Shown: positions 1 through 64,000 of the stretch, one piece after another
Layout of the letters: every line of letters begins with the position of its first letter
How positions within the stretch are numbered: the first letter of the stretch is position 1
Virus record (IMG/VR): IMGVR_UViG_3300046694_000148
Coordinates: 1 to 64,000 of that record
Length of the DNA stretch: 64,000 bases
Reading direction: 5' to 3' (one strand)
From: a virus
Notes under the pieces: generated by a model
Seen by the model: the letters and a program-made list of their open reading frames with translations, nothing else
Databases searched by the model: none
What the model was told of the DNA's origin: nothing
Position numbers and translations under genes: made by a program

Positions 1-29
1 AAAAACGACAGCAAGAAAGGAAAGAAATA

Positions 30-1418
30 ATGAGCGACATTGTGGCTCGGCAGGCGTTGTCCCGCATGCACATGCGTGAGCAACTGATCGCCAAAGAACA
101 CCAGGCGGGCTTCGCTACCGACATGGCGATGATGGCCCGCGCCGTGCCGGAAGAGGCGCAGCAGAAATTCATGAACGAGACGCGCCTGGAACTGTGCGAA
201 GCGTACGGCTTCGGCCGTCCGACGCAAAGCAAGCCGTTCGCGTTCGCGCACGGCGTGGCGATCATCCCGGTTCACGGATCGCTTATCAATCGCTTCGGCT
301 GGTCGTACAGCTTCGTGACCGGCTACAACTTCATCCGTGCGCAGCACAACGCCGCGCTGCTGGACGACGACGTGAAGGTCATCATCCACGATCACAACAG
401 CTTCGGCGGCGAGGCCGCAGGCTGCTTCGAGTTGAGCGACGAGATCTACGCATCGCGCGGCACGAAGCCGATCATCGCCGTGGTCGATTCCAACTGCTAC
501 AGCGCCTCGTTCGCCCTGGCTACCGCGTGCGACAAGATCTTCGCCATTCCGTCCGCAGGTGTCGGCTCGGTGGGCGTCGTCTCGATGCACGTCGATATGT
601 CGGCGGCCCTGGAAAAGTACGGCGTCAAGGTCACGTTCATCTACTCGGGCGATCACAAAGTAGATGGCAATCCGTACGAAGAACTGTCGGCAGAAGTGAA
701 GGCCGACATTCAGAAAAACGTGGACAAGTCGCGGGCTAAATTCGTGGCCGTGGTCGCCCGCAATTTGGGACTGGACGCGAAGATCATTTATGATACCGAG
801 GCTCGAACTTACCGGGCCGACGACGCACTGAAACTCGGCCTGATCCACAAAGTTGCAGTACCATCGGCGGCGCTGCAAATGGCAATCGACGGCGATCTGG
901 ATGAAGAGGAAGAAGTACCACCTCAGAATCCCGACGACGACGAGGACGAGCAGGCCGCCAAACTTTCAACTCAAACTACGAACGAGGAACTGACGATGGA
1001 CCCGAACAAAGAAGGCAACAACACCCCGGCAGCAGGCCAACCGGCAGCAGCCGTAAATCAGGACGCAGCGAAAGCCGAGCGCGCCCGCGTGCAGGGCATC
1101 CTGGCCTGCGCTGAAGCCGAAGGCCGTGGCGACATGGCAAACCACCTGGCGTTCAACACCAGCATGTCGGTCGATGAAGCGAAGGGTCTGCTGGCCGTCG
1201 CACCGAAGGCCGCTGCCACCACGACTACCACCACCCCGGCCGCCACCGGCACCACTACCTTCGAGCAGGCGATGAACAACACCGCCCACCCGAACGTCGG
1301 TGCCGACAACGCTGGCGCACCGGCAGCAGGCGGCGACGGCAAGCAGTCGCCCGAGCAGGCCGCAGCGGCAATCTACGCTGACTTCGCAGCCATGACCGGC
1401 CGCAAGGTCGAAAAATAA
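30..1418 (+). CDS. S49-family prohead protease with C-terminal scaffold region
   Basis: This 462-residue protein is the likely capsid maturation protease (SppA/S49 or lambda gpC-like). Residues about 70-285 carry the S49 fold. Ser158, in the NCYSASFALA segment, aligns with the family nucleophile, and Lys210 (GDHKVDGNP) is the likely general base. After an acidic linker (about 293-312) comes a low-complexity Ala/Thr/Gln-rich region typical of scaffolds. It lies directly upstream of the decoration and capsid genes, the lambda order C-Nu3-D-E. An AAAGGAAAG ribosome site precedes the ATG. An internal in-frame start at 996 probably yields a separate scaffold. The assignment is confident; the exact active-site residues are inferred from alignment by eye. 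Confidence 0.9.
   Translation: MSDIVARQALSRMHMREQLIAKEHQAGFATDMAMMARAVPEEAQQKFMNETRLELCEAYGFGRPTQSKPFAFAHGVAIIPVHGSLINRFGWSYSFVTGYNFIRAQHNAALLDDDVKVIIHDHNSFGGEAAGCFELSDEIYASRGTKPIIAVVDSNCYSASFALATACDKIFAIPSAGVGSVGVVSMHVDMSAALEKYGVKVTFIYSGDHKVDGNPYEELSAEVKADIQKNVDKSRAKFVAVVARNLGLDAKIIYDTEARTYRADDALKLGLIHKVAVPSAALQMAIDGDLDEEEEVPPQNPDDDEDEQAAKLSTQTTNEELTMDPNKEGNNTPAAGQPAAAVNQDAAKAERARVQGILACAEAEGRGDMANHLAFNTSMSVDEAKGLLAVAPKAAATTTTTTPAATGTTTFEQAMNNTAHPNVGADNAGAPAAGGDGKQSPEQAAAAIYADFAAMTGRKVEK
996..1418 (+). CDS. Nested scaffold protein (Nu3-like internal start in the protease gene)
   Basis: ATG 996 is in frame with the protease gene (Met323). It has its own Shine-Dalgarno, GAGGA at 984-988, seven bases upstream. 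It would give a 140-residue protein beginning MDPNKEGNN, equal to the Ala/Gln/Thr-rich tail of the protease and without the catalytic domain. Lambda makes its scaffold Nu3 from an internal start in gene C in the same way. The site is visible in the sequence; its use in vivo is inference. Confidence 0.6.
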   Translation: MDPNKEGNNTPAAGQPAAAVNQDAAKAERARVQGILACAEAEGRGDMANHLAFNTSMSVDEAKGLLAVAPKAAATTTTTTPAATGTTTFEQAMNNTAHPNVGADNAGAPAAGGDGKQSPEQAAAAIYADFAAMTGRKVEK

Positions 1419-1463
1419 TCCCAAAGCACCGGGCGAATTCAAACTTTCTGGAGCAGATAAAAC

Positions 1464-1856
1464 ATGAGCACCATTAACAACGTCGATGACAACTTCATGC
1501 TCGCTGGCGGCCGTACCACGGTCGGCTCGCGCGGCGGCGTCGCACCCCTGTGGGCAGGCGCAGCACAAACCGTCGCGGACTCGGCCCCGGCCCTGGCTGC
1601 ATTCTCGCTGTACGAACTGGCGCACCTGAAACTGGACGGCTCGGGCGTCGAGAAGTTCGTCGCTGGCACAAGCGAAGCCTCGCGCGCCGTGATCGTCTCG
1701 CAGCCGACCCTGCAAGGCCAGCAGTGCGTGTACTGGAACGAAGGCTACTTCAATCACGAAGCCATCAAGTTCCCGGCAGGCGTCGCCCTGGACAGCTACA
1801 CCAAGCGCAAGGCCATGTTCACCGGCACCCCGATCCGCTTCGGCCACACGATCTAA
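1464..1856 (+). CDS. Head decoration protein (lambda gpD-like)
   Basis: This 130-residue protein resembles the HDPD/gpD family, trimers of which sit on the outside of the expanded head and stabilise it. The C-terminal part matches gpD in pattern: an aromatic Y-x-x-G-x-F strand (YWNEGYFNHEAI), a Pro-containing loop, then S-x-T-K-R-x-A-x-F-x-G-T-x-I (SYTKRKAMFTGTPI, close to lambda's KKRTAFAGTAI). It lies between protease and major capsid genes as in lambda. A GGAG ribosome site (CTGGAGCAG) precedes the ATG. Confidence 0.85.
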   Translation: MSTINNVDDNFMLAGGRTTVGSRGGVAPLWAGAAQTVADSAPALAAFSLYELAHLKLDGSGVEKFVAGTSEASRAVIVSQPTLQGQQCVYWNEGYFNHEAIKFPAGVALDSYTKRKAMFTGTPIRFGHTI

Positions 1857-1906
1857 TCGTGTCCGAACAGGCAGACAAATCCCACAACTAGGAACCTGAA
1901 GAAATC

Positions 1907-2959
1907 ATGAATATTTTCGACCTCTACACGCTGCAAGCACTGAACTCGCGCATCAAGACCGCGCCGCTGTTCTGGCTGAACGAGTTCTACAAAGGCCAGA
2001 TCAACTTCGACGGCAAGCACATCCTGTTCGAGCGCGTCTACGGCGACGACCGCAAGCTGGCACCGTTCGTTGTGCCGACCGCGCAGGGTCGTCCGCAACG
2101 CCTGGACGGCTACGAAATGGACACCTTCACCCCTGCTTACATCAAGCAGAAAGATCCGGTGGACGTGACCATGCACCTCGAACGCCTGGCCGGTGAAGCC
2201 CTGGGCGGCACCCTGACCATCGACCAGCGCCGCAACGCGGTCAAGGCCGAACTGCTGCGCCGCCAGCGCGTCAAGATCGAGAACCGCTGGAACTGGATGG
2301 CCGCTCGCGCCACCATCGACGGCAAGGTGATCGTCAAGGGCGAAGACTACCCCGAGCAACTGGTGGACTTCCGCCGCGATCCGGCGCTGACCACGGTGCT
2401 GACTGGCGGCGCGAAATGGGACCAGGCCACCGCGAACCCGCTGGCCGACCTGAAGGAATCGCGCATCGCCTCGAACGAACTGTGCGGCGCCCGCATCCAG
2501 CGTTACTACTTCGGCGGCAACGCCTGGGAACTGTTCGCGCAGCGCGTGGACCTGAAGGAACTGATGCGCGCCGAGTACGCCGGTCGCGGTCAGCAGACCA
2601 ACGTGACCCTGATCGGTGACGGCTACGGCGACACCATCGAGTACATGGGTTCGATCAGCGGCGCGAGCGGCCAGGGTCGCATGGAGTTCTACGTGGACAC
2701 CACCCGCTTCATCGACCCCGACACCGGCACCGAGGAATACTACCTCGACACGAACACCGTGGTCGGCGTGTCCGACATGATGCAGGGTGTTCGCTGCTTC
2801 GGCGCGATCATGGACGCGAAGGCCGGCTATCGTCCGCTCGACATGTTCTTCAAGAACTGGGAGAACGAAGACCCGAGCGTCGAATACATGATGAGCCAGT
2901 CGGCTCCGCTGATGGTCCCGAAAGAGACGAACGCCACCTTCAGCATCAAGGTCGCTTAA
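1907..2959 (+). CDS. Major capsid protein (lambda gpE family)
   Basis: This 350-residue protein has the length and N-terminus of the Phage_cap_E family (lambda gpE, 341 residues). It starts MNIFDLYTLQALN, followed by F-x-x-x-I-N-F-D, a run reading L-A-P-F-V near residue 52 and later a Y-E-M-D-T-F-x-P-A-Y-I-K segment typical of gpE. It would adopt the HK97 fold and form the icosahedral shell. An AGGAA ribosome site lies just upstream. A strong hairpin terminator follows, as expected for a highly expressed gene. Confidence 0.92.
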   Translation: MNIFDLYTLQALNSRIKTAPLFWLNEFYKGQINFDGKHILFERVYGDDRKLAPFVVPTAQGRPQRLDGYEMDTFTPAYIKQKDPVDVTMHLERLAGEALGGTLTIDQRRNAVKAELLRRQRVKIENRWNWMAARATIDGKVIVKGEDYPEQLVDFRRDPALTTVLTGGAKWDQATANPLADLKESRIASNELCGARIQRYYFGGNAWELFAQRVDLKELMRAEYAGRGQQTNVTLIGDGYGDTIEYMGSISGASGQGRMEFYVDTTRFIDPDTGTEEYYLDTNTVVGVSDMMQGVRCFGAIMDAKAGYRPLDMFFKNWENEDPSVEYMMSQSAPLMVPKETNATFSIKVA

Positions 2960-2981
2960 TCCCGATCTCGCAGTAAGACAG

Positions 2982-3003
2982 GGCCGGGGAAACCCGGCCT
3001 TTA
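2982..3003 (+). terminator. Intrinsic terminator after the major capsid gene
   Basis: A perfect 7-bp stem GGCCGGG / CCCGGCC closes a GAAA tetraloop and is followed by TTTAAAC. It lies 22 bases after the capsid stop codon. The short U-run suggests partial termination, which would lower expression of the neck genes relative to capsid. Confidence 0.75.
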
Positions 3004-3037
3004 AACATCACACCTTTCAAACACTGGAGCATCAAAA

Positions 3038-3331
3038 ATGGCAAAACGTATCACCGCCCACAGCATCGTCCTGCACCGCGCCGGTAAGCGCATCCTCGTC
3101 AAGCCGAATACCGAAGTGGACCTGTCGGCCGACGAACTGGCTGATATCGCACGCTCCGCGCCGGACGCCCTGCGCAAGCTGCCGGAAGCCAGCGCCGCAC
3201 CGGCTCAAGTGCAACTGCCTGCCGCTGACGGCGCGAAGACCGACCCGAAGGGCGGCAAGAACCAGGGCAAGGGCAAGCAGGATGAGAAGCCTGCCGAAAC
3301 CCCGGCCGCCGCTGCCGCCGACGACCTGTAA
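3038..3331 (+). CDS. Small protein between capsid and neck genes
   Basis: This 97-residue protein has an N-terminal half reading like small head-associated proteins found after capsid genes in many siphophages: a strand with H-R-x-G-K-R, then V-x-L-S-x-x-E-x-x-x-I-A. The second half is Ala/Pro/Lys/Gln-rich and probably disordered. It ends AAAADDL, a weak form of the acidic C-terminus seen on many early proteins here. A CTGGAG ribosome site precedes the ATG. By position it could act at the head-tail junction; function is not known. Confidence 0.6.
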   Translation: MAKRITAHSIVLHRAGKRILVKPNTEVDLSADELADIARSAPDALRKLPEASAAPAQVQLPAADGAKTDPKGGKNQGKGKQDEKPAETPAAAAADDL

Positions 3332-3336
3332 TCGTC

Positions 3337-3717
3337 ATGGGCTTCGACTTCGCAGCAACGAAGGCAGCGGCACGCCGCATCGTTCACCGGACCTTCAGCC
3401 TCGACGCTGAATACTGGATGAACGACGGCGACGTGCCGGTGCCGCTGCGAGTCCGCTGGCACAACAAGCTGACCAACGCGGGCGATCCGAACAACGAAGG
3501 CTATCCAGTCACCATCGACACCATCGACCGCGTGATCTTCGAGATCGAAGAACTGGTAGCCAAAGGCGTGAGGATCGAACGCGGTGGTCGCGTCAAAATC
3601 AACGCTCCAGGCTTCGGCGGACAAGCACTTGCCATCGACACCCGCGATCCGAAGTGCGGCCCGACCATTGAATCCTGGGTGGTCGGAAAGCTGAACGATG
3701 GCGAACTCTATCCTTGA
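3337..3717 (+). CDS. Putative head-tail joining protein (gpFII-like)
   Basis: This 126-residue protein begins with a helix (FDFAATKAAARRIVHRTF) and continues as a beta-rich domain that includes a W-x-x-K-L-x-x-x-G segment. The helix-then-barrel plan and size match lambda FII and related neck proteins, which bind the portal/connector ring and receive the completed tail. It starts 5 bases after the preceding stop and overlaps the next gene by 20 bases. The assignment rests on position and overall pattern rather than a decisive motif. Confidence 0.5.
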   Translation: MGFDFAATKAAARRIVHRTFSLDAEYWMNDGDVPVPLRVRWHNKLTNAGDPNNEGYPVTIDTIDRVIFEIEELVAKGVRIERGGRVKINAPGFGGQALAIDTRDPKCGPTIESWVVGKLNDGELYP

Positions 3718-4282
3718 TGCCGTAGGTTTCTTCCAACGGCTTCCTGACGTGGCCGACAAGGCTGCACAACTGGCGATCAACACGGTGGCGACTCGGGGCG
3801 GTATGACCCTGGTTCGCCGCTCAATTCTCGACGAGATCGCCTTTCCCAAAAACTACCTCACTGACGACCGGATCGGCGTGACCAAGAAAGCCAAACCTGG
3901 CGATCTGGAAGCCGTCATCACGGCACGCGATCGTGCGACCAGCCTGGCACGTTTTGCAGCGCCAGGAACGCCTCTCGGCAGCCGTGCGCGCGTTGGCGTG
4001 CAGGTGCATGTCAAGAACAGCAACGGCGCGACGACGCTCAAGCAGGCGTGGCTCACAAAGCTGCGCAACGGGAACGTTGGCCTGGCCGTGCGCCTGAAGC
4101 CGGGGCAAGCACTGAGCAACCGATACAAGGGCGTCACCGCCTGGCTGGTGCCGGACAAGGTGGCGCTGCTGTACGGTCCATCCGTCGATCAGGTCTTCCG
4201 CGACGTGTCCGAGAAGTCGGCCGCGCCGGTAGGCCGCATGGTCAATGAGGAATTCCTTCGACAATTTTTGAGGCTTTCATGA
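3698..4282 (+). CDS. Minor tail protein Z-like (tail completion)
   Basis: This 194-residue protein follows the Phage_GPZ (lambda gpZ) pattern: a helical N-terminus with repeated Ala/Arg (AAQLAINTVATRGGMTLVRRSI), a central T-A-R-D-x-x-T-S-L-A-R-F segment, then a G-V-x-V-x-V-K strand with charged residues. gpZ-like proteins connect the tail top to the head. It overlaps the upstream gene by 20 bases and the downstream start by ATGA, so the three genes are probably translationally coupled. Confidence 0.65.
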   Translation: MANSILDAVGFFQRLPDVADKAAQLAINTVATRGGMTLVRRSILDEIAFPKNYLTDDRIGVTKKAKPGDLEAVITARDRATSLARFAAPGTPLGSRARVGVQVHVKNSNGATTLKQAWLTKLRNGNVGLAVRLKPGQALSNRYKGVTAWLVPDKVALLYGPSVDQVFRDVSEKSAAPVGRMVNEEFLRQFLRLS

Positions 4283-4920
4283 GCATCCCTGAAGATACTG
4301 GCGAGACGACACCTGGCACCGAAACACCACCACCACCACCGACAGGCGGTGAAGTGCCGCCGCCGCCGCCCGACAGCGGCACGACGACTCCCACCCCGCC
4401 GCCCGCACGAATCGCACCGAAACGCCTGCGCGTCATCAAGGCCCTGGCCGCGCTTCTCGGCTCGATCTCGACCGCCGATGGCGACAAGTTCACGATGGCC
4501 GGAAAGGTCACGTACAACCGCCTGCTGTTCGGCGCTGACGTGCAGGCAAATCCGCCGATGCTGTCTATCGTGGAAGCGCCCCGCTCTGACGTGGCGTTCT
4601 ACGGCGGCGAAGGCGGATCGAATCGCAGCGACAAATGGACGCTGATGATCCAGGGCGTACTACCCGACACGAAGCGCAACGACGATCAGGACCAGGCTTA
4701 CTACTTGGTGCAGGACGTGGAGCGCCGACTGTCGCGGATCAGCGCCGTCAACCCGAATTCAGGCAACGCCAAGTTTCCTGCCGACTACAACCTGGGTGAT
4801 ATGATCTCGGGCGTCGAGATTGCGCCGCCCGTAGTCCGGCCGCCAGAAGCAGGTGTGTCGGATCACGTTTTCTTCTACCTGCCGATTCGCGTCGGTATTT
4901 CGGTGGAGATCGGCGAGTGA
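4279..4920 (+). CDS. Putative tail terminator/completion protein
   Basis: This 213-residue protein has an extreme N-terminus with three polyproline stretches (about residues 16-41), probably disordered, then a compact domain. The domain has a W-T-L-M-I-Q-G-V strand, a long helix (YYLVQDVERRLSRI) and a C-terminal I-R-V-G-I-S-V strand. That plan suits gpU-like tail terminators, which cap the tail tube. It sits between the gpZ-like gene and the tail tube gene. It starts by ATGA overlap. The family call is by context and moderately secure. Confidence 0.5.
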   Translation: MSIPEDTGETTPGTETPPPPPTGGEVPPPPPDSGTTTPTPPPARIAPKRLRVIKALAALLGSISTADGDKFTMAGKVTYNRLLFGADVQANPPMLSIVEAPRSDVAFYGGEGGSNRSDKWTLMIQGVLPDTKRNDDQDQAYYLVQDVERRLSRISAVNPNSGNAKFPADYNLGDMISGVEIAPPVVRPPEAGVSDHVFFYLPIRVGISVEIGE

Positions 4921-4971
4921 AAAACTCGCAATTAGCAGCACAACTTTTTAGTCCAAAACTGGAGAATCAAA

Positions 4972-5790
4972 ATGGCTGAAGATAGCAACAACAAGCAGTA
5001 TGTGATCGGCAAGGGCAAGCTGTATTTCGACCTGTTCGGGCCGGGCACCAAGATCGGCACTGGCGAGCGTTACCTGGGCAACACCCCGGCGTTCGGTCAG
5101 TCCGTTTCGCAGGACTCGCTGGACCATGTGGACAGCGACCAGGGCCTCAACGTGAAGGACGAGTCGATCATCATCAAGAACGACCTGACCGGCTCGTTCG
5201 AGACGGACAACATCAGCGCGGAAAACGTCGCCATGTTCTTCGGCGGCGATCTGTCGCAGATGACCGTGGCTGCGGCCACCGATGTCGTCGATGCTGATCG
5301 CGTCGTGACTCGCGGTCGCACCTTCCAGATCGGTGCCGACGACGTGACCCCGATGGGCACGAAGAAGATCACCAACGTCGTCATCAAGAAGGTGACGCCG
5401 GGCGCGCTGCCCGCCGACCCGCCGACCCTGACCGCTGTGACCCTGGCCGGTAACTTCGAGGTCGATCTGGAGCGTGCGCGTATCTATGTCGAAGTCGATG
5501 CGCCGGACGTGTCGAATGGCGACACCCTGCGCGTGACCTACGATCAGGAAGGCTACTCGCGCGAGATCATCATCGCCAAAGGTCAGCAGGTCAGCGGCGC
5601 TCTGCGCTTCCTGGCCGACAACCCGCACGGCAAGAACCGCGACTACTACATGCCGTACGTGAAGATCACCTCGAACGGCGACTACGCCCTGAAGGGTGAC
5701 GAATGGCAGAAGATGTCGTTCAACTACGAAGTGCTGAAGCGCGACGCCCGCGTCGAGCGCCAGTACATCGACGGCGCAGCGTCGGCCTAA
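4972..5790 (+). CDS. Major tail tube protein
   Basis: This 272-residue protein resembles siphovirus tail tube subunits: a G-K-G-K-L-Y-F strand, a region naming tail features (GNTPAFGQSVSQDSLDHVDS), a long beta-rich middle and a C-terminal W-Q-x-M-S-F-x-Y-E-V-L-K-R-D strand. Polymerised rings form the tube whose length is set by the tape measure gene downstream. It directly precedes the frameshifted chaperone pair. A CTGGAG ribosome site precedes the ATG. Confidence 0.85.
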   Translation: MAEDSNNKQYVIGKGKLYFDLFGPGTKIGTGERYLGNTPAFGQSVSQDSLDHVDSDQGLNVKDESIIIKNDLTGSFETDNISAENVAMFFGGDLSQMTVAAATDVVDADRVVTRGRTFQIGADDVTPMGTKKITNVVIKKVTPGALPADPPTLTAVTLAGNFEVDLERARIYVEVDAPDVSNGDTLRVTYDQEGYSREIIIAKGQQVSGALRFLADNPHGKNRDYYMPYVKITSNGDYALKGDEWQKMSFNYEVLKRDARVERQYIDGAASA

Positions 5791-5805
5791 AAGGGAAGCC
5801 CCGAA

Positions 5806-6228
5806 ATGTCACTGAAAGACTTCATCATTGCGACTGAAGTGGTGGCCTTTCGGGGCGGTTCCATCGAGCTTCGGGGCCTGGCCCTGAACGACGTGACCGC
5901 CCTGATACGCAATCACCTCGCCGACCTCAACCGCCTCTTCGACATGTACGACGACGAGGAAACGCGCGCATCGGCCCTGGCTGAAGCCGCACGCTTCGCG
6001 CTGACCCTGGTGCAAGAATCGCCTGCCGTGGTGGCGAAGATGATCGCCCTGTGCTCCGACGAACCAGAACACGAAGCCACGGCCGCGCGCCTGCCGATAC
6101 CTGTGCAGGTCGAAGCTGTACGCAAGATCATCGAACTGACCTTCGAGGAAGCGGGCGGCGCAAAAAAGTTTCTCGACAGCGTAACGAGCCTGGTGAAAGG
6201 GATCATGCCGCAAAGCCTGACCCCATAG
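5806..6228 (+). CDS. Tail assembly chaperone, short form (gpG-like)
   Basis: This is the zero-frame product, 140 residues, mostly helical with an N-terminal beta segment (VVAFRGGSIELRGL). It occupies the lambda G position between tail tube and tape measure. Such chaperones coat the tape measure before tube polymerisation. It contains a -1 slippery heptamer at codons 119-121, so a minority of ribosomes should make a longer G-T fusion. Confidence 0.85.
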   Translation: MSLKDFIIATEVVAFRGGSIELRGLALNDVTALIRNHLADLNRLFDMYDDEETRASALAEAARFALTLVQESPAVVAKMIALCSDEPEHEATAARLPIPVQVEAVRKIIELTFEEAGGAKKFLDSVTSLVKGIMPQSLTP

Positions 6229-6488
6229 CGCACCTGTCGCGCGCAGAGCGATTCCACAGGTCGCTCCGCGTGCAGGCGAGTCTGCTGATGGCCGAGGGCC
6301 ACCTGCATGCAAACCGATACCCGCTGTCTAAACTGTGGATTGAAACCGAGATAGCACGCGAGCGAATCAATGCTCGATTGGCGTCCGAAACGGCGCTAAT
6401 TCACTCAGCCATCGTTGCGGTTCTCGCGCCTGATGGTAAGGGCGTGAAAAACTTGAACCGACAACTAGAAGACCTGAACGATGGCTAA
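5806..6488 (+). CDS. Tail assembly chaperone, -1 frameshift fusion (gpGT-like)
   Basis: A backward slip at 6162-6168 moves ribosomes from the G frame into an overlapping frame ending at TAA 6486-6488. The product would be about 227 residues: about 121 from the G frame plus about 106 from the T frame. The T part contains a helical segment (SLLMAEGHLHANRYPLSKLW) with no good independent start. The open frame ends 8 bases inside the tape measure gene. Lambda gpG/gpGT work the same way, T recruiting tube subunits to the coated tape measure. Confidence 0.8.
6162..6168 (+). promoter_or_regulatory. -1 programmed frameshift slippery site (A AAA AAG)
   Basis: In the zero frame the codons read GCA AAA AAG, giving the heptamer A-AAA-AAG, one of the most slippery -1 sites in bacteria. 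It falls in the last fifth of the G-like gene and exactly bridges to the T frame. Confidence 0.85.
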
Positions 6489-9400
6489 TACCACAACCGA
6501 TGTTGAACTGCGGATCAGGGCATCCAACTACTCGCGCAAAGCTGCGAAGGAAGTAGTGGATGACCTGAAGCGCATGACCGACGCACAAGATGCTCAGATC
6601 GAGGCCGCGAAGAACGGCACGGTCGCCATGCAGCAGCTTGAAAAATCCTACACCGAGATCGAGGCCGCAGCGAAGGCACTGGTCGGGCAGAACTCGCTCA
6701 TCAAACTCTTCCAGGCGCAGGGCAGCGCGATCAGCGAACTCGAAGCACGCCTGGCCGCCGCACGTAAAGCACAGCAGGACTACCAGGCCACCGCAGCACG
6801 CGGCGCGCAGGGCATGTCCTACAACGAGTTCAAGTCGAAGAACCTGGCCGACTTCACGAAGGCTGAAGGTTCGCACGCCGCCGCAATGGCGCGGATCTCG
6901 ACCGAGTGGACCGCGTACAAGGCGTCGCTCGATGCCGGTAGCGAGTCGCAGGCCAAGTCGGCCGCCGAGGCGAAGAAGCTGGCGCAGGCCGTGGCCGCCA
7001 CCGAAAAGGAACTCGCCCGCGCGCAGGGTCGCATCGAGACGACGAAGGCCAAGATGTCCGAGTTCGGCATCGACACCGCCGACGTGGCCGCCGCGCAGCA
7101 GAAGATCGTGGCCGCCGTCAACACCGCGAACGCCGCGCTGGAACGCCAGGAACAGGCGATCAACATGAACGACGCGCACGCGGCGCAGCGCAAGGCCGCC
7201 GCCGACGCCATCGCGCAGCGCGAGCAGCAGATCAAGGTGGATAACCAGTTCGCCGCAGCAGAGCGCGACGTGGCCGCCGCCCTCATGGCCGAGCGCCGCG
7301 CGCAGCAGGAAGCCAACGAAGCCGCCGCAATGAACCGCGCGCAGCAGCAGGCCGAAGTGGACATTCTGTTCTCGAATGCGCAGCGTCAGGCCGCCGAGGA
7401 ACTGAACAAGAAGACTGCCGCGATCAACGCGCAGCGCCTCGCATTGCAGCAGGCCGCAGACCAGGCCGAGCGCATGTCGCGCGGTGCCAGCGCCACGGCA
7501 CGCGGGCAAGGCCCGGTATCGACGCCGAATCTGGCCGGGCAGATCCGCGACATTCAGAACCCCGCCGATGCCGCCGTGCGCAGCGTGGCCGGTCTGGAAT
7601 CGTCCATCGCTGGCCTCGAAACGCGCGTCACCGAGATCCGTGGCCCGGTGAAGAACTACCGAGAGGCGCTGGATGAGGCTACGCGGGCGCAGAGGGCGCT
7701 TTTGGACATCGCGGGCAGGGTGGATGCCTACCAGCGTCAACAAACCGCTCTGAGGGCCGCTGGAACCGATTTTGGCCGGGCGCAGGCAGCAGTGCGCGCC
7801 CTCGTGGCTGAAATGCGATCCGCTAACGCTGGCGACGACGTGACGAGCCGCCTGGCCCGCGCGCAGTCCACCCTGCAAGCCGCAGCACAGCGTCTCGGCA
7901 ACGTGCGCACCGAAGCGCGCGCCATGCAGGCCGCCTTGCAAGCCGCAGGCGTGGACACGAACAACCTCACCAGCGCCGAGCAGCAGCTTGTCGCGCAGGC
8001 GAACCGCGCCACCGCCGCCGTCAACACGCTGAACGCCGCGTATCGCCGACATGGCGCTGCTGCCGACGACGCAGGCTCGCGGGTCCTCAGTTGGTTCGGC
8101 GGCTCGAATGGTCGCACCACCTTGTCCTACTTCCAGCGCATGCGTGGCGAACTGCTGGGCCTGGCTACCAGCTTTGTCGGACTCAACGCCGCAATCGAAG
8201 GCGGCAAGAAGACGCTCGACGCCTACAACAACAACCAGGCGATCTTGTCCCGCCTGACCATCGCCAACGGCGGCGACACGCGCAAGGCGGCCGACGAGTT
8301 CAAGTATCTCGAAGCGCAGGCCGACCGCATCGGCTTCGTCTTCTCCAAGATCTCCCCGGCCTACACGAAGTTCGCCATCGCAGCGCGCGAGGCGGGCTTC
8401 ACCACGCAGCAGACCCACTTCGCGTTCGAGCAGATCGCCGGTTCTGCCGTGAAGGCGCGCCTCTCGACCGACGAACTAGAAGGCGTGATGAAGGCGTTCG
8501 AGCAGATGATGTCGAAGGGTACGATCCAGGCCGAAGAGTTGCGCGGCCAGCTTGGCGACCGACTGCCTGGCGCATTCCAGATCGCAGCGCGTGCCGCAAA
8601 CATGACCGTCGAGCAGTTCACGAAAGCGGTCAGCGACGGCAAGATCGGTTCCGATCAGGTCATCAGCATCGCCCGCGAACTCGGCAAGACGTATGGCGCG
8701 GCGCAGGCCGGGACCGAGACGCTGCTGGTGGCGCAGGCCCGCTTCGAGAACGCGACGAACCGCTTCTTGTCGAACACCGCGAAGGGCGGCTTCGTCCAGG
8801 CGTATCAGGAACTTCTGAACAAGCTGACGACGATGCTGAACGACGGCACCGCCGACAAATTCGCATCGGCGTTGTCCACCGCGCTCACCGCCGTGGTCGA
8901 TGTGCTGAAGTTCTGCGCTGATAACGCCAATGGTCTGAAGCTGGCCTTCGAGGCGCTTATCGCGGTGAAGGTGGTGGCGTGGCTGTTCACGCTGCCCGGC
9001 CTGTTCAAGACGCTGCGCAACGAGATCATGCTTGCCCGCGCAGAGATCGCGGCCCTCGAACTGTGGATGAACCGCGCCACTGCCGCGAACGCACTGTCGG
9101 CAGCACTCGGCGCTGGCGGACTCACTGGTGTGCTCGGCCGTCTCGCACCTGTGCTGCGCGCCACCACCGCGCTTCTGATTGGCATGGCTCGTGCGATCCC
9201 GCAGTTCGCTCTCGCTGCCGTGGCAGGCGAAGCGATCAACTACGCTATCGACAAGTACGACGAGAACTCGGTTGACGGCCTGGCGAAGACCATCGACGCG
9301 GGCACGCAAGCGATGAAGGAAGCGTACGCTGCGCGGGCGGCATACGACGCTGCGCGTGGCACCAAAGACGAAGCCGCAATGAAGGCCGAGTACGACCGCA

Positions 9401-11373
9401 AAGCGAAGATCGCGCAGCAGGGCCAGTTCGCCGTTGACCGCGCAATCAGTGCAGCGCGCGATAAAAGCTGGTATCAGCAGGGCTACGGCGCGATGACCAA
9501 CGACAAGGTGAAGGACGCACTCGCGCGCCGCAAAGAGTCCATCGACAACCCGCCAGTATCGAGCGGCGCAACGCCTGATCCCGGCGATCCAGATAACTCG
9601 CGTCAAATGCTGGCGACCCTGAAGAAGAAGCTGGACACCGAAGACCAGAAGAACGAGCGCCAGTCCCGCCTCGCGCGCCTGAAGGCCGAGAAGGGCGACC
9701 TGGCCGAGCGCCTGGAGATCATCAAGGAGCCGTTCGACGAACTGCGGAAACAGTACGCCGACACGATCAAGGACACCGAGGCCAAGAACAAGGCTATCGC
9801 AATGGTCGATGCGTCGTATGCGAAGGCCGCCGCTGTCGAGCGCCAGAAGTACGCGAACGAGCAGGCCAAGAACGGCGAGTCGGCCGCGAAGCGGGCACAG
9901 ACCCTCATCGAGCAGATCCGCACGCGCATCGACGAGGCGCAGAAGGAGATCGCCGACAAGGAAGCGAAGCAAGATCCGACCGAGCCGTTCGAGAAGCGCC
10001 TGGCCGCGCACGCCGCTGCTGTCGGCAAAGCGTACGACAAGATGGCGACTGACATTGCGAAACTGCGCCCGCTCGATCCGAAGCAAGCCGCCGAGTTCGA
10101 CAAGGTGCTGGCGAAGATCAAGGAGCAGCGCAAGGCTGTCGAAGACGTGAACTTCACCCGCGAAGAAGCGAACCGCCTGCTGGACGAGTACAACAAAAAG
10201 CAGGGCATCCTGAACAACAACCTGGCCGCAATCAAGGCCGAGGAAGACAACGGGAAAATCTCGCATGGCGACGCGCTGGCGCAGGCGAACAAGCAGGTGC
10301 AGGATCTCGGTCCCGGCATCGAAGCGGCTGGCAACAAGGCCCTGGAGTTTGCGACGAAATTCGCGGATAAGCTGGACCCCACGCGCTTTGCCGAGATCGC
10401 GTCCACGATCCGTCAGGGCATGGCGAAGAACGGCACCGACGCGCAGATCGCGCTGAACATGATGAACGCCGAGCAGACCCACCTCAACGATCTGCTGGCG
10501 GCGCAGGAACGCGAGTACGACGCGATCCATCTGAAACGGCAACTCGGATTCATCGACGCGAATCAGGAAGTCGAGCAGATCAACTCGGTTACGGCGAAAT
10601 ACGCGGTCAGCATCCAGACCCTCGCGCAAAACCTGCTGAACTTCATCAGCATCGTGAAGCAGAAAGGCGGCATGACGCCCGAGCAGTTGGCCCCGATGGA
10701 AGCTGCCGCGACCAGGGTGCTCCAGACCTCGCAGGCTGGCATCGTGCAGGCGAAGGAATGGGAGACGACCCTGGTGCAGTCCATCGCGCAGAACGGCGTC
10801 ACGGCGTTTGACCAGATGGCTCAGTCCATCGGCAAGGTCATCACCGGACAGCAGGGTATCGGCGAAGGCTTCCGTGGAATGATGGCCGCGTCGGCGCAGT
10901 TCTTCGCATCGCTGCTGAAGGACATTGCGATGGCGATCCTGCGCATGCAGATCCTCAAGCTGCTGCAAGGCATGGGCGGCGGCATCGGCGGTGCGGCAAC
11001 CGCGCTGCTGGGCGGACACCATACTGGCGGTATCGCTGGCGGCCAGGCCACCTTCAGCCGCGCAGTGCCGGTTTCGTCGATGGCCGGGGCGATCCGCTAC
11101 CATACTGGCGGCATCGCGGGCCTGGCCCCGAACGAGGTGCCTGCGGTGCTCCAGCGCGGCGAAGAAGTCTTGACCCGCGACGATCCGCGCCACGTCCTGA
11201 ACCTGGGCAAGCAAGTTGGCAGCATGGCCTCGCAAGCCGCGCAGCCGCAACGCTTCGTGCTCGTGGACGACCGCGCAATGGTGCCGCAGGCGATGGCCTC
11301 GTCGGAAGGCGAGAAGGTCACGCTGGTCCACCTGAAGAACAACCTGCCAACGCTCAAGCAGTGGCTCAGATAA
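6481..11373 (+). CDS. Tape measure protein
   Basis: This 1630-residue protein is the longest in the window. The first 530 residues are almost uninterrupted Ala/Gln/Glu/Lys-rich helix suited to coiled coil. Residues about 550-770 match the tape_meas_nterm (TIGR02675) domain, including the diagnostic GTIQAEELRGQLGDRLPGAF. Hydrophobic stretches near 825-840 and 900-920 could insert in the host membrane. A second coiled region spans about 1040-1330. The C-terminus has the HTGGIAG and PNEVPAVLQRGEEVLTRDD motifs typical of tape measures. At roughly 0.15 nm per residue the tail would be about 240 nm (inference). It overlaps the chaperone fusion stop by 8 bases. Confidence 0.93.
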   Translation: MANTTTDVELRIRASNYSRKAAKEVVDDLKRMTDAQDAQIEAAKNGTVAMQQLEKSYTEIEAAAKALVGQNSLIKLFQAQGSAISELEARLAAARKAQQDYQATAARGAQGMSYNEFKSKNLADFTKAEGSHAAAMARISTEWTAYKASLDAGSESQAKSAAEAKKLAQAVAATEKELARAQGRIETTKAKMSEFGIDTADVAAAQQKIVAAVNTANAALERQEQAINMNDAHAAQRKAAADAIAQREQQIKVDNQFAAAERDVAAALMAERRAQQEANEAAAMNRAQQQAEVDILFSNAQRQAAEELNKKTAAINAQRLALQQAADQAERMSRGASATARGQGPVSTPNLAGQIRDIQNPADAAVRSVAGLESSIAGLETRVTEIRGPVKNYREALDEATRAQRALLDIAGRVDAYQRQQTALRAAGTDFGRAQAAVRALVAEMRSANAGDDVTSRLARAQSTLQAAAQRLGNVRTEARAMQAALQAAGVDTNNLTSAEQQLVAQANRATAAVNTLNAAYRRHGAAADDAGSRVLSWFGGSNGRTTLSYFQRMRGELLGLATSFVGLNAAIEGGKKTLDAYNNNQAILSRLTIANGGDTRKAADEFKYLEAQADRIGFVFSKISPAYTKFAIAAREAGFTTQQTHFAFEQIAGSAVKARLSTDELEGVMKAFEQMMSKGTIQAEELRGQLGDRLPGAFQIAARAANMTVEQFTKAVSDGKIGSDQVISIARELGKTYGAAQAGTETLLVAQARFENATNRFLSNTAKGGFVQAYQELLNKLTTMLNDGTADKFASALSTALTAVVDVLKFCADNANGLKLAFEALIAVKVVAWLFTLPGLFKTLRNEIMLARAEIAALELWMNRATAANALSAALGAGGLTGVLGRLAPVLRATTALLIGMARAIPQFALAAVAGEAINYAIDKYDENSVDGLAKTIDAGTQAMKEAYAARAAYDAARGTKDEAAMKAEYDRKAKIAQQGQFAVDRAISAARDKSWYQQGYGAMTNDKVKDALARRKESIDNPPVSSGATPDPGDPDNSRQMLATLKKKLDTEDQKNERQSRLARLKAEKGDLAERLEIIKEPFDELRKQYADTIKDTEAKNKAIAMVDASYAKAAAVERQKYANEQAKNGESAAKRAQTLIEQIRTRIDEAQKEIADKEAKQDPTEPFEKRLAAHAAAVGKAYDKMATDIAKLRPLDPKQAAEFDKVLAKIKEQRKAVEDVNFTREEANRLLDEYNKKQGILNNNLAAIKAEEDNGKISHGDALAQANKQVQDLGPGIEAAGNKALEFATKFADKLDPTRFAEIASTIRQGMAKNGTDAQIALNMMNAEQTHLNDLLAAQEREYDAIHLKRQLGFIDANQEVEQINSVTAKYAVSIQTLAQNLLNFISIVKQKGGMTPEQLAPMEAAATRVLQTSQAGIVQAKEWETTLVQSIAQNGVTAFDQMAQSIGKVITGQQGIGEGFRGMMAASAQFFASLLKDIAMAILRMQILKLLQGMGGGIGGAATALLGGHHTGGIAGGQATFSRAVPVSSMAGAIRYHTGGIAGLAPNEVPAVLQRGEEVLTRDDPRHVLNLGKQVGSMASQAAQPQRFVLVDDRAMVPQAMASSEGEKVTLVHLKNNLPTLKQWLR

Positions 11374-11386
11374 GGAGAAAATAGTA

Positions 11387-13048
11387 ATGCTGCGCACCCC
11401 CTTCGACTTCACCATCGACCCGCCATCGGAATTCGGCGAGAAGATGGTGTCGGTGGCAGATCCAATCGGTTCGGCAGGGGGTGCTCGCACCTTTTACCTG
11501 TCGCGCCGGTTCAACTTCACCGAAGGCATCTACACCTTCATCATGACGGCCGACGACGCGGCGACGCTGTGGCTCGGTACGTCGCAGTTCGACAGCCGCG
11601 TGATCGCGTCCTGCACCCTGGCCGAGCCGAGCATGGCCGCTCAGTACATTCCGCAGGGCGAGTATCGCATCGACGTGATCCTGCAAAACCTGCCTGTCGC
11701 GCCGACGCCGTGCTACTTCACCCTGGTCATCCTCGACGCCGAGGGCAAGACCGTCTACGCATCGGATAAAACCGACTGGCTGCTGGACGACACCGCGATC
11801 AGCGACGACGACATTCCCGAAACCGACGACGTGCGCTTCAGCCTGCCGGTGTTCTCGCTTCTGCCGAACTGGGAAAGCGGCATCACCGAGCGCCTGGTCT
11901 GGATGACGGATCTGATGGCGAGCGAGACGGACGCCGAGCAGCGCCGGTCAGTGCGCCGCAACGCGCGCCGTCAGTTCGAGGCATCGTTCTTGCGCCAGCG
12001 CGCGCAACGTGGCCGCCTCGACTCGTTCTTCGTCGGTGTCGGTGCATCGAGCTTCATGGTGCCGCTGTGGCACGAACAGGTCCGCATGACGGACGGCATC
12101 GACATGGAAGCGACAGGCGTGACCCTGGACCACATCGAAATGCGCGAGTTCCGCAAAGGCGATCTGGTCTTCGTGAACAACGGCGACCCCGACGACTTCG
12201 ACATCTTGCAGGTCGGTGACATCGAGGCCACGCGCTTCTCGTGGGCCTTCCCGCCGAGGCGTACCTGGCCGGTCGGCACCCGCATCTATCCGATGCGCCA
12301 GGCCCGCATCTATTCCCAGCCGCCGCAGATGACGAACATCACTGACACGGTGGCGCGCGCTCAAGTCCTTTTCGACCTCGACGAGCCTTACTACGTCGAA
12401 GCATCGTTCGGATCAAACGCGGGCGGCCAACCACTGTTCCGCTTTTCGCCTGACTGGACGGACGGCCTCACCGTGGACTACTCGCGCAAGTCGTACACCC
12501 TGGACAATCAGAGCGGATCGCCATACGTGATCGACCACGGCAAGTTCACCACGACGGCCACGCAGGCGAAACTGCGGCTGTTCGGGCGCACGCAGGCATT
12601 CGCGTTCCGGCAGTTCATCCAGGCGGCGCGCGGCCGGTCCAAGAAATTCATGTGCCCGACCTTCACGAGCGACGTGTACCCGCGCGGCGACATCGACGGT
12701 GGCAACCTGCTGAAGATCCACGCGCAGGGCTTCCGCGAGGCCATGTCTTCGCCGCAGCCGCTTCGCACGATGCTGGCCTTCCAGTTCTACAACGGCGCGC
12801 CTACGATCTATCGCAACGTGGTCGATGCGCACGCCGAGTACGACGGCCTGAAATCCGTGGGCGAGACGCTTACCCTGGACGGCGCGCTGCCGTCGATTAA
12901 ACTCGCGGACCTCAAGCGGATCTCGTTCGTCGTTGAGACACGGTTCGATCAGGACCAGATCGAGATCCACCACCCGGCAACCAATCAGGTGAGCATCGAC
13001 GTGGCCGTCGTGCTGCACCAGTTCAGCGACAAGAGGATTGCGCAATGA
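11387..13048 (+). CDS. Distal/minor tail protein with PA14-like N-terminus
   Basis: This 553-residue protein follows the tape measure, where distal tail proteins lie. Residues about 40-75 read GIYTFIMTADDAATLWLGTS, resembling the F-x-x-x-A-D-D-x-x-x-L-W-x-x signature of PA14 carbohydrate-binding domains. The middle (about 200-320) has a V-P-L-W-H-E-Q strand and G-D-x-V-x-V segments as in phage minor tail proteins. An AAGGAG ribosome site precedes the ATG. It overlaps the next gene by ATGA. A role in tail tip assembly, possibly with glycan contact, is inferred. Confidence 0.6.
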   Translation: MLRTPFDFTIDPPSEFGEKMVSVADPIGSAGGARTFYLSRRFNFTEGIYTFIMTADDAATLWLGTSQFDSRVIASCTLAEPSMAAQYIPQGEYRIDVILQNLPVAPTPCYFTLVILDAEGKTVYASDKTDWLLDDTAISDDDIPETDDVRFSLPVFSLLPNWESGITERLVWMTDLMASETDAEQRRSVRRNARRQFEASFLRQRAQRGRLDSFFVGVGASSFMVPLWHEQVRMTDGIDMEATGVTLDHIEMREFRKGDLVFVNNGDPDDFDILQVGDIEATRFSWAFPPRRTWPVGTRIYPMRQARIYSQPPQMTNITDTVARAQVLFDLDEPYYVEASFGSNAGGQPLFRFSPDWTDGLTVDYSRKSYTLDNQSGSPYVIDHGKFTTTATQAKLRLFGRTQAFAFRQFIQAARGRSKKFMCPTFTSDVYPRGDIDGGNLLKIHAQGFREAMSSPQPLRTMLAFQFYNGAPTIYRNVVDAHAEYDGLKSVGETLTLDGALPSIKLADLKRISFVVETRFDQDQIEIHHPATNQVSIDVAVVLHQFSDKRIAQ

Positions 13049-13860
13049 GTTTTGCAGTTATCGAGACAAGCAACGACGGCGGACGCCCCGTTTATCTTTA
13101 TGCCTTCGCCATCGGATCGGCGACTTTCCGGTACACCTCGGCCGACACGGATCTCACCGTGGACGGCTATCTGTGGAAGTCGGTAGCCATCGAAGACGAC
13201 GGCGTAAAACTGACCGGCGACGCGAACACGGACGGCCTGACTATCACCGCGCCGAACACCATCGCGCCGGTCCAGATGTTCTACGGCACGCCACCGTCGA
13301 TGTCGATCATGGTCCGCATCTTCCACTACCACGAAGGCGACTCGCAGTCGGTACTCGGCTACATGGGCGAACTGCTTCAGGTGAATCAGCCGCAGCCAGG
13401 TACAGCAACCCTCACCTGCGGCACGATCAGCGCGTCGATGCAACGCGACGGCCTGCGTCTCGGCTGGCAGCGGACGTGCCCGTATGCCCTCTTCGACCCG
13501 CTGAACTGCAAGGTGGACAAGACCGCTTTCGGCCAGCAGGTGATCGTGAAGGACGTGGTGGGCAGCACCGTCGAATTCCAGGGGATGACCGGCGCTGACG
13601 GCAAGTTCGACGGCGGCTTCATCCAATGGGAACACCCCTCGCGCGGCACCGAATTCCTGGGCATCGAGCAGCAGATGGGCATCACCTGCGAAATGTTCGG
13701 CATGACCGACGCTCTATACTACGGCCTCAAAGCGACTGCGTACCCCGGCTGTGATCGAACGGTGGCAACGTGCGCGTCGAAATTCAACAATCTGGACAAC
13801 CACGGCGGCGTGCCTGACCTTCCCGGCAAGTCACCCTTCGATGGAGATCCAGTTTTCTAG
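13045..13860 (+). CDS. DUF2163/Phage_BR0599 tail protein
   Basis: This 271-residue protein fits the DUF2163 plus Phage_BR0599 family of tail tip proteins. The N-terminal beta domain has F-R-Y-T-S-A-D-x-D-L-T-V-D-G. The C-terminal half has W-Q-R-T-C-P-Y-A-L-F-D-P-L-N-C and ends with PGCDRTVATCASKFNNLDNH followed by G-G-V-P-x-x-P-G. These conserved Cys and His residues suggest a bound metal. It overlaps the upstream gene by ATGA, so both are probably made in fixed ratio. Confidence 0.8.
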   Translation: MSFAVIETSNDGGRPVYLYAFAIGSATFRYTSADTDLTVDGYLWKSVAIEDDGVKLTGDANTDGLTITAPNTIAPVQMFYGTPPSMSIMVRIFHYHEGDSQSVLGYMGELLQVNQPQPGTATLTCGTISASMQRDGLRLGWQRTCPYALFDPLNCKVDKTAFGQQVIVKDVVGSTVEFQGMTGADGKFDGGFIQWEHPSRGTEFLGIEQQMGITCEMFGMTDALYYGLKATAYPGCDRTVATCASKFNNLDNHGGVPDLPGKSPFDGDPVF

Positions 13861-13872
13861 GGAGTCTTTAAA

Positions 13873-14109
13873 GTGACAATCGGCTGGGCAATTTTCATGC
13901 TGGTTGCGTCGTACATCATCAGCTACGCGACGCAACCGAAACAAGAAGGTGCAAAGCCGACCGCATTCGAGGACATCGACTTCCCGCAGGCCAACGAGGG
14001 CACGCCGCAAGCCGTGATCTTCGGCGACTGCTGGTCGGGCGATTGGATGGTCCTCGCGGTCGGCAACTACAGGGTCGAAGAGATCCACGCGGGCGGGGGC
14101 AAGAAGTGA
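13873..14109 (+). CDS. Small tail-tip-associated membrane-anchored protein
   Basis: This 78-residue protein uses a GTG start with a GGAG site about 9 bases upstream. Residues 3-19 (IGWAIFMLVASYIISYA) form a hydrophobic segment. The rest (ANEGTPQAVIFGDCWSGDWM) resembles the start of phage tail-tip proteins, where an E-G-T-P-x-x-V-I-F-G motif is common. It overlaps the next gene by GTGA. It may be one piece of a split tail-tip protein; a signal-anchor role is an alternative. Confidence 0.55.
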   Translation: MTIGWAIFMLVASYIISYATQPKQEGAKPTAFEDIDFPQANEGTPQAVIFGDCWSGDWMVLAVGNYRVEEIHAGGGKK

Positions 14110-14324
14110 CGACCGTTCGCATCCGACATGTTCGCCAGGCCAATCTCTGCGCAAGCGGAACGCGCGCCTGGTTCCAACGATACAACATCGACTACACGCA
14201 CTTCCTCAAGCACGGCATCGACGCCGAAGTTCTCATCGCTACGGGCGATCACTTCGCGCATGTGGTCGTCGAGAAAGCGAAGGCGGAAGAAGGCGCACAA
14301 CTGAAAGAGGCGAAGAATGGGTAA
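14106..14324 (+). CDS. Small conserved protein upstream of the tail tip gene
   Basis: This 72-residue protein starts at GTG 14106, overlapping the previous stop (GTGA). I chose this over longer upstream options because of that coupling. It has the pattern V-R-I-R-H-x-R-x-A-N-L-C-x-x-G, then F-L-K-H-G-I-D-A, then A-T-G-D, which I recognise as recurring in short proteins beside tail tip genes of betaproteobacterial phages. It ends 8 bases inside the next gene. Its function is unknown. Confidence 0.6.
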   Translation: MTTVRIRHVRQANLCASGTRAWFQRYNIDYTHFLKHGIDAEVLIATGDHFAHVVVEKAKAEEGAQLKEAKNG

Positions 14325-15891
14325 GGGTAGCGATCCGGTAACAGGCTACAAGTACAGCTTCGGCATCCACATGGGGATCAGCCGAGGCCCGGTCAATGCA
14401 CTGGTCGGAATCAAGGTCGGCGACAAGACAGCATGGGAAGGCAACGTCACTGCGTCGGGCGACGTGTCGATCAACATGCCTGACCTGTTTGGCGGCGACA
14501 AGTCGGAAGGCGGCATCGTCGGCACGCTGAAGGTCCTGATGGGCACGCCGACGCAGACCGCGCCTGGCGTACTTACCGCGATGCTTGGTCACGCTCTGCC
14601 GGGCTTCCGCCGCATGTTCACCGCGTTCTACGACGGTCAGATCTCGTCGAACTCGGCATACCCGAAAGCCTGGAAGTTCCGCGTCCGTCGCACCACCGAG
14701 GGATGGGATGGCGCACCCTGGTATCCCGAAAAGGCGATGATCCTGATGCACGGCCCGGCGAAGACCACGACCCGCTACGTGCCGAAGCGCCTGAACCTCG
14801 ACGGTGAACTGGGCGGAACGATGAGCGACGCCTTCAACGGCGCGATGACGCAGTACGAGGACGAGACGTACGACACCGAGACGTTCACCAACACGCCCGA
14901 CATTCACGCCATGAACCCGGCGCACATGATCTACGAGTGCATGACGAACCGCGAGTGGGGCCGGGGCCTGCCTGCTGAAACGCTCGACATCGGATCGTTC
15001 ACGCGCGCAGCCGACGCGCTGTTTGAAGAGGGCTTCGGCCTGTGCATGCGCTGGAGTCGCCGCGACAGCATCGAGTCGTTCGTGCAGAGCGTGATCGACC
15101 ACATCGGCGCTGTCATCTACTCCGACCGCGCCACCGCGCTCATCACGCTCAAGCTGATCCGCAAGGACTACGACGCAAGCACGCTGCCGATCTTCGACAC
15201 GAACTCGGGCCTGCTTGCGATCACCGAGAACGAAGTGGCCGCAATGGGGCCTGCCGTCAACGAAGTCGTGGTCGAGTACACCGACCCGATCAGCGGTGAG
15301 ACGCGCACGAAGAACGCGCAGAACCTCGCGTCGCTCCAGGCATCGAAGGGCATCTTCAACTCGATCAAGAAGACGTACAGCGGCATCCCGACCGTCGAAC
15401 TGGCCGGGCGCGTCGCACAGCGGGATCTCCGCATGAACGCTATCGCGCTGCGCCGCTTCACGATCACGATGGACCGTAGCGGCTGGCGCGTCTCGCCTGG
15501 CGACGTGCTGCGCATCCGTGACATCGTGCGCGGCATCCGTGATGTGATCGTGCGCGTCGGTCGCGTCGAAGACGGCACGCTGACGAAGGGCACCATCACC
15601 ATCACCGCAGTGCAGGACGTGTTCGGTCTGCCGCTGGCGTCGTTCACCGGCAATCAGCCACCAGGCGGCGTGCGGCCGGTCACGATCCCGAAGCTGGCGC
15701 GCCACCGCGCATTCGAGGTGCCGTACTTCCTGCTGCGCGGCGCATTGCGCCCGGCCGACTTCGAGTTCATCGACGACGACTCGGGTTTCCTGGGCACCGT
15801 GGTCGAGAAGCCGACCGACCTCTCGCTGGGCTACAACCTGTACGTGAAGCCGAGCGCGCCGACCCCTGACGATCTCCCACCGACTACCTGA
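14317..15891 (+). CDS. Tail tip/central hub protein (TipJ-like)
   Basis: This 524-residue protein is a phage tail tip attachment protein. It has an early G-Y-K-Y-S-F-G-I-H-M-G-I-S-R-G-P-V-N strand, a W-K-F-R-V-R-R-T-T-E-G-W-D-G-x-P-W-Y-P-E segment (about 120-140), a middle with M-N-P-A-H-M-I-Y-E-C-M-T-N-R-E-W-G, and a hub-like strand series at about 380-450. These are hallmarks of hub proteins in phages where lambda J is reduced. It lies between DUF2163 and fibre genes. It probably forms the distal cone that connects the fibres. Confidence 0.75.
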   Translation: MGKGSDPVTGYKYSFGIHMGISRGPVNALVGIKVGDKTAWEGNVTASGDVSINMPDLFGGDKSEGGIVGTLKVLMGTPTQTAPGVLTAMLGHALPGFRRMFTAFYDGQISSNSAYPKAWKFRVRRTTEGWDGAPWYPEKAMILMHGPAKTTTRYVPKRLNLDGELGGTMSDAFNGAMTQYEDETYDTETFTNTPDIHAMNPAHMIYECMTNREWGRGLPAETLDIGSFTRAADALFEEGFGLCMRWSRRDSIESFVQSVIDHIGAVIYSDRATALITLKLIRKDYDASTLPIFDTNSGLLAITENEVAAMGPAVNEVVVEYTDPISGETRTKNAQNLASLQASKGIFNSIKKTYSGIPTVELAGRVAQRDLRMNAIALRRFTITMDRSGWRVSPGDVLRIRDIVRGIRDVIVRVGRVEDGTLTKGTITITAVQDVFGLPLASFTGNQPPGGVRPVTIPKLARHRAFEVPYFLLRGALRPADFEFIDDDSGFLGTVVEKPTDLSLGYNLYVKPSAPTPDDLPPTT

Positions 15892-15892
15892 C

Positions 15893-17698
15893 ATGGCAAA
15901 TAGCGAATACCAAAAAAGCGGCGGCGGCGGCTACGCCAGCTTGCTCAAACTCGACGCGGCGCTGAATCGCGTCGAAACCTCGATTCCGTTCACCGTGTCG
16001 AGCTTCGTGCGGCCTATCGAGCCTGGCATGGTCGTGATGATCGGCGACGAGATCATGTCCCTGGTCGCTGTCTACGACGCCAGCATCACGGTCAAGCGCG
16101 GCTGTGCCGACACGATCCCTGCCGAGCACGAGGCTGGCCTGATTGTCTGGATCTTCGATGCTGCCGCTGTCGGCCGCGACCTGAAGGAATGGAACGCGGG
16201 CGAGACGATTGGCGTGAAGGTGCAGCCGTACACCGTGGCTGGTGCGCTGCCGCTTACCGACATCTACCCGATGGGTATCGAATTCGACTTCCGCTTCGCG
16301 CGGCCGTACCCGCCAGCGCAGATGAAGGCGAACGCGGCACCCTGGTTCTCGAACCCGACCGTGAACGACGCGACGCCGATGCTGCACCTCACCTGGGTCC
16401 ACCGCGACCGCGTGCTGCAAGCCGACCAACTCATCGGCCACGACGACGGATCGGTCGGCCCCGAGCCTGGCGTCACCTACACCATGCGCGTCTACCACTC
16501 CGTCAGCGGCGCGCTGGTACGCGAGGAAACCGGCATCAGCGGCACCGACTTCACCTACCCGCGCTCGCAGGCCACGTTCGACCAGGGCCAGCCGAGCGAC
16601 GTGGTGAACCCGCGCTTCACCTTCACCGCCGTGCGGGACGGCATCGAGTCGTTCCAGCACTACGAGGGCACATTCACGCTGACCCCGAAGTACCCGCTCG
16701 ACTCGAACTACCTGCTGTCCGAGAATCGCGTGGTCGAGTCGCCATACTTCATGAACGTCACGCAGCAGTACGGCGAGAACGCGCACGCCTACGCCGTGGC
16801 CGCCAGGCCGAGTGATCGCCAGTCGGACATGTTCTCGCTGTTCGCGCTTAACTCGCCTCTCGGTGCAGCGGACTACACGCCCTGGCTCACCATCGACTAC
16901 CGCCTGCCGGAACTCGAAACGATCATCAACGTGCGGTCGTCATCGCTGTTCGATGGTGTGGAAATCTCGGGCGATCTGGTCGGCAAGATCGCGCTCATCG
17001 ACGACGAGTACGTGACGGTGCAGCGGGTCATCAGCGACAAGCAGATCGAGGTGGCGCGCGGCTGCGGCGATAGCATCCCTGCCGTGCATGCTGCCGGTGC
17101 TCGCCTGTGGTTCGTCGAGGGCTACGCCGCGTACGACTTCGTGGCGCGCGACGGACAGACCGTGCCGTACCAGATCGCGCCCGCAGTCTATGGTCCTGCA
17201 ATCCCGCTGGGCCAGCTTCCCTACACGATCCTGACGTTCGCCTCGCGCGCAGTGCGCCCGTATCCGCCCGGCCGCATCGTGGTCAACGGTCGCCCCTGGT
17301 TCGAGGAAGCGCAGGCCACCAGCGGCGATCCTGTCGTGTTCTCGTGGGCGCGCCGCAACCGCATCACGCAGGGCGCGCAGGCAGTCGGACATGCCGCACC
17401 TGACACCTTGCCGGAATCGGGACAGATGACGCACCTGTCGTTCTTCTACGAGATCCCAGCGGCGTCGCCTGGCAACCCGCCGACCGTGGTGTCGCTGCGC
17501 GAGGTGGACGTGTCGAGCGCGGGCATCGGCTACGCCTACACCTACGACCTCGCCCTGGTCGATGGCGACGCTGCTGGTCGCGCCCTCGGCGTGTGCGGGA
17601 CCGTGGTGATCCAGTGCCGGATCTCGTCGGTGCGCGCTGGCCTGCCGTCGATGCAGTCGTACGTGGTGCCGATCCGCGTTCCGTCGTATCCGTGCTAA
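15893..17698 (+). CDS. Long tail fibre/structural protein, paralogue A
   Basis: This 601-residue protein has an internal duplication. A unit with R-G-C-x-D-[ST]-[IV]-P-A-x-H-x-A-G appears near residues 66 and 388, and an R-P-Y-P-P segment followed by a P-W-F strand appears near 137 and 455. The following gene encodes an 808-residue relative with the same two-unit plan. No signal peptide or membrane segment is visible. It starts one base after the tail tip stop. By position it is a tail-tip-attached fibre or structural component; no enzymatic motif is seen. Confidence 0.55.
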   Translation: MANSEYQKSGGGGYASLLKLDAALNRVETSIPFTVSSFVRPIEPGMVVMIGDEIMSLVAVYDASITVKRGCADTIPAEHEAGLIVWIFDAAAVGRDLKEWNAGETIGVKVQPYTVAGALPLTDIYPMGIEFDFRFARPYPPAQMKANAAPWFSNPTVNDATPMLHLTWVHRDRVLQADQLIGHDDGSVGPEPGVTYTMRVYHSVSGALVREETGISGTDFTYPRSQATFDQGQPSDVVNPRFTFTAVRDGIESFQHYEGTFTLTPKYPLDSNYLLSENRVVESPYFMNVTQQYGENAHAYAVAARPSDRQSDMFSLFALNSPLGAADYTPWLTIDYRLPELETIINVRSSSLFDGVEISGDLVGKIALIDDEYVTVQRVISDKQIEVARGCGDSIPAVHAAGARLWFVEGYAAYDFVARDGQTVPYQIAPAVYGPAIPLGQLPYTILTFASRAVRPYPPGRIVVNGRPWFEEAQATSGDPVVFSWARRNRITQGAQAVGHAAPDTLPESGQMTHLSFFYEIPAASPGNPPTVVSLREVDVSSAGIGYAYTYDLALVDGDAAGRALGVCGTVVIQCRISSVRAGLPSMQSYVVPIRVPSYPC

Positions 17699-17702
17699 CG
17701 GT

Positions 17703-17765
17703 ATAAACAATATAAATCGAATAAACAGTATTAACTGAATAAATCATATAAACGATATAAACGAT
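17703..17765 (+). repeat. Seven tandem 9-bp AT-rich units (ATAAACNNT-type)
   Basis: Seven abutting 9-base units fill almost the whole gap between two fibre genes: ATAAACAAT, ATAAATCGA, ATAAACAGT, ATTAACTGA, ATAAATCAT, ATAAACGAT, ATAAACGAT. The tract is strikingly AT-rich in a GC-rich genome. It ends two bases before the ATG of the next gene, leaving no Shine-Dalgarno. It contains TATAAA-type boxes that could serve as -10 elements, but no clear -35. Confidence 0.85.
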
Positions 17766-17767
17766 TT

Positions 17768-20194
17768 ATGGCAAATAGCGATTACAAAGACAACGGCATG
17801 GCGGCGCAGTTCACGCCTATCGCCACGCTGGCCCTCGGGGTCAGCTTCCTCGACCGCACGCTGAACCTCGGCGCTGCGAACTTCCCGCGCACCGACTCGC
17901 TGAAGGTCGGCATGGCCGTGCTGGTCAACGACGAGTGGATGGCGATCACCGCGATCCAGGGCAGCAGCGTCACCGTCAACCGTGGCTGCGCCGACTCGGT
18001 GCCAGCGGAACACCCGATTGGCTCGCTGTGCTGGTTCGTCGCGGTAAGCGTGGTCGGCACCGACGCAAAGGAGCACACGGCTGGCGAAATCAACTCGGTG
18101 AAGTATTCCCCGTACACGACCAGCGGCAGGCTCGATACGAGCACCAGTTCGGCAATCGACGTGGTTGAATACCGGAACCGCTACGCGCGGCCGTACCCGC
18201 CAGGTCATGTTCTCGTGAACGGCGCGCGCTGGTACTTGCCGCATGAACTGTCGGCGGACATCGGGGCGCTCGTGCTGACGTGGACGCACCGTGATCGGCT
18301 GATCGAGGCCGACCAGCTTATCGACCATGACGCGGGCAACATCGGGCCGGAAGACGGAACCAGCTACACGGCGCGCGTCTACGACCGCAACATGAACCTG
18401 CGGCGCGTGTACCCCGGCATCCTGGCGAACAGCCGCGACATCTACGGCGATGCGGTCCCGGCCGCCTGGTCGTACACCTGGCATCAGGCCGTCACGGACC
18501 TCGACGTGCTCACCAGCGAGATCGGTGCCTTCACGCCGGGCTTCATCACGCTCCACGCGACGCGCGACGAGTTCGATTCGTGGCAGGGTTACGTGATCCC
18601 GATCAGCGTCAACTCGCAGGGCTACTTCATGAAAGCCGCGCAGCTTGCGCAGATCGTCGGCCAGGGCCTCAGCGACGCCGACAACACGAACGGCTTCCCG
18701 CCGCTGAGTGGCGTGTTCGCGGGCCAGGTCGCGGCGCAGGCGGCGCAGAACCTCACCGATGCCGAGAACAATGCCAGCGGCCCCACGCATGGCGTCTACG
18801 TGGCGAGTCTGCACCAGGGCGTCGGCCAAGAGACGAACTTCTACACGGCGTTGAACCGCAATCTGTTCGAGGCCCCGTACGCGCTGCTGAAGAAGCGAAG
18901 CGCGAGCATCGACGCGAAGGTGGTCACTGTCGTCGCCAGGCCGTCCGACCGACTGACCGATGCGCACTCGATCTGGACCCGCTACGATTGGCCGCGTGGT
19001 CACGGTGCCGTGGTGCCGTTCGAGAAGCGCGTCGATCCGCCGTTCACGCCCTGGCTGACGCTGGGCGCGGATCTCGACTACCTGGCCGACACCATCGTGA
19101 TCGGCAAGACCTCGTTCCTCGACGGTATCCCGCTGTCCGATGTGCAGCCGGGCCAGGTCGCCCTGGTGGACGCGGAATTCATTCGAGTCGATGGGCGCGA
19201 CGCCACCACGATCACGATTGCGCGCGGCTGCTACGACACGGTGCCAGGCAAGCACTACGCCGGATCGCGCGTGTGGTTTATCGAGGCAGGTTCGAGCAAC
19301 GACCCGACCGCCTACCCGTACACCCTGGACACGTACGCGCAGCTAGGCTCGGCCGCCGAGGTGAAGATGGTCCCGGCCGTCTACGGCCCGCCGCTGAACC
19401 TGAACGACGTGCCGACCGACCGCGTGGACATGGCGCATCGCGTCGAGCGGCCGTACCCGCCAGGCGAAGTGCTGGTGAACGGCGCGCCCTGGTACAACGG
19501 CTGCGTGATCGAGAAGGATCAGGCCGTGCGCATCACCTGGGTCCATCGCAACCGCGACACGCAGGCAGCGCAGGCCCTCGATCATCACGCACCTGGCCGC
19601 ACGCCTGAAGACAATCAGAAGTACCGCCTGACGATCACGCTGAACCTCTACGACCAGGCGACGAAGCGGTCGTACACGGTCACGGTGCGCCAGGACATCG
19701 TGGAAGGTACGCAGTACGACTACACCTACTCGATGGCGACCACGGACGGCTACCGCGCCGGTTCGCTGCTGCGCGTGTGTGGCCGCGTCACGGTCGGCAT
19801 GACGCTGGAAGCGATTCGCGGCGACCTCGCGTCGTGGCAGTCGTACGTGATCCCGATGGCCCTGCCGTCGTATGCGTGCCCACCGAGTCAGCCACCAGGC
19901 GGCGGCCAGCTTCCACCGAACACTGGTGGCGGCAACGGCAGCACCGGCCCGACGCCAGGCGATCAGCCTGGGCCTGGAGATAACAGCGGTGATCCTGACC
20001 CCGGCGATAATGGCAGCGGCGGCAACGGCGACGGACCACCACCACCACCGGATACACCGCCAGATTGGCCGGACCCGATTGACCCGCCGCCCGAGCCTGA
20101 CCCCGACGATCCGAACCCTGCGCTGGGCGGACACTGGGACACAAACTGGGCGCGTCACTGGGACGCATACACGAAAGATAATCAGGGAACTTAA
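17768..20194 (+). CDS. Long tail fibre/structural protein, paralogue B
   Basis: This 808-residue protein is related to the upstream 601-residue one: same MANS start and the same duplicated unit (R-G-C-x-D-[ST]-V-P near 71 and 485; R-P-Y-P-P-G-x-V-L-V-N-G near 140 and 560). It differs by a longer middle and a C-terminal tail of about 90 residues rich in Pro, Gly and Asp, ending W-A-R-H-W-D. The tail looks like a flexible linker for attaching other fibre proteins. The ATG has no visible Shine-Dalgarno and follows the 9-bp array. Confidence 0.55.
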   Translation: MANSDYKDNGMAAQFTPIATLALGVSFLDRTLNLGAANFPRTDSLKVGMAVLVNDEWMAITAIQGSSVTVNRGCADSVPAEHPIGSLCWFVAVSVVGTDAKEHTAGEINSVKYSPYTTSGRLDTSTSSAIDVVEYRNRYARPYPPGHVLVNGARWYLPHELSADIGALVLTWTHRDRLIEADQLIDHDAGNIGPEDGTSYTARVYDRNMNLRRVYPGILANSRDIYGDAVPAAWSYTWHQAVTDLDVLTSEIGAFTPGFITLHATRDEFDSWQGYVIPISVNSQGYFMKAAQLAQIVGQGLSDADNTNGFPPLSGVFAGQVAAQAAQNLTDAENNASGPTHGVYVASLHQGVGQETNFYTALNRNLFEAPYALLKKRSASIDAKVVTVVARPSDRLTDAHSIWTRYDWPRGHGAVVPFEKRVDPPFTPWLTLGADLDYLADTIVIGKTSFLDGIPLSDVQPGQVALVDAEFIRVDGRDATTITIARGCYDTVPGKHYAGSRVWFIEAGSSNDPTAYPYTLDTYAQLGSAAEVKMVPAVYGPPLNLNDVPTDRVDMAHRVERPYPPGEVLVNGAPWYNGCVIEKDQAVRITWVHRNRDTQAAQALDHHAPGRTPEDNQKYRLTITLNLYDQATKRSYTVTVRQDIVEGTQYDYTYSMATTDGYRAGSLLRVCGRVTVGMTLEAIRGDLASWQSYVIPMALPSYACPPSQPPGGGQLPPNTGGGNGSTGPTPGDQPGPGDNSGDPDPGDNGSGGNGDGPPPPPDTPPDWPDPIDPPPEPDPDDPNPALGGHWDTNWARHWDAYTKDNQGT

Positions 20195-20196
20195 AC

Positions 20197-20919
20197 ATGC
20201 CACGACACGAATCATCACGACTGAAACTCTCATACGGCTGGCTGCGCGGCGAAGACTGGTGGGGAGATCCGGTATCCGACAACTTCCTCAAGATCGACAT
20301 GCTGCTGAACCCGTACGTGCTGTCGATGACGGAGATCGTTCCGCCTGTGAACGGCCTGGCGGTCGGCGACATGTACATCGTGCCGGAAGGCGCGGTGCTC
20401 GCCTGGTCGGGTCACACGAACGACCTGGCTGTCTACGATGGTGCGAAATGGGTCTTCTGTTCGCCGACGCGCGGCGTGCGCGCCAGGCTGGCAAACCCCT
20501 CGGCCTGGATCTGGTTTAACGGGACCGGATGGGTGGACGAATCTCAGGGCGAAGGCGCACCACCAGCACCGCAGGGAACGCGCTACGACGTGGCGCTGTC
20601 CATCGGCTACGAGGCCGAGCCGCAAGAAACGCTGCTGGTGTTCGCGCTGCCGGAAGCGATGACGTGGCCGACTGGCGCGCCAGGATCTACCGCGCGCAGT
20701 CTGGTCGCGCCGCTCGGCATTCTGCGGCTGACGGTGAAAAGGAACGGTGCTGACGTTGGTACAATCACCTTCTCGCCAGGCAGTGTCAAGGGCGTGTTCA
20801 GCGTAGTCGGCAACAAGCCTTTCGCTGCCGGTGATGTCCTCTCGATCCACATGCCCGACGATCCACCAGCAGGCTTCCAGAACTACTCGGCGACGCTGCG
20901 GCTGATACTTCAAAAATAA
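20197..20919 (+). CDS. DUF2793-like tail fibre accessory protein
   Basis: This 240-residue protein carries a DUF2793-like segment: G-D-x-Y-I-V-P near 70, then W-S-G-H-T-N-D-L-A-V-Y-D-G-A-K-W and I-W-F-N-G-T-G-W, tryptophan-bounded strands typical of phage fibre domains. The C-terminal half (about 125-240) is a beta-sandwich-like region. It starts two bases after the upstream stop, with weak ribosome site, suggesting coupling. It probably sits on the tail tip or fibre. Confidence 0.6.
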   Translation: MPRHESSRLKLSYGWLRGEDWWGDPVSDNFLKIDMLLNPYVLSMTEIVPPVNGLAVGDMYIVPEGAVLAWSGHTNDLAVYDGAKWVFCSPTRGVRARLANPSAWIWFNGTGWVDESQGEGAPPAPQGTRYDVALSIGYEAEPQETLLVFALPEAMTWPTGAPGSTARSLVAPLGILRLTVKRNGADVGTITFSPGSVKGVFSVVGNKPFAAGDVLSIHMPDDPPAGFQNYSATLRLILQK

Positions 20920-20929
20920 CGAGGGATGA

Positions 20930-21916
20930 ATGAACACCACTATTCACATTGACGGCTTCGAGGAATTCGCGGGCGAGCAAAACCCGGCGTCCGCGATGCA
21001 GCGCGCCGACTACGCCACGGTCGGCCAGTGGGCGCTTGTCCAGGGCCGTCAAGGTGGCGCGGCGCTGTCGGGAAATGCCTGCGTCGTCTCGCGCGGCCTG
21101 CCCTGGAATGGTCAGAAGTTCGCGGTCGGCTTCGCGCACATGTTCACGGCACGCGGCTCGGCCTGCTGGCTGAACATCGGCGACAAGCAGATCGTGCTGT
21201 GGACCAGTCCTGACAGCGGCGTGCCGTACCTGAACGACGTGCCGGGCGGCGCGCTGCCGACGATCAATCGCTGGTACTACTATGAACTGGAAGTGGATCG
21301 CACGGCAGGTACGGTGAGCCTCTTCATCAACAACCGCCCCGACGCCGTGCTTCAGATCGGGCAGGTGGTGGACCAGGCGATCACGGTCAACCTCGGCTAC
21401 ATGAACCCGGCGTCGTACCGGCCTGGCGTCGTGCCGGTGCCGAGCGACAGCGCGAGCAAGTCCTTCGATGACTTCTACATGCGCGACGGTGCGCGGCTCG
21501 AACCCATCGCGGTCACGACGCGCTTCCCGACCGCCGACAAGCACGTCGAGTTCTTCGCGGCCGACCCGACCAAGAACCACAACGCATCGCTGTCGCTGCA
21601 CCCGCCGAAGCCGCTGGATAACTACGTGGCTTCCGACGAGATCGGCGCAGAGGATCGCTTCACCTCGGGCATGCCGCTCACCAACGGCAACGATGTCATC
21701 GCCACCGGGATCGTCGTCCTGGCCCGCAAGTCTCCGCAGATGGCCGCGAAACTCGGCGTCTTCATCGGCGGCCAAGACGGTGCGCCGCTGCGCGAGGATA
21801 GCCGCGTTGTCGGCAGCGAGTGGCACACGCAGTTCATCTTCTTCAACCAGAACAATGACGATACGGCGGCCGGGATCGCGGCTGCTGACTTCGGCATCAC
21901 CGTCCAACCAAACTAA
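20930..21916 (+). CDS. DGF-type fibre protein 1 (lectin-like)
   Basis: This 328-residue protein is the first of four consecutive paralogues. Shared blocks are I-D-G-F-x-x-F at the N-terminus, N-R-W-Y-Y-Y-E-L-E-V-D then V-S-L-F-I-N-N-R (about 117-142), F-D-D-F-Y followed by F-P-T-A-D, and a C-terminal F-G-I-T-V. The middle strands resemble a concanavalin/laminin-G jelly roll. Probable role is receptor or glycan binding on the virion. This copy has no beta-propeller insert. Confidence 0.55.
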   Translation: MNTTIHIDGFEEFAGEQNPASAMQRADYATVGQWALVQGRQGGAALSGNACVVSRGLPWNGQKFAVGFAHMFTARGSACWLNIGDKQIVLWTSPDSGVPYLNDVPGGALPTINRWYYYELEVDRTAGTVSLFINNRPDAVLQIGQVVDQAITVNLGYMNPASYRPGVVPVPSDSASKSFDDFYMRDGARLEPIAVTTRFPTADKHVEFFAADPTKNHNASLSLHPPKPLDNYVASDEIGAEDRFTSGMPLTNGNDVIATGIVVLARKSPQMAAKLGVFIGGQDGAPLREDSRVVGSEWHTQFIFFNQNNDDTAAGIAAADFGITVQPN

Positions 21917-21928
21917 AAGGGATTCACC

Positions 21929-23812
21929 ATGCTCAAGCACATCGACGGCTTCGACCAATTCCAGGGTCAAGGCTCGCAATCACTTCTGTCCTCGCTCCAG
22001 TCGGCAGGCTACTCGGTCACGACCGGCATGGGCATTGCCGATGGCCGCAAGGCTGCGACCTACGCGCTCGAACTCCAGATGTCTCCCGGCGCTGCCGGTA
22101 CATCGTGGTCGGCGCGCGTCAACAACATCAAGTCCAATCTGAACGCGGTGGCCGCCAACTCGCAGGGCCGCTTCGTTGCGGTCGGCGACGGCGGCAATTC
22201 GACAACCTCGACGGACGGCATCAACTGGGCCGCGATGGTGCTGGGCGTGAACGTCTCCATGCGCGGCATCGAGTGCCACGGCGACACCTACATCGCGGTC
22301 GGCGACGGCGGCACGATCCTGCGTTCGACTGACGGCCAGAACTGGAGCAAGCGCAGCGCACCGAACGGCGCAGTGAACCTCGTTGACGTGGCCTACGGCG
22401 CTGGCCGCTGGCTGGCTGTCGGTTCGCTCGGCGGTGCCGGTGCGATCATCGAGTCCGATGACGACGGCGTGACCTGGGCGACCGTGACCGAGAACCCCGG
22501 TCAGTACCCGAACCTGTGCGTCGAGTACGGCGACGCCTGGCTGGTGGGCGGGCAATACGGCCAGGTGCTCACTTCGCCGAACGGCCTGGGCTTCACGAAC
22601 CGCGCGTTCGGCGTCGTCAACGATGTGCGCGACGTGGCCTTCTTCAACGGCACCTGGCTCGCTGTCTGCGGTCAGGATATTCGCCGCAGCGTCGATGCCG
22701 GTGTCACCTGGACCTACGCGGGCAGCGCGCTCGAAAACAACTACGGCCTGCGCTGCATCGACGTGTCCGATGGGCGCTGGGTTGTCGGTGGCGACCGTGG
22801 TGGCCTGTTCTACTCGGACGACACGACGAACTGGCACTGGTGCGACTTCGCCGAGATCGGCGGCCAACAGCCGGTCTACGACATCAACGTGTCCACCGGC
22901 ACGCGCGTCGGCTGGTGCCTGGTGGGCGCGCGCAACGGCAACCAGACCAACTCGACCGCGATGGTGTACGTCTCGATGGCCCCGCCGACGAAGGTGACTC
23001 GCACGCTGCACAGCACCTCGAACAAGGTGGTGATCGGCTTCGCGCATCGCGCCACCGCACGCGGCAAGATCCTCAGCATCGCGGGCCTGTTCGATCTCGA
23101 CTGGCCTGCCGGTATCCGCATCCTCGGCGTCAACGGTGCGAGCGTCCCGATCCGCAACACTTGGTACTACTACGAGATCACCATCGACAAGCAGGCCAAC
23201 AAGGTCACGCTGCACGTCAACGACACGTTCGATCTCGAAGCGCCGCTTCCTGCCGCTGCCGCCGCGATGGTCGATTACACGATGACGTGGATTGCCGAGA
23301 ACGGTGCCGTCGCGCGCCTGGACGACCTGTATTTGCTGGATGGCGACATCAACGGTGGCGCATCGGCTCTCACCTCGCGCCTGAAGCCGATCAGCGTTTC
23401 GCTGCGCCTGCCGACCGCCGACGTACTGGGCGAATGGGATACCTCGGACCCCGGCCTGCACTATCCACTGGTCGGCCTGCTGCCACCTTCGACCGACAGC
23501 TATGTGCGTTCCGCGACTTCGGGCGAACAGGATCTCTACTCGTCGAACACCCCGTTGCCTGCTGGCGCTGGCACTGCGGCGGCCCCGATCATCGCGCTTG
23601 GCGTGCTGGCCCTGGCGCAGAAGTCCGACCTCGATAACCGCCAGCTTGGCCTGGTCATCGGCGCACCAGGCAATCAGGCCGAGGTGGTCGATACCGTGCT
23701 TTCAACTTCGATGGAATACAGCCAGGCGTTGTTCGAGAAAACCCCTGACGGCCAGGCGTGGACGGCCGACAACGTACAATCCACCCCGTTCGGCATCGCC
23801 GTTCGTCCATAA
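21929..23812 (+). CDS. DGF-type fibre protein 2 with beta-propeller insert
   Basis: This 627-residue paralogue has the same N- and C-terminal blocks as its neighbours, but residues about 58-355 form an insert of repeated blades. Blade motifs include STDGINW, STDGQNW, SDDDGVTW and F-V-A-V-G-D-G-G, the YCF48/BNR-like 'A-V-G-x-G-G' plus 'S-x-D-G-x-x-W' pattern of photosystem-assembly and sialidase-type propellers. The lectin-like part resumes near 356 with N-T-W-Y-Y-Y-E-I-T-I-D. A GGGATTC leader precedes the ATG. Confidence 0.6.
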   Translation: MLKHIDGFDQFQGQGSQSLLSSLQSAGYSVTTGMGIADGRKAATYALELQMSPGAAGTSWSARVNNIKSNLNAVAANSQGRFVAVGDGGNSTTSTDGINWAAMVLGVNVSMRGIECHGDTYIAVGDGGTILRSTDGQNWSKRSAPNGAVNLVDVAYGAGRWLAVGSLGGAGAIIESDDDGVTWATVTENPGQYPNLCVEYGDAWLVGGQYGQVLTSPNGLGFTNRAFGVVNDVRDVAFFNGTWLAVCGQDIRRSVDAGVTWTYAGSALENNYGLRCIDVSDGRWVVGGDRGGLFYSDDTTNWHWCDFAEIGGQQPVYDINVSTGTRVGWCLVGARNGNQTNSTAMVYVSMAPPTKVTRTLHSTSNKVVIGFAHRATARGKILSIAGLFDLDWPAGIRILGVNGASVPIRNTWYYYEITIDKQANKVTLHVNDTFDLEAPLPAAAAAMVDYTMTWIAENGAVARLDDLYLLDGDINGGASALTSRLKPISVSLRLPTADVLGEWDTSDPGLHYPLVGLLPPSTDSYVRSATSGEQDLYSSNTPLPAGAGTAAAPIIALGVLALAQKSDLDNRQLGLVIGAPGNQAEVVDTVLSTSMEYSQALFEKTPDGQAWTADNVQSTPFGIAVRP

Positions 23813-23830
23813 CGAAAAAGGAATCCTGAA

Positions 23831-24841
23831 ATGCTTCTTATCACTGATGGCTTTGACCACTACGCGCCGAAGACCGCAGCAGCGGCGGACATCACGAGCT
23901 ACCTGCAAGCGGCAGGCTACGTCGTGAACAACGCGACCAATACGACATTCAACATCGCTGACGGCCAGGACGCCGGTTCGCTCGGCCTGAAGATGACGAT
24001 CAACGCGGGCGCTTCGACGCCGCCGTCGTTCAGCCGCAACGTGACTTCGGCCGCAACGCTGGTCGTCTTCGGCTTCTCGCTGCGCGGCACGCAGTCGCGC
24101 CTGCGCATGGCCCGTATCGCTGGCGTGATCGACCTCGACTGGGACGCCGCCACCGGCAAGATGAAGGTCGGTAGCACGCTGGGCCAGGACGTGATTATCC
24201 TGAACGCCTTCTGGTTCATCGAGATCGAGATCGACAAGACCGCGAACGAAGTGCGCGTGTGGGCGAACGATACGCTGCAACTGACTATCCCGCTGCCGGG
24301 CGGCGTGGGCACCACCTATACGATCACCTGGGGGATCTCGGCCGCGTCGGCAACTACCGGCGCAATCGACATCGACGACCTGTACGTGCTCGACAGCAGC
24401 GGCGGCCAGAACAACGCGCGCCTGGGTCCGGTGCAGATCATCACCCGCATGCCGACATCGGACGTTACCGCGCAGTGGACGCCGGTAGGCTCGACCGGCA
24501 CGCACTCGTCGATCCTGGCGCAAGCAGAGCCGGGCAAGGCTGGTGCCGCATACCTGCAAGCCAACGTGGACGGCAAGGCCGACAAGTTCACCTCGAACGT
24601 GGTGCTGCCGAACGCGAACCAGATCTTCGGCGTGTCGCTCGTCTCGATGGCGCGCAAGGGCGACCTCGACGACCGCAAACTCGGCCTCACCATCGGCACG
24701 GCAGGCGGCGACGTGGAAACGCAGATCGCCCTCGACACCTCGTTCGGATTCAAGCAGGTGATCTTCGAGCAAGCGCCGGGCGGCCAGGTGTGGAACCGCA
24801 ATCTTGTCGAGTCGTCGAACTTCGGCATCGTCGCGCGCTAA
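23831..24841 (+). CDS. DGF-type fibre protein 3 (lectin-like)
   Basis: This 336-residue paralogue carries T-D-G-F-D-H-Y at the N-terminus, F-W-F-I-E-I-E-I-D-K-T-A-N-E-V-R-V-W-A-N-D near 130-150, I-D-D-L-Y-V-L-D near 180, R-M-P-T-S-D-V then a C-terminal F-G-I-V. Block order equals protein 1 and the flanks of protein 2, but there is no propeller. An AAGGAAT ribosome site precedes the ATG. Function is inferred from the paralogue set. Confidence 0.55.
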   Translation: MLLITDGFDHYAPKTAAAADITSYLQAAGYVVNNATNTTFNIADGQDAGSLGLKMTINAGASTPPSFSRNVTSAATLVVFGFSLRGTQSRLRMARIAGVIDLDWDAATGKMKVGSTLGQDVIILNAFWFIEIEIDKTANEVRVWANDTLQLTIPLPGGVGTTYTITWGISAASATTGAIDIDDLYVLDSSGGQNNARLGPVQIITRMPTSDVTAQWTPVGSTGTHSSILAQAEPGKAGAAYLQANVDGKADKFTSNVVLPNANQIFGVSLVSMARKGDLDDRKLGLTIGTAGGDVETQIALDTSFGFKQVIFEQAPGGQVWNRNLVESSNFGIVAR

Positions 24842-24850
24842 GGAGAACGC

Positions 24851-27070
24851 ATGTCCCTCATTCACACCGAATCGTTCATGGGGATCGACCCTGTGGATAT
24901 TTCTGTCGTCGGTGATAACTACGTTGCGGCACCAGGCAACTACCGCGTCGCGTATGCAGCGCAGTTGCGACAGACGAGCTACGACGTGGTGATCTCCGAC
25001 CAGCTTGCGCAAGAGCGAACTGGCGGCTTCATGGTCCGTCCAGATCCCGTTGTCGCAAGCCGCAATGCTCTGGTGTTCGGTAGCGGCAGCGGCACGCCTA
25101 GCGTGTCCAACGCATACCAGATGCAGGCGGCAATTCGCAAGGTCATCGGATCGTACGACAAGCCGATCATCTTCGGCTTCAGTCTGTTCATCCCGCCCGA
25201 ATACGTGGCGGTGCCTGGCGACACGGCCACGATGTTGCGCATCTTGGCCGGACCTGTCGGCGATACATCATGGTCGACGGCTGGCGCGGCGAACACCATC
25301 GACGTGTTCAACATCATGCGCAGCCTGCAATGCCGCTGGTACACGGACGCGGCGCAAAGCTCGAAGACCCTTGTGGCGGGCAAGCAGAACTACCTCGAAG
25401 TAAGGATCGCCGATGGCGAGATTAAGGTATGGCTCGATGATGTGCTGGTGGTGCAGAAATCATGGTCGCTGAGTCCCGAGTACGTCGCATTCCAGTTCGT
25501 CCACAGCAACACGACTTCGATGTCTAGCTGGCTGGCTGGTGCGCCGGGACGCTGGGCGATCTCGAACTTCTACATCTTGACCGAAGATGCTGTAGCACCT
25601 AATGCGCGCCTCGGGCCGTCCACTCGCGTGATCGGTCAGCGGGCTACGCGCGACATCGCCGCGAACTTCCTGAAACCTGACGCCGCGCCGAGTAATGCGT
25701 CAATCGCCGCGCAGGGCATTGGTGGTGTGCGCACCGGCACGCTGCAAACTGCGCGCATCGGCGACTCGGACATCTACGCTGCGGATCAAACCACGCAGAA
25801 CGACACCATCACGTCGTCGAAGGTCATTCATGGGGTAGTCAGCAGGGTTTCGGCGCAGAACCTCGACGGCATCGCGCACACCATTCGACCGACCGTCTTT
25901 AGCCCGCAACTCGATGAGGGCAACATGGCGACGAAGCCGCGAAGCATCGCGTATATCGGCAACATCGGACCCGACCGTAGCGACGGCTGGGGCAACACGA
26001 TCACCGGCATTGCTGTTCGCCCTACCGACAAGAAAATCTTTGCGGTCGGATGCAGTTTCTCTATTCTCACCAACACGAACAACGGTCAGGGTCCGTGGAC
26101 ACAAACTGACGCTATCGCGTTCGATGACGCGAAGGTGAACTGGAAGATCGCGTTCGCTCCGAACGGCGCTGGAGTGATTGTGCGCAGCGATGGCAAGATC
26201 GGCTATCTTCCGCCAGGTGCAGATAAGCCTTCTGTTCTGGTTACGCCGCCAGGCCAGCCCGCAAGCAATGTACTGAAGTGCGTGCTGTACCACCCTGACG
26301 GATACTGGGTGATCTCGGGCGGCACCGGCACCGCTGGCGGCACCGACTACTTCGCCACTACCACCACGCCCGACATTGCGGCCTCGTGGACTTACTACAC
26401 TGGTGGCGGCCATGACATCGGCCTTGCGTACAACAAGACCACCAAGCGGATTCTGACGACGAACATCGTGGCCGGTACGCTGTATTACTCGGACGATATT
26501 CGCACTTCCGCTGGCTGGAAGCCGACGCCGACGCCTACCGCCGCTACCGTGTACCGTGCAGTGACGTGGAACGGGAGCTACTTCTTCGCGGTAGGTAACA
26601 GCGACATCGCATCGTCGAACATGATTTACTCAACCGATGCCTTGGCGTGGACTGCCGCTACCACAATCGGTCAGCAGGGAACCGGCATTTCACAGATGGT
26701 CTTCGCCGAATCTGATCCGACCACCGGCTTCATGATTATGGGTGGCGCAAATGGCGCAATCTACACGTCGCAAGGCAACCCTGCGCAGTGGCGGCCGTTC
26801 ACTAAGATCACCGGCTACAACGCGAAATTGAATGCGTACTATGTCCCGATGCTCCAGTGTGCAGGGCAGATGCCAAACGGTGACTGGTTGATCGTAGGTG
26901 ACGGCGGCATCGCGGTCTTGCTGTCGCCTGCTGGCGCGGATCGACCGATCCCGAATGGCTCGGGCTACGTGACAGTGGCGTGCGCTTCCACCATCAACCC
27001 GACGACCGGCGCACCCTGGACGCCGAGTCAAGCTGCGCTTGCCGACTTCGGCGCGCGAATCACCTCATAA
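24851..27070 (+). CDS. DGF-type fibre protein 4 with C-terminal beta-propeller
   Basis: This 739-residue protein is the most divergent paralogue. The lectin-like part occupies about 1-350 (L-E-V-R-I-A-D-G-E-I-K-V-W-L-D-D near 180; N-F-Y-I-L near 240). A propeller-like repeat region follows at about 358-697, with A-V-G and I-V-G-D-G-G-I-A motifs and S-x-D-x-x-x-W turns. Here the propeller lies near the C-terminus, whereas in protein 2 it is near the N-terminus, so insertion happened at different points. An AAGGAGAAC site precedes the ATG. Confidence 0.55.
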   Translation: MSLIHTESFMGIDPVDISVVGDNYVAAPGNYRVAYAAQLRQTSYDVVISDQLAQERTGGFMVRPDPVVASRNALVFGSGSGTPSVSNAYQMQAAIRKVIGSYDKPIIFGFSLFIPPEYVAVPGDTATMLRILAGPVGDTSWSTAGAANTIDVFNIMRSLQCRWYTDAAQSSKTLVAGKQNYLEVRIADGEIKVWLDDVLVVQKSWSLSPEYVAFQFVHSNTTSMSSWLAGAPGRWAISNFYILTEDAVAPNARLGPSTRVIGQRATRDIAANFLKPDAAPSNASIAAQGIGGVRTGTLQTARIGDSDIYAADQTTQNDTITSSKVIHGVVSRVSAQNLDGIAHTIRPTVFSPQLDEGNMATKPRSIAYIGNIGPDRSDGWGNTITGIAVRPTDKKIFAVGCSFSILTNTNNGQGPWTQTDAIAFDDAKVNWKIAFAPNGAGVIVRSDGKIGYLPPGADKPSVLVTPPGQPASNVLKCVLYHPDGYWVISGGTGTAGGTDYFATTTTPDIAASWTYYTGGGHDIGLAYNKTTKRILTTNIVAGTLYYSDDIRTSAGWKPTPTPTAATVYRAVTWNGSYFFAVGNSDIASSNMIYSTDALAWTAATTIGQQGTGISQMVFAESDPTTGFMIMGGANGAIYTSQGNPAQWRPFTKITGYNAKLNAYYVPMLQCAGQMPNGDWLIVGDGGIAVLLSPAGADRPIPNGSGYVTVACASTINPTTGAPWTPSQAALADFGARITS

Positions 27071-27079
27071 GGGGGAACG

Positions 27080-28993
27080 GTGGCAAATCAGGTTGAAATT
27101 CAAACAGCCTGGCGTGAGGTGCTGCTTAGCGACCGCCTCGGCCTTAGTCTGAAGGCTGAGGTGCAGTCCGTCGTGCGCGAAGTGCTCATGGGCGAAGGGG
27201 CCGGTGTCGATCAGCATCCGGTTCTAATTCAGTCCGTCGTGCGCGAAGTGCTCATGACGGACCCACCGGCTCGCGTGCAGACCGTGTGGCGCGAGGTGCT
27301 GGCGCAGATCGACAACGAGCCGCTGACCATCGGCCGCCTCATCGTCAGCTACGACCAGCGCGTCATCATGCGTCGTCCGACCATGCCGTTGCCGTCCACC
27401 ATTCGCTCTGCTGCTGAAATCCCGGCGCTGCGCGAGATCGCGGTGCAGGCGCGCAACGGCTACTGGCCGCACAGCTTCCAGTACAGCGGCTCGCTCGCGC
27501 AGCAGACATTGCAGCGTCGCCTGACGATGCGGGCGTTCGACGTGCGCAGCACCGACCGCGTGAATGGCTACGGGCAGCAGGTGGTCATGTCGCGCAACAA
27601 GGTCTACGTGCAGGTGTCGGAACTGCGGATCTCGCACCAGGCGCAGCAGGCCATCCAGCGTCGCAGCTTCACGGCCGCGCCGCAGGTCCGCACCGCGATC
27701 AGCGCGACTCGCCTGGCGCAGCAGTTCATCGCGTCGCGGGCGCAGAGCGTGATCGTCATCACGACGTACGCCTACGCCGAGAGCCTGGCACAGCAGACCG
27801 TGCAGGCCACCGGCAGGCCCGCGCCGCACTCGCCCGAGGACGTGCGCAGCCTGGTCCACATGACGGTGCAGAAGCACAACGTCGCGCCGCTCAGCATTGA
27901 CGACCGCGTGACCAGCGTTGCGCAGCAGTCGGTGGCTAAGCGCGTGCCGACTGCGCCGTTCAGCGGTGAGTACGCGGCCGGTGTTCGCCAGCAGGTCGTG
28001 GTCCACTACAGCTTCACGACGCCGCGCTCAACGGAGTATGCGACCGGCCAGGTTCAGCTTGCCGTGCTCCACCGCGATACCTACGCCCCGGCGTACGCGA
28101 TGGGTCGCCACACGGCGGGCCTGGTGCAGCAGATCGCAGTTCACCGCGATCAGCCGGTGCCGTCGCCGCGCTCGCCGCTGTTCGCATCGTCGCTCGGTGT
28201 GTCGTACATGCTTCACCGCGACGCACCTCACCCGCTGGACGTGATCGACCCGAGCATCGGTCGTCACGCTTCGGCGCTGGCTTCGATGGCCGTGCTCCAC
28301 CGCGCCACGATCTCGCCGGGCACCGTTGCATCGCAGAGCCGGTACGTGTTCAACGTGTTCAAGCAGATCGCCATCGGTGACAGCAGCTTCCCGCCGCCAC
28401 CGCCGAAGCCGGATCTCGATCACGAGACGGACGTGTATCTGGTGAACGAGCAGGTGATCGCGCAAGATCTCGGCCAGTGGTCGGCTGTCACCGCAGTCAC
28501 GACGCGCCAGGTGTTCGCCACCACGACGCTCGGTGATACGGCAGGCTGGGTCGATGCGCACATACCGCAGTCCGAGGTCGAAGCTGGCGGCGTGATCGAG
28601 GCGCTGGTGGTCGGCGACACCGCGTTCCCCGACTCGATGGCGGTCCAGTCCGACGCCCTGGTCGCGGCAATCGGTGGCATGGTGACGGTGGGCGATCAGA
28701 CCTTCCCCGACGCGATGATCCCGCAGTCGGAAGTCGAGGCGCGCAGTGTGATCGAAATAGCGGCCCTAGGAGACGCGCAGTTCACTGACCCTAGGATTCC
28801 AGCGTCGGAGATTCATTCGTCGCTTGTAGGGGCCATCCTGACCCTTGGCGACGCTTCTATGTTCGGTAACTTCGGTATGTCTGTAATTTCGACGACCAAC
28901 GTGGCCGCATTCGTGGTGGTTCAAGATCCCTCGCTGGTCGGGATTCCACTGCGCCAGGGGCCTCGACCCATCGTGTCCGTTTCGATGTCGTAA
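27080..28993 (+). CDS. Repeat-built fibre-like protein
   Basis: This 637-residue protein starts at GTG 27080 with a GGGGGAAC leader. It is almost wholly repeats of three kinds. Residues 8-75 hold four copies of Q-[ST]-[AV]-[VW]-R-E-V-L. Residues about 120-450 hold roughly thirteen units of about 24 residues centred on [LV]-x-Q-Q-x-V-x-x-R. Residues about 455-600 hold three or four units with L/V-G-D-[TA]-x-F-x-D-x-x-I-P-[QA]-S-E-V/I. No known family is recognised. Position at the end of the fibre cluster suggests a virion protein. Confidence 0.6.
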   Translation: MANQVEIQTAWREVLLSDRLGLSLKAEVQSVVREVLMGEGAGVDQHPVLIQSVVREVLMTDPPARVQTVWREVLAQIDNEPLTIGRLIVSYDQRVIMRRPTMPLPSTIRSAAEIPALREIAVQARNGYWPHSFQYSGSLAQQTLQRRLTMRAFDVRSTDRVNGYGQQVVMSRNKVYVQVSELRISHQAQQAIQRRSFTAAPQVRTAISATRLAQQFIASRAQSVIVITTYAYAESLAQQTVQATGRPAPHSPEDVRSLVHMTVQKHNVAPLSIDDRVTSVAQQSVAKRVPTAPFSGEYAAGVRQQVVVHYSFTTPRSTEYATGQVQLAVLHRDTYAPAYAMGRHTAGLVQQIAVHRDQPVPSPRSPLFASSLGVSYMLHRDAPHPLDVIDPSIGRHASALASMAVLHRATISPGTVASQSRYVFNVFKQIAIGDSSFPPPPPKPDLDHETDVYLVNEQVIAQDLGQWSAVTAVTTRQVFATTTLGDTAGWVDAHIPQSEVEAGGVIEALVVGDTAFPDSMAVQSDALVAAIGGMVTVGDQTFPDAMIPQSEVEARSVIEIAALGDAQFTDPRIPASEIHSSLVGAILTLGDASMFGNFGMSVISTTNVAAFVVVQDPSLVGIPLRQGPRPIVSVSMS

Positions 28994-28998
28994 GGTGG

Positions 28999-29030
28999 GC
29001 CGGGGTTATAATTTCCCCGGCTCAACTTTT
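28999..29030 (+). terminator. Intrinsic terminator at the end of the fibre genes
   Basis: A perfect 7-bp stem GCCGGGG / CCCCGGC with loop TTATAATTT is followed by TCAACTTTTATT. It begins six bases after the stop of the repeat-built fibre gene. The loop contains TATAAT, so weak promoter activity toward the lysis genes is possible but no good -35 is seen. Confidence 0.75.
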
Positions 29031-29065
29031 ATTAACGACACCTCTTCACCGAGGGGAAACAAACC

Positions 29066-29461
29066 ATGAATCAGGGATCGCCCACACCACCGCAGGACCG
29101 CCGCAATTACAGCGGCCCCGAGCGTCGTTCGCCGAAAATCGGCGTTGACCTTTCGATCAACATTCCCACCATGATCTCGATTCTCGTGCTGATCGTCAGC
29201 GTATCGGCAACGGGCGTCGGGTTGTACAACTATCTCGATAAACGCCAACTGGCAACCGAGTTCGCAGTAGCGAATCTCAGTACGCGCATCGAGAAGGCCG
29301 AAGCCAGTCTGACCGCGATCAAGGTCGAGCAGGGCGCATCGAACGACCGGCTGCGCGCCGACGTGAAGTCCGACCTGGCCGAGATCAAAGGGCAACTGGA
29401 CCGCCTGATGTTCAACGCGCCGCCGCAAGTACAGCAACGCCTCAACGCCTGGAGACGCTAA
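29066..29461 (+). CDS. Membrane protein with C-terminal coiled coil, lysis region
   Basis: This 131-residue protein has a polar N-terminus containing D-R-R-x-Y-x-G-P-E-R-R, one strong membrane segment (about 35-57, MISILVLIVSVSATGVGLYN), then a long helix (about 65-118) predicted to be coiled. It is the first gene after the fibre terminator and lies 3 bases before the muramidase-like gene. It could be a holin or antiholin with one membrane helix, or a structural membrane protein. The lysis role rests on position only. Confidence 0.5.
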   Translation: MNQGSPTPPQDRRNYSGPERRSPKIGVDLSINIPTMISILVLIVSVSATGVGLYNYLDKRQLATEFAVANLSTRIEKAEASLTAIKVEQGASNDRLRADVKSDLAEIKGQLDRLMFNAPPQVQQRLNAWRR

Positions 29462-29464
29462 GCC

Positions 29465-30166
29465 ATGACCACCGCAAACACCGTGCCGCGCGGTATCCGC
29501 AACAACAACCCCGGCAACATCGACTATCACGTCAACACGAAATGGCAGGGCCTCGTGCTCGACGCCGACCGCAAAGACACGCGCTTCTGCGAATTCAAAG
29601 ATCCGACCTGGGGCGTGCGCGCGATGTGCGTCGTCCTGATCGGCTATCAAGACCGCTACGGGATCAACACCATTCGCGGCATCATCGGCCGGTGGGCACC
29701 GTCGAACGAGAACGACACCCTGGCCTACGTCACCGCCGTCGCCAACGCGGTCGCCGTGAAGCCTGACCAGGCGCTCGACCTGCATACCTACGACCACCTG
29801 GCCCCGCTGGTCGAAGCGATCATTCGCCACGAGAACGGCATCGGCCCGAAGGCTACGCCGAACACTTGGTACGACCGCAGCGTGATCGACACCGCCCTGC
29901 TGCGCGCCGGGGTCGAGCGTCCGGCCGCAACCGTGGCCGCCGTGCCGGTGACGAAAGAAACCGTGGCCGCCAGCGGCACCGCAACGCTCGGTATCGCGCA
30001 ACTCGCCGACGTGATGCCGCAGGTGATGCAGGCCGTGGACAGCCAGCAGGAACACCTCTCGTCGGGCAGCTACGTGCGCATCGCCTTCGCGGTCATGACC
30101 ATCGGCGTCGCCGTCTTCATGGCCTATGCGCAGGTGAAGAAGCACCAGGCCGGGGTGGTCGCATGA
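29465..30166 (+). CDS. Muramidase-like protein with C-terminal membrane anchor
   Basis: This 233-residue protein has the N-terminal G-I-R-N-N-N-P-G-N-I-D motif of a phage 'structural protein P5'/lysozyme-like family, followed by W-Q-G, F-C-E-F-K-D-P-x-W-G-V-R-A and Y-Q-D-R-Y-G-I-x-T-I-R-G-I-I. The domain ends near residue 145. After an Ala/Thr-rich linker, residues about 203-225 (VRIAFAVMTIGVAVFMAYA) form a membrane helix. It overlaps the i-spanin start by ATGA. It is probably the endolysin; a virion-associated lytic enzyme is an alternative. Confidence 0.65.
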   Translation: MTTANTVPRGIRNNNPGNIDYHVNTKWQGLVLDADRKDTRFCEFKDPTWGVRAMCVVLIGYQDRYGINTIRGIIGRWAPSNENDTLAYVTAVANAVAVKPDQALDLHTYDHLAPLVEAIIRHENGIGPKATPNTWYDRSVIDTALLRAGVERPAATVAAVPVTKETVAASGTATLGIAQLADVMPQVMQAVDSQQEHLSSGSYVRIAFAVMTIGVAVFMAYAQVKKHQAGVVA

Positions 30167-30459
30167 TGGCCGTCGAATGGCTGAAGGCGAAGGCGCTGCT
30201 GCTGCTGGCTGTCCTGCTGGTGCTGTTCGGCGCGTACGCGATGGGTGGCCGGGCGTCGCGTCGCTCGGCCGAAAAGAAACGCAACTATGACGATGCACTG
30301 CGCGCTGCCGCAGGTGCGAAAGGGGTACACGATGCTGAAGTCGAAGTTATCAAACTGCCTGCTGGCGCTGCTGCTGACCAGCTTCGCCGTGACTGGATGC
30401 GCGACGGCGACGCCGGAACAAACAGCGGTGCAGAAAGCAATCGCCGCGACGGCACCTGA
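30163..30459 (+). CDS. i-spanin (Rz-like)
   Basis: This 98-residue protein starts at ATG 30163, overlapping the endolysin stop. It has an N-terminal inner-membrane anchor (residues about 9-28, KALLLLAVLLVLFGAYAMGG), a charged helix (RASRRSAEKKRNYDDAL), then L-P-A-G-A-A-A-D-Q-L-R-R-D-W, a motif common at the ends of Rz-like proteins in betaproteobacterial phages. It overlaps an o-spanin gene in another frame, the classic Rz/Rz1 arrangement. Together the pair would fuse inner and outer membranes at the last lysis step. Confidence 0.75.
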   Translation: MMAVEWLKAKALLLLAVLLVLFGAYAMGGRASRRSAEKKRNYDDALRAAAGAKGVHDAEVEVIKLPAGAAADQLRRDWMRDGDAGTNSGAESNRRDGT

Positions 30460-30574
30460 CTTCTGCGCCACGGCAAAGCCGATCTACATCGGCAAGGCCG
30501 ACGTGATCTCGGATCAAACGGCGAACGAGATCCTGGCGCACAACCTGACAGGCCGCAAACTCTGTGGCTGGTAG
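30332..30574 (+). CDS. o-spanin-like lipoprotein (Rz1-like)
   Basis: This 80-residue protein starts at ATG 30332 with an AAAGGGG site seven bases upstream. I prefer this to the upstream start because it gives a clean lipoprotein signal: K3, K5, a hydrophobic core (CLLALLLTSFAV) and lipobox V-T-G-C with Cys23 the lipidated residue. The mature part (D-F-C near 48, H-N-L-T-G-R-K-L-C-G-W at the end) has two cysteines and is longer and less Pro-rich than lambda Rz1. It lies mostly inside the i-spanin gene in the +1 frame. Confidence 0.7.
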   Translation: MLKSKLSNCLLALLLTSFAVTGCATATPEQTAVQKAIAATAPDFCATAKPIYIGKADVISDQTANEILAHNLTGRKLCGW

Positions 30575-30619
30575 GAGACGGAAGATGGAATTGAAGCGGT
30601 ACTTGCGAAAGGGGGTGAC

Positions 30620-30647
30620 TTGATCTCGTAGCGCATGCTGTTAAAAT
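30620..30647 (+). promoter_or_regulatory. Candidate sigma-70 promoter for a short transcript
   Basis: TTGATC (30620-30625), a 16-base spacer and TAAAAT (30642-30647) form a plausible promoter, slightly short in spacing. The flanks GCGCA and TGCGC form a small dyad around the -10. Only about 55 bases lie between the predicted start and a strong terminator, with no gene between. Confidence 0.45.
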
Positions 30648-30675
30648 GTGCGCTCCGTTAAGAAGAAGGTAGGTG

Positions 30676-30711
30676 GGGCCGGTCTGGAGAAATCCGCACC
30701 GGCCCTTTTTT
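30676..30711 (+). terminator. Strong intrinsic terminator between converging gene blocks
   Basis: An 8-bp perfect stem GGGCCGGT / ACCGGCCC with a 14-base loop is followed by six Ts. It lies between the plus-strand lysis genes and the minus-strand early block, preventing late read-through into early genes. On the minus strand the same hairpin is followed only by a mixed pyrimidine run, so it may also work weakly that way. Confidence 0.85.
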
Positions 30712-30714
30712 CGT

Positions 30715-31053
30715 CTACTGCCAGTACATGCTGCGGATCGTCGAGTGGATCTTGTCCACGTTGCCGCCGAGGTAGTGCGGGTTTGCGACGGTCTGAATCG
30801 GATCGCCCTTCGTGGCACGAGCCTCGATCAGCGTGTTCGTCCATAGCACCTTAGCCGTCGCAATCGGATCGGCCTTGCAGCCGATGCTGATGAGGGCGCG
30901 CTTCACCTCGCCGTAAAACTCAGGGTCGATGTTGCGACGGTCTGCCTGATCGAGCACCTGGCCGGTGCCCTTGCAGTCCTGGCAGGTGTCGTCCTCGTGG
31001 ATCATCGGCGGATCGGTCGTGATCCCCTGGCCGAAGCACTCGGGGCACATCAT
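30715..31053 (-). CDS. Small zinc-finger protein (DnaJ-type CxxCxGxG-like)
   Basis: This 112-residue protein starts with C-P-E-C-F-G-Q-G and continues C-Q-D-C-K-G-T-G, two CxxCxGxG knuckles separated by about 19 residues, as in the DnaJ zinc-binding region. The rest (about 35-112) is helical and unrecognised. It is the last gene of the minus-strand early block and overlaps its upstream neighbour by ATGA. A zinc-bound protein-interaction role is likely; the specific function is unknown. Confidence 0.65.
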   Translation of the reverse strand: MMCPECFGQGITTDPPMIHEDDTCQDCKGTGQVLDQADRRNIDPEFYGEVKRALISIGCKADPIATAKVLWTNTLIEARATKGDPIQTVANPHYLGGNVDKIHSTIRSMYWQ

Positions 31054-31421
31054 GCGCGCTTGCGACGCTCGACGTAATCGACCAGTTGCCCGGCCGCGAA
31101 CCAGCGTTCGTCGTAGCAGCCGTCAGCGCGCATGTAGCCGAGCAGGTATTGCGCGACGCCGCCGTGGTGCAGGTACTCGGCCCGCGCGATGATCGTGCCG
31201 CGCTCGTTCGATGCGTCGATCACGGCCTGGGTGCCGAGTTCGCGCAGCGCGGGCACAACGGGCTTTGCGGCCGGTGCCGCTGGCGTCGAGGCGCTGTCCG
31301 CGCTGCCTGCCGTTGCCTTGTTCGCTGCGCGCGTGGCCGCGCCCTTCGCTGCTGCCGCTTTGCGCTGGCGGACGCCAGGCTTCTTGCGTGCGGGCTTGTC
31401 GGCTTGATTGGTGGTTGCCAT
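31050..31421 (-). CDS. Basic early protein with Lys/Ala-rich N-terminus
   Basis: This 123-residue protein has a first half (about 1-55) rich in Lys, Arg and Ala, disordered and histone-tail-like, and a compact second half with A-E-Y-L-H-H-G-G-V-A-Q-Y-L-L-G-Y then E-R-W-F-A-A-G-Q-L-V-D-Y. It has a GGAG site within an ACTAACGGAG leader. It overlaps the next gene by ATGA. Nucleic-acid binding is possible from composition; no family recognised. Confidence 0.6.
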   Translation of the reverse strand: MATTNQADKPARKKPGVRQRKAAAAKGAATRAANKATAGSADSASTPAAPAAKPVVPALRELGTQAVIDASNERGTIIARAEYLHHGGVAQYLLGYMRADGCYDERWFAAGQLVDYVERRKRA

Positions 31422-31471
31422 TTTCAGTTCTCCGTTAGTTCAGGTATGCCGCTGATCCTCGCGGCCAGGTA

Positions 31472-31765
31472 TTACAGTTCGTCGTCGAGATTGAATGCTG
31501 CCCTCGGGCCGATCACCACCTCGGGGCAGCGGTCGGTGCGCAGCGTGTCCATCAGGTGAACCCGGCCGCCATGCAGGTGCGCCTCGACATAATTAAACAC
31601 CGCGTCGAGTTGCGGAATACTGCGGGCGATCACGATCACGTCTTCACCAGCGATGCTCATGCCCATCGCGCGCCCGGTATGCACCGGCACGCCGTTCAGG
31701 ACCGACATCGCAGTCTCCAGCGGCAATTCGACGTTGCGCAGCGGCTTCTTCGTGTCGGCCATCAT
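31472..31765 (-). CDS. Unknown early protein with DDEL C-terminus
   Basis: This 97-residue protein is placed at ATG 31765, which overlaps the upstream stop as TGATG and has an AAAGGTG site. The frame extends 10 codons further upstream without a good ribosome site. It has a beta-alpha pattern (E-D-V-I-V-I-A-R-S, Q-L-D-A-V-F-N-Y-V-E-A-H) and ends N-L-D-D-E-L, one of the cleanest examples of the shared acidic C-terminus. Function unknown. Confidence 0.65.
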   Translation of the reverse strand: MMADTKKPLRNVELPLETAMSVLNGVPVHTGRAMGMSIAGEDVIVIARSIPQLDAVFNYVEAHLHGGRVHLMDTLRTDRCPEVVIGPRAAFNLDDEL

Positions 31766-32145
31766 CACACCTTTTGGCATACCGCGATCATCCATGCGAA
31801 TTCGACGATGGCGCGCATGCGTTCTGCGAGCAGTCTGTCAGCGTCGTCGATGGGCGACATCGCAACGTACAGCGCGCCACTCGCCGCGTCCTTCTTCGAC
31901 GAGTTCACGGCGATCTGCACGTCGGTGCCGTTGAAGCGGTAGTTCACGTTCATCATCAGCGTAGCTTCGACCATGAATGCGTCGCACGGATCGGCCAGTG
32001 GTGCGAACACCTCGCGCTCGTCGTAATTATCGCCACCGATCCAGGGGCCGCCCATTCCCAGCGCCTTGTCGTCCCAGCGGTAGCCGGTGAGGTCACGGCC
32101 GATCAGCTTCGCCGCCGCGCGTGTCATTTCTTCGTTGCGGTTCAT
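31765..32145 (-). CDS. Phage ABA-sandwich-like early protein
   Basis: This 126-residue protein follows the general pattern of phage ABA sandwich proteins: an N-terminal helix (NEEMTRAAAKLIGRDLTGY), a P-L-A-D-P-C-D-A-F-M-V-E-A segment and a C-terminal helix with A-x-R-M-R-A-I-V-E-F-A. These small proteins recur in phage early regions without known role. It overlaps the upstream gene by ATGA and the downstream start by one base. Confidence 0.5.
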   Translation of the reverse strand: MNRNEEMTRAAAKLIGRDLTGYRWDDKALGMGGPWIGGDNYDEREVFAPLADPCDAFMVEATLMMNVNYRFNGTDVQIAVNSSKKDAASGALYVAMSPIDDADRLLAERMRAIVEFAWMIAVCQKV

Positions 32146-32540
32146 TTCGCTCCCCTTGTCCTGCGGTCTGCCTTGCGGCGATCCTTACCTACGAATTCGG
32201 TGTTGCTCTTGCGGCGGTCACGCCCCGATCCGCGCTTCTCGATGAACTTGATCTTGCTGCCGTTCTGCTGCGCCAGGAACACCGGCACGTCGAGCACTTC
32301 GCCGCCGACCTTGATGCTCGCTGCACCGTTATCCGTCATCCATTTGCGAATGTCCCGGCCGTCGTTCAGGCTGACGAACAGGATCATGGTCGATCCGTTC
32401 TTACCGCTGATGCGCGCACGCTCGATGTTCGGCTTGTAGTCTGCGGGAAGCCACTCGATTGCGATGATGTCGGAGTACCACAGAAGCGCAGGCACGCCGG
32501 TCATTGCGTCGAAGAAGGTGATGTGGGCGGCGGGGATCAT
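32142..32540 (-). CDS. Unknown early protein, basic C-terminus
   Basis: This 132-residue protein starts at ATG 32540, which overlaps the stop of the upstream gene (CTATGA). A longer frame without support was rejected. The N-terminal half is beta-rich (I-T-F-F-D-A-M, L-L-W-Y-S-D-I-I-A-I-E-W-L); the C-terminal 35 residues are very basic (R-R-K-S, D-R-R-K-A-D-R-R). RNA or DNA binding is plausible. No family recognised. Confidence 0.6.
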   Translation of the reverse strand: MIPAAHITFFDAMTGVPALLWYSDIIAIEWLPADYKPNIERARISGKNGSTMILFVSLNDGRDIRKWMTDNGAASIKVGGEVLDVPVFLAQQNGSKIKFIEKRGSGRDRRKSNTEFVGKDRRKADRRTRGAK

Positions 32541-32890
32541 AGCTCGTCGTCCTCGGCCAGTTTCTTGCGCAGGTCGGCTTCGATGGCGGCCAGGGGTTCG
32601 AGCAGCGAAGGGCGGATCTTGCCACGGCCGCGCACCTCTCTGAAGACTTCCGGCATCACAGGTTCGCCGACGAACGTGAAGATCCACTCATCGCCGTTCA
32701 GGCCGTCCTCGTGCTCGATGGTCAGCTTGCCGCGTTCGACAGCGAGGATGCCGTCAATGCCGAGTACCGGCACGCCCGCCATGAACAGCTTTTCCCTTAC
32801 CGCGACGCCCGCGATAAAGAGGTTGCGGCCGGGATTCTTCGGGCCGATCATTTCGTCGCGCGTGATCGTTACGCGAATTGTCTTGGTCAT
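32537..32890 (-). CDS. Unknown early protein with DDEL C-terminus
   Basis: This 117-residue protein has beta strands (T-I-R-V-T-I, L-F-I-A-G-V-A-V, W-I-F-T-F-V-G-E) followed by a C-terminal helix (P-L-A-A-I-E-A-D-L-R-K-K-L) ending A-E-D-D-E-L. The last Leu codon and stop (CTATGA) supply the ATG of the next gene. A TTAACGGAACG leader provides the ribosome site. It has the same acidic end as many other early proteins here. Function unknown. Confidence 0.65.
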   Translation of the reverse strand: MTKTIRVTITRDEMIGPKNPGRNLFIAGVAVREKLFMAGVPVLGIDGILAVERGKLTIEHEDGLNGDEWIFTFVGEPVMPEVFREVRGRGKIRPSLLEPLAAIEADLRKKLAEDDEL

Positions 32891-32903
32891 TGTTCGTTCC
32901 GTT

Positions 32904-32935
32904 AAATGAGAACCGGCCGCACGCGGCGACCGGCT
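32904..32935 (-). terminator. Hairpin terminator on the minus strand
   Basis: A 10-bp stem (AGCCGGTCGC / GCGGCCGGTT, with G-T pairs) and a CGCGT loop follow the basic protein gene. On the minus strand it is followed by CTCATTTAAC, a weak T-tract, so termination is probably partial. Confidence 0.5.
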
Positions 32936-32943
32936 TTGCTACT

Positions 32944-33321
32944 TTACTTCTTCGGGATCAGCTTGACTTGCGCGAGCGTCCGGCCGCGCGTGTTCAGCAG
33001 GTTGACGATACTGATGCCGAACTTGAAATCGACGCTGTAGCCGGTGGCGTTCGGGTACTTGTCCATCGCGGCGCGCAGGCCCTTCAGGTTCTTGACGACG
33101 TGCTCGGGCATCATCGTCTCGGCGCTCACTTTCGACGGCGCGCTGACGGTCTTCTTCGCTGCGGCATTCTTCTTGACGGTGGCGTCGGCCAGGGCGGTCA
33201 GGGTGTCCTTGCGTTTTGCCGGTGCCTTCTTCGCGGCGGCTTTCAGTTCTGGCTTGTTGCCGCGCTTCGGTGCTGCGGTGGTCTTGGTGGCGGTAGTTTT
33301 GGTTTTTGCTGCGGTAGCCAT
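32944..33321 (-). CDS. Lys/Ala-rich basic protein (histone-H1-like composition)
   Basis: This 125-residue protein has an N-terminal 65 residues almost entirely Lys, Ala, Thr and Pro (A-A-K-T-K-T-T, K-K-A-P-A-K-R-K), like H1 or AlgP-type DNA-binding tails. The C-terminal 60 residues form a small alpha-beta domain (M-M-P-E-H-V-V-K-N-L-K-G-L-R-A-A-M-D). It has its own promoter at 33369-33398 and an AAAAGGAAACG ribosome site, so it is probably made early and in quantity. A DNA-compacting or charge-neutralising role is inferred. Confidence 0.6.
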   Translation of the reverse strand: MATAAKTKTTATKTTAAPKRGNKPELKAAAKKAPAKRKDTLTALADATVKKNAAAKKTVSAPSKVSAETMMPEHVVKNLKGLRAAMDKYPNATGYSVDFKFGISIVNLLNTRGRTLAQVKLIPKK

Positions 33322-33368
33322 TCGGCGTTTCCTTTTACGTTATTGAAGATAGGGTACTGCTGAGGTGA

Positions 33369-33398
33369 ATAATATTCGACACGGAAATTCCCTGTCAA
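33369..33398 (-). promoter_or_regulatory. Early promoter with dyad spacer (minus strand)
   Basis: On the minus strand TTGACA (33398-33393), an 18-base spacer starting GGGAATTTCC and TATTAT (33374-33369). The segment from TGACAGGG to the GTGTCG after CC is an imperfect inverted repeat, the same element seen at five other promoters in this window. It drives the basic-protein gene. Confidence 0.75.
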
Positions 33399-33404
33399 CT
33401 GTTT

Positions 33405-33632
33405 TTACAACTCATCGTCTATTCCGAGACGCTTTTCGAGGTCGGCGATGATCTGTCGTTGGCGCTGCCTGATGCTTCGGTTTGCGGCCAGTTCGGCGCG
33501 CAGTGTGTCGTTCTGATCCTGCTGGTCGAAGAACAGGCCGCGATAGGCTTGCGCATGTTCGACCGCTGCATCGAGCGCGCGCTTCAGGCTGGCGATCTGT
33601 TCTTCCGGCGTGCGTTCGTCACAGGTCGTCAT
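33405..33632 (-). CDS. Short coiled-coil early protein with DDEL C-terminus
   Basis: This 75-residue protein is predicted to be helical throughout, with heptads across about 10-70 (QIASLKRALDAAVEHAQAY, QIIADLEKRL), ending G-I-D-D-E-L. Its start lies inside the last codons of the upstream gene: that gene's GAC GAC CTG TGA reads ATG ACG ACC TGT in this frame. Dimer or adaptor function is possible; unknown. Confidence 0.6.
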   Translation of the reverse strand: MTTCDERTPEEQIASLKRALDAAVEHAQAYRGLFFDQQDQNDTLRAELAANRSIRQRQRQIIADLEKRLGIDDEL

Positions 33633-33912
33633 ACGCGCCTGCCTCGCGCCAGATACGCACGCCCGCCTGCTGGTAGATCTCGTCCATTTCGACGCGGCGG
33701 ATCGTGATCCCCACGCCAGCGGCGAGCGCCGGGCGGCGCATGAACTCCACGTCGGCAGGCTGCACGCCAGCGATGAAGAACGAGTCGCCCGGCCGGTACG
33801 CGATGAACTTCGCCACGAGCACCTTGATCTGTTCCTGCGCGGTCCTGTCCAGCGGCATGCGCGACTTGCCGCGATTGGACGTGACCGGCGTGTCGTCAGA
33901 GGTCGTCGTCAT
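33619..33912 (-). CDS. Unknown early protein with YDDL C-terminus
   Basis: This 97-residue protein starts at ATG 33912, inside the terminal Asp codons of the RdgC-like gene (overlap 17 bases). The longer frame upstream lies wholly within that gene and was rejected. It has strands K-V-L-V-A-K-F-I-A-Y and S-F-F-I-A-G-V, then helix E-M-D-E-I-Y-Q-Q-A. It ends A-Y-D-D-L, a variant of the shared acidic tail. Function unknown. Confidence 0.6.
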   Translation of the reverse strand: MTTTSDDTPVTSNRGKSRMPLDRTAQEQIKVLVAKFIAYRPGDSFFIAGVQPADVEFMRRPALAAGVGITIRRVEMDEIYQQAGVRIWREAGAYDDL

Positions 33913-34873
33913 CGCTCGTCTCGTCAGCGTCGGCCTGGAGCGCGTAGAGCACATTCGCCAGGATGGTGTTGAGCGTGGTGGCGTACAGCCAGTACGTCGC
34001 GTGCAGATCGTCCACGTCGTCGCCGATGCCGCTGACCGTGATGTCGGACAGCTTGATCGCCTTGAATACCAGCTTGTCGGTCAGCGTGAACGCGGCCGTC
34101 TCTTCGTCGATCACGCGCAGGCGCAGCGCCAGTTCGGTCGCGCTGTAGCTGCCGCTGGTCGAGATCTTCTGGATCTCTTCGCTTGCCAGGTCGCGGTCCT
34201 TCACGCGGATCGCGCGCTTGTCCTCGCCCTTGAACACGGCGGCTTCACCGGCTTCCAGCTTGGTCGAGTCTTCGTCGTCGGTGTAGACCAGGCCCTCGCG
34301 TGCGATCTGGCCCAGCAGGTAGCCCGGCGTGCTGCCGGTCGGGATCTCACCGAACTGCCAGTCAACCTTGCGGGCGTCGGCCAGGCGCGCCATCTGGACC
34401 AGCACGCGCTCGACCTGCGTGGCGCTCGACGAGCAGACCAGCACGCGATCCTTGAACACGAGCACCGGCACGATCTTGCGCGTGATGAACGCCTTCGGCA
34501 GCAGCGAGATCTCAACGTCCTCGCGCAACTGTGCGAATTCTTTCTTGTTGAGCGCGCGGCCTTCCTTCTCGGTCAGTTCGCGGTAACGCTTGTTCACTTC
34601 CTCGTCGCGCACCGAGGCGGGCAGCTTGCGCTCGCTGAACTGGAACTTCAGCACGCGGGCCGTTCCGTCGAGATCGTGGACGTAGCTGCCTTTCTCCAGC
34701 GGCTCGATCAGGCCGAGGTTCGTCCATTCGCTTTCGCCGGGATCGCGGGCGATGAAGAGTTCGATGACCGGGGCCGTCTTGTCGGGATTGCGCGCAGCGC
34801 GCCCGCACCAATCGAATAGTGCGGCGGTGCTGGTGAAAGGCGTGAACGCCTTAATGAGTTTCGAGACTTTCAA
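33896..34873 (-). CDS. RdgC-like recombination-associated protein
   Basis: This 325-residue protein is close to the length of RdgC (about 300). Matching signatures are L-P-K-A-F-I-x-R at about 124, an L-V-C-S-S-S-A-T-Q-V-E-R-V-L strand-helix, G-Q-I-A-R-E-G near 186, and a C-terminal R-V-K-D-R-D-L-A-S-E-E-I-Q then A-T-E-L-A-L-R-L, F-x-L-T-D-K-L-V-F-K-A-I. RdgC is a ring-shaped dsDNA-binding protein that modulates RecA. The gene uses TTG, overlapping the upstream stop (CTTTGA). It ends S-D-D-D-D-L, unlike host RdgC. Phage-encoded copies may protect ends or modulate recombination. Confidence 0.8.
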   Translation of the reverse strand: MKVSKLIKAFTPFTSTAALFDWCGRAARNPDKTAPVIELFIARDPGESEWTNLGLIEPLEKGSYVHDLDGTARVLKFQFSERKLPASVRDEEVNKRYRELTEKEGRALNKKEFAQLREDVEISLLPKAFITRKIVPVLVFKDRVLVCSSSATQVERVLVQMARLADARKVDWQFGEIPTGSTPGYLLGQIAREGLVYTDDEDSTKLEAGEAAVFKGEDKRAIRVKDRDLASEEIQKISTSGSYSATELALRLRVIDEETAAFTLTDKLVFKAIKLSDITVSGIGDDVDDLHATYWLYATTLNTILANVLYALQADADETSDDDDL

Positions 34874-35034
34874 AGTTCGTCATCCTCGGTTTGGGTGGTG
34901 GGGGTTTTCTTCGACACGTACTCGGTCACGAAGTCGCCCTTGCTGCGGCGCTTGTCGGCCACTTCAGGATTCAGTGTCAGGTACGGCGGCTTGTCTGCGG
35001 CCATCGGTTCGATGATCCAGGCGATGACTTTCAT
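34870..35034 (-). CDS. Short early protein with DDEL C-terminus
   Basis: This 54-residue protein starts at ATG 35034, overlapping the upstream stop (ATGA) with GAGGAC about 10 bases upstream. It begins M-K-V-I-A-W-I-I-E-P, ends T-E-D-D-E-L, and its stop region supplies the TTG of the RdgC-like gene. The coupling suggests co-expression with the RdgC-like protein. Function unknown. Confidence 0.55.
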   Translation of the reverse strand: MKVIAWIIEPMAADKPPYLTLNPEVADKRRSKGDFVTEYVSKKTPTTQTEDDEL

Positions 35035-35159
35035 TTCACGGTGTCCTCGTTGATCGGCCACATGCGGGCGATATAGTAATCGACTAGCAGGGCCAGGCAG
35101 ATGATTGCGACGATGAACAGAACGGCGCTGATGGTGAGCGGGATCAGTTCGGCGCGCAT
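35031..35159 (-). CDS. 42-residue membrane protein
   Basis: This small gene reads M-R-A-E-L-I-P then a single membrane helix (LTISAVLFIVAIICLALLVD, about residues 8-27) and a short polar tail ending E-D-T-V-K. It starts two bases after the upstream stop and overlaps the next start by ATGA, so it fits a translationally coupled string. It is too short for routine gene callers. Function unknown. Confidence 0.6.
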   Translation of the reverse strand: MRAELIPLTISAVLFIVAIICLALLVDYYIARMWPINEDTVK

Positions 35160-35161
35160 GG

Positions 35162-35659
35162 CTAGATCTCGCCGATGGGGGTCAGGCGGTAGTCAACGAT
35201 GCTCGTGGATTCGTCAACGATGGCTACGCTGAAGTCGATGTGCTGGCGCTCGAATACGGTGGCGACCTGTTCGAGATCCAGGGTCATCGTCGCAAGTCCG
35301 CGCTGTTCCATGATGGCGGCGACGGCGGTGGGAAGCGTCAGCTTCGTGCGGGCCTCGTATTGCTTGTCGAGCAGCGATTCGACGGCGCTGTTCTGTTCGA
35401 GCGCGTCGGCATGGCCGCAGTTGTAGGCTTCACCGATGGCCCCCTTCAGGTACGTCTCGATCAGCGCCTTGTGCTTCGGGTCGAGGTTCGCGCCGAGCGG
35501 GATGGCCGCATAGATCTTCTCGCGTGTGCGCTGGAAGATCTGGCTCGTGTCACGGCGCTCACGCTTCGGTGCCGTGGCCGGTGCTGCCGGTACGCCGCGA
35601 TCCAGCAGTGCGCCGATGTTCGCCAGTCCTTTAACGCTGGCTTTGGTCTGTTTGGTCAT
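35162..35659 (-). CDS. Unknown early protein (165 residues)
   Basis: The protein has a basic N-terminus (1-40), then helical segments (R-T-R-E-K-I-Y-A-A-I, H-K-A-L-I-E-T-Y-L-K-G-A-I-G-E-A-Y) and C-terminal strands (F-S-V-A-I-V-D, Y-R-L-T-P-I-G-E-I). It is the first gene after the promoter-like dyad at 35690-35718, with a TTAACCGGAAAGAGAC leader. No family recognised. Confidence 0.6.
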   Translation of the reverse strand: MTKQTKASVKGLANIGALLDRGVPAAPATAPKRERRDTSQIFQRTREKIYAAIPLGANLDPKHKALIETYLKGAIGEAYNCGHADALEQNSAVESLLDKQYEARTKLTLPTAVAAIMEQRGLATMTLDLEQVATVFERQHIDFSVAIVDESTSIVDYRLTPIGEI

Positions 35660-35689
35660 GTCTCTTTCCGGTTAAGTTGAAGCATTGAA

Positions 35690-35718
35690 AGTATAACGGC
35701 AGGGACGAACCCTGCCAA
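35690..35718 (-). promoter_or_regulatory. Promoter-like element whose spacer is a perfect hairpin (minus strand)
   Basis: On the minus strand TTGGCA (35718-35713), a 17-base spacer and TATACT (35695-35690). GGCAGGG / CCCTGCC around TTCGT is a perfect 7-bp inverted repeat. It follows the same plan as the other early promoters. The hairpin could also end transcription from the gene upstream, although the T-tract is poor. Confidence 0.6.
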
Positions 35719-35723
35719 TCTTT

Positions 35724-36377
35724 TTACAGCGGTTCCTGGTCTTCGAGGAAGCCGCGCCACGCGATGTTCTGCGGCAGCGCGTCCGGCATGAAGTGCGCGT
35801 CTTCGGGCTTCTTGAATCCGTCTTCACGCTCGTGCTGCGGTTGCAGCGGCCAGGACCAGCGCAGGCCATCGAACCAGCGCATGTGCGTCTTCTCGGCTTC
35901 GACGAGCGTGCTGAGAAGTTTGCACTGGTAGGGGCCAGGAACAACGGGGTCTTGTCCGCTGATCCAGTCCGTCATCTTACTCGCGTCTTGTGTCGCACCT
36001 GCGAGATCGGTTTTCACATCGTTCATGTTCATCTTCATCCTCTTCTTTTTACGTCGTTCAACGCCGCCGAAGAAACTCAGCGGCAGGTCGTTGTACTGCC
36101 TTCCCGAAAAGCGCGTCACGATGGGCGGGCCGTACTTGTAGACAGCCGGGGAATTGCGTCCCTGCGACTGCGCTTTGATTGCGGTGTGGATCTCACCCTT
36201 CACCAGCAAATGCTGCACGAAGCGGTTGGCCGTTTGCAGGCTTGCCGGGATCATGTCAGCGATGTCCTGTTGCGTCGCGCCGTGAAGCGGTCGCCCCATG
36301 AGGAACGCCAGGATCTTCTCGATGGTTTCGAGCGACGCGGGCGAGTCGTAGTTCAGGACTTGCTTCTTGTCGCTCAT
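35724..36377 (-). CDS. Winged-helix protein with tryptophan-rich C-terminus
   Basis: This 217-residue protein starts at ATG 36377 (MSDKKQVLNY), close after the upstream stop. Residues about 18-75 form a winged-helix domain: L-E-T-I-E-K-I-L-A-F-L, then the HTH G-A-T-Q-Q-D-I-A-D-M-I-P-A-S-L-Q-T-A-N-R-F-V and a wing. A Lys/Met-rich linker (R-R-K-K-K-R-M-K-M-N-M) follows, then a distinct domain with R-W-F-D-G-L-R-W-S-W-P. It may regulate transcription of the early block or host genes. The linker contains candidate internal starts. Confidence 0.6.
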   Translation of the reverse strand: MSDKKQVLNYDSPASLETIEKILAFLMGRPLHGATQQDIADMIPASLQTANRFVQHLLVKGEIHTAIKAQSQGRNSPAVYKYGPPIVTRFSGRQYNDLPLSFFGGVERRKKKRMKMNMNDVKTDLAGATQDASKMTDWISGQDPVVPGPYQCKLLSTLVEAEKTHMRWFDGLRWSWPLQPQHEREDGFKKPEDAHFMPDALPQNIAWRGFLEDQEPL

Positions 36378-36379
36378 GG

Positions 36380-37057
36380 CTAGGCCCCTGAATGATCCGA
36401 GCCGCGCCGCTTGCACATCGGCCGTTCGGGATCGTTCATGTCCCATCGCAGATCGCACTTCTCGCACGTCATCTGATCGCTGTGCTGCACGGCCAGGCAC
36501 TTCGTCGGCTCGCGGCGCTTCGACTTGAAGGTGCGCACGTAGTCGCGGTGCAGCATCTTCGACCCTTCAACGAGGAAGCCCCACGGCCCGAGGTAGCGGC
36601 CGAACACGAAGAACGTCAGCGCCTCGCCGCCGTGCAGCCTCGTGATCTTGTGGAACTGGTCGTGGCCCAGTGCCGCACTGTCGCCCGGCAGGTAGTGTTG
36701 CTCGACCATCTGACGTTCGGTCCACCAGGGATCGAGTGCGTTCACGATGGTCACGCTGCGCACTTCGTCGTAGCCGCCGCGCATGATCCACGTACGCGCT
36801 TTGAACGGATGGTCGTGCAGGTGACGATCAGGATCAGGCATGACGATGTGGTGGATGCGGATCGAGAACGGGATCATGCGGTACTTGCGCTTGTAGGTCC
36901 TCGGGTCGATCTGGTTGAACAGCCAGTAGCGATACATGTAGACCTGGCTTCCGTCCGGCGACATGATGTGCGCGTCGGGCGTGCGCTTTGCGATTGCGAG
37001 TAGGCGTTCACGGATAGCGGGCTTGCGCAGCACGCGGCCGATGATGTTTGCGATCAT
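36380..37057 (-). CDS. Cupin-like protein with C-terminal zinc ribbon
   Basis: In this 225-residue protein, residues about 75-150 read H-L-H-D-H-P-F then L-P-G-D-S and G-H-D-Q-F-H-K-I, the spaced His pattern of cupin metal sites. The C-terminus has C-E-K-C followed by C about 20 residues later, a probable zinc knuckle. An AAGGGAATAAG leader precedes ATG 37057. A metal-dependent sugar or nucleotide-modifying role is possible; similar proteins recur in phages without proven function. Confidence 0.55.
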   Translation of the reverse strand: MIANIIGRVLRKPAIRERLLAIAKRTPDAHIMSPDGSQVYMYRYWLFNQIDPRTYKRKYRMIPFSIRIHHIVMPDPDRHLHDHPFKARTWIMRGGYDEVRSVTIVNALDPWWTERQMVEQHYLPGDSAALGHDQFHKITRLHGGEALTFFVFGRYLGPWGFLVEGSKMLHRDYVRTFKSKRREPTKCLAVQHSDQMTCEKCDLRWDMNDPERPMCKRRGSDHSGA

Positions 37058-37098
37058 GCTTTCTTATTCCCTTCGTTATCGTGGTACTGGTTGACGGA

Positions 37099-37434
37099 TT
37101 ATTTGTTCTCGATCTCAAGGATCTCCGTCATCTTATCGCCGATGGTGCGGTGCGCGTCCGCCCATCGGTTCTGTCCGCTGTAGCCGGTGATCTCGCTCGC
37201 AAGATCGGTGAGGCGGTACAGCTTGTGCTCTGCTTCTCGCAACTTCTCGCTGAGGTCCATGTTGCGGGCGGTCTGCTTCGACAGCGGGTCCTGCGATTCG
37301 TCCTGCGGAATCGGCGGCATTTCCGTCCATCCCGAGGTCAGGCCCCACAGCGTTCCGTCGTTGCACAGTGCGTATAGATCGGCGTCACCGTCCGGCCTGG
37401 CCGTGGCTGCGATCTGGATGATTGCGCGCTTCAT
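37099..37434 (-). CDS. Unknown early protein (111 residues)
   Basis: This protein starts at ATG 37434 by ATGA overlap; the longer upstream frame lies in the neighbouring gene. The N-terminal strands (R-A-I-I-Q-I-A-A-T, L-Y-A-L-C-N-D-G-T-L-W-G-L) resemble a short beta hairpin repeat as in propeller blades. A helical C-terminus (DLSEKLREAEHKLYRLTDLA) is probably coiled. The D-G-T-L-W motif recurs in small phage proteins. Function unknown. Confidence 0.6.
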   Translation of the reverse strand: MKRAIIQIAATARPDGDADLYALCNDGTLWGLTSGWTEMPPIPQDESQDPLSKQTARNMDLSEKLREAEHKLYRLTDLASEITGYSGQNRWADAHRTIGDKMTEILEIENK

Positions 37435-38045
37435 GTCCGCACCTTCCGCGCCGCCAGGGCCTTCTCGCAGATGTCGGGCGGTGGCGTCTCGCACGGATCT
37501 TCGACCAGGCCGCCGCAGAACTTGCACGGCTCGGGCATCGGCTTGCGGTAGCCCTCGACAAGCAGGGCAATCGGATCGACCGTGACCTCATCGAGCACGG
37601 CGACGCGGAACGCCCGCTGGCTCTTGCCGACGAGCGGCACCACGGCGTAGACCGGCACCGGCTGATCGGCCTCGCGGCGCAGCGGTGGCGTGACCTGCAC
37701 GTCTTCAGGCGCAGCGAGCGTGCGCATGCCATCGCCAGGTCCACCGAGGATCGTGACGATGTGCTCGTTCGCTGCTTCACGCTCGTCGCTCTCGTCGGCA
37801 TACGGGCGGTGGTAGGCCGTCAGCAGGTCGAGGATCGCGCAGCGGTTCAGGTCACGCACGCCGATGTGGTGCTGCGCTCCAAACGCGCCGGTCAGGATGC
37901 CGACCGCGTAGCAGAACTCTTTCCCCTTGTGCTCGGGCGTCGTGGTTTCAAGATAGGTGAAGTCGCGGGTACGCGCGTCGAGCAGGAAACGCTGGCCGTC
38001 AGCGGGGCCGCCGATCATCAGTACGGTTTTCGGATTCATGTTCAT
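37431..38045 (-). CDS. Two-repeat GGP-motif protein with zinc knuckle
   Basis: This 204-residue protein starts at ATG 38045 with a CTGGAG site. It has two matching motifs: M-I-G-G-P-A-D-G-Q-R-F near residue 11 and I-L-G-G-P-G-D-G-M-R-T-L near 100, each followed by strands, so a duplicated domain. C-K-F-C plus a later P-C at the C-terminus may hold zinc. It ends by ATGA overlap with the next gene. Function unknown. Confidence 0.55.
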   Translation of the reverse strand: MNMNPKTVLMIGGPADGQRFLLDARTRDFTYLETTTPEHKGKEFCYAVGILTGAFGAQHHIGVRDLNRCAILDLLTAYHRPYADESDEREAANEHIVTILGGPGDGMRTLAAPEDVQVTPPLRREADQPVPVYAVVPLVGKSQRAFRVAVLDEVTVDPIALLVEGYRKPMPEPCKFCGGLVEDPCETPPPDICEKALAARKVRT

Positions 38046-38046
38046 G

Positions 38047-38925
38047 TCATTCTCCAGCGGGGGTGTCAGGGCAGTCGCCAGCGCAAAACGCGCCGCCGTT
38101 GTCGCTGTCGTTCTCGATGCGAACGTTCGGGCAGGGGCACTCGTCAAAGGCCCGCTCGTCGCTGGACGGCGACAGGAACGGCAGGCCGACGAACGGTGCG
38201 AGGATCTGCGGGACCGGCTGACCGATCTGCTGCACGCCGAGTTCAACGCGCAGGCGTTCCGATTGCTCGATGGCCTGCGGCACGTCGGTGCCCATTTCGC
38301 GGCGGCACACGCCAATCACCGCATCGAACTCCGTGGGCTGAATGTCGGCGATAAACTTACCCTTACCGTACCGGCGAATGATCTCCTTCGCAGTCGGCAC
38401 TCCGAAGCGGTCCTTCACGCGGTTCAGCAGGCGTGTCATTTCTTCGCGCTTCGCTGCAAGCTGTGCCGATTCGACGGCCGGTGCCGCCTGGTCGGTGCTA
38501 CCGAAGCCGCCAGTGCCGCGCGCCGTCGCGTTCAACACATTGCGCTCGATGAAACGCACCATCGGGAAAGGGATGATGATCGCCTGTGCGACTGCCTTGT
38601 TCTTCGGGAAGTCGAGATGGCCGTGGTTCTCGTCCATGCGCAGCTTCAGCTTCACGCTGTCGCGGTAGTCGCTGTCGATGATGCCGGTGCCGTTCGCCAG
38701 GCACACGTCGTACTTGAAGCCGTGGCCGCTGCGAGAGAACACGAACATGACGTAGCCGGGCGGGATCTCGAAGGCCAATCCGGTGTCGATGACTTGCGGG
38801 TGGCCGTACTCCAGCTTGAAGTCTTCGAGCGGGAAAATGTCGAAGCAGCCTGCGCCTGCGGTCGCGTAGAACGGAATGGTTGCGCGCGGGTCGGTGCGTT
38901 TAAAAACGGTGTCGATGTAGCTCAT
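38047..38925 (-). CDS. dut: dUTPase with C-terminal extension
   Basis: All five dUTPase motifs are present: A-G-A-G-C-F-D-I (about 22-29), S-R-S-G-H-G (about 64-69), G-I-I-D-S-D-Y-R-D (about 81-89), Q-A-I-I-I-P-F (about 113-119) and R-G-T-G-G-F-G-S-T (about 136-144). The enzyme converts dUTP to dUMP and keeps uracil out of phage DNA. Unlike ordinary trimeric dUTPases of about 150 residues, this one continues to 292 with a helical domain (V-K-D-R-F-G then A-K-E-I-I-R-R-Y-G-K) resembling part of the protein at 55587-55970, then a Cys-containing acidic tail. Confidence 0.9.
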   Translation of the reverse strand: MSYIDTVFKRTDPRATIPFYATAGAGCFDIFPLEDFKLEYGHPQVIDTGLAFEIPPGYVMFVFSRSGHGFKYDVCLANGTGIIDSDYRDSVKLKLRMDENHGHLDFPKNKAVAQAIIIPFPMVRFIERNVLNATARGTGGFGSTDQAAPAVESAQLAAKREEMTRLLNRVKDRFGVPTAKEIIRRYGKGKFIADIQPTEFDAVIGVCRREMGTDVPQAIEQSERLRVELGVQQIGQPVPQILAPFVGLPFLSPSSDERAFDECPCPNVRIENDSDNGGAFCAGDCPDTPAGE

Positions 38926-38934
38926 GGTCTTCCT

Positions 38935-39303
38935 TCAGGTGATGATAATTTCGCGGTAGTTGTTGGTGCAGTATTTCGGCCACGTCTCGTCTTTGCCGAA
39001 CCAGCACAGGCTCCATTTGTCGGTGAAGCGCAGCCGCTTCATGCCGTCGATCACGACCGTCTCGCACTGGCGGATCTTCCAGCACTTGCCGGGGTAGACG
39101 CCGCTCGGCTGGCTGCGGGAGTAGTCCGCGAGGCCGTCGAACTGCGCTTGTGTCAGCAGGACATGCGTGTCGTCGAACTCCACGTCGCACATGTCCTTCG
39201 GCTGGTCCCAGTGGCGGCCGAGCGGATCGGTGATCGGCGGGATGAACGCGGCAGTCGGGATGGCCGCCGCGAACGCTGGTGCAGGGTAGATCGAGCGAAT
39301 CAC
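38935..39303 (-). CDS. Unknown early protein (122 residues)
   Basis: This protein has a Pro/Ala N-terminus with F-I-P-P-I-T-D-P-L-G-R-H-W, then a region with W-S-L-C-W-F-G and W-P-K-Y-C. Tryptophan/cysteine content is high for its size. It begins by ATGA overlap with the upstream gene and lies just before the dUTPase gene. No family recognised. Confidence 0.55.
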   Translation of the reverse strand: MIRSIYPAPAFAAAIPTAAFIPPITDPLGRHWDQPKDMCDVEFDDTHVLLTQAQFDGLADYSRSQPSGVYPGKCWKIRQCETVVIDGMKRLRFTDKWSLCWFGKDETWPKYCTNNYREIIIT

Positions 39304-40700
39304 TTTCCGTCACCCTTCACTGGCGGCAGGTCGCCCTTGTGGTCGAAGTGCGGGATCATGTCAGCCTGCGGTTCTTCGGCGGCCAGTTCCTTCTCGGCCG
39401 CGACGAAGATGACGCGGTGGAAGCTGGTCCCGCTGTAACGGCGAGCCTTGCCGGTGCTGCGAGCGTGGCTGTCGCCGACTTGCAGGCCCCACTCAGTCGT
39501 CGCATCGTCCTGGCCGATGGTGATGTACTCGCTGCTGCCGTTCTCGACGTAGCCACACATGCGGCGCAGCTTGTCCAGCAGATCGGCATCGTTGACGAAC
39601 CGCTGCGCGGCGATGATCGACTCAGCGATGAAGGCGTCGCGCAGGCCGCGCAGCTTGTCGATGTCGTTCTGCGAGAGGACGTATTCGCGGTCGCCGCTGC
39701 CGTCACCGACCATGCGCGATTCGCAGTTGTCGATGATGTCCCGCACGTCGCGCATGGCGATGTCCGCGTTCATGTGCTGCGCTGGGGTGTTCATCAGGAT
39801 CTCGAAGTCGCGCAGAGGCTTGCGGGTCGAGCGAGTGCCGCTTCGCACGACGCGACCATCCTGGCCGTACGCGAGGATCTTGATGGAATTGATTGGAGTG
39901 CTCCGCACCGGGCCGCCGTGGTGGATCACCTTGGGCATGTCGTCACGGCCGGACGCCAGGCTGTGATCGAACGTGCTGTAGGCCAGGTCGAAGGCGGCCA
40001 GTTCATGCTCCCAGTAAGCGCGCTGGTCAGGGTCTTTCTCGACCGCGATTGCGACGTTGATGGCTGCACGCCACGACGCCTGATGCGTGCTGAAGTTGTG
40101 ATGCAGGACCGGCTGCGGCATCGGCATGCGGTGGTCGCTGGCGCGGTTGCGGCTCACCAGGGCCTTCATGCAGGCGTCGCAGGACACGGCCTTACCGCTT
40201 TCCGCGTCATGCACCTCGCCGTAGTTGAGCGCGCCGCACGCGGTCGCGGTGTCGCCATCGAACAAGGCATGCACCGACGTGCCGCCCTTCTGCGTTACGT
40301 TCCTGTAGGTCTTCATGTTGTCTTCTCCGTTAAGAATTGATGCTTCGATAAAGCGAGGCCGCGTGCGGCGCTCGAAGCCTGGATAGGCTGGCTCACTGAC
40401 ACACCGCAATGCGGTGCTTACTGCTTGACTCACACTGGCACTGTGGGCGGCCGTCTCGCGGATTTTCCGTGCAGCAGAAATGCAGGCTGCGCACGACACC
40501 ACGCGATCCGATGCGACGCGCTCCATGTCCATCATTTCCACTTCACCGCACAGCGACTTCATCGGAATGCGGCCGGTCATCACGCCTTCGATGACGGCGA
40601 TCTGCGGCGGCTTGACGAGGTGGACGATTGCTCGCGGTGCCACCTGGCTCGTGTCTTCGGCGCGCATCGCTTCGCGCAGTGCCACTTTCAGGAAGTTCAT
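39300..40700 (-). CDS. Fused zinc-motif protein with internal start
   Basis: This 466-residue protein is placed at ATG 40700, six bases after AGGGG; ATG 40706 is an alternative. It has two versions of one motif: C-G-E then V-V-S-C-A-A-C (about 51-73) and C-G-A-L then A-V-S-C-D-A-C (about 150-173). Between them residues about 85-128 look like translated spacer. A strong ribosome site (TTAACGGAG) precedes in-frame ATG 40316, giving a 338-residue product. The pattern suggests two adjacent genes joined by stop-codon loss. Function unknown. Confidence 0.6.
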   Translation of the reverse strand: MNFLKVALREAMRAEDTSQVAPRAIVHLVKPPQIAVIEGVMTGRIPMKSLCGEVEMMDMERVASDRVVSCAACISAARKIRETAAHSASVSQAVSTALRCVSEPAYPGFERRTRPRFIEASILNGEDNMKTYRNVTQKGGTSVHALFDGDTATACGALNYGEVHDAESGKAVSCDACMKALVSRNRASDHRMPMPQPVLHHNFSTHQASWRAAINVAIAVEKDPDQRAYWEHELAAFDLAYSTFDHSLASGRDDMPKVIHHGGPVRSTPINSIKILAYGQDGRVVRSGTRSTRKPLRDFEILMNTPAQHMNADIAMRDVRDIIDNCESRMVGDGSGDREYVLSQNDIDKLRGLRDAFIAESIIAAQRFVNDADLLDKLRRMCGYVENGSSEYITIGQDDATTEWGLQVGDSHARSTGKARRYSGTSFHRVIFVAAEKELAAEEPQADMIPHFDHKGDLPPVKGDGK

Positions 40701-40702
40701 GG

Positions 40703-41059
40703 TCATCCCCTGTTATGTTTATCGTAGGCCGCGATCATGTCTTCCGGCGAGTCGTACACCGGGGCGCTCATGTCCAGCTTCGTTCTGTCGTACCATCCCA
40801 TGCGCTCCCATATCCGCATAGCCTGGTTCGGTTGCTCGATCTTCTCCAGCATGATCGTCGCGCCTGCGCAGTGCTGTTCCTTGCTCGATGGTATGCACTC
40901 ACCCTCATCGTCGAACTGCGTGGTCTTGTGGCATGCGAACGTGCTGTCCTCGTTGACCATGCTGTCGCAGATCTCGGCCACGCGGTCGGTGCGCAGGTAC
41001 GGCGTCACGTCGGTTCGGAACGGGCACTTCGGACACGGCCGGATCAGGTCGAAGTTCAT
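40703..41059 (-). CDS. DUF6283-like protein (CPxCPFR family)
   Basis: This 118-residue protein starts at ATG 41059 (MNFDLIRPCPKCPFR), overlapping the upstream gene by ATGA. It follows a recognisable phage family: C-P-K-C-P-F-R-T-D near 9-17, F-A-C-H-K-T near 42-47, H-C-A-G-A near 65, then N-Q-A-M-R-I-W-E-R-M-G. The four Cys and His residues suggest a metal site. Members occur across phage early regions; biochemical role unknown. Confidence 0.7.
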   Translation of the reverse strand: MNFDLIRPCPKCPFRTDVTPYLRTDRVAEICDSMVNEDSTFACHKTTQFDDEGECIPSSKEQHCAGATIMLEKIEQPNQAMRIWERMGWYDRTKLDMSAPVYDSPEDMIAAYDKHNRG

Positions 41060-41280
41060 GCCGGTTGCTCCACGATCTCGAACTCGCAGCCGTTCGCCTT
41101 CACCTTCACGCGGCGGATCATGCCCTTGCACTCCAGCGACAGCGCGCTCGTCGTGACCTTCGGATGGCCCGGCGTGGTCAGGTAGCAGTACGAGTCGTAG
41201 CCGAACATGTAGCGCAGCTTGTAGCCGCTGCGCATCGACGCCAGGATGCTCCCCTGGACCGCACTGATCCGCTTGCTCAT
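41056..41280 (-). CDS. Unknown early protein (74 residues)
   Basis: This protein has a helix (AVQGSILASMRSGYKL) followed by strands (R-Y-M-F-G-Y-D-S-Y-C-Y-L, I-R-R-V-K-V-K-A-N-G). It overlaps neighbours on both sides by ATGA, so it belongs to a tightly coupled string. The 'ILASMRSGYKLRYMFG' segment resembles a short winged-helix recognition region, but this is not decisive. Confidence 0.55.
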   Translation of the reverse strand: MSKRISAVQGSILASMRSGYKLRYMFGYDSYCYLTTPGHPKVTTSALSLECKGMIRRVKVKANGCEFEIVEQPA

Positions 41281-41735
41281 GCTTCACCTGCTATGCGCGC
41301 CATCATCGACTCGGCGATCTCGTTCGACCCGACTTCACCGGCCGGGCCGTCGATGTACATGCGCAGCGCGATAATCAGCACCTCGCGTTCTTCGCCACTG
41401 ACCGGCACACCGTCGATGCTGACCTCACACTCGTCGTCGCGCTTGAATGCCTCGCGTACTTCTGCCTGGCGCTGCTGATAGCGTGCTGTGCCATCGCGGC
41501 TGCGGCGCTGGCGTTCTTTCTTCAGGGCCTTCAGGCAGTCGGGGCACGTCACGATGAAGCTGTGGCCGGGCATGTCGTGCTTCAGGTACACCACGTCCAG
41601 GGCTTCGACCTTTCCGCAGATCGTGGCGTCGGCGTCGCGCATCAGCGCATGCACCTTGCCGGTCGGCGGGTTCTGCGGCTTCGCCAGCAGGTCGGCACGC
41701 GCCGCTACGACGCGGTATTCATCGCTCAGGCTCAT
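41277..41735 (-). CDS. CG/CxxC zinc-motif early protein
   Basis: This 152-residue protein starts at ATG 41735. Residues about 36-70 hold I-C-G-K-V then V-T-C-P-D-C-L-K-A-L, the same C-G...C-x-x-C pattern seen twice in the 39300-40700 gene. A basic helix follows (KKERQRRSRDG), then a domain with S-I-D-G-V-P-V-S-G-E-E-R-E-V-L-I-I-A-L-R. It may be a small nucleic-acid-binding zinc protein. Confidence 0.55.
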   Translation of the reverse strand: MSLSDEYRVVAARADLLAKPQNPPTGKVHALMRDADATICGKVEALDVVYLKHDMPGHSFIVTCPDCLKALKKERQRRSRDGTARYQQRQAEVREAFKRDDECEVSIDGVPVSGEEREVLIIALRMYIDGPAGEVGSNEIAESMMARIAGEA

Positions 41736-42097
41736 TGGAATGCCCTCGCGCTCGGATACTGCACGTTGAAGTCCTTGATGCGCTGCGTGAACTCGTAGCG
41801 GGCATAACGCTTCTCGCCGCGCTTGAAGAAGACACCCATGCGCACAAGCTGGTCCGCCGCACGTTCTTGCAGCATTTCGTGCATCGGGTTCCTGCCGAAG
41901 CGGCACGGCTCGACGAATCCATCCCTTGCGACATCGCGGACGAACGCCAACTGAAGCGGGCGAAGGCGGTAGTACAGGCGCTTCGCCTTGTCGATGTCGA
42001 GCGGCGTTTCAGGATTGAACAGTTCCGCCAATTCCAGTTCGCGCTCGCTCGGCTTGTCCATCATGTCGTCGATAATCTGCTTCAGGTTCTCGTTCAT
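41732..42097 (-). CDS. Unknown early protein (121 residues)
   Basis: This protein starts at ATG 42097 by ATGA overlap; the longer frame was rejected. It is helical and charged (NLKQIIDDMMDKPSERELEL) with a middle L-R-P-L-Q-L-A-F-V-R-D-V-A and a likely HTH-like stretch (H-E-M-L-Q-E-R-A-A-D-Q-L-V-R-M-G-V-F). Function unknown. Confidence 0.55.
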   Translation of the reverse strand: MNENLKQIIDDMMDKPSERELELAELFNPETPLDIDKAKRLYYRLRPLQLAFVRDVARDGFVEPCRFGRNPMHEMLQERAADQLVRMGVFFKRGEKRYARYEFTQRIKDFNVQYPSARAFQ

Positions 42098-42504
42098 TCC
42101 TCGTCTCCCAGGTGCGGCCGGAACGCCTCGACGACGGTGTAGCGGTCCTTCGACGTGTCGTGTTCGAGGACACCGTTGCGGGCCAGGTTGCGGCACGCTT
42201 TCGCCTCGTCATTGATCTGCGGCTCGAATGGTTCGTTGTCGCGCACCTTGCGGGCGACGAAGCGATGGAAGTCGCCCATGTCTGCCAGCACCTTTGCGAT
42301 CTCGACCGGGATTACCTGGCCGGTGCCAGCATTGACCACCATGTCTTCGAGCAGGCGCAGTTCGGTCAGCAGCCAGTCGCGCTTTGCCTCGTACATGCGG
42401 GTGTCGATGCCTTCGGCTTTGGCGATCTCGATGGCACCGCTTAGTGCTTGGACCGCCACGTTGACGGCGGCGATGGTCATCGGGTATTTAGGTTTCAGTT
42501 TCAT
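42094..42504 (-). CDS. Unknown early protein (136 residues)
   Basis: This mostly helical protein has M-T-I-A-A-V-N-V-A-V-Q-A-L near the start and D-E-A-K-A-C-R-N-L-A-R-N-G-V-L-E-H-D, which looks like a winged-helix recognition region, near 100-115. It ends G-D-E-E. An AAGGAGAACC ribosome site precedes the ATG. It overlaps the next gene by ATGA. Confidence 0.55.
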   Translation of the reverse strand: MKLKPKYPMTIAAVNVAVQALSGAIEIAKAEGIDTRMYEAKRDWLLTELRLLEDMVVNAGTGQVIPVEIAKVLADMGDFHRFVARKVRDNEPFEPQINDEAKACRNLARNGVLEHDTSKDRYTVVEAFRPHLGDEE

Positions 42505-42515
42505 GTTGGTTCTCC

Positions 42516-42701
42516 TTACCAGGGCAAAAAGTTGACGCGATGGCCGAGCAGCGATGCGACGAGCAGGTAGGCGGCCATGACGAGGAATCGAAGATGCGAG
42601 TCGTCGTACCCCTTCAGCAAAGCGTCGAGCGCCAGGAACAGCCAGAAGGTGAGAACGAAGGTGACTACGACTGCGATGATGACTGCGGTACGGGTGCGCA
42701 T
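42516..42701 (-). CDS. Small membrane protein with two helices
   Basis: This 61-residue protein starts at ATG 42701 with an AAGGAGC site inside the upstream gene (overlap 37 bases). Two hydrophobic segments are visible: AVIIAVVVTFVLTFWLFLAL and FLVMAAYLLVASLLG. It ends R-V-N-F-L-P-W. An early inner-membrane protein, possibly for superinfection exclusion or membrane modification; function unknown. Confidence 0.6.
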   Translation of the reverse strand: MRTRTAVIIAVVVTFVLTFWLFLALDALLKGYDDSHLRFLVMAAYLLVASLLGHRVNFLPW

Positions 42702-43033
42702 GATTGCTCCTTTTCCTTCAGTTTCTTTGCCTTGTATCGCGCCTGCCGTTGAGCCGGTGTCAGCTTCGGGCGAGGCACGTCCGTGTCGGTGGCCTTCAGC
42801 TTCAACGCGAAGATCGGCGTCGTCGCACGACCCATTGTGTCCTTGTTCCAGCCTGCGATGAACACGACCCCTTTGCGGTGGAAGCAGCGCATCAGGTCTT
42901 GCACCGTGGTCAGCGCCAGGCCGCTTTTCTTCTCCAGCTTGTAGCAGTCGGACGGCCATGCGATCAGCGTCTTCATCACGATTGCGTAGCAGTCCTGATT
43001 GACCTTGTGTTGCGTGCTGCGGGTCTTCAGCAT
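42665..43033 (-). CDS. Winged-helix-like early protein
   Basis: This 122-residue protein has an HTH-like segment at about 33-60 (Y-K-L-E-K-K-S-G-L-A-L-T-T-V-Q-D-L-M-R-C-F) followed by a wing (K-G-V-V-F-I-A-G-W). The C-terminus is basic (Q-R-Q-A-R-Y-K-A-K-K-L-K-E-K). DNA binding is likely; it may be a small regulator. The start overlaps the upstream stop by one base. Confidence 0.55.
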   Translation of the reverse strand: MLKTRSTQHKVNQDCYAIVMKTLIAWPSDCYKLEKKSGLALTTVQDLMRCFHRKGVVFIAGWNKDTMGRATTPIFALKLKATDTDVPRPKLTPAQRQARYKAKKLKEKEQSCAPVPQSSSQS

Positions 43034-43356
43034 TACTTCTTCTCCCGGCGCGGCAGGTGTTTGAAGATGGCAAGCAGCGCCGTCATGATGTGCAGCATTT
43101 CGGTGTGCTTCATCGCCACGTACTTGCGCTCCGATACGCTCATGGTATTCATGGCGTCATGGAAGTCGCTCGCCAGGATCACGCCCTTGAAGTGAACATG
43201 GCCGGTCAGTTCGTCGGTGTGGACGACCATCGAGCTTTCCTGCGGCTCGGGCTTGCCGAGCTTCTTCTTTGCGGCGTCGATGTGTCGCTGGATGGCGCGG
43301 CCGAGAATCACACCTGCGCCCATCAGGCAGATGTCGGCGAGGGCCTGGAGCATCAT
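43033..43356 (-). CDS. Small membrane-associated protein (107 residues)
   Basis: This protein starts at ATG 43356, just after the stop of the upstream gene. The N-terminus has a hydrophobic helix (LQALADICLMGAGVILGRAI) followed by a basic segment, an E-x-H-F-K-G strand and a C-terminal helix with H-T-E-M-L-H-I-M-T-A-L-L-A-I-F. Function unknown. Confidence 0.5.
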   Translation of the reverse strand: MMLQALADICLMGAGVILGRAIQRHIDAAKKKLGKPEPQESSMVVHTDELTGHVHFKGVILASDFHDAMNTMSVSERKYVAMKHTEMLHIMTALLAIFKHLPRREKK

Positions 43357-43358
43357 GG

Positions 43359-43970
43359 TCACACGCTCCAGCCGGGCACGTTGATGCGGACCAGGGTGCG
43401 CTCGCAATCGAACGCCATCGGCACGCTCTCGTGCAGCATGGTCACGTTACCGGCATACGCATAGCCCGACAACATGGGGATCTCACGCAGGCCGGACAGG
43501 TCGATGTGCGTGCAGTCGCCGCCGACGCCAGGCTGACCGACGAACGAGCCATCGAACGCACGCGCCGCTTGCACGCTCGACGCGAGCAGGATGCCTTCGC
43601 GTTCGATGTAGTCGGAATCGGCCCAGGTATCCGCGCCACTCACATGACGACCGCCGCCGTGCGCCGACTTGCCGATATGCCCACCAGTGCCGCCGTGCGT
43701 ACGCACTGCCGGATTCCAGTAGCCGTCGATGTGGACACCGGGGCGACGATGCGAGACACCGCCGCGCACAACGCCCTGGTCGATCATCAGGTACAGCGGG
43801 CCATCGGCGGTCACACCATCGAGCATTGCGTCAACGGTCGGTTGCCAGCGGGCCAGGTCGAACGGCAGGTCATCGGCTTTGCGGAACTCGCGCATGTAGA
43901 CACGCTCGCCAGTGAATTCAGGGAAGGCGACTGCGCCGCGTTGCTGCACTACAGAGTTGAAGGTTTTCAT
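43359..43970 (-). CDS. Unknown protein with possible 2OG-Fe(II) oxygenase-like motif
   Basis: This 203-residue protein has H80-I-D82 in G-V-H-I-D-G-Y-W, a distal H180 in M-L-H-E-S-V-P, and Arg191/195 in C-E-R-T-L-V-R-I. The spacing H-x-D...H...R fits the metal and 2-oxoglutarate site of double-stranded beta-helix oxygenases. The middle (T-H-G-G-T-G-G-H-I-G-K-S-A-H-G-G-G-R-H) is unusually His/Gly-rich and could be an insert. It has an AAGGAACC ribosome site. The enzyme call is tentative. Confidence 0.45.
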   Translation of the reverse strand: MKTFNSVVQQRGAVAFPEFTGERVYMREFRKADDLPFDLARWQPTVDAMLDGVTADGPLYLMIDQGVVRGGVSHRRPGVHIDGYWNPAVRTHGGTGGHIGKSAHGGGRHVSGADTWADSDYIEREGILLASSVQAARAFDGSFVGQPGVGGDCTHIDLSGLREIPMLSGYAYAGNVTMLHESVPMAFDCERTLVRINVPGWSV

Positions 43971-43981
43971 GATGGTTCCTT

Positions 43982-44338
43982 TTAGGCCAGGCGCGAGACG
44001 AGCGCGATCAGGTGCAGGCCGGACTTCGCGGTGAGGTCCGAGATCTCGATGCTGAAGTCGGCACCGGCACCGAGGCGGCGCTTCGCCTGGCTGACCGACG
44101 ACTGTGCGGTGTTGCGCAGTTTCTCGCTGAGCGTCGGGCGTGCGGTGTTGAACTCTTCCAATGTCATGCCGCTGTCGATGCGCATCACCTTCGCGGCCGG
44201 ATCTCCGTTCACCTTCAGATCGGCGACGACCGATGCGAACGATGCGCTGCGAGCACGCTGCGGTTGTGCGACTTCAGGCTCGGGCGACATGGCTGCGGTG
44301 AGTGCTTTTGCTACGGTTTCGGTGGCGCGTTTGTTCAT
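43982..44338 (-). CDS. First gene of the minus-strand early block, unknown
   Basis: This 118-residue protein starts at ATG 44338 with an AGGGAGC site; an upstream start lacks one. It has a disordered Ala/Pro-rich N-terminus, then M-R-I-D-S-G-M-T-L-E-E-F-N and helices with K-L-R-N-T-A-Q-S-S-V-S-Q-A-K-R-R. It is the first gene after the promoter at 44386-44414 and so among the earliest made. Function unknown. Confidence 0.6.
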   Translation of the reverse strand: MNKRATETVAKALTAAMSPEPEVAQPQRARSASFASVVADLKVNGDPAAKVMRIDSGMTLEEFNTARPTLSEKLRNTAQSSVSQAKRRLGAGADFSIEISDLTAKSGLHLIALVSRLA

Positions 44339-44385
44339 GTGGTGCTCCCTTGTTTGGTTATTCAATGAATAGTGCAGTAATGTGG

Positions 44386-44414
44386 ATTATGGCGACAAGG
44401 AAAACCCCTGTCAA
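44386..44414 (-). promoter_or_regulatory. Early promoter with dyad spacer (minus strand, leftward)
   Basis: On the minus strand TTGACA (44414-44409), a 17-base spacer beginning GGGGTTTTCCTTGTCG and CATAAT (44391-44386). TGACAGGG and CCTTGTCG form the inverted repeat shared by early promoters. It should drive the whole leftward block. Confidence 0.8.
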
Positions 44415-44801
44415 CTAAATTGTTGAGTCGGTTTGGTTTTTGCGGGACAGGCTGACGTTGCGAAGCAAGCAAGGCAGGGTAGGGGGTGGCCTGGCTAAAA
44501 CTGATTCGTTTTCAGGGAACCGGCCAGGGTGCCGAAGTAAGCCGGAAAGCCTGGTGAGTGCTGTCGCTGTCGAGTACCTGAAGGCGCGTACCGGCTGGAC
44601 CTTTCAGGTACTTGCCTATAGCGCAAAAGCCGAGGTGTCGCGGCATCAGGCGGATCGGGCCGGCGTCGGCCTGGATCGGGGCGGGAAGGGGTGGCCGCTG
44701 CCCTGGATGGCGGCGAGCCTGGAGCATGGCCGGGCGGCCTGCTGCCGGTGGTGTCGGCGTGCCCTGGATGGCGGGCCGCACACTGTTCGGCTAGAAAAGC
44801 A
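44415..44801 (+). other. Non-coding divergent control region
   Basis: About 390 bases lie between the leftward and rightward early promoters. An open frame here has no ribosome site and an implausible composition (Gly/Arg/Trp-rich). GCTGCCCTGGATGGC occurs at 44697-44711 and a near copy at 44760-44773; the same 15 bases recur at 51469-51483 in the other long non-coding region. No tRNA or hairpin terminator was recognised. Confidence 0.6.
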
Positions 44802-44831
44802 TTGACAGGGTTTTTCCTTGTCGCTTATATT
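44802..44831 (+). promoter_or_regulatory. Early promoter with dyad spacer (plus strand, rightward)
   Basis: TTGACA (44802-44807), spacer GGGTTTTTCCTTGTCGC, then TTATAT (44825-44830) or TATATT one base on. TGACAGGG and CCTTGTCG form the shared inverted repeat. It faces the gene at 44875. Confidence 0.85.
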
Positions 44832-44874
44832 TGAGTCCGCAGCACTTCAAACAACCTCATTCAAGGGTGAACAA

Positions 44875-45477
44875 ATGCACAATGTCGCTTACATCGCTTC
44901 CTATTTCGTGGACGGTCTGCCGTCGCTCGGCCTCGGCAAGAATAAAGGCCGCCGTACCGCTATCGGCTACTTCCTCAATAAACAATGCGTGGTTTCCTTC
45001 CCGGCACGGCTGAACGGTCGCAACGTGCCTACCATGAGTGAAGCCGCCGCGATACTGCGCGGCGATGGCGTGGCCGATGCCATGCGCGAATTCAACGGCG
45101 AACCCGCCGCGCAGAAATGGGAAAAGGAACGCGACGAATTAGGATGGGTTCACCACTTCCCGACCGGGACGCCGGGCTACTGGATGAAAGTCGAGAAGAC
45201 GCCCGCAGGCGATTACACCATCTGCGCCCGACATGATGACGACATTGCAGGCGGCGAACTCGACTACCGCGACGACCTGCGCACCGCAAAGCGCCTTGCG
45301 GAATCGCTCGCGGCGTCCGGCAACTGGACCGATTACACCATGTTCCCCGAAGAGGCCCGCGCCGCCCTGGAAGCGCAGCAGCGCGGCACGCCCGACGAAG
45401 AGAACGCCCGCGCCCTTGACGCCGAACAGGCCCGCGCCAACGCTGCCGCCGCGCTGATGAATAAGGGCGCACCATGA
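44875..45477 (+). CDS. First rightward early protein, unknown
   Basis: This 200-residue protein starts at ATG 44875 (MHNVAYIAS) with an AAGGGTG site, part of a leader conserved in front of two other early genes. It has an alpha-beta N-terminus, a central strand pair (Y-W-M-K-V-E-K-T, D-Y-T-I-C-A-R-H-D-D-D), a helix (RTAKRLAESLAASGN) and an Ala/Glu-rich helical tail. It overlaps the next gene by ATGA. As a first-made protein it is a candidate host-takeover factor; no family recognised. Confidence 0.65.
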   Translation: MHNVAYIASYFVDGLPSLGLGKNKGRRTAIGYFLNKQCVVSFPARLNGRNVPTMSEAAAILRGDGVADAMREFNGEPAAQKWEKERDELGWVHHFPTGTPGYWMKVEKTPAGDYTICARHDDDIAGGELDYRDDLRTAKRLAESLAASGNWTDYTMFPEEARAALEAQQRGTPDEENARALDAEQARANAAAALMNKGAP

Positions 45478-45824
45478 CCAGCGCCGACAACCGGAAAGTA
45501 CACCTGACGACGACGAAGGCCGAAGCCCTCAAGCTGTTGCGCTCGTGCCGCGCCCGCGCGCATTTCCGCATCCATGCGGCCTGTGATGGCATGCTACCCG
45601 CCGACCCTGAACACTACATGCCCGGCGCGTTTAGCGCGGGCGTGCAGGTTAGCCGGGGCGCTGCTGAAATGTTCGTCAATGATGCGTTCCGCGAGACGCA
45701 CGAGAAGCGCGGCTATGCGCTGAAGATCACGATTAGCGAAGGCTCGCGCCGGTCGAAGTGGGACGACACGAAACGCGCCTATGTCGAATACGGCGCGCCG
45801 TCCCTGTTCGTGTGGATCGGTTAA
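45474..45824 (+). CDS. Unknown early protein (116 residues)
   Basis: This protein starts by ATGA overlap with the upstream gene. It has a basic helix (E-A-L-K-L-L-R-S-C-R-A-R-A-H-F-R-I-H), then G-V-Q-V-S-R-G-A-A-E-M-F-V-N-D-A-F and C-terminal strands (Y-A-L-K-I-T-I-S-E, S-L-F-V-W-I-G). Function unknown. It ends just before the next dyad promoter. Confidence 0.6.
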   Translation: MTSADNRKVHLTTTKAEALKLLRSCRARAHFRIHAACDGMLPADPEHYMPGAFSAGVQVSRGAAEMFVNDAFRETHEKRGYALKITISEGSRRSKWDDTKRAYVEYGAPSLFVWIG

Positions 45825-45836
45825 TGTGAAAAGGTG

Positions 45837-45866
45837 TTGACAAGGAAAATCCCTGTCATTTATACT
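45837..45866 (+). promoter_or_regulatory. Early promoter with dyad spacer (plus strand)
   Basis: TTGACA (45837-45842), an 18-base spacer AGGAAAATCCCTGTCATT and TATACT (45861-45866). TGACAAGG and CCCTGTCA form a good 8-base inverted repeat with one mismatch. The predicted start point lies about at the ATG of the next small gene. Confidence 0.85.
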
Positions 45867-45873
45867 GCATCGC

Positions 45874-45975
45874 ATGAACACTCTTTTCCGCATCGCTGAT
45901 TTTGTCGCCCCACTGATGGCCGCCGCTGGTTCGGTCGTCGCGGCGGTGGCGTTATACAACCTCTTCACCCTGTAA
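45874..45975 (+). CDS. 33-residue membrane peptide, probably leaderless
   Basis: The frame reads M-N-T-L-F-R-I-A-D-F then a membrane helix (VAPLMAAAGSVVAAVALYNL) and F-T-L. The ATG lies only 7 bases after the -10 box, so the mRNA would have almost no leader. It ends 9 bases before the next gene, which has its own AAAGG site. Its reality rests on the hydrophobic pattern and spacing; it may instead be untranslated leader. Confidence 0.4.
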   Translation: MNTLFRIADFVAPLMAAAGSVVAAVALYNLFTL

Positions 45976-45984
45976 AGGCTCATC

Positions 45985-46458
45985 ATGTTGAAACCCTTAG
46001 ACGCTGAAAGTATTAAAAAATCCCTGTTCGGCATTGTGCCGGACCTGTCCGCCCTGTTCTCTGAATTCGCGTTCGTCGGCATGTCCCACGAATACCGCCA
46101 GAACACCCCGCAAAGCCGCCGCGAAATCCACCGGACCTATCACAATTTCCCGCAGCGTTTCTTTTATCTGGCCGCGCGCAACTGCCCGACCATTGACCAG
46201 ACTTTCGCAACTTTCGTTAGCAAAGGTTTTGCCCTGTGCGCTGAACCTCTCGCCGCCGTTCGCAAAGCCGCAGAAAATCGCTGCTGCGAAGGCCGCCTAG
46301 CATCGTTTGAAATCATTCCGTGGCCGCATACCGGGCACGCGCTTGTACTGGCGCACGATGCTGTAATGATCGCTAATCCGTGGCTTGCCTTCGTGCCGCT
46401 CGACGCGCTGCCGACGATCAGCATGGACAATACCCGCGTTATTCAGGGGGTCAAATAA
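45985..46458 (+). CDS. Unknown early protein (157 residues)
   Basis: This protein has an N-terminal helical half with Y-R-Q-N-T-P-Q-S-R-R-E-I-H-R-T-Y and F-Y-L-A-A-R-N-C-P-T-I-D, two C-C residues near 100, and C-terminal strands (H-A-L-V-L-A-H-D-A-V-M-I, P-W-L-A-F-V-P). It overlaps the next start by one base (TAATG). No family recognised. Confidence 0.6.
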   Translation: MLKPLDAESIKKSLFGIVPDLSALFSEFAFVGMSHEYRQNTPQSRREIHRTYHNFPQRFFYLAARNCPTIDQTFATFVSKGFALCAEPLAAVRKAAENRCCEGRLASFEIIPWPHTGHALVLAHDAVMIANPWLAFVPLDALPTISMDNTRVIQGVK

Positions 46459-46856
46459 TGAACCGCGTTAAACACGACATCATGCGCGATGCGCTGCAAC
46501 GCATTGCAAGCAAGGCGGAACACTCGCCCGCCATGTATCAAGAGATCGCCCGCGCAGCACTGGCCGACGTTGCCGCCGTCATTGAATACCGCATCACTGC
46601 GCGCACTTGGTACGGGCGCAACGGTGGCGAGTTTCGCGCCGAACTGACCCGCACCGACACCGGGCAAAAACTTATCGGCGTGTCTGGTACGACGTGGGGC
46701 AGCGATGCATGGTCTTACGCCATGCGCGACGCGATGCACGCACAGCGCCCGGACCTGTTCCCGGCGCACGATGGCGGACACCCTACTATCTATTTCCGCG
46801 AAGTCTGCAAGGTCGATTATGACCATGCGGAAGTGGACCGCAAACGCGATCTCTAA
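46458..46856 (+). CDS. Unknown early protein (132 residues)
   Basis: This protein starts at ATG 46458 (MNRVKHDIM), coupled as TAATG with GGGGG upstream; the earlier in-frame ATG lies inside the neighbour. It has an N-terminal helix, then strands Y-R-I-T-A-R-T-W-Y-G and K-L-I-G-V-S-G-T-T-W-G, and a charged C-terminus ending R-K-R-D-L. Function unknown. Confidence 0.6.
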   Translation: MNRVKHDIMRDALQRIASKAEHSPAMYQEIARAALADVAAVIEYRITARTWYGRNGGEFRAELTRTDTGQKLIGVSGTTWGSDAWSYAMRDAMHAQRPDLFPAHDGGHPTIYFREVCKVDYDHAEVDRKRDL

Positions 46857-46857
46857 A

Positions 46858-46875
46858 CCGTTTATATCGTTTATC
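46858..46875 (-). repeat. Two inverted copies of the ATAAACNNT unit
   Basis: CGTTTATATCGTTTAT (46859-46874) is the exact reverse complement of 17748-17763. On the minus strand it reads as two 9-base units, ATAAACGAT and ATAAACGGT. It lies in the gap before the gene at 46903, where a promoter might be expected. Confidence 0.6.
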
Positions 46876-46902
46876 AAATAATCCACCATCAAGGGGAACA
46901 CC

Positions 46903-47565
46903 GTGAATCAAAACTACGTAAGCGCCGATGATCTTTACCTTTCCGCCGTCAGCGATGGCCGCCTGTATGACCGTTGCTTGACCGCTGCCCGCGCCACGAG
47001 TGGCCGCAAGGCGCGCTTTACTGCGATCATTAACGAAGCGTGGCGGCTGTACAAAAAAGAGGTGAACAGCGGCGCAATCATCAAAACTGAAGACATGGCC
47101 GCCGCTGCAACTTTGCTTGAGGCTGACCGCGTGCAGCACGTCGCGGACATCGGCCCGCAGGCCGCGCCGAATCTGGCCCGCTGGGAATTCTGCGGCATGG
47201 CGAAGCGCGGCGAGATCGCCCGCCCGGTTTGGCGCTGCAACGCTGACGACGGCCGCCGCTACGTGTACCAAGTCGGCGACGCTGAAAAGCCCGACACGCC
47301 GCCGAGCGCGGGCAGCGGCGGATACTTCGACCTGTCCGAACTGCTGCGCCTGCGCGGCCTGACGATGGATTACAAGCCGGGGCAAACGTTCCGCAGCAAA
47401 TGCAGCCGCGCCCGCATCACGTACGCGCCCGAGTGGGACCGCTCGCAACCCTGGACTAGCTTTATCGACGGCACGGCGGGCCGCCACTTCGCAACGCCTT
47501 TTGATGCGCTGCCTTACTTCGCGTCGCGCGGCTTCTCGCTGGTCTTGGATGAGGTGACGAAATGA
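46903..47565 (+). CDS. Unknown early protein (220 residues)
   Basis: This protein uses GTG 46903 behind the conserved AAGGGGAACACC leader. The N-terminal helical region includes A-R-F-T-A-I-I-N-E-A-W-R-L-Y-K-K; the middle holds W-R-C-N-A-D-D-G-R-R-Y-V-Y-Q-V-G-D; the C-terminus has a W-T-S-F-I-D-G-T strand. It may combine a helical domain with a small beta domain. It overlaps the next gene by ATGA. Function unknown. Confidence 0.6.
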   Translation: MNQNYVSADDLYLSAVSDGRLYDRCLTAARATSGRKARFTAIINEAWRLYKKEVNSGAIIKTEDMAAAATLLEADRVQHVADIGPQAAPNLARWEFCGMAKRGEIARPVWRCNADDGRRYVYQVGDAEKPDTPPSAGSGGYFDLSELLRLRGLTMDYKPGQTFRSKCSRARITYAPEWDRSQPWTSFIDGTAGRHFATPFDALPYFASRGFSLVLDEVTK

Positions 47566-48131
47566 GCGACACCACCAACAAAACCGGCGGCGCAACGTCC
47601 GTTATCTGCCCGACCTGTGGCCGCCTGAATGGTCAAATCTGCTGCACGTCGAGCGGGCGCGGCCTGTGGGGCAAACCGCACGCCGCCCGGCGCAAGCTGG
47701 CCGCCGCTGCCGATACCGCAAACAAGCCCGTAACGCTCGCGCCGCATGATCGCCCGATGGCCGCCGCTGGCCTGAAGTCGTACCGCTACAAAGGCCGCTT
47801 TGGCTGGATCATGATAGGCGCGACCGACGACGCCGACGCGATGCAGCAGGCCCGGCGCAGTATCGACGATCAGCACCGCCCGCACCGTGGCCGCCTGGAA
47901 GCCTGGAATGGTTCGCGGTACGTGCCCATGCTCGGCGCTGCGCTGCGCGATCTGGCAAACGGCATTGCGATTGCTGCCGACGAATACAGCGCGGCCCGCG
48001 ATCATGCCGCCACGACGAACAACGATAAAGACGCCCTCATGCGGGTTATGTACGGCTCGCCCTTGCGCGGCGACCGTGACCGCGTGCGCGATCTGGCAAC
48101 CGAAATTGAAGAACGGGGAAACCGTAAATGA
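47562..48131 (+). CDS. Unknown early protein with N-terminal zinc motif
   Basis: This 189-residue protein has C-P-T-C-G-R-L then C-C-T-S (about 16-29) as a probable zinc knuckle, then basic and Ala-rich linker. Later segments include W-I-M-I-G-A-T-D-D-A-D-A-M-Q-Q-A-R-R and a helical C-terminus with R-D-L-A-T-E-I-E-E-R-G. It overlaps neighbours on both sides by ATGA. Function unknown. Confidence 0.6.
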   Translation: MSDTTNKTGGATSVICPTCGRLNGQICCTSSGRGLWGKPHAARRKLAAAADTANKPVTLAPHDRPMAAAGLKSYRYKGRFGWIMIGATDDADAMQQARRSIDDQHRPHRGRLEAWNGSRYVPMLGAALRDLANGIAIAADEYSAARDHAATTNNDKDALMRVMYGSPLRGDRDRVRDLATEIEERGNRK

Positions 48132-48460
48132 GCCGCAAGACCTTGCAGACCGTCGCCGCACTGGTGGCGAAAGCCCGCGCAGCAGATGACGCGATCAACG
48201 CCGCCGAGCGTGCGCCGGAAGGCGATGACTACAACGCGCTTTATGTGCTCGTGCGGCAGATTGCCGAAGCACTGCCCGCCGTGGTCACGATGACCCCTAT
48301 GCAAATGGAAGTTGGTGCGCCGCGTAACGGCAAGCCCGGTTTCAAGTGGGCGCAGGGCTACCGCGTCAACAATGAATATCCGCCGCTGTTGCGCCGTGCG
48401 GCCCTGGAGCGCGCCCGCGAGATCGGCGGCGCTGATGTAATCATCATCATTGAGGAATAA
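48128..48460 (+). CDS. Unknown early protein (110 residues)
   Basis: This helical protein has T-V-A-A-L-V-A-K-A-R-A-A-D-D-A-I-N and Y-V-L-V-R-Q-I-A-E-A-L-P-A-V-V, then a turn-rich middle and a C-terminal strand V-I-I-I-I-E-E. It starts by ATGA overlap. The acidic hydrophobic end differs from the DDEL type. Function unknown. Confidence 0.6.
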   Translation: MSRKTLQTVAALVAKARAADDAINAAERAPEGDDYNALYVLVRQIAEALPAVVTMTPMQMEVGAPRNGKPGFKWAQGYRVNNEYPPLLRRAALERAREIGGADVIIIIEE

Positions 48461-48464
48461 GGCC

Positions 48465-48788
48465 ATGTGCAAAAATAACCCGCTCAAGAAGTTCCGCACC
48501 CTGGAAGGCGCAGCACGTCGCGCCGCTGTTCGTTCGCATATGGTCAAGGTTGAGGGGATCGACTTTACCGCCGACCCGCACGCGCTGCGCATCAGCCAGC
48601 AATGCGCCCTTGCCGACATGGCTAAGGCTATCTCGTGGCGCAAGTCGCCAACATCGCCGCTGTCGCTCGGGCTTGCGTTCTTCGTGTATCTGGCCCGCGA
48701 CGCATCGCCGCCGCGCGAGCCGTCCGGCGCGCCGATCATCAGCACGCCCCGCGCCGCTTTCAGCTTTGGCCGGGGGTGCGCAGTATGA
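48465..48788 (+). CDS. Unknown early protein (107 residues)
   Basis: This protein starts at ATG 48465 (MCKNNPLKKF) with a TAAGG site. It has a basic N-terminus (R-T-L-E-G-A-A-R-R-A-A-V-R-S-H), then S-L-G-L-A-F-F-V-Y-L-A-R-D-A and a Pro/Arg-rich tail. It overlaps the next gene by ATGA. Function unknown. Confidence 0.5.
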   Translation: MCKNNPLKKFRTLEGAARRAAVRSHMVKVEGIDFTADPHALRISQQCALADMAKAISWRKSPTSPLSLGLAFFVYLARDASPPREPSGAPIISTPRAAFSFGRGCAV

Positions 48789-49012
48789 TTATGGCTCTTA
48801 TCCTGCTGCGCATCCTCGTGCAGTTCGTCGCGGTGCTGGTGGCCCTTGTGGGCGGCCTTATCCTGTGCGGCACTGGCCTCGGCTCGCAGGCTGTCGGCTT
48901 GCTCATGACGTGCGGTCTTATTGCCTGGATGGCTCGCCCCGATCCCGAAGAACGCGCCGCCTTTGACGACTTCCAAAAGCAACGCCTAGCGAAGCACGGC
49001 ATAGAAATCTAA
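48785..49012 (+). CDS. Small membrane protein with two helices
   Basis: This 75-residue protein starts at ATG 48785 by ATGA overlap. Two hydrophobic segments (LILLRILVQFVAVLVALVGG and LGSQAVGLLMTCGLIAWM) are followed by a charged cytoplasmic tail (P-E-E-R-A-A-F-D-D-F). An early membrane protein of unknown role; superinfection exclusion is one possibility. Confidence 0.6.
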   Translation: MIMALILLRILVQFVAVLVALVGGLILCGTGLGSQAVGLLMTCGLIAWMARPDPEERAAFDDFQKQRLAKHGIEI

Positions 49013-49033
49013 CCCGCTAAAACGCAACACCGA

Positions 49034-49068
49034 ACCCGCCCGCGTGGCGGGTATTCGCGTTTTCTTTT
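49034..49068 (+). terminator. Intrinsic terminator
   Basis: A 7-bp stem ACCCGCC / GGCGGGT with loop CGCGT is followed by ATTCGCGTTTTCTTTT. It separates the small membrane protein gene from the next early promoter. Near-identical hairpins occur at 51144-51162 and, inverted, 52089-52107. Confidence 0.7.
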
Positions 49069-49077
49069 GAATTGTTG

Positions 49078-49106
49078 TTGACAGGGTTTTTCCTTGTCAT
49101 TAGAAT
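49078..49106 (+). promoter_or_regulatory. Early promoter with dyad spacer (plus strand)
   Basis: TTGACA (49078-49083), 17-base spacer GGGTTTTTCCTTGTCAT and TAGAAT (49101-49106). TGACAGGG and CCTTGTCA form the shared inverted repeat. Nearly identical through the spacer to the promoter at 44802. Confidence 0.85.
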
Positions 49107-49115
49107 TAAAGCTCA

Positions 49116-49146
49116 TCAAACAAACCACCGTCAAGGGGTGAACATG
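49116..49146 (+). promoter_or_regulatory. Conserved early leader with ribosome site
   Basis: From TCAAACAAACCACCG through TCAAGGGGTGAACATG this leader closely matches those at 44847-44877 and 46874-46905. The core TCAAGGGGTGAACA supplies the Shine-Dalgarno; the upstream TCAAACAANCC is also conserved, beyond what ribosome binding requires. Confidence 0.6.
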
Positions 49147-49395
49147 AAAACCACCGCAACGCCGCAAGTCCAGGCCGCCCGCAAAATGCGCATGTCGCGC
49201 CTGTCGGGCCAGATCGCAACCAAGTACAACCCGCGCCAGCATCGCCGCGCCGCCCGCATTGCTGCAAAGTGGTCTACCGCGCTTTTTGGCGATCGCTCGC
49301 AGGCTGACATGTGGCGCACGCTCTTGCAGGACTCTTACCACTACACGCACCGCCGCTTTGCACGCATCCAGGCCCGCAAGGCCGCAACCATCTAA
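49144..49395 (+). CDS. Small basic early protein (83 residues)
   Basis: This protein starts at ATG 49144 behind the conserved AAGGGGTG leader. It is strongly basic and helical: A-A-R-K-M-R-M-S-R-L-S-G-Q-I-A, then R-Q-H-R-R-A-A-R-I-A-A-K-W. It ends R-K-A-A-T-I; the final codons belong to a 32-bp direct repeat. A small nucleic-acid-binding protein is likely from charge. Confidence 0.6.
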   Translation: MKTTATPQVQAARKMRMSRLSGQIATKYNPRQHRRAARIAAKWSTALFGDRSQADMWRTLLQDSYHYTHRRFARIQARKAATI

Positions 49396-49413
49396 CAGGA
49401 CCCGACGCCATGA
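49382..49413 (+). repeat. 32-bp direct repeat, left copy
   Basis: The sequence beginning CCGCAACCATCTAACAGG and ending CCGACGCCATGA covers the last codons and stop of one gene, the ribosome site and the start of the next. It is identical to 50053-50084; identity stops abruptly on both sides. Confidence 0.95.
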
Positions 49414-50066
49414 GCAAGCAATTCCACCATCAGCACGATTGGAAAAAATACTTAGTCACCCTGGACGACTCGGGCGAAATCATCGGCCTTGCGGTCGAAG
49501 TGAACGCACGCGGGCGCGGTCCAACTGATCGCCGTTTGTGGGCGCTGTCGTCGGGTAAGCCCATGCCGCCTATCGTCAAAGCGGTAACGACTTCTCGCGG
49601 CTATTGCGATGCCGTGGCGCGTGCGTGCGACTGGACAAAAGACACGCCCGCAGCGCCCGCCGCCCGCGTCGCCGTGGTCGTGGAAGTCGTTGCGGTAGGC
49701 TTCGACGGCAGCACAGATAAAACTGACGACCGCGTTTTGTGGGTCGGTGCGCCGTCCGTCGAAATCGTAGCCGAAATGCTCAACGCGCTGAACGTGCCGC
49801 ACGAGTCGATAAGCGCAACGGACCTTGACCCCGCGAAGGTTGAAAAACCTGAAGTGCTGGACTATGAACACGACGCCGCCGAACTCGTGGCCGCCCTGTA
49901 TCGCTTCGCGCTGGCCGACGCTGGCGCGGCCCTGGATACCGCCGAATCATTCATGTCCGGCTTTGAAGGCGATGAAATGCAAGAGGGCATGCCCGCCATG
50001 CTCGAACAAGTGCGCCATGCGCGCTTTACCGCTAACCGTGCCGCCCGCAACCCCGCAACCATCTAA
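49410..50066 (+). CDS. Unknown early protein bounded by 32-bp repeats
   Basis: This 218-residue protein starts at ATG 49410 with an ACAGGA site inside the repeat. N-terminal domain: Y-L-V-T-L-D-D-S-G-E-I-I-G-L-A-V-E-V. Middle: V-A-V-V-V-E-V-V-A-V-G-F-D-G and D-R-V-L-W-V-G-A-P-S-V-E-I-V, a beta-alpha pair. C-terminal: A-A-L-Y-R-F-A-L-A-D-A-G-A-A-L helix and an acidic stretch, ending N-P-A-T-I. The repeats flanking it make it look like a cassette inserted or duplicated between its neighbours. Function unknown. Confidence 0.6.
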   Translation: MSKQFHHQHDWKKYLVTLDDSGEIIGLAVEVNARGRGPTDRRLWALSSGKPMPPIVKAVTTSRGYCDAVARACDWTKDTPAAPAARVAVVVEVVAVGFDGSTDKTDDRVLWVGAPSVEIVAEMLNALNVPHESISATDLDPAKVEKPEVLDYEHDAAELVAALYRFALADAGAALDTAESFMSGFEGDEMQEGMPAMLEQVRHARFTANRAARNPATI

Positions 50067-50084
50067 CAGGACCCGACGCCATGA
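50053..50084 (+). repeat. 32-bp direct repeat, right copy
   Basis: Identical to 49382-49413. It again spans the end of one gene, the ACAGGA ribosome site and the ATGA of the next. The two copies are 671 bases apart, start to start. Confidence 0.95.
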
Positions 50085-50596
50085 ACGTTAAAAAAGCCAT
50101 CACGACGAAATACTATCCACCGACCACGCACCGTTCCGCGTGCATCGTCGCCACGGACAACGACGGCAACCGCGCCAGCTTGAGCGGCGACAAAATGACA
50201 GACTACGCTTTCGGCGAGCCGCGACACCGCGCCGCCGCTGAACTGCTGTCCCGCAAAATGGGGTGGCCTGTTGATAACCTCGTGGCCGGTGCGCTCGGTG
50301 GAAGCGGAAATTATGTGTTCGTCGAAGATACCCGCCCGCAGGCCGCGCCGCCTGTGCTGTTCGGTCAAGAGGTGGCCGGGCCGCTTGTCTGCATTGAATT
50401 GACAGTGCCGCATCAGTTCCCGGTGAAGGTCGAACAGTTCGCAAACAAGCGTTTCCGCGTGTCGTACGGCGCAGAGGTGAAAGGCGCTAACCCTTCGAGC
50501 GGCCTGGGATATGGTGCGGCTGCCGATGCGTTCGGGCAAGCGGTGTTTCATTCGCTCGCGTGCGGCTTCGCCCTGGATAACAACGGCCCCGACTAA
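50081..50596 (+). CDS. Unknown early protein (171 residues)
   Basis: This protein has beta-rich segments (T-K-Y-Y-P-P-T-T-H-R, A-C-I-V-A-T-D-N-D-G-N-R, V-C-I-E-L-T-V-P, R-F-R-V-S-Y-G-A-E-V) with a helix A-A-A-E-L-L-S-R-K-M-G-W. The motif K-Y-x-P-x-T-x-x-R-x-x-x-I-x-A recurs in small phage proteins of unknown role. It starts inside the right 32-bp repeat. Confidence 0.6.
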   Translation: MNVKKAITTKYYPPTTHRSACIVATDNDGNRASLSGDKMTDYAFGEPRHRAAAELLSRKMGWPVDNLVAGALGGSGNYVFVEDTRPQAAPPVLFGQEVAGPLVCIELTVPHQFPVKVEQFANKRFRVSYGAEVKGANPSSGLGYGAAADAFGQAVFHSLACGFALDNNGPD

Positions 50597-50618
50597 ATCA
50601 ACCCTGGAGCAAACAGCC

Positions 50619-51110
50619 ATGAAAATCGAACGTCAATTCAATAAAACTGCGGCCTTCCCGGTGGCCGTGCAACAGCCGATTATCACGACAGGCGGCGGCG
50701 CGTCCGCGCTCGGCGTCAAGATCACTTTCCAGGCCGACGCGGAAGACGGTGAAACCGTGGGACAGCGCAACGCGCACGGCCATAAGATCGCACTGCACGC
50801 CACGCCCTACGAAGCCGCGAAGCTGGGCCGCCGCTTGATCGCAGTCAGCGAGCCGACCCGCTACACCGTGACCATGCGCAGCACGAACGGCGGCGGGCGG
50901 CTGGAGTTCGACACGATCACGATTCAACCTGACCAGTGCGCAGAGGATGAAGCCGCCGCGCATGCTGCCGGTTATGGCGCGGTAGTCGTGGGACTGACGC
51001 CGCAGAACGCCGACACGCTGCGCGACATGCTGCGCGCCCTGCTGCCTCATGTCCACATTGCCGACGCTGGCGCGCTGTACGACGAAGCGCGCGAAATGGT
51101 AAAGCCCTGA
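50619..51110 (+). CDS. Last rightward early protein, unknown
   Basis: This 163-residue protein starts at ATG 50619 with a CTGGAGC site. It has strands A-L-G-V-K-I-T-F-Q-A-D-A and T-R-Y-T-V-T-M-R-S-T, plus Y-G-A-V-V-V-G-L-T-P and a C-terminal helix (DTLRDMLRALLPHVHIADAG). It is followed by a strong terminator and the long non-coding region. No family recognised. Confidence 0.6.
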   Translation: MKIERQFNKTAAFPVAVQQPIITTGGGASALGVKITFQADAEDGETVGQRNAHGHKIALHATPYEAAKLGRRLIAVSEPTRYTVTMRSTNGGGRLEFDTITIQPDQCAEDEAAAHAAGYGAVVVGLTPQNADTLRDMLRALLPHVHIADAGALYDEAREMVKP

Positions 51111-51114
51111 TCTA

Positions 51115-51137
51115 GCCCGCCTTCCCCGCACCCCTTC
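51115..51137 (+). repeat. 23-bp direct repeat, copy 1
   Basis: Begins GCCCGCCTTCCCC and ends GCACCCCTTC, 4 bases after the preceding stop. Identical to 51182-51204, with the terminator hairpin between the copies. Confidence 0.9.
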
Positions 51138-51143
51138 AATCAG

Positions 51144-51172
51144 ACCCGCCCTCGTGGCGGGTTTTCCTTTTG
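51144..51172 (+). terminator. Intrinsic terminator ending the rightward early block
   Basis: A 7-bp stem ACCCGCC / GGCGGGT with loop CTCGT is followed by TTTCCTTTT. It has the same stem as the terminator at 49034. Confidence 0.8.
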
Positions 51173-51181
51173 GGCCGTCCG

Positions 51182-51204
51182 GCCCGCCTTCCCCGCACCC
51201 CTTC
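51182..51204 (+). repeat. 23-bp direct repeat, copy 2
   Basis: Same 23 bases as 51115-51137, here preceding the repeat-rich non-coding tract. Confidence 0.9.
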
Positions 51205-52082
51205 TTGTCCGGCCCTCGTGTATGCGCATGGGCGCTTGCATGCGTGCCCGCCCTCGTGTATGCGCGTGTACGTGCGTTCGCATGTGCGCTTGCCCTTGTA
51301 CGTGTACGCGCATGGCCGCGTGTCTGCGCCTGGACGTGTGACCGCATCCCCGCTTGTCCGTGTAGCCGCCTGGACGCCGAGCCGAATAGCGGCCCGCTGT
51401 GCCGGTGGCCGGGGTGGCGGCCTGTCCGCATACCTGCTGCGCTGTGGTCGTGGCGTGGCGGCCTGTCTGCTGCCCTGGATGGCCCTATTTCCCCTCATGT
51501 CCTGATGTCCTGATGGCTGTATGGCCGCATATCGGGGTGTTCCCTGCTGTGCTGATGGGCCTGGGACGCGCGAGAAGGGGCATACAAGGCGCGATCTATG
51601 CCCGGCCTATGGCGTGGTAGCCGCGCAGCCGGAAAACGGCGTAGCGGGCCGCATGGGTCAATGGGTCCCTCCCCGGTGCGATAGGGCCTCGGGGGGCCGT
51701 GGAGCCTCGATGCCCGAGAATTTATCGAAATCGCTATAGCACCAAGTCGAAGCGGCGTTTTTGGGCCATTTTCCGGCCAGGATTTGCCCGGCCGCAACCG
51801 ATGATCCCGAAAAGTGGGGTTTTCGTATTCTCTACCAGAACTTCTTTTTATATTTTTTTCTCGCTACACGTAGTCAGAATCAAGGAAATAGAGATCATAG
51901 AGATCAGAAAAGGGGTAAAAACGGTGTTTCCTTGTGGAAAATGCAACCAATGATCCCGATAATCGGGGTTTTCAAGGTCGTCAGCGATTCAGAATTTTTT
52001 CTAAGCCGCGCCTGACCGTGGCCGATGGTCGCAATTTTCGGGATTTTCGGGTCGTTCCCGGTTTCGCGGGAATCTGCGAGCG
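51205..52082 (+). other. Repeat-rich non-coding region, candidate replication origin
   Basis: No frame in this stretch has both a ribosome site and plausible composition. It contains a 16-bp direct repeat (51212-51227 and 51250-51265), a long alternating purine-pyrimidine tract (about 51219-51320, rich in TGCGCG and TACGTG), and an AT-rich pocket (about 51830-51990). Two 31-base near repeats beginning GCAACC and ending GGGGTTTTC lie at 51794-51824 and 51943-51973 (27 of 31 match). It is flanked by converging terminators and adjoins the primase gene, so an origin is the leading guess. Confidence 0.5.
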
Positions 52083-52107
52083 AAAAAAACCCGCCACGAG
52101 GGCGGGT
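52083..52107 (-). terminator. Intrinsic terminator after the primase-helicase gene (minus strand)
   Basis: On the minus strand a 7-bp stem ACCCGCC / GGCGGGT with loop CTCGT is followed by at least six Ts. It lies 20 bases past the primase stop codon. Confidence 0.85.
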
Positions 52108-52127
52108 CAAACGGAGAAACGTGAAAA

Positions 52128-54695
52128 TCAGAGTTCGTCGTCATCATCGGCGAGTTTTTTCGCCGCGTCGATGTATTTTCGCACTTTCGCATTGTCGATG
52201 GTGATGCTGCCGTCGCCGAACGTGGACTGGAACCGCTCGACATCGCGGGTGTAGTAGGTCCGGTAGTCGCTGCCGACGCGGATCTTACCCAGGCTCTCGA
52301 AACGGTGGCGGGACAGCATCGAACCGACCGCTTTATTCGCCGGAACGTCCAGGCCCCGGTCCATCAGCACTTCGGCCAGGCGGCCACTGTCCAGCAACTC
52401 GAACGAAATCAGCGGATCGGCCTGTTCCGAGATCAGGTCGTGCAGATCTTGGATGAACTGCGGCTGCGCCTGGCGGATCATGTACTTCTTCGCGTCGGTG
52501 TTCGGCGCGTCGCCGTACGGCTTGAACGATTCATCCTGTTCCCACTCCAGCAGCCATTTCCGCAGAGCCGGTGCCGACGACGCGATGGTCCCGTACAGAT
52601 CCTCGTAGTAGTCGGGGTTCTCGTCCTTGAATTCGTCGAGTTTGTCCTTCCGCTGCCACTGGCTGAACAGCACGCAGTATCGGCGGCCGTCGTCGTCCAG
52701 CGGCAGCGCGTCGCGGAAGTTCGAGAACAGCAGGTAGGACGTGGTGTTCACCGCGTTGTACTGCGACTTGCCTTTCGGGTGGACCTCGATCACGTCGTTC
52801 GTGATGTAGGGCTTGATCCGGTTCAGCAGTTCGTACTTGTTGTTCGCGTTGATGAGGCGGACTTCTTCGATACAGGTGAGGCACTGGCCGACAACCCAGT
52901 CGGTGAACGACGATTCGAGAATGTGGGCGTTGAGCATCTGGACGTTCGACACGCCCATGACCGACCGCATCAGGAAAGCGAAGAACGACTTGCCGTCACC
53001 CTCGACGCCTTGCAGCAGGATCGACCAGTTGACGTGACGGCCGGGGTTCTGCACTACCCACGACAGCCAGTCGAGCAGGATGCGGCGTTCTTCCGGCTTC
53101 ACGAGCAGGTGGCGAATATGGTTCTTCACGCGCTTGATGGCCGCTTTATCGCGGGGCAGCATCGCGTCCGGCAGTTCGGGGATCTCGTGCGCCGCATACG
53201 TGTTGGCGAAGATGCCGTCAGCGCGATAGAACACCGGATCGGCACCAGGCTCATACCGGCGACCGTTCACGACCTTGATCTTGTACTTGTTCAGCGCCAG
53301 GGTCGAGGCCGAGTTCGACGGCGAGGTCTTGCCGTCCAAGATGTCCTTCTTCGTCATTGCGTAGCGGTCGAACATCGCATCGAAGCCCTGCTTCGTGGTC
53401 GAGATATTGCGCGAGGTGTCGAAGAAGCGGTCGTCGCTCGTGTCGTAGACCCAGTTCTCGCACCAGCCTGGAATCTTTTCGCCCTTCGACGGCGCGTATG
53501 CGATGGCTTTCTTCACTTCCGACAGCGGCGTCTTCGATCCGCCGTTGATGATGTCGAGGCGTTCCTTCGCCAGCGAGGCCAGCGCCGACCGCGTGAGGCC
53601 GTCGATCTCCGCTTCGCGTGCAGCATCGCGGGCCTTGTTCCAGGCCGCCAGGTCTTTCGCTTCGCTGAACTGGTCGCGCAGTTTCACCGCCAGCGCAGCA
53701 GCGCCTTCGGCCGCAGCCTCTTTCGACAGCTTCAGGATGAAGCGGGCCGTGATCGGTGCGCGCTTCTTGCCGTCGATACCGAAATCATCCCAGCGACGTT
53801 CGAGCGCATCGCGGTCGAAGTTGTCGGCCGTCTCGGACCACTCGGACCACAGTTCAAGGCCATCCTCGCCGCCGTCGTACTGGTGATACAGGGCCATGCC
53901 GACCTGAACCCAGGTGTCGTAGTCGTCAGGGTTCGGCACCATCATCAGGCGCGAGCGCAATTCCGTCTCGCTGATGTCCACGGCCTGCGTGTCTTCGATG
54001 AACGGATCGTCCATGTCGATGTCGGCCAGGTTGCCGCTGCGCTGCTTCTTCACCACCTTCCAGTCGGATTCCTGTTCGGCGCGCTCGTGGAACCAGTCGA
54101 TGAGTTCCTGACATTGCTCGACCGTGATGATCGTGAGTTCGTTCGCCGGGATGGTCAGCGGACCACCGGCCTCGATCACCTCGAAGTCTTTTCCGACCTT
54201 CTCGGACGGCCACATGTACGGCCTGCCGGTGTCGGGGTGAATGTGATACGCGACGAACTGCTGGCCGTCGCAAAGGATCTCGATCTGGTGCAGTTCGCCC
54301 CACTCGTCCTGATAGCGGTTCGAGCGCATTTTGCGGAACGGCGTTTCGGTGCGATAGACGAGCAGGCGCTTCGGCGGCATACCGATTCGCAGCGGTGCGT
54401 CACCGAAGATCTTGCGCGCTTTTTCTTCCGCTTCGAGTGCGACCTTTTCGTCACGAATGTCGAGGTCAACTGCGGGCGTACGCTTGGTCAGAATTCCGAC
54501 GCCAGAATTGCGGTGCCCCGACTCGATCCATTCGGCGAGTTGCGGCTTGTTCGAGCGGGCCTTGCTCCAGTTGTCGAAGCCTGGCGCTTTCTTCCCGACC
54601 GCGATGGGCACGATCTCGTAAGCGTTGTCGATGAGACGTGATCCCAGGTAGGCCAGCGGCCCACTATTTTTGGACGTATATTCTTCGTTCTTCAT
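52128..54695 (-). CDS. Primase-polymerase/SF3 helicase fusion
   Basis: This 855-residue protein starts at ATG 54695, overlapping the HTH gene stop by ATGA. Residues about 10-200 form a bifunctional prim-pol (AEP) domain with catalytic-type D77-L-D79 and a later Y-H-I-H-P-D. Around 245-330 D-T-W-V-Q-V-G-M-A-L-Y-H and W-S-E-W-S are typical of a PriCT-2 region. Residues about 470-720 are a D5/DUF5906-type SF3 helicase: Walker A G-V-E-G-D-G-K-S (about 560-567) and Walker B C-L-T-C-I-E-E-V. It primes and unwinds at the origin. The end reads L-A-D-D-D-D-E-L. Confidence 0.88.
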   Translation of the reverse strand: MKNEEYTSKNSGPLAYLGSRLIDNAYEIVPIAVGKKAPGFDNWSKARSNKPQLAEWIESGHRNSGVGILTKRTPAVDLDIRDEKVALEAEEKARKIFGDAPLRIGMPPKRLLVYRTETPFRKMRSNRYQDEWGELHQIEILCDGQQFVAYHIHPDTGRPYMWPSEKVGKDFEVIEAGGPLTIPANELTIITVEQCQELIDWFHERAEQESDWKVVKKQRSGNLADIDMDDPFIEDTQAVDISETELRSRLMMVPNPDDYDTWVQVGMALYHQYDGGEDGLELWSEWSETADNFDRDALERRWDDFGIDGKKRAPITARFILKLSKEAAAEGAAALAVKLRDQFSEAKDLAAWNKARDAAREAEIDGLTRSALASLAKERLDIINGGSKTPLSEVKKAIAYAPSKGEKIPGWCENWVYDTSDDRFFDTSRNISTTKQGFDAMFDRYAMTKKDILDGKTSPSNSASTLALNKYKIKVVNGRRYEPGADPVFYRADGIFANTYAAHEIPELPDAMLPRDKAAIKRVKNHIRHLLVKPEERRILLDWLSWVVQNPGRHVNWSILLQGVEGDGKSFFAFLMRSVMGVSNVQMLNAHILESSFTDWVVGQCLTCIEEVRLINANNKYELLNRIKPYITNDVIEVHPKGKSQYNAVNTTSYLLFSNFRDALPLDDDGRRYCVLFSQWQRKDKLDEFKDENPDYYEDLYGTIASSAPALRKWLLEWEQDESFKPYGDAPNTDAKKYMIRQAQPQFIQDLHDLISEQADPLISFELLDSGRLAEVLMDRGLDVPANKAVGSMLSRHRFESLGKIRVGSDYRTYYTRDVERFQSTFGDGSITIDNAKVRKYIDAAKKLADDDDEL

Positions 54696-55021
54696 TGGGT
54701 CAGTTCGTGAATTTCGAGCGGGAACATAAGCCACTCGCGTCGTACGACGTTTCGACCGCAAACCTTCTCGATCTTCGACGCCATCGTCGGCGACAGCTTG
54801 CCTTCCCTGATTGATGCGTGTACCTGCGAGCGGTCGATCTTGCAGGCGTCAGCGAGTGCCGCGATGCTGCCGTTTGGCGTGCTGCTGATCGCGGCCTTCA
54901 ATACAAGGTAACGCACGCGCCTGGATTCGAGCGTGCCGTCATCATTGTTAGCCTTCGGTCCTTCGACCCACGGCGGAAAAATTACTTGCAAAATGAATCT
55001 CCTAGTATCCGTCAAAAACAT
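54692..55021 (-). CDS. HTH regulator upstream of the primase gene
   Basis: This 109-residue protein starts at ATG 55021, 7 bases after a -10-like GATAAT, so the mRNA is probably leaderless like lambda cI from its maintenance promoter. An upstream in-frame ATG would require transcription from further away. An HTH lies near 60-80 (I-A-A-L-A-D-A-C-K-I-D-R-S-Q-V-H-A-S-I-R-E-G), followed by K-L-S-P-T-M-A-S-K-I-E-K-V-C-G, in the manner of Cro/CI-type proteins. It may repress itself via an 18-bp palindrome over its -10 and set primase level. Confidence 0.7.
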   Translation of the reverse strand: MFLTDTRRFILQVIFPPWVEGPKANNDDGTLESRRVRYLVLKAAISSTPNGSIAALADACKIDRSQVHASIREGKLSPTMASKIEKVCGRNVVRREWLMFPLEIHELTQ

Positions 55022-55057
55022 GTGAGAATTATCCCACAGGTACTTGACGCGGGGCAA
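55021..55057 (-). promoter_or_regulatory. Promoter and operator for the HTH/primase operon
   Basis: On the minus strand GATAAT (55033-55028) is a good -10; the best -35 is TTGCCC (55057-55052) with 18-base spacing, which is weak. The -10 lies inside TGTGAGAATTATCCCACA (plus strand, 55021-55038), a 7-bp inverted repeat with one mismatch and a 4-base centre. A weak -35 with an operator fits an autoregulated gene. Confidence 0.55.
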
Positions 55058-55113
55058 GGCGGTATGAGAAGATTCAACTCATGCACTGACCAACAAACGA
55101 CAGGGCGATACGA

Positions 55114-55503
55114 ATGAAGAACTACGACCTGATCGCGGATTTACAGGCGGCGGAATCGGTGGAATTCGATCCGCAGGCCGTGGCCGATTTGACGGTAAAG
55201 CAAATGCACGTACTTATGACGAAACTGCACATGTTGCGGTACGCCCTGAGAGGTGCAAGGCAGCGCGAAGTGATCGTGAATCTCGGCGAGTCGTTGCAAG
55301 ACCTGATCCTCGAATTTCAACGGGGCGAAGTGACGGCAGCAATCACCGACGCGGATCGCACGACGCTTCTGACTGCCGACGTGGAATTAGCACGCTTCAG
55401 TGTCGCTTTAGTAGTCGCACAATCCGTCGATGCCAACGCAGCGTTCACGCTGTTCGGTGAAGGTGGAAAAGGCATCGACCTGTCGAGTGTCCTGAAAGAG
55501 TAG
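55114..55503 (+). CDS. Unknown protein heading the replication operon
   Basis: This 129-residue, largely helical protein has V-K-Q-M-H-V-L-M-T-K-L-H-M-L-R-Y-A-L, then L-G-E-S-L-Q-D-L-I-L-E-F and A-A-F-T-L-F-G-E-G-G-K-G-I-D. It is transcribed divergently from the HTH gene, only 92 bases away, so the two may share an operator. A weak GGGCGAT site precedes the ATG. Function unknown. Confidence 0.6.
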   Translation: MKNYDLIADLQAAESVEFDPQAVADLTVKQMHVLMTKLHMLRYALRGARQREVIVNLGESLQDLILEFQRGEVTAAITDADRTTLLTADVELARFSVALVVAQSVDANAAFTLFGEGGKGIDLSSVLKE

Positions 55504-55529
55504 TTTTGCAAAATGCGTTGTTCGATTTT

Positions 55530-55567
55530 GGCGGTAGAACAGCGCACAATTTAACCGCCGATTTTTC
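55530..55567 (+). terminator. Weak hairpin between replication genes
   Basis: A 6-bp stem GGCGGT / ACCGCC with an 18-base loop is followed by GATTTTTCT. The long loop makes this a weak terminator or attenuator at best. Confidence 0.35.
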
Positions 55568-55586
55568 TATTAACGGAGCTTCAAAA

Positions 55587-55970
55587 ATGCTGGAAAAACT
55601 GATTCAAGACCTGATCGCTGCCCTGAACGCCAACACCGCCGCACACATGGGCAACGGTGGCGCTGCTTCGACCGACAAACCGGCCGCATCGACCGACAAG
55701 CCTGCCGGTGGCAAAGCCGCTGGTGGCAAAGCCGCCCCGAAGGCGAAGGAAGAACCGGCAGGCCCGACCGTCGAAGAAATGCAGGCTGCACTCGGCCAGG
55801 TGAAGGAGAAGTTCGGCGCGGCAGAAGCCAAAGCGATCATCAAGTCCTTCGGTAAAGTCGAGAAGATGGGCGAGATCCCGGCCGACAAGGTGAAGGCCGT
55901 GTTCGACGCCGCGACCGCGAAGCTGGCCCCGGCCGACACCACCGCCACCGACGACGACGACGACATCTAA
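55587..55970 (+). CDS. Acidic-tailed protein sharing a domain with the dUTPase extension
   Basis: This 127-residue protein starts at ATG 55587 with a TTAACGGAG leader. It has a helical N-terminus (LEKLIQDLIAALNANTAAH), a Lys/Ala/Gly linker with tandem S-T-D-K-P-A, then a helical domain (T-V-E-E-M-Q-A-A-L-G-Q-V-K-E-K-F-G then A-K-A-I-I-K-S-F-G). This domain matches the dUTPase C-terminal extension in pattern. It ends D-D-D-D-D-I. The acidic tail and position suggest an accessory replication protein. Confidence 0.6.
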   Translation: MLEKLIQDLIAALNANTAAHMGNGGAASTDKPAASTDKPAGGKAAGGKAAPKAKEEPAGPTVEEMQAALGQVKEKFGAAEAKAIIKSFGKVEKMGEIPADKVKAVFDAATAKLAPADTTATDDDDDI

Positions 55971-55976
55971 TCGTCC

Positions 55977-57269
55977 GTGACCGAGCACCGCATCAGCGTC
56001 GCGCAGATGCGTGACGCGATCAGGATGGTCGAGGAAGGCGGTCACTCCGTCTTCTCGCCATCCGGCTCGAAGATGTGGCTCGGTTGCGCGGGATCGCTGA
56101 TCCCAAACCTGTTCGCGCCGGATGATTCTGGCGAGGACGCGGCCTACGGAACCGTCGCCCACATGGTCGGCGAAACGTGGCTAACAGATGGGAAGCGTCC
56201 GAAGCACCTACTCGGCAAAACGTACTGGGTTGACGGCGAGGGCTTCGGGTTCTTCATCACCGTGGATGAGGTGATGATGGACTTCGTGAAACGGTATGTG
56301 GACTGGTGCAAGAACCTGCCAGGCGAGCATTTCGTTGAGACGCGCGTGGACTTCTCGCAGCTTACCCCGATCCCGAACCAGGGCGGCACCGCCGATCACT
56401 GCGCATGCACCTTTCAGCGCATGGTCATCACCGACCTGAAGATGGGCAAAGGGGTGCGGGTCTACGCGAAGGAAAATTCACAGGCATTGCTGTACGCCCT
56501 CGGATTCTTCTTCGCATGGGACTGGCTGTATGACTTCCGCGAGATCGTGATTCGGATCGCGCAGCCGCGCCTCGACGTGTTCGAGGAATGGGTCGTAGAT
56601 CGAGAGTACCTGCTGGCGTTTGCAGAGTACGTGCGTGAACGCGCAGCGGCAGCATGGGTGCAGAACGCACCTCGCACGCCGAGCGCAGAATCGTGCCAGT
56701 GGTGCCGCGTCCAATCGACGTGCGCCGCGAAGGCGAAGGTGGTGCTGGATCTGACCGGGGGCGCGTTCGACGACCTCGAAAAGCCAGTCACCGAGGCAGA
56801 CATGCTGTACTTCAAAGAGGTGCTGCATGACACCGATTCGCCGGACGTGTTGGCAGCGGCAACGCTGACGACGTATGAGTTAGAAAAGCTGTATGACTGG
56901 CGCGGCACGGTCGAGAAGTTCTTCAAGTCGGTGTGCGAAGAACTCGAACGCCGGGCACGCCTCGGTGAGAAGCTGAAGCTGCAAAAACTCGTGGAAGGCC
57001 GCTCGTTCAGGGTGTTCCGCAACAAGGAAAAGGCCGTCGAAGCATTGGTCGGCCTGGGCCTCGAAAGGGGTGATCTCGTGAAAGAGGAAATGGCATCCCC
57101 GGCCGAGGTTGAGAGGTTGCTTACAGCAGCAGGCCACAAGCGCAAGGACATTCCCGATCTGCTGAACGATCTGGTTTTCCGACCGCCTGGCAAAGCAACC
57201 CTGGCGTCCGTTCGTGACAGTAGGCCAGCATTGGCCGACAAGTACGACGACGCTTTTAGCGACGTGTGA
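55977..57269 (+). CDS. DUF2800 nuclease (Cas4/RecB-like)
   Basis: This 430-residue protein matches the phage DUF2800 family, PD-(D/E)XK nucleases. Key elements are C37 in W-L-G-C-A-G-S, G-T-V-A-H, catalytic-type G-G-T-A-D-H (about 136-141), V-I-T-D-L-K-M-G-K-G (about 150-159) and the triple Cys C-Q-W-C-R-V-Q-S-T-C near 240. The four cysteines fit a Cas4/AddB-style iron-sulphur site. It starts at GTG 55977 six bases after the previous stop, without a strong ribosome site. It likely processes DNA ends during recombination. Confidence 0.82.
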   Translation: MTEHRISVAQMRDAIRMVEEGGHSVFSPSGSKMWLGCAGSLIPNLFAPDDSGEDAAYGTVAHMVGETWLTDGKRPKHLLGKTYWVDGEGFGFFITVDEVMMDFVKRYVDWCKNLPGEHFVETRVDFSQLTPIPNQGGTADHCACTFQRMVITDLKMGKGVRVYAKENSQALLYALGFFFAWDWLYDFREIVIRIAQPRLDVFEEWVVDREYLLAFAEYVRERAAAAWVQNAPRTPSAESCQWCRVQSTCAAKAKVVLDLTGGAFDDLEKPVTEADMLYFKEVLHDTDSPDVLAAATLTTYELEKLYDWRGTVEKFFKSVCEELERRARLGEKLKLQKLVEGRSFRVFRNKEKAVEALVGLGLERGDLVKEEMASPAEVERLLTAAGHKRKDIPDLLNDLVFRPPGKATLASVRDSRPALADKYDDAFSDV

Positions 57270-57324
57270 CGAGTAGATCGTTAAACCGTTTTTATCGTGA
57301 AGTCCTTTTTTGGGAAAATCTGAA

Positions 57325-57966
57325 ATGAGTGCATTGGTTGTTAAAAAACGCGGCAAGAACTTCGTGCTGTACGAGAACGGCATGATCCGTGTCGATAACG
57401 TCCGCTTCTCCTATCCCCACGTCGATAAGCCGTGGAAGAAAGAGAGCGACAAGGGCGTGGCAAAGTACGGCCTGGTCGGCCTGCTGCCGAAGGAGACGCA
57501 CGAAGAAGCGAAGTCCGTGATTGCACAAGAAATCAAGCGCGTCCTGACTGAAGCCAAACTCACCGTACCGACCGACAAGAAATTCTTGCGCGACGGTGAC
57601 GCGAACGTCGATCCTGATGATCCCGACGCAGGCGAGAACTCTTACCGTGGTCACTGGTTCCTCAGTGCCCGCGAGACGAACCGCCCGACCTTGCGCGACA
57701 AGTCCGGCCGCAAGCTGGACCCGGTGGAAGACCTGCAAACCATCAATGAGCTTTTCTATGGTGGCGCATGGGGCCACATGCTGATTCGTCCGTGGGTTCA
57801 GAACAACGAGCACGGCAAGCGCATCAATGCTGGCCTGGTCGGCGCGATGTTCGCCAAAGACGACAAGGCGTTCGGCCAGGGTCGTGTCGATGACTCCGAT
57901 GCGTGGGATGACCACGCTTCCGGTGACACTGGCGGCAGCAGCAACGATGACGACGACGACCTGTAA
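57325..57966 (+). CDS. DUF2815 single-stranded DNA-binding protein
   Basis: This 213-residue protein starts at ATG 57325 (MSALVVKKRG); an upstream TTG is less likely. It fits the DUF2815 (T7 gp2.5-like OB-fold) family: G-M-I-R-V-D-N-V-R-F-S-Y-P-H-V, K-Y-G-L-V-G-L-L-P-K-E-T, N-S-Y-R-G-H-W-F-L-S-A-R, and W-G-H-M-L-I-R-P. The C-terminus (D-D-S-D-A-W-D-D then S-N-D-D-D-D-D-L) is acidic as in ssDNA-binding proteins that recruit partners. It lies between nuclease and polymerase genes. Confidence 0.82.
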   Translation: MSALVVKKRGKNFVLYENGMIRVDNVRFSYPHVDKPWKKESDKGVAKYGLVGLLPKETHEEAKSVIAQEIKRVLTEAKLTVPTDKKFLRDGDANVDPDDPDAGENSYRGHWFLSARETNRPTLRDKSGRKLDPVEDLQTINELFYGGAWGHMLIRPWVQNNEHGKRINAGLVGAMFAKDDKAFGQGRVDDSDAWDDHASGDTGGSSNDDDDDL

Positions 57967-57987
57967 CACCAACATGTAGCACCCGCG

Positions 57988-58023
57988 ACGCCGCAGCCTC
58001 ACAACCTGCGGCGTTGTTTCGTT
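57988..58023 (+). terminator. Intrinsic terminator after the ssDNA-binding protein gene
   Basis: A perfect 9-bp stem ACGCCGCAG / CTGCGGCGT with loop CCTCACAAC is followed by TGTTTCGTT. The T-tract is broken, so read-through into the polymerase gene is expected; this would keep polymerase below ssDNA-binding protein. Confidence 0.7.
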
Positions 58024-58035
58024 CTGAAAGAGCAC

Positions 58036-60204
58036 ATGCCAATCTCCACAAAAACATTCCTCGAAAAGCGGCCTGAAGCCGGGAGCGATACCGAGTGCTA
58101 CCGCGATTACTGGAGCATCGGCTTCATCAATCTGGACACCGGCAAGAAGGTCATCATCGAAAAATACGATGGCCTCGAACTCGACCGCCCGAAGATCGCG
58201 CGCATCATGCGCAAGTTCCGCCTGTACACGTTCAACGGCATCGGCTACGACATTCCGATGATCTGCCTGGCGATGGCCGGGGCCAGCAACGAACTGCTGA
58301 AGAAGGCCAGCGACGACATCATCGTCAACCGCCTGCGGCCGTACCAGTTCTTCGAGAAGTACGGCGTCGAGCCGCCCGAATGGCTGGACCACATCGACCT
58401 GTATGACGTAGCGCCAGGCGTCAAGCTGTCCCTGAAGAAGTACGGCGCACGCATGAACATGAAGCGCCTGCAAGAACTCCCCATCGACCCGAGCGAACCT
58501 GTCGGCGTGGCCCGCCGTCCGCTGATGCGCCGCTACCTCGGCAACGATCTTGAGACGACCCGCGAACTGGCCCTGAACCTGCGCGAAGAGATCGACATTC
58601 GCAACGAGATCAGCGCGGAATACGGCATCGACGTGCGCTCGAAGTCCGACGCGCAGATCGCCGAAACGCTAATCAAGGCTGAGGTCGAGCGCGTCACCGG
58701 CCGCAAGGTCGAGAAGCCGGTGGTCACGACGTTCGAGTTCAAGTACGAGCCACCACCGTTCATCAAGTTCAATACCCCGCTGCTGCAAAACGTGCTGAAG
58801 GTCGTGACCTCGGTGCGCTTCAAAGTGAGCGGCGAGAAGGACCTGCCGGGCGCGAAGAAAAAGAACTACGGCGTGGTGCGCCTGCCGCAAGAGATCAGCG
58901 ACATTAAGCTGCGCATCGGCTTCACCGACTACAAGATGGGCATCGGCGGCCTGCACTCGAAAGAGAAGCGCCGCTCGTTCCGCGCCGACGAAGACACGAT
59001 CATCGAAGACCGCGACGTGCGCGCCTACTACCCGCGCCTGATGCTCGCGTGCGGTTACGTCCCGGCCGCGCTGGGCCAGAACTTCCTGGGCGTGTTCTCC
59101 AAGTTCGTCAACCTGCGCGACAGCTACAAGGAGAAGGCCGCCGCGCTGAAGAAGGCTGGCGAAATGGGCCAGTCGATCAAGTACAAGAAGCGTTCCGACT
59201 CCTTCAAGATTGTTAATAACGGCACCTACGGAAAGACCGGCTCACCGTACGCCGTCGTCTACGCGCCGAAGCTGATGATCTCCACCACGATCACCGGGCA
59301 GTTGTCGCTGCTGATGCTGATCGAGGAACTGGAAGCCAACAGGTTCGCGGTGATCTCGGCGAACACTGACGGTATCGTGACCGTGATCCCGCGCGACCGC
59401 TACTGGCTGTTCAACGCCATCGTGTTCGAGTGGGAATGTGCGACCTCGTTCCAGACGGAAGCCGTGCGCTACCTGGGCGTGTTCTCGCGCGACGTGAACA
59501 GCTACATGGCCCTGGTCGAAGACGCGAAGGTGCCGGGCAAGGTCGCTGAGGTGAAGCGCAAGGGCCTGTTCGCAAAGGCTGGCCTGCAAGCGAAGCACGA
59601 TCCGACCTTCGACATTTGCTCGACCGCCGTGGTCGAATACCTGACGAACGGCGCTGACATCGAAGACACGATCATGCGGTGCGACGACATCACGCAGTTC
59701 ATCGGCGTCAAGCAGGTGGGCAACGTGAAAGTCGGCGACAAGATGGTCGGCGGCGGCTACGACTCGCATGGCAACTACCTCGGCAAAATGGTGCGCTGGT
59801 ACTACGCCGAGGGTGAGCGCGGATTCATTGCGAAGGCCAACGGCTCGCGCGTCGCGGGCACTACTGGCGCTTCTCCGGTCATGGATCTGCCTGACGACTT
59901 CCCCGACGACATCGACTACGCCTGGTACGTGCGCGAGGCGTATGCGCGCCTGGACGACATCGGCCTCGACGTGCGCAACCCGCGCCTGAACGGTCGTCAG
60001 GGCTACAAGCTGGGCGTGCTGCCGAAGATGAAGACGGTCCACATCATCGACCTGCAAAGCATGACGGCGCTGTGCGGCCGGGCCGAGAAGAACGTGCGCG
60101 AGCCGTGGGAAGAACTGAAGTTCTTGCCGGACGACATGCGCGTGTGCAAGACCTGCCGGGAAGAACGCGGCCTGCCTGAAGAGGAAGACGATGAGGACGA
60201 GTAA
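58036..60204 (+). CDS. Family B DNA polymerase with proofreading domain
   Basis: This 722-residue protein has 3'-5' exonuclease motifs: Exo I D18-T-E20, Exo II F-N-G-I-G-Y-D-I-P (66-74, D72) and Exo III Y-L-G-N-D-L-E-T-T (about 165-175). Polymerase motifs: A, E-D-R-D-V-R-A-Y-Y-P (about 323-332); B, K-I-V-N-N-G-T-Y-G-K (about 391-400); C, N-T-D-G-I-V (about 443-448), where most relatives have D-T-D-S. The core is shorter than T4 gp43. It ends in an acidic run (E-E-E-D-D-E-D-E) and overlaps the VRR-NUC gene by 14 bases. Confidence 0.85.
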   Translation: MPISTKTFLEKRPEAGSDTECYRDYWSIGFINLDTGKKVIIEKYDGLELDRPKIARIMRKFRLYTFNGIGYDIPMICLAMAGASNELLKKASDDIIVNRLRPYQFFEKYGVEPPEWLDHIDLYDVAPGVKLSLKKYGARMNMKRLQELPIDPSEPVGVARRPLMRRYLGNDLETTRELALNLREEIDIRNEISAEYGIDVRSKSDAQIAETLIKAEVERVTGRKVEKPVVTTFEFKYEPPPFIKFNTPLLQNVLKVVTSVRFKVSGEKDLPGAKKKNYGVVRLPQEISDIKLRIGFTDYKMGIGGLHSKEKRRSFRADEDTIIEDRDVRAYYPRLMLACGYVPAALGQNFLGVFSKFVNLRDSYKEKAAALKKAGEMGQSIKYKKRSDSFKIVNNGTYGKTGSPYAVVYAPKLMISTTITGQLSLLMLIEELEANRFAVISANTDGIVTVIPRDRYWLFNAIVFEWECATSFQTEAVRYLGVFSRDVNSYMALVEDAKVPGKVAEVKRKGLFAKAGLQAKHDPTFDICSTAVVEYLTNGADIEDTIMRCDDITQFIGVKQVGNVKVGDKMVGGGYDSHGNYLGKMVRWYYAEGERGFIAKANGSRVAGTTGASPVMDLPDDFPDDIDYAWYVREAYARLDDIGLDVRNPRLNGRQGYKLGVLPKMKTVHIIDLQSMTALCGRAEKNVREPWEELKFLPDDMRVCKTCREERGLPEEEDDEDE

Positions 60205-60481
60205 GCCGCGCATCGAGAGCGACAACACCAGCGACGCGCACAAATACGCCGAGCGCCGTGGCTGGTGGACGATCAAGGTCGATTCGCCGACCTGCAACGG
60301 CATCCCCGACCGCCTGTACCTGCGCCGTGGCCGGTACGTGTGGGTCGAGTGGAAGCGCCCTGGTCGCGGCGAGAACGGCCTGTCCGCGATTCAGGTAGTG
60401 CGCATCAAGGAAATGCGAGAGCACGGTGCAGAGGTGTACGTGCTCGACGATATTGAAGAGTTCAAGGAGATCATGAAATGA
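60191..60481 (+). CDS. VRR-NUC domain nuclease
   Basis: This 96-residue protein is a stand-alone VRR-NUC (PD-(D/E)XK) domain: G-I-P-D-R-L-Y-L (about 38-45), V-W-V-E-W-K-R-P (about 51-58) and S-A-I-Q (about 66-69) give the D...E-x-K...Q signature. Phage members nick or cut structured DNA. It overlaps the polymerase and helicase genes on either side (14 and 4 bases). Confidence 0.85.
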   Translation: MRTSKPRIESDNTSDAHKYAERRGWWTIKVDSPTCNGIPDRLYLRRGRYVWVEWKRPGRGENGLSAIQVVRIKEMREHGAEVYVLDDIEEFKEIMK

Positions 60482-62262
60482 TGCGCGAGTCGCACGCCCT
60501 GAAGGCGATTGTCGAAGGCATACGCGCGAAGTTCTACGACGTGGAACTGACACGCGAGCAGTTGCACGAGTATCAGCGCATCGGCTACAACTTCCTGAAG
60601 GAGAATCCATTCTCCGCGCTGTTCATCGACATGGGCCTGGGCAAAACGGTCACGTCGCTGACGCTGATCGCCGACCTGCTGGCCGAGTTCGCCGACGACA
60701 ACAAGGTGCTGGTGATCGGGCCGCTGAAGGTGGCGACCCGTACCTGGCCGGACGAGATCAGGAAGTGGAAACACCTGGCGCATTTGAATCATTCGGTCAT
60801 CCACGTCGATGAGGACGACCCGCGCATCAAAGAGGCGTACAAGGCCGCATATCGCTACGAGAAGGCGCACAGCAGCGAGCAGTTCCCATCGAAGCGCGAG
60901 AAGGAAGCCATTCAGCACGCGACCCGCGTGGCCGCACAGAAGCGCGAGGAACTGCGCATCGCCGCAACGCTCAATTCGGCCTCGGTCCACATGATTAGCC
61001 GCGACTGGATCGACTGGCTCGTCACGTACTACCGAGTAGCGAAGAAGCCCTGGCCGTATCGCACCATCATCATCGACGAATCGAGCGGCTTCAAGGACCA
61101 CAACTCGGGGCGCTTCAAGGCGCTCCAGATGCTCGTCGATAACGGCAAGGTGGATCGCCTGCACCTGCTGACGGCGACGCCCGCCACCGAGGGCTACATG
61201 GGCCTCTTCCCGCAGATCTACCTGCTGGACCGTGGCAAGCGTCTCGGCCGCAACGTGACCTCCTACCGCGAACGCTATTTCACCGAGGACCGATACACCC
61301 GCAAATGGAAGCTGCGGCCCGACGCCGAAAAAGAGATCCTGGCGAAGATCACCGACATCTGCCTGGTGATGAAGGAAGAGGATTATCTGCCGAAGGTGCC
61401 GCCGCTGTTCGTGAACCGCAACGTGTTCATGACGCCCGAGCAGCGCACCCTGTACCTGACGATGGAAAAGGACATGGTAGTGACGCTCGACGACGGCACA
61501 GAGGTCCAGGCCGAGACGGCTGCGGCGCTGTCGGCGAAGCTGCTGCAAATGGCATCCGGCGTGCTGTACGACACGAAGCTGGAGCCAGGACAAACCGAGG
61601 AAGACGATCACGTCAAGATCACCAAGATCCACAAGATCCACGAGCACAAGATCGAAGAGTTGAAGCAGATCGTGGAAGAGGCGCAGGGCAAGCCGATCCT
61701 CGTCGGCTATCACCACCGTTCGTCAAGGGATCGACTGCTGAAGGCTTTCCCGCAAGCGGTCAAGATGGACAAGGACGGCAAGAACATCAAGAAGTGGAAC
61801 CAGGGGAAGATACCGATCCTGCTGATGCACCCGCAGTCGGGCGGGCACGGCCTGAACCTGCAAGCCGGTGGTCACATCATCGTATTCTTCGACATACCGT
61901 GGTCGCTCGAACTCTACCTTCAGTTCATCGGTCGCCTGGCGCGCCAGGGCCAGAAGCACCGCGTCACGGTCTTCCTGCTGGTCTGCAAGGACACGCTCGA
62001 CGAAACCGTGGTCAAGGCCCTGACGGCGAAAGAGGACGCGCAGGACCAGCTATTCAAGATCCTGAAACGCATGCGTCATCGCCTGCGGTCGCTGCTAAAG
62101 GGGCGCAAGATCAAGGCCGACGATCCCGAGTGGGACAAGGTGGTCGATGTGCTGACCGGCTTCGCGGATCTCGACGACGACATGGTGTCGAAGGGTGTAA
62201 CGATTGGCGATGGCCTGCGCGACGAAGAACTCGTGGCCGCCATCGACGACGACGAACTTTGA
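60478..62262 (+). CDS. SNF2-like superfamily 2 helicase
   Basis: This 594-residue protein has Q-region F-L-K-E-N-P, Walker A M-G-L-G-K-T (about 51-56), motif II I-I-D-E-S-S (D-E-S-S, about 198-203), motif III T-A-T-P-A-T (about 230-236), motif V S-G-G-H-G-L-N-L-Q and motif VI Q-F-I-G-R-L-A-R-Q-G-Q (about 481-491). It fits SNF2-type helicases of phage replication modules. It starts by ATGA overlap with the VRR-NUC gene and ends A-A-I-D-D-D-E-L. Likely role is fork or recombination remodelling. Confidence 0.88.
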   Translation: MMRESHALKAIVEGIRAKFYDVELTREQLHEYQRIGYNFLKENPFSALFIDMGLGKTVTSLTLIADLLAEFADDNKVLVIGPLKVATRTWPDEIRKWKHLAHLNHSVIHVDEDDPRIKEAYKAAYRYEKAHSSEQFPSKREKEAIQHATRVAAQKREELRIAATLNSASVHMISRDWIDWLVTYYRVAKKPWPYRTIIIDESSGFKDHNSGRFKALQMLVDNGKVDRLHLLTATPATEGYMGLFPQIYLLDRGKRLGRNVTSYRERYFTEDRYTRKWKLRPDAEKEILAKITDICLVMKEEDYLPKVPPLFVNRNVFMTPEQRTLYLTMEKDMVVTLDDGTEVQAETAAALSAKLLQMASGVLYDTKLEPGQTEEDDHVKITKIHKIHEHKIEELKQIVEEAQGKPILVGYHHRSSRDRLLKAFPQAVKMDKDGKNIKKWNQGKIPILLMHPQSGGHGLNLQAGGHIIVFFDIPWSLELYLQFIGRLARQGQKHRVTVFLLVCKDTLDETVVKALTAKEDAQDQLFKILKRMRHRLRSLLKGRKIKADDPEWDKVVDVLTGFADLDDDMVSKGVTIGDGLRDEELVAAIDDDEL

Positions 62263-62272
62263 AAGGAGCAGT

Positions 62273-62635
62273 ATGGCGGTGTACGTGGACGATATGCGAG
62301 CGAAGTACGGCAGGATGGTCATGTGCCACATGCTCGCCGATAGCGATGAAGAACTACACGCGATGGCCGACAAGATCGGCGTCGCGCGGCGCTGGTGGCA
62401 ATCGCCGCAGAAGACCAGCGGCAGTCACTACGACATCGCGTTGAGCAAGCGCGCTGTTGCGGTAGCTGCCGGTGCCGTCGAAATCACCTGGCGACAGGCT
62501 GGCTCGATGAACACGCGGCGACGTGTGACCGGAAGCCTCGGCGATCCCGCCGACGCCGAAGCCTGGCTTTCCGACTACCTGGCAAAGCGCCGCGCCGAGA
62601 AGGCCGCGCGAGAAGCAGAGGACGACGAACTTTGA
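62273..62635 (+). CDS. DUF4031 protein
   Basis: This 120-residue protein starts at ATG 62273 with an AAAGGAGC site. It matches DUF4031: M-A-V-Y-V-D-D-M-R-A-K-Y-G-R-M-V-M-C-H-M, then S-D-E-E-L-H-A-M-A-D-K-I-G, W-W-Q, S-H-Y-D-I-A-L-S-K-R and A-V-A-A-G-A-V-E-I. The biochemical role of the family is unknown. A Lys/Arg/Glu helix carries the end E-A-E-D-D-E-L. Confidence 0.85.
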   Translation: MAVYVDDMRAKYGRMVMCHMLADSDEELHAMADKIGVARRWWQSPQKTSGSHYDIALSKRAVAVAAGAVEITWRQAGSMNTRRRVTGSLGDPADAEAWLSDYLAKRRAEKAAREAEDDEL

Positions 62636-62670
62636 ATTCGTTCTGACGTTTCCTGCAAGCATGTAAGATG

Positions 62671-62695
62671 CCGACCTATTCAATGGATAGGTCGG
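62671..62695 (+). promoter_or_regulatory. Perfect 9-bp inverted repeat in front of the small HTH gene
   Basis: CCGACCTAT and ATAGGTCGG flank TCAATGG, ending 3 bases before the ATG at 62699. It could be an operator or an RNA hairpin masking the ribosome site. No T-tract follows, so it is not a terminator. A weak promoter (TAAGAT as -10 at about 62664-62669) lies just upstream. Confidence 0.65.
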
Positions 62696-62698
62696 TAA

Positions 62699-62935
62699 AT
62701 GGATAAACAGTATAAATTGTTAGCGGACTTCGAGGCCCTGGTCGGCCTCAAGCCTGCGCAGGCGTGCCAGTTGCTCGGCATCGCCTATTCCACCTACGCG
62801 GCGTATCGCAACTGCGGTCGCCCGCTCCAGCCGTATCACCACAATCACATCGCCGACATTTCGCTCATTGCGAAGCTGTCCTCGCGCGCACTCAAAAAAC
62901 TTATCGACGAGCGAATCAATGGTCAAACGAACTGA
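62699..62935 (+). CDS. Small HTH protein before the terminase genes
   Basis: This 78-residue protein has an HTH at about 17-38 (L-K-P-A-Q-A-C-Q-L-L-G-I-A-Y-S-T-Y-A-A-Y-R-N-C), followed by Y-H-H-N-H-I and a C-terminal helix (SSRALKKLIDERI). It probably regulates the late operon or itself through the adjoining inverted repeat. No clear Shine-Dalgarno is seen. It overlaps the small terminase start by 17 bases. Confidence 0.65.
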   Translation: MDKQYKLLADFEALVGLKPAQACQLLGIAYSTYAAYRNCGRPLQPYHHNHIADISLIAKLSSRALKKLIDERINGQTN

Positions 62936-63512
62936 ACTAACCGATGACACTACGCGCGCCATCCTGTACGACGGCGCGAACCTGTCGCAGCTTGGTCAAC
63001 TGTTCAGGATGGACCACCGCAGCATCGTTGCGAAGATCCACACCTGCAAGCCGATTGGCACGCGCAACGGTGCGGACATCTACGCGGTACACGAGGTTGC
63101 ACCATTCCTCGTGAAGCCCGCGTACGACATCGAGACGTACATCAAGAAGATGCACCACAACGACCTGCCGAAGATGCTCACCAAAGAGTTTTGGGCAGGC
63201 CAGCGGTCGCGCCAGGAATTCGAGCAGCGCGAGGGCAACCTGTGGCCGACAGATCGCGTCGTCAGCGTCATCGGCGAGATCATGAAGCTGGTGAAGATGA
63301 GCATTCGCTTGAACGCCGACGCGGTGGACCGCCAGGCCGAACTGAGCGACCGCCAGCGCGGCATCGTGAAGGCCCTCGGCGACGGCCTGCTGGAGACGCT
63401 GTATGCAACGGTGATCGAGAAGTTCGCCGAGAAGCCGACGAACCTGGCCGTGCAGGAACGCGCCGAGCAGGTGGTCACTGAATTGAAGGACGAGGAAGAC
63501 GATGAACTTTAA
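62919..63512 (+). CDS. Terminase small subunit (DUF1441-like)
   Basis: This 197-residue protein starts at ATG 62919 (MVKRTELTDD), inside the end of the HTH gene. The N-terminal HTH (I-L-Y-D-G-A-N-L-S-Q-L-G-Q-L-F-R-M-D-H-R-S-I) and the following I-Y-A-V-H-E-V-A-P-F-L resemble Nu1/DUF1441 small terminases. A helical middle (E-F-W-A-G-Q-R-S-R-Q-E-F) suits oligomerisation. It directly precedes the large subunit. It ends K-D-E-E-D-D-E-L; the GATGAACTT codons for D-E-L contain the large terminase ATG. Confidence 0.78.
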   Translation: MVKRTELTDDTTRAILYDGANLSQLGQLFRMDHRSIVAKIHTCKPIGTRNGADIYAVHEVAPFLVKPAYDIETYIKKMHHNDLPKMLTKEFWAGQRSRQEFEQREGNLWPTDRVVSVIGEIMKLVKMSIRLNADAVDRQAELSDRQRGIVKALGDGLLETLYATVIEKFAEKPTNLAVQERAEQVVTELKDEEDDEL

Positions 63513-64000
63513 TAGCATCGAGCAGTTGGTTATCGCGTGCGCTGAAATGCTGCGCCCGCCCGAGCGCACCACCGTGGCCGAAGCCGCCGCGAAGTACCGT
63601 GTCGTGAATTCGCCTGGCGCATACGTCGGCCCCTGGTACAACTCGACGACGCCGTACATGGTCGAGCCGCAAAACGTCTTCGCGTCCACGACTTACAACG
63701 GCATGATCTTCGTCGGCCCGGCGCAGTCGGCGAAGACGGACGCCCTGGTGGTGAACTGCACGCTGTACTCGATCAAGATCGACCCGATGGACATGATGAT
63801 CGTGTGCCCGACCAACACGGCGGCGCGCGACTTCTCGATGCGTCGTATCGACCGCCTGAACCGCTATTCGCCAGCGGTCGGAAAAATGCTGCTGCCGGGC
63901 GCGGACAACGACAACAAGTTCGACAAGCTCTATAACACCGGAATGATGCTCAGCCTGTCCTGGCCGACGCCGACCGAACTGGCAGGTAAGCCAATCGGCC
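63502..64000 (+). CDS. Terminase large subunit, 5' part (GpA-like)
   Basis: The frame opens at ATG 63502, overlapping the small subunit by 11 bases, and is open to the window edge (166 residues seen). Y-M-V-E-P-Q-N-V-F then V-G-P-A-Q-S-A-K-T-D (about 71-80) form the adenine-binding region and a Walker-A-like loop with Lys78, typical of GpA terminases (G-A-Q-x-G-K-T in many). V-C-P-T-N-T-A-A-R-D-F-S-M-R-R-I-D-R-L follows as in this family. The nuclease part lies beyond the window. Confidence 0.88.
   Translation, partial: MNFNSIEQLVIACAEMLRPPERTTVAEAAAKYRVVNSPGAYVGPWYNSTTPYMVEPQNVFASTTYNGMIFVGPAQSAKTDALVVNCTLYSIKIDPMDMMIVCPTNTAARDFSMRRIDRLNRYSPAVGKMLLPGADNDNKFDKLYNTGMMLSLSWPTPTELAGKPIG

What the first reader, a model, noticed from the sequence alone, without database searches (positions are those of the whole stretch)
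31472..63512. A shared acidic C-terminus (DDEL and close variants) on about a dozen unrelated phage proteins
Proteins ending at these genes finish in Asp/Glu-rich tails capped by Leu (or Ile): 31472 (NLDDEL), 32537 (AEDDEL), 33405 (GIDDEL), 33619 (AYDDL), 33896 RdgC-like (SDDDDL), 34870 (TEDDEL), 52128 prim-pol/helicase (ADDDDEL), 55587 (TDDDDDI), 57325 ssDNA-binding protein (NDDDDDL), 60478 SNF2 helicase (IDDDEL), 62273 DUF4031 (AEDDEL), 62919 small terminase (EEDDEL). The polymerase ends EEEDDEDE and a head-region protein ADDL. Such tails are known on ssDNA-binding proteins, where they recruit partners, but are not a family feature of helicases, RdgC or terminase. Most tagged proteins act on DNA or are early proteins; structural and fibre proteins lack it. 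This looks like a phage-wide sorting, docking or stability tag. Possible readers are one hub protein or the ssDNA-binding OB fold, or it may shield ends from host proteases.
Basis: partly seen in the sequence, partly recalled or inferred. Interest (0 to 1): 0.88.

Follow-up and report, generated by a model that had tools for sequence, protein, structure and literature searches.

The report
Shared C-terminal docking tag across phage
This phage and its whole family end many unrelated DNA-handling proteins with the same short acidic tag, and each phage lineage spells the tag's last letter its own way on all of them at once, which points to one shared, probably phage-made reader of the tag that does not appear to have been described.

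Summary
The window is a Casjensviridae-like (Chi/Enc34-like) phage. In 27 genomes, 154 proteins end in [DE]3[LIVMF] against 1.5 expected, and the peak sits exactly at the C-terminus. Relatives carry the tail on the same orthologues: primase-helicase, SSB, RdgC-like, TerS, exonuclease, SNF2, a 131-aa ORF and a head-operon protein.

The last residue is a genome-wide dialect: Val in Chi/Enc34-like phages, Ile in BUCT551, Leu here. Within-genome agreement between unrelated proteins is 0.82 versus 0.38 ± 0.03 permuted, replicated in 80 IMG/VR loci.

Tails are appended extensions. Codons differ between copies, and 80 DUF4031 homologues in other viral contigs lack the tail. Tails persist where the polymerase is replaced by an unrelated one. 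The dialect follows the phage, not the host.

Best explanation: a T7 gp2.5/gp4-like acidic docking tail, generalised to about 8-14 proteins and read by a phage-encoded hub. The leading candidate reader is the SSB OB-fold core, but that step is inferred, not shown. New variant of a known kind; no prior description found in the library searched.

The parts
3038..3331 (+). Head-operon protein (DUF7443, 97 aa), ends AAAAADDL
   Evidence: Pfam PF24227; acidic tail in 15 of 22 orthologues, e.g. NAADDEV in Enc34
31472..31795 (-). ORFan 107 aa, ends NLDDEL
   Evidence: No Pfam or PHROG match; FNLDDEL kept in G001
32537..32890 (-). ORFan 117 aa, ends AEDDEL
   Evidence: G001 orthologue ends ADEDDEL
33405..33632 (-). 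ORFan 75 aa, ends GIDDEL
   Evidence: G001 orthologue ends GVDQDL, a weaker tail
33619..33954 (-). phrog_7200 protein, ends AYDDL
   Evidence: family of 20, tail on the Leu-dialect members only
33896..34873 (-). RdgC-like protein, ends TSDDDDL
   Evidence: Pfam PF04381 E=3.7e-27; acidic tail in 20 of 20 orthologues
34870..35061 (-). ORFan, ends TEDDEL
   Evidence: G001 orthologue ends TEEDDEL
52128..54761 (-). Prim-Pol / primase-helicase, ends ADDDDEL
   Evidence: Pfam Prim-Pol, PriCT_2, DUF5906; acidic tail in 17 of 24 orthologues
55587..55970 (+). phrog_7721 protein (called start 55587, 127 aa; '131-aa ORF' family), ends TDDDDDI
   Evidence: acidic tail in 14 of 21 orthologues; model: helices plus disordered tail
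55977..57269 (+). DUF2800 exonuclease, degenerate end YDDAFSDV here
   Evidence: clear tails in 15 of 27 orthologues
57325..57966 (+). Enc34-type SSB, ends NDDDDDL; OB-fold core is the leading candidate reader
   Evidence: Pfam PF10991; acidic tail in 23 of 27 orthologues; OB core confident, tail disordered in the model; solved relatives 5odj, 5odk
58036..60204 (+). Divergent family B-type DNA polymerase, acidic end EEEDDEDE without hydrophobic cap
   Evidence: replaced by family A polymerase in other members
60478..62262 (+). SNF2 helicase, ends IDDDEL
   Evidence: Pfam SNF2 and Helicase_C; body 83% and linker 12% identical to G001, tip kept
62273..62635 (+). DUF4031 protein, ends AEDDEL
   Evidence: Pfam PF13223; 0 of 80 homologues in other viral contigs have the tail
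62919..63512 (+). Terminase small subunit, ends EEDDEL
   Evidence: phrog_141; acidic tail in 18 of 21 orthologues

Best explanation
The tail is a short linear docking motif: a disordered linker, then three or more Asp/Glu, then one hydrophobic residue carrying the free carboxylate. Selection maintains it on about 8-14 unrelated proteins per genome. One phage-encoded hub reads it, so that bearers (primase-helicase, exonuclease, RdgC-like protein, SNF2 helicase, TerS, small early proteins) are brought to the same place and compete for the same pocket. SHOWN: the tag exists, is strictly C-terminal, is under amino-acid-level selection, is appended to otherwise normal domains, and its last residue changes in concert across unrelated proteins within a phage lineage. 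INFERRED: one shared reader; that it is phage-encoded rather than host-encoded; that it works in replication, recombination and packaging. The confidence below is for the tag plus shared phage-encoded reader, not for the SSB identification.
For: Enrichment and position. Conservation on orthologues clustered without their tails. Terminal-residue concordance 0.82 versus 0.38 +/- 0.03, 0 of 5000 permutations, one genome per clade, replicated in IMG/VR at 0.76 versus 0.40 +/- 0.04. Diverse codons and no such bias in untagged proteins. Appended tails in DUF7609 and a DnaQ-like protein, none in 80 DUF4031 homologues. SNF2 tip kept while its linker is 12% identical. Tails coexist with two unrelated polymerase types. 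Same host species, different dialect: Smarc1 Leu and Smarc5 Val, both Serratia marcescens. Disordered tail in the SSB model and in the Enc34 crystal, where the traceable end of the C-terminus lies in a neighbour's groove (PMC5686142).
Against: No reader has been identified: covariation of candidate readers with dialect was inconclusive. AH2 has few and Bhz60 almost no tails although they keep the same replication genes. Val dialect is a single clade, so the clean switches are few on the tree.
Confidence: 0.72

Rival explanations
1. T7-style polymerase reader: the tails bind basic patches of the phage DNA polymerase, as the gp4 and gp2.5 tails of T7 do with gp5-thioredoxin.
For: Direct precedent: gp4 tails bind basic patches of gp5 (PMC12593628, PMC8472574). 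Family A polymerases here have no tail (0 of 20) and a basic pI of about 8.3.
Against: The polymerase is family A in Enc34 and UF_RH7 but a divergent family B type in the window and phiAxp-2, and tails persist in both. L157 and L158 are about 98% identical around a swap of one for the other, and the family B-type enzyme there itself ends GEDL.
Confidence: 0.1
2. Host reader: the tails mimic the bacterial SSB C-terminus and recruit, or block, host proteins that bind SSB.
For: Bacterial SSB-Ct has the same design, acidic run plus terminal hydrophobic residue (DDDIPF). Some of these phages carry other proteins that end exactly DDDIPF.
Against: The main tag never ends PF, and in SAP012 and R16L it exists next to separate DDDIPF proteins. 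Phages of the same host species differ in dialect, whereas a host reader should impose one.
Confidence: 0.08
3. Stability device: acidic ends protect the proteins from host proteases or tune turnover, without any shared docking partner.
For: C-terminal sequence is known to influence ClpXP and Tsp recognition (general knowledge); many bearers are small early proteins.
Against: Does not explain why the last residue is the same on all bearers in a genome and different in the next lineage, nor why capsid and tail proteins lack it.
Confidence: 0.06
4. Electrostatic autoinhibition in each protein: each tail covers its own nucleic-acid-binding surface as a DNA mimic, with no common partner.
For: Enc34 SSB without its tail gains dsDNA binding (PMC5686142); most bearers act on DNA.
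Against: Self-masking by unrelated folds does not predict a shared, co-switching terminal hydrophobic residue or tails on a head-operon protein.
Confidence: 0.04
5. Chance, composition, DNA-level repeat or stop-codon overlap artefact.
For: Acidic residues are common in phage proteins.
Against: About 100-fold excess over internal frequency and sharp C-terminal position; diverse codons and linkers.
Confidence: 0.01

Closest known systems
T7 gp2.5 and gp4 acidic C-terminal tails, read by gp5-thioredoxin
   Same: Disordered acidic tail capped by a hydrophobic residue (EDGDF, NDTDF) on an SSB and a primase-helicase of one phage; Enc34 SSB is structurally a T7-type SSB (PMC5686142).
   Different: In T7 only these two proteins have it.
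Bacterial SSB C-terminal tip (SSB-Ct, DDDIPF)
   Same: Acidic run plus terminal hydrophobic residue used as a protein-docking motif.
   Different: There one protein carries the motif and many proteins read it. Here many proteins carry it, presumably with one or few readers, and the end is not IPF.
Enc34 ORF6, the DUF2815 SSB (PDB 5odj, 5odk, 5odl)
   Same: Direct relative of the window SSB (E=1.9e-42), with the same acidic tail whose effects on DNA binding were measured (PMC5686142).
   Different: The paper treats the tail as an SSB feature; in the passages read it does not report the tail on other Enc34 proteins.

Membership tests
Casjensviridae-like phage (genome context) | Conserved gene set and order: primase, 131-aa ORF, exonuclease, SSB, polymerase, VRR-NUC, SNF2, TerS, TerL, portal, protease, MCP | tested here: met
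   Orthologue families shared with up to 22 other genomes of the panel; tree places the window inside the group
T7-type acidic C-terminal interaction tail | Disordered acidic C-terminus on the T7-type SSB and on the primase-helicase of the same phage | tested here: met
   Window SSB DDDDDL, primase DDDDEL; tail disordered in the model
T7-type acidic C-terminal interaction tail | Terminal aromatic residue (Phe) | tested here: not met
   Leu, Ile or Val at the end; Phe only in some JC01 proteins
T7-type acidic C-terminal interaction tail | Tail binds the phage DNA polymerase | not testable with these tools
   Indirect evidence against the polymerase as sole reader
Bacterial SSB-Ct mimic | C-terminal DDDIPF-like tip ending Pro-Phe | tested here: not met
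   No tagged protein of the window ends PF; separate DDDIPF proteins occur in SAP012, XAP3 and R16L
Specific docking motif with shared reader | Motif changes in concert on unrelated bearers | tested here: met
Specific docking motif with shared reader | Bearers bind the same receptor pocket | not testable with these tools
   Indirect only; covariation scan inconclusive

The most novel reading that the evidence does not exclude
These phages run a proteome-wide address code: a single phage-made receptor recruits every tagged protein, from primase to packaging and head-operon proteins, into one replication-recombination-packaging assembly, and the code is rewritten in concert on all bearers when the receptor pocket changes. 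The tag then assigns function to dozens of ORFans, and a second, host-spelled tag (DDDIPF) is used separately to reach host machinery.
Probability: 0.4. Interest if true: 0.92.

Novelty: new variant of a known kind. Interest (0 to 1): 0.82.

Why it matters
If correct, one short peptide defines the membership of a phage's DNA-handling machine in many sequenced phages of Salmonella, Klebsiella, Proteus, Pseudomonas, Achromobacter and others, and it predicts roles for unnamed early genes from their last five residues. Concerted change of a motif across about eight unrelated proteins is a rare natural record of a receptor and all its ligands coevolving, and it can be tested with purified proteins and peptides. 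It also widens the long-studied T7 tail mechanism from two proteins to a network.

Tried and rejected
DNA repeat, codon or stop-overlap explanation: rejected. Chance or composition: rejected. Polymerase as the only reader: disfavoured by the family A / family B-type swap. Host reader: disfavoured by same-host, different-dialect phages and by separate DDDIPF proteins. Searching for reader residues that track the dialect (Val-versus-Leu sites; distance-corrected association over eight proteins): inconclusive, because the Val phages are one clade. Fold of the 131-aa ORF: low-confidence model (pTM 0.45) without a PDB match at E<=0.001. RdgC homologues in bacterial genomes: the scan returned none, so tail absence outside the family was tested only with DUF4031. 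Literature: ten full-text searches found no description of shared tails in this family; the library lacks most subscription papers.
Full report
WHAT IS THERE. The window lies in a 67,647-base virus record. Its gene content and order match Casjensviridae (Chi, Enc34, phiAxp-2, UF_RH7): primase-helicase, a 131-aa ORF, DUF2800 exonuclease, Enc34-type SSB, polymerase, VRR-NUC, SNF2 helicase, TerS, TerL, head and tail genes, then a leftward early region with an RdgC-like gene.

IS IT MORE THAN CHANCE. Genes were called in 27 genomes with a codon-usage caller; by eye its calls agreed well with the GenBank annotation of Enc34, phiAxp-2 and UF_RH7. [DE]3[LIVMF] ends 154 of 1916 proteins against 1.46 expected from the internal frequency in the same proteomes; in this genome it is 11 against 0.04. 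At the last position there are 154 cases and one residue further in there is 1. Four control phages with distantly related SSBs (BMP-1, BT638P7, G003, G004) have none of this exact form. Codons, linkers and stop codons differ between copies, so selection acts on the amino acids.

IT IS FAMILY-WIDE. Orthologue families were built with the last 8 residues removed (for proteins over 60 aa), so that tails could not drive the clustering. RdgC-like proteins carry an acidic tail in 20 of 20, SSB in 23 of 27, TerS 18 of 21, primase 17 of 24, head-operon DUF7443 15 of 22, exonuclease 15 of 27, the 131-aa ORF 14 of 21 and SNF2 13 of 27. Major capsid, TerL, major tail and tape-measure proteins, VRR-NUC and the family A polymerase (ends FYRKD) have it in none.

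THE DIALECT. The terminal residue is a property of the genome, not of the protein family. Chi, Enc34, RAH2, Smarc5, SAP012 and XAP3 end in Val on nearly all tagged proteins. BUCT551 ends in Ile on all eight core families. The window, phiAxp-2, AXY1, FoX4, UF_RH7, MA11 and SS2019XI end mostly in Leu. JC01 uses Phe or Ile; Kokobel1 and NotEvenPhaged mix Ile, Met and Leu. Agreement between unrelated families within a genome is 0.82, while permuting residues within families gives 0.38 +/- 0.03 (one genome per clade, 0 of 5000 permutations). The penultimate residue shows the same effect more weakly. A survey of 80 IMG/VR loci replicated it: 0.76 versus 0.40 +/- 0.04 with 28 representatives below 60% SSB identity. 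It also showed further spellings, such as GGL (L209, L210), DGF (L212) and FDD (L216). More distant phages with a related SSB share another ending between SSB, primase and exonuclease (DFLD, DFLE, EDF). Untagged proteins in the same genomes show no such bias. On the tree the Val phages are one clade, and Ile also occurs apart from it in BUCT551 and R16L, so many unrelated genes must have changed their last codon together.

TAILS ARE ADD-ONS. DUF7609 proteins align to the same domain end, after which only Val-dialect phages add a short linker and DDDEV-type tip; the others stop at VTRTA-like ends. A DnaQ-like protein has an extension ending DEDDEL only in FoX4. Eighty DUF4031 homologues from other viral contigs include none with the tail of the window copy. 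Between the window and its closest relative (G001), SNF2 is 83% identical in the body, 12% in the linker, and keeps DDEL. The SSB model has a confident OB core and a disordered tail, as in the Enc34 crystal, where eleven C-terminal residues are not visible (PMC5686142).

WHO READS IT. Concerted change implies one specific reader or a small set. The same host species carries phages of different dialect (Smarc1 Leu and Smarc5 Val, both Serratia marcescens), which argues for a phage-encoded reader. The polymerase is unlikely to be the sole reader: it is family A in Enc34 and UF_RH7 and a divergent family B type in the window and phiAxp-2, and tails coexist with both. Two viral contigs (L157 and L158) about 98% identical around the polymerase gene differ by such a swap, and the family B-type enzyme there ends GEDL, i.e. 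it carries a tail itself. Ubiquitous basic candidates are the SSB core (pI about 8.7) and VRR-NUC (pI about 9.4). [quoted passage not shown] 2008, cited in PMC5686142; paper itself not held). A covariation scan could not discriminate between candidates, so this step stays an inference at about 0.35.

COMPARISON. Among 43 T7 proteins checked, gp2.5 (EDGDF) and gp4 (NDTDF) share an acidic end capped by Phe, and the gp4 tails bind basic patches of the polymerase (PMC12593628, PMC8472574). Casjensviridae use the same kind of device on many more proteins, including packaging and head-operon proteins, and rewrite it lineage by lineage. No paper describing this was found in ten searches of the held library. 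I therefore rate it a new variant of a known kind: it works like the T7 tails, but the defining terminal Phe is not met and binding to the polymerase could not be tested.

Noticed in passing
L084:14712-15086 (-) in SAP012, orthologue in XAP3; L081:244-657 (-) in R16L: Unrelated small phage proteins without Pfam match end exactly in DDDIPF, the tip of the host SSB: a second, host-spelled tag in genomes whose main tag ends in Val or Ile.
   Followed up: partly
L157:10675-12702 versus L158:10712-12760: Two contigs about 98% identical in the replication region carry unrelated polymerases at the same place; the family B-type one ends in a dialect-matching GEDL tail.
   Followed up: partly
L003:47302-51153 (phiAxp-2) and window:31472-35061: Runs of small tagged ORFans lie next to the RdgC-like gene; in phiAxp-2 most of the neighbouring small genes end in a DDEL-type tail. 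One is weakly DnaQ-like.
   Followed up: partly
L209, L210, L214 (GGL), L201 (SGL), L212 (DGF), L216 (FDD): Further spellings of the shared C-terminus in deeper relatives, seen on two or more proteins of the same contig.
   Followed up: no
PAPS-reductase-like family in Chi, Enc34, RAH2, SAP012 and others (fam35): Ends in a weaker related motif (WDEI, WDEV, FDEL, FDDL) with some dialect-like variation.
   Followed up: no
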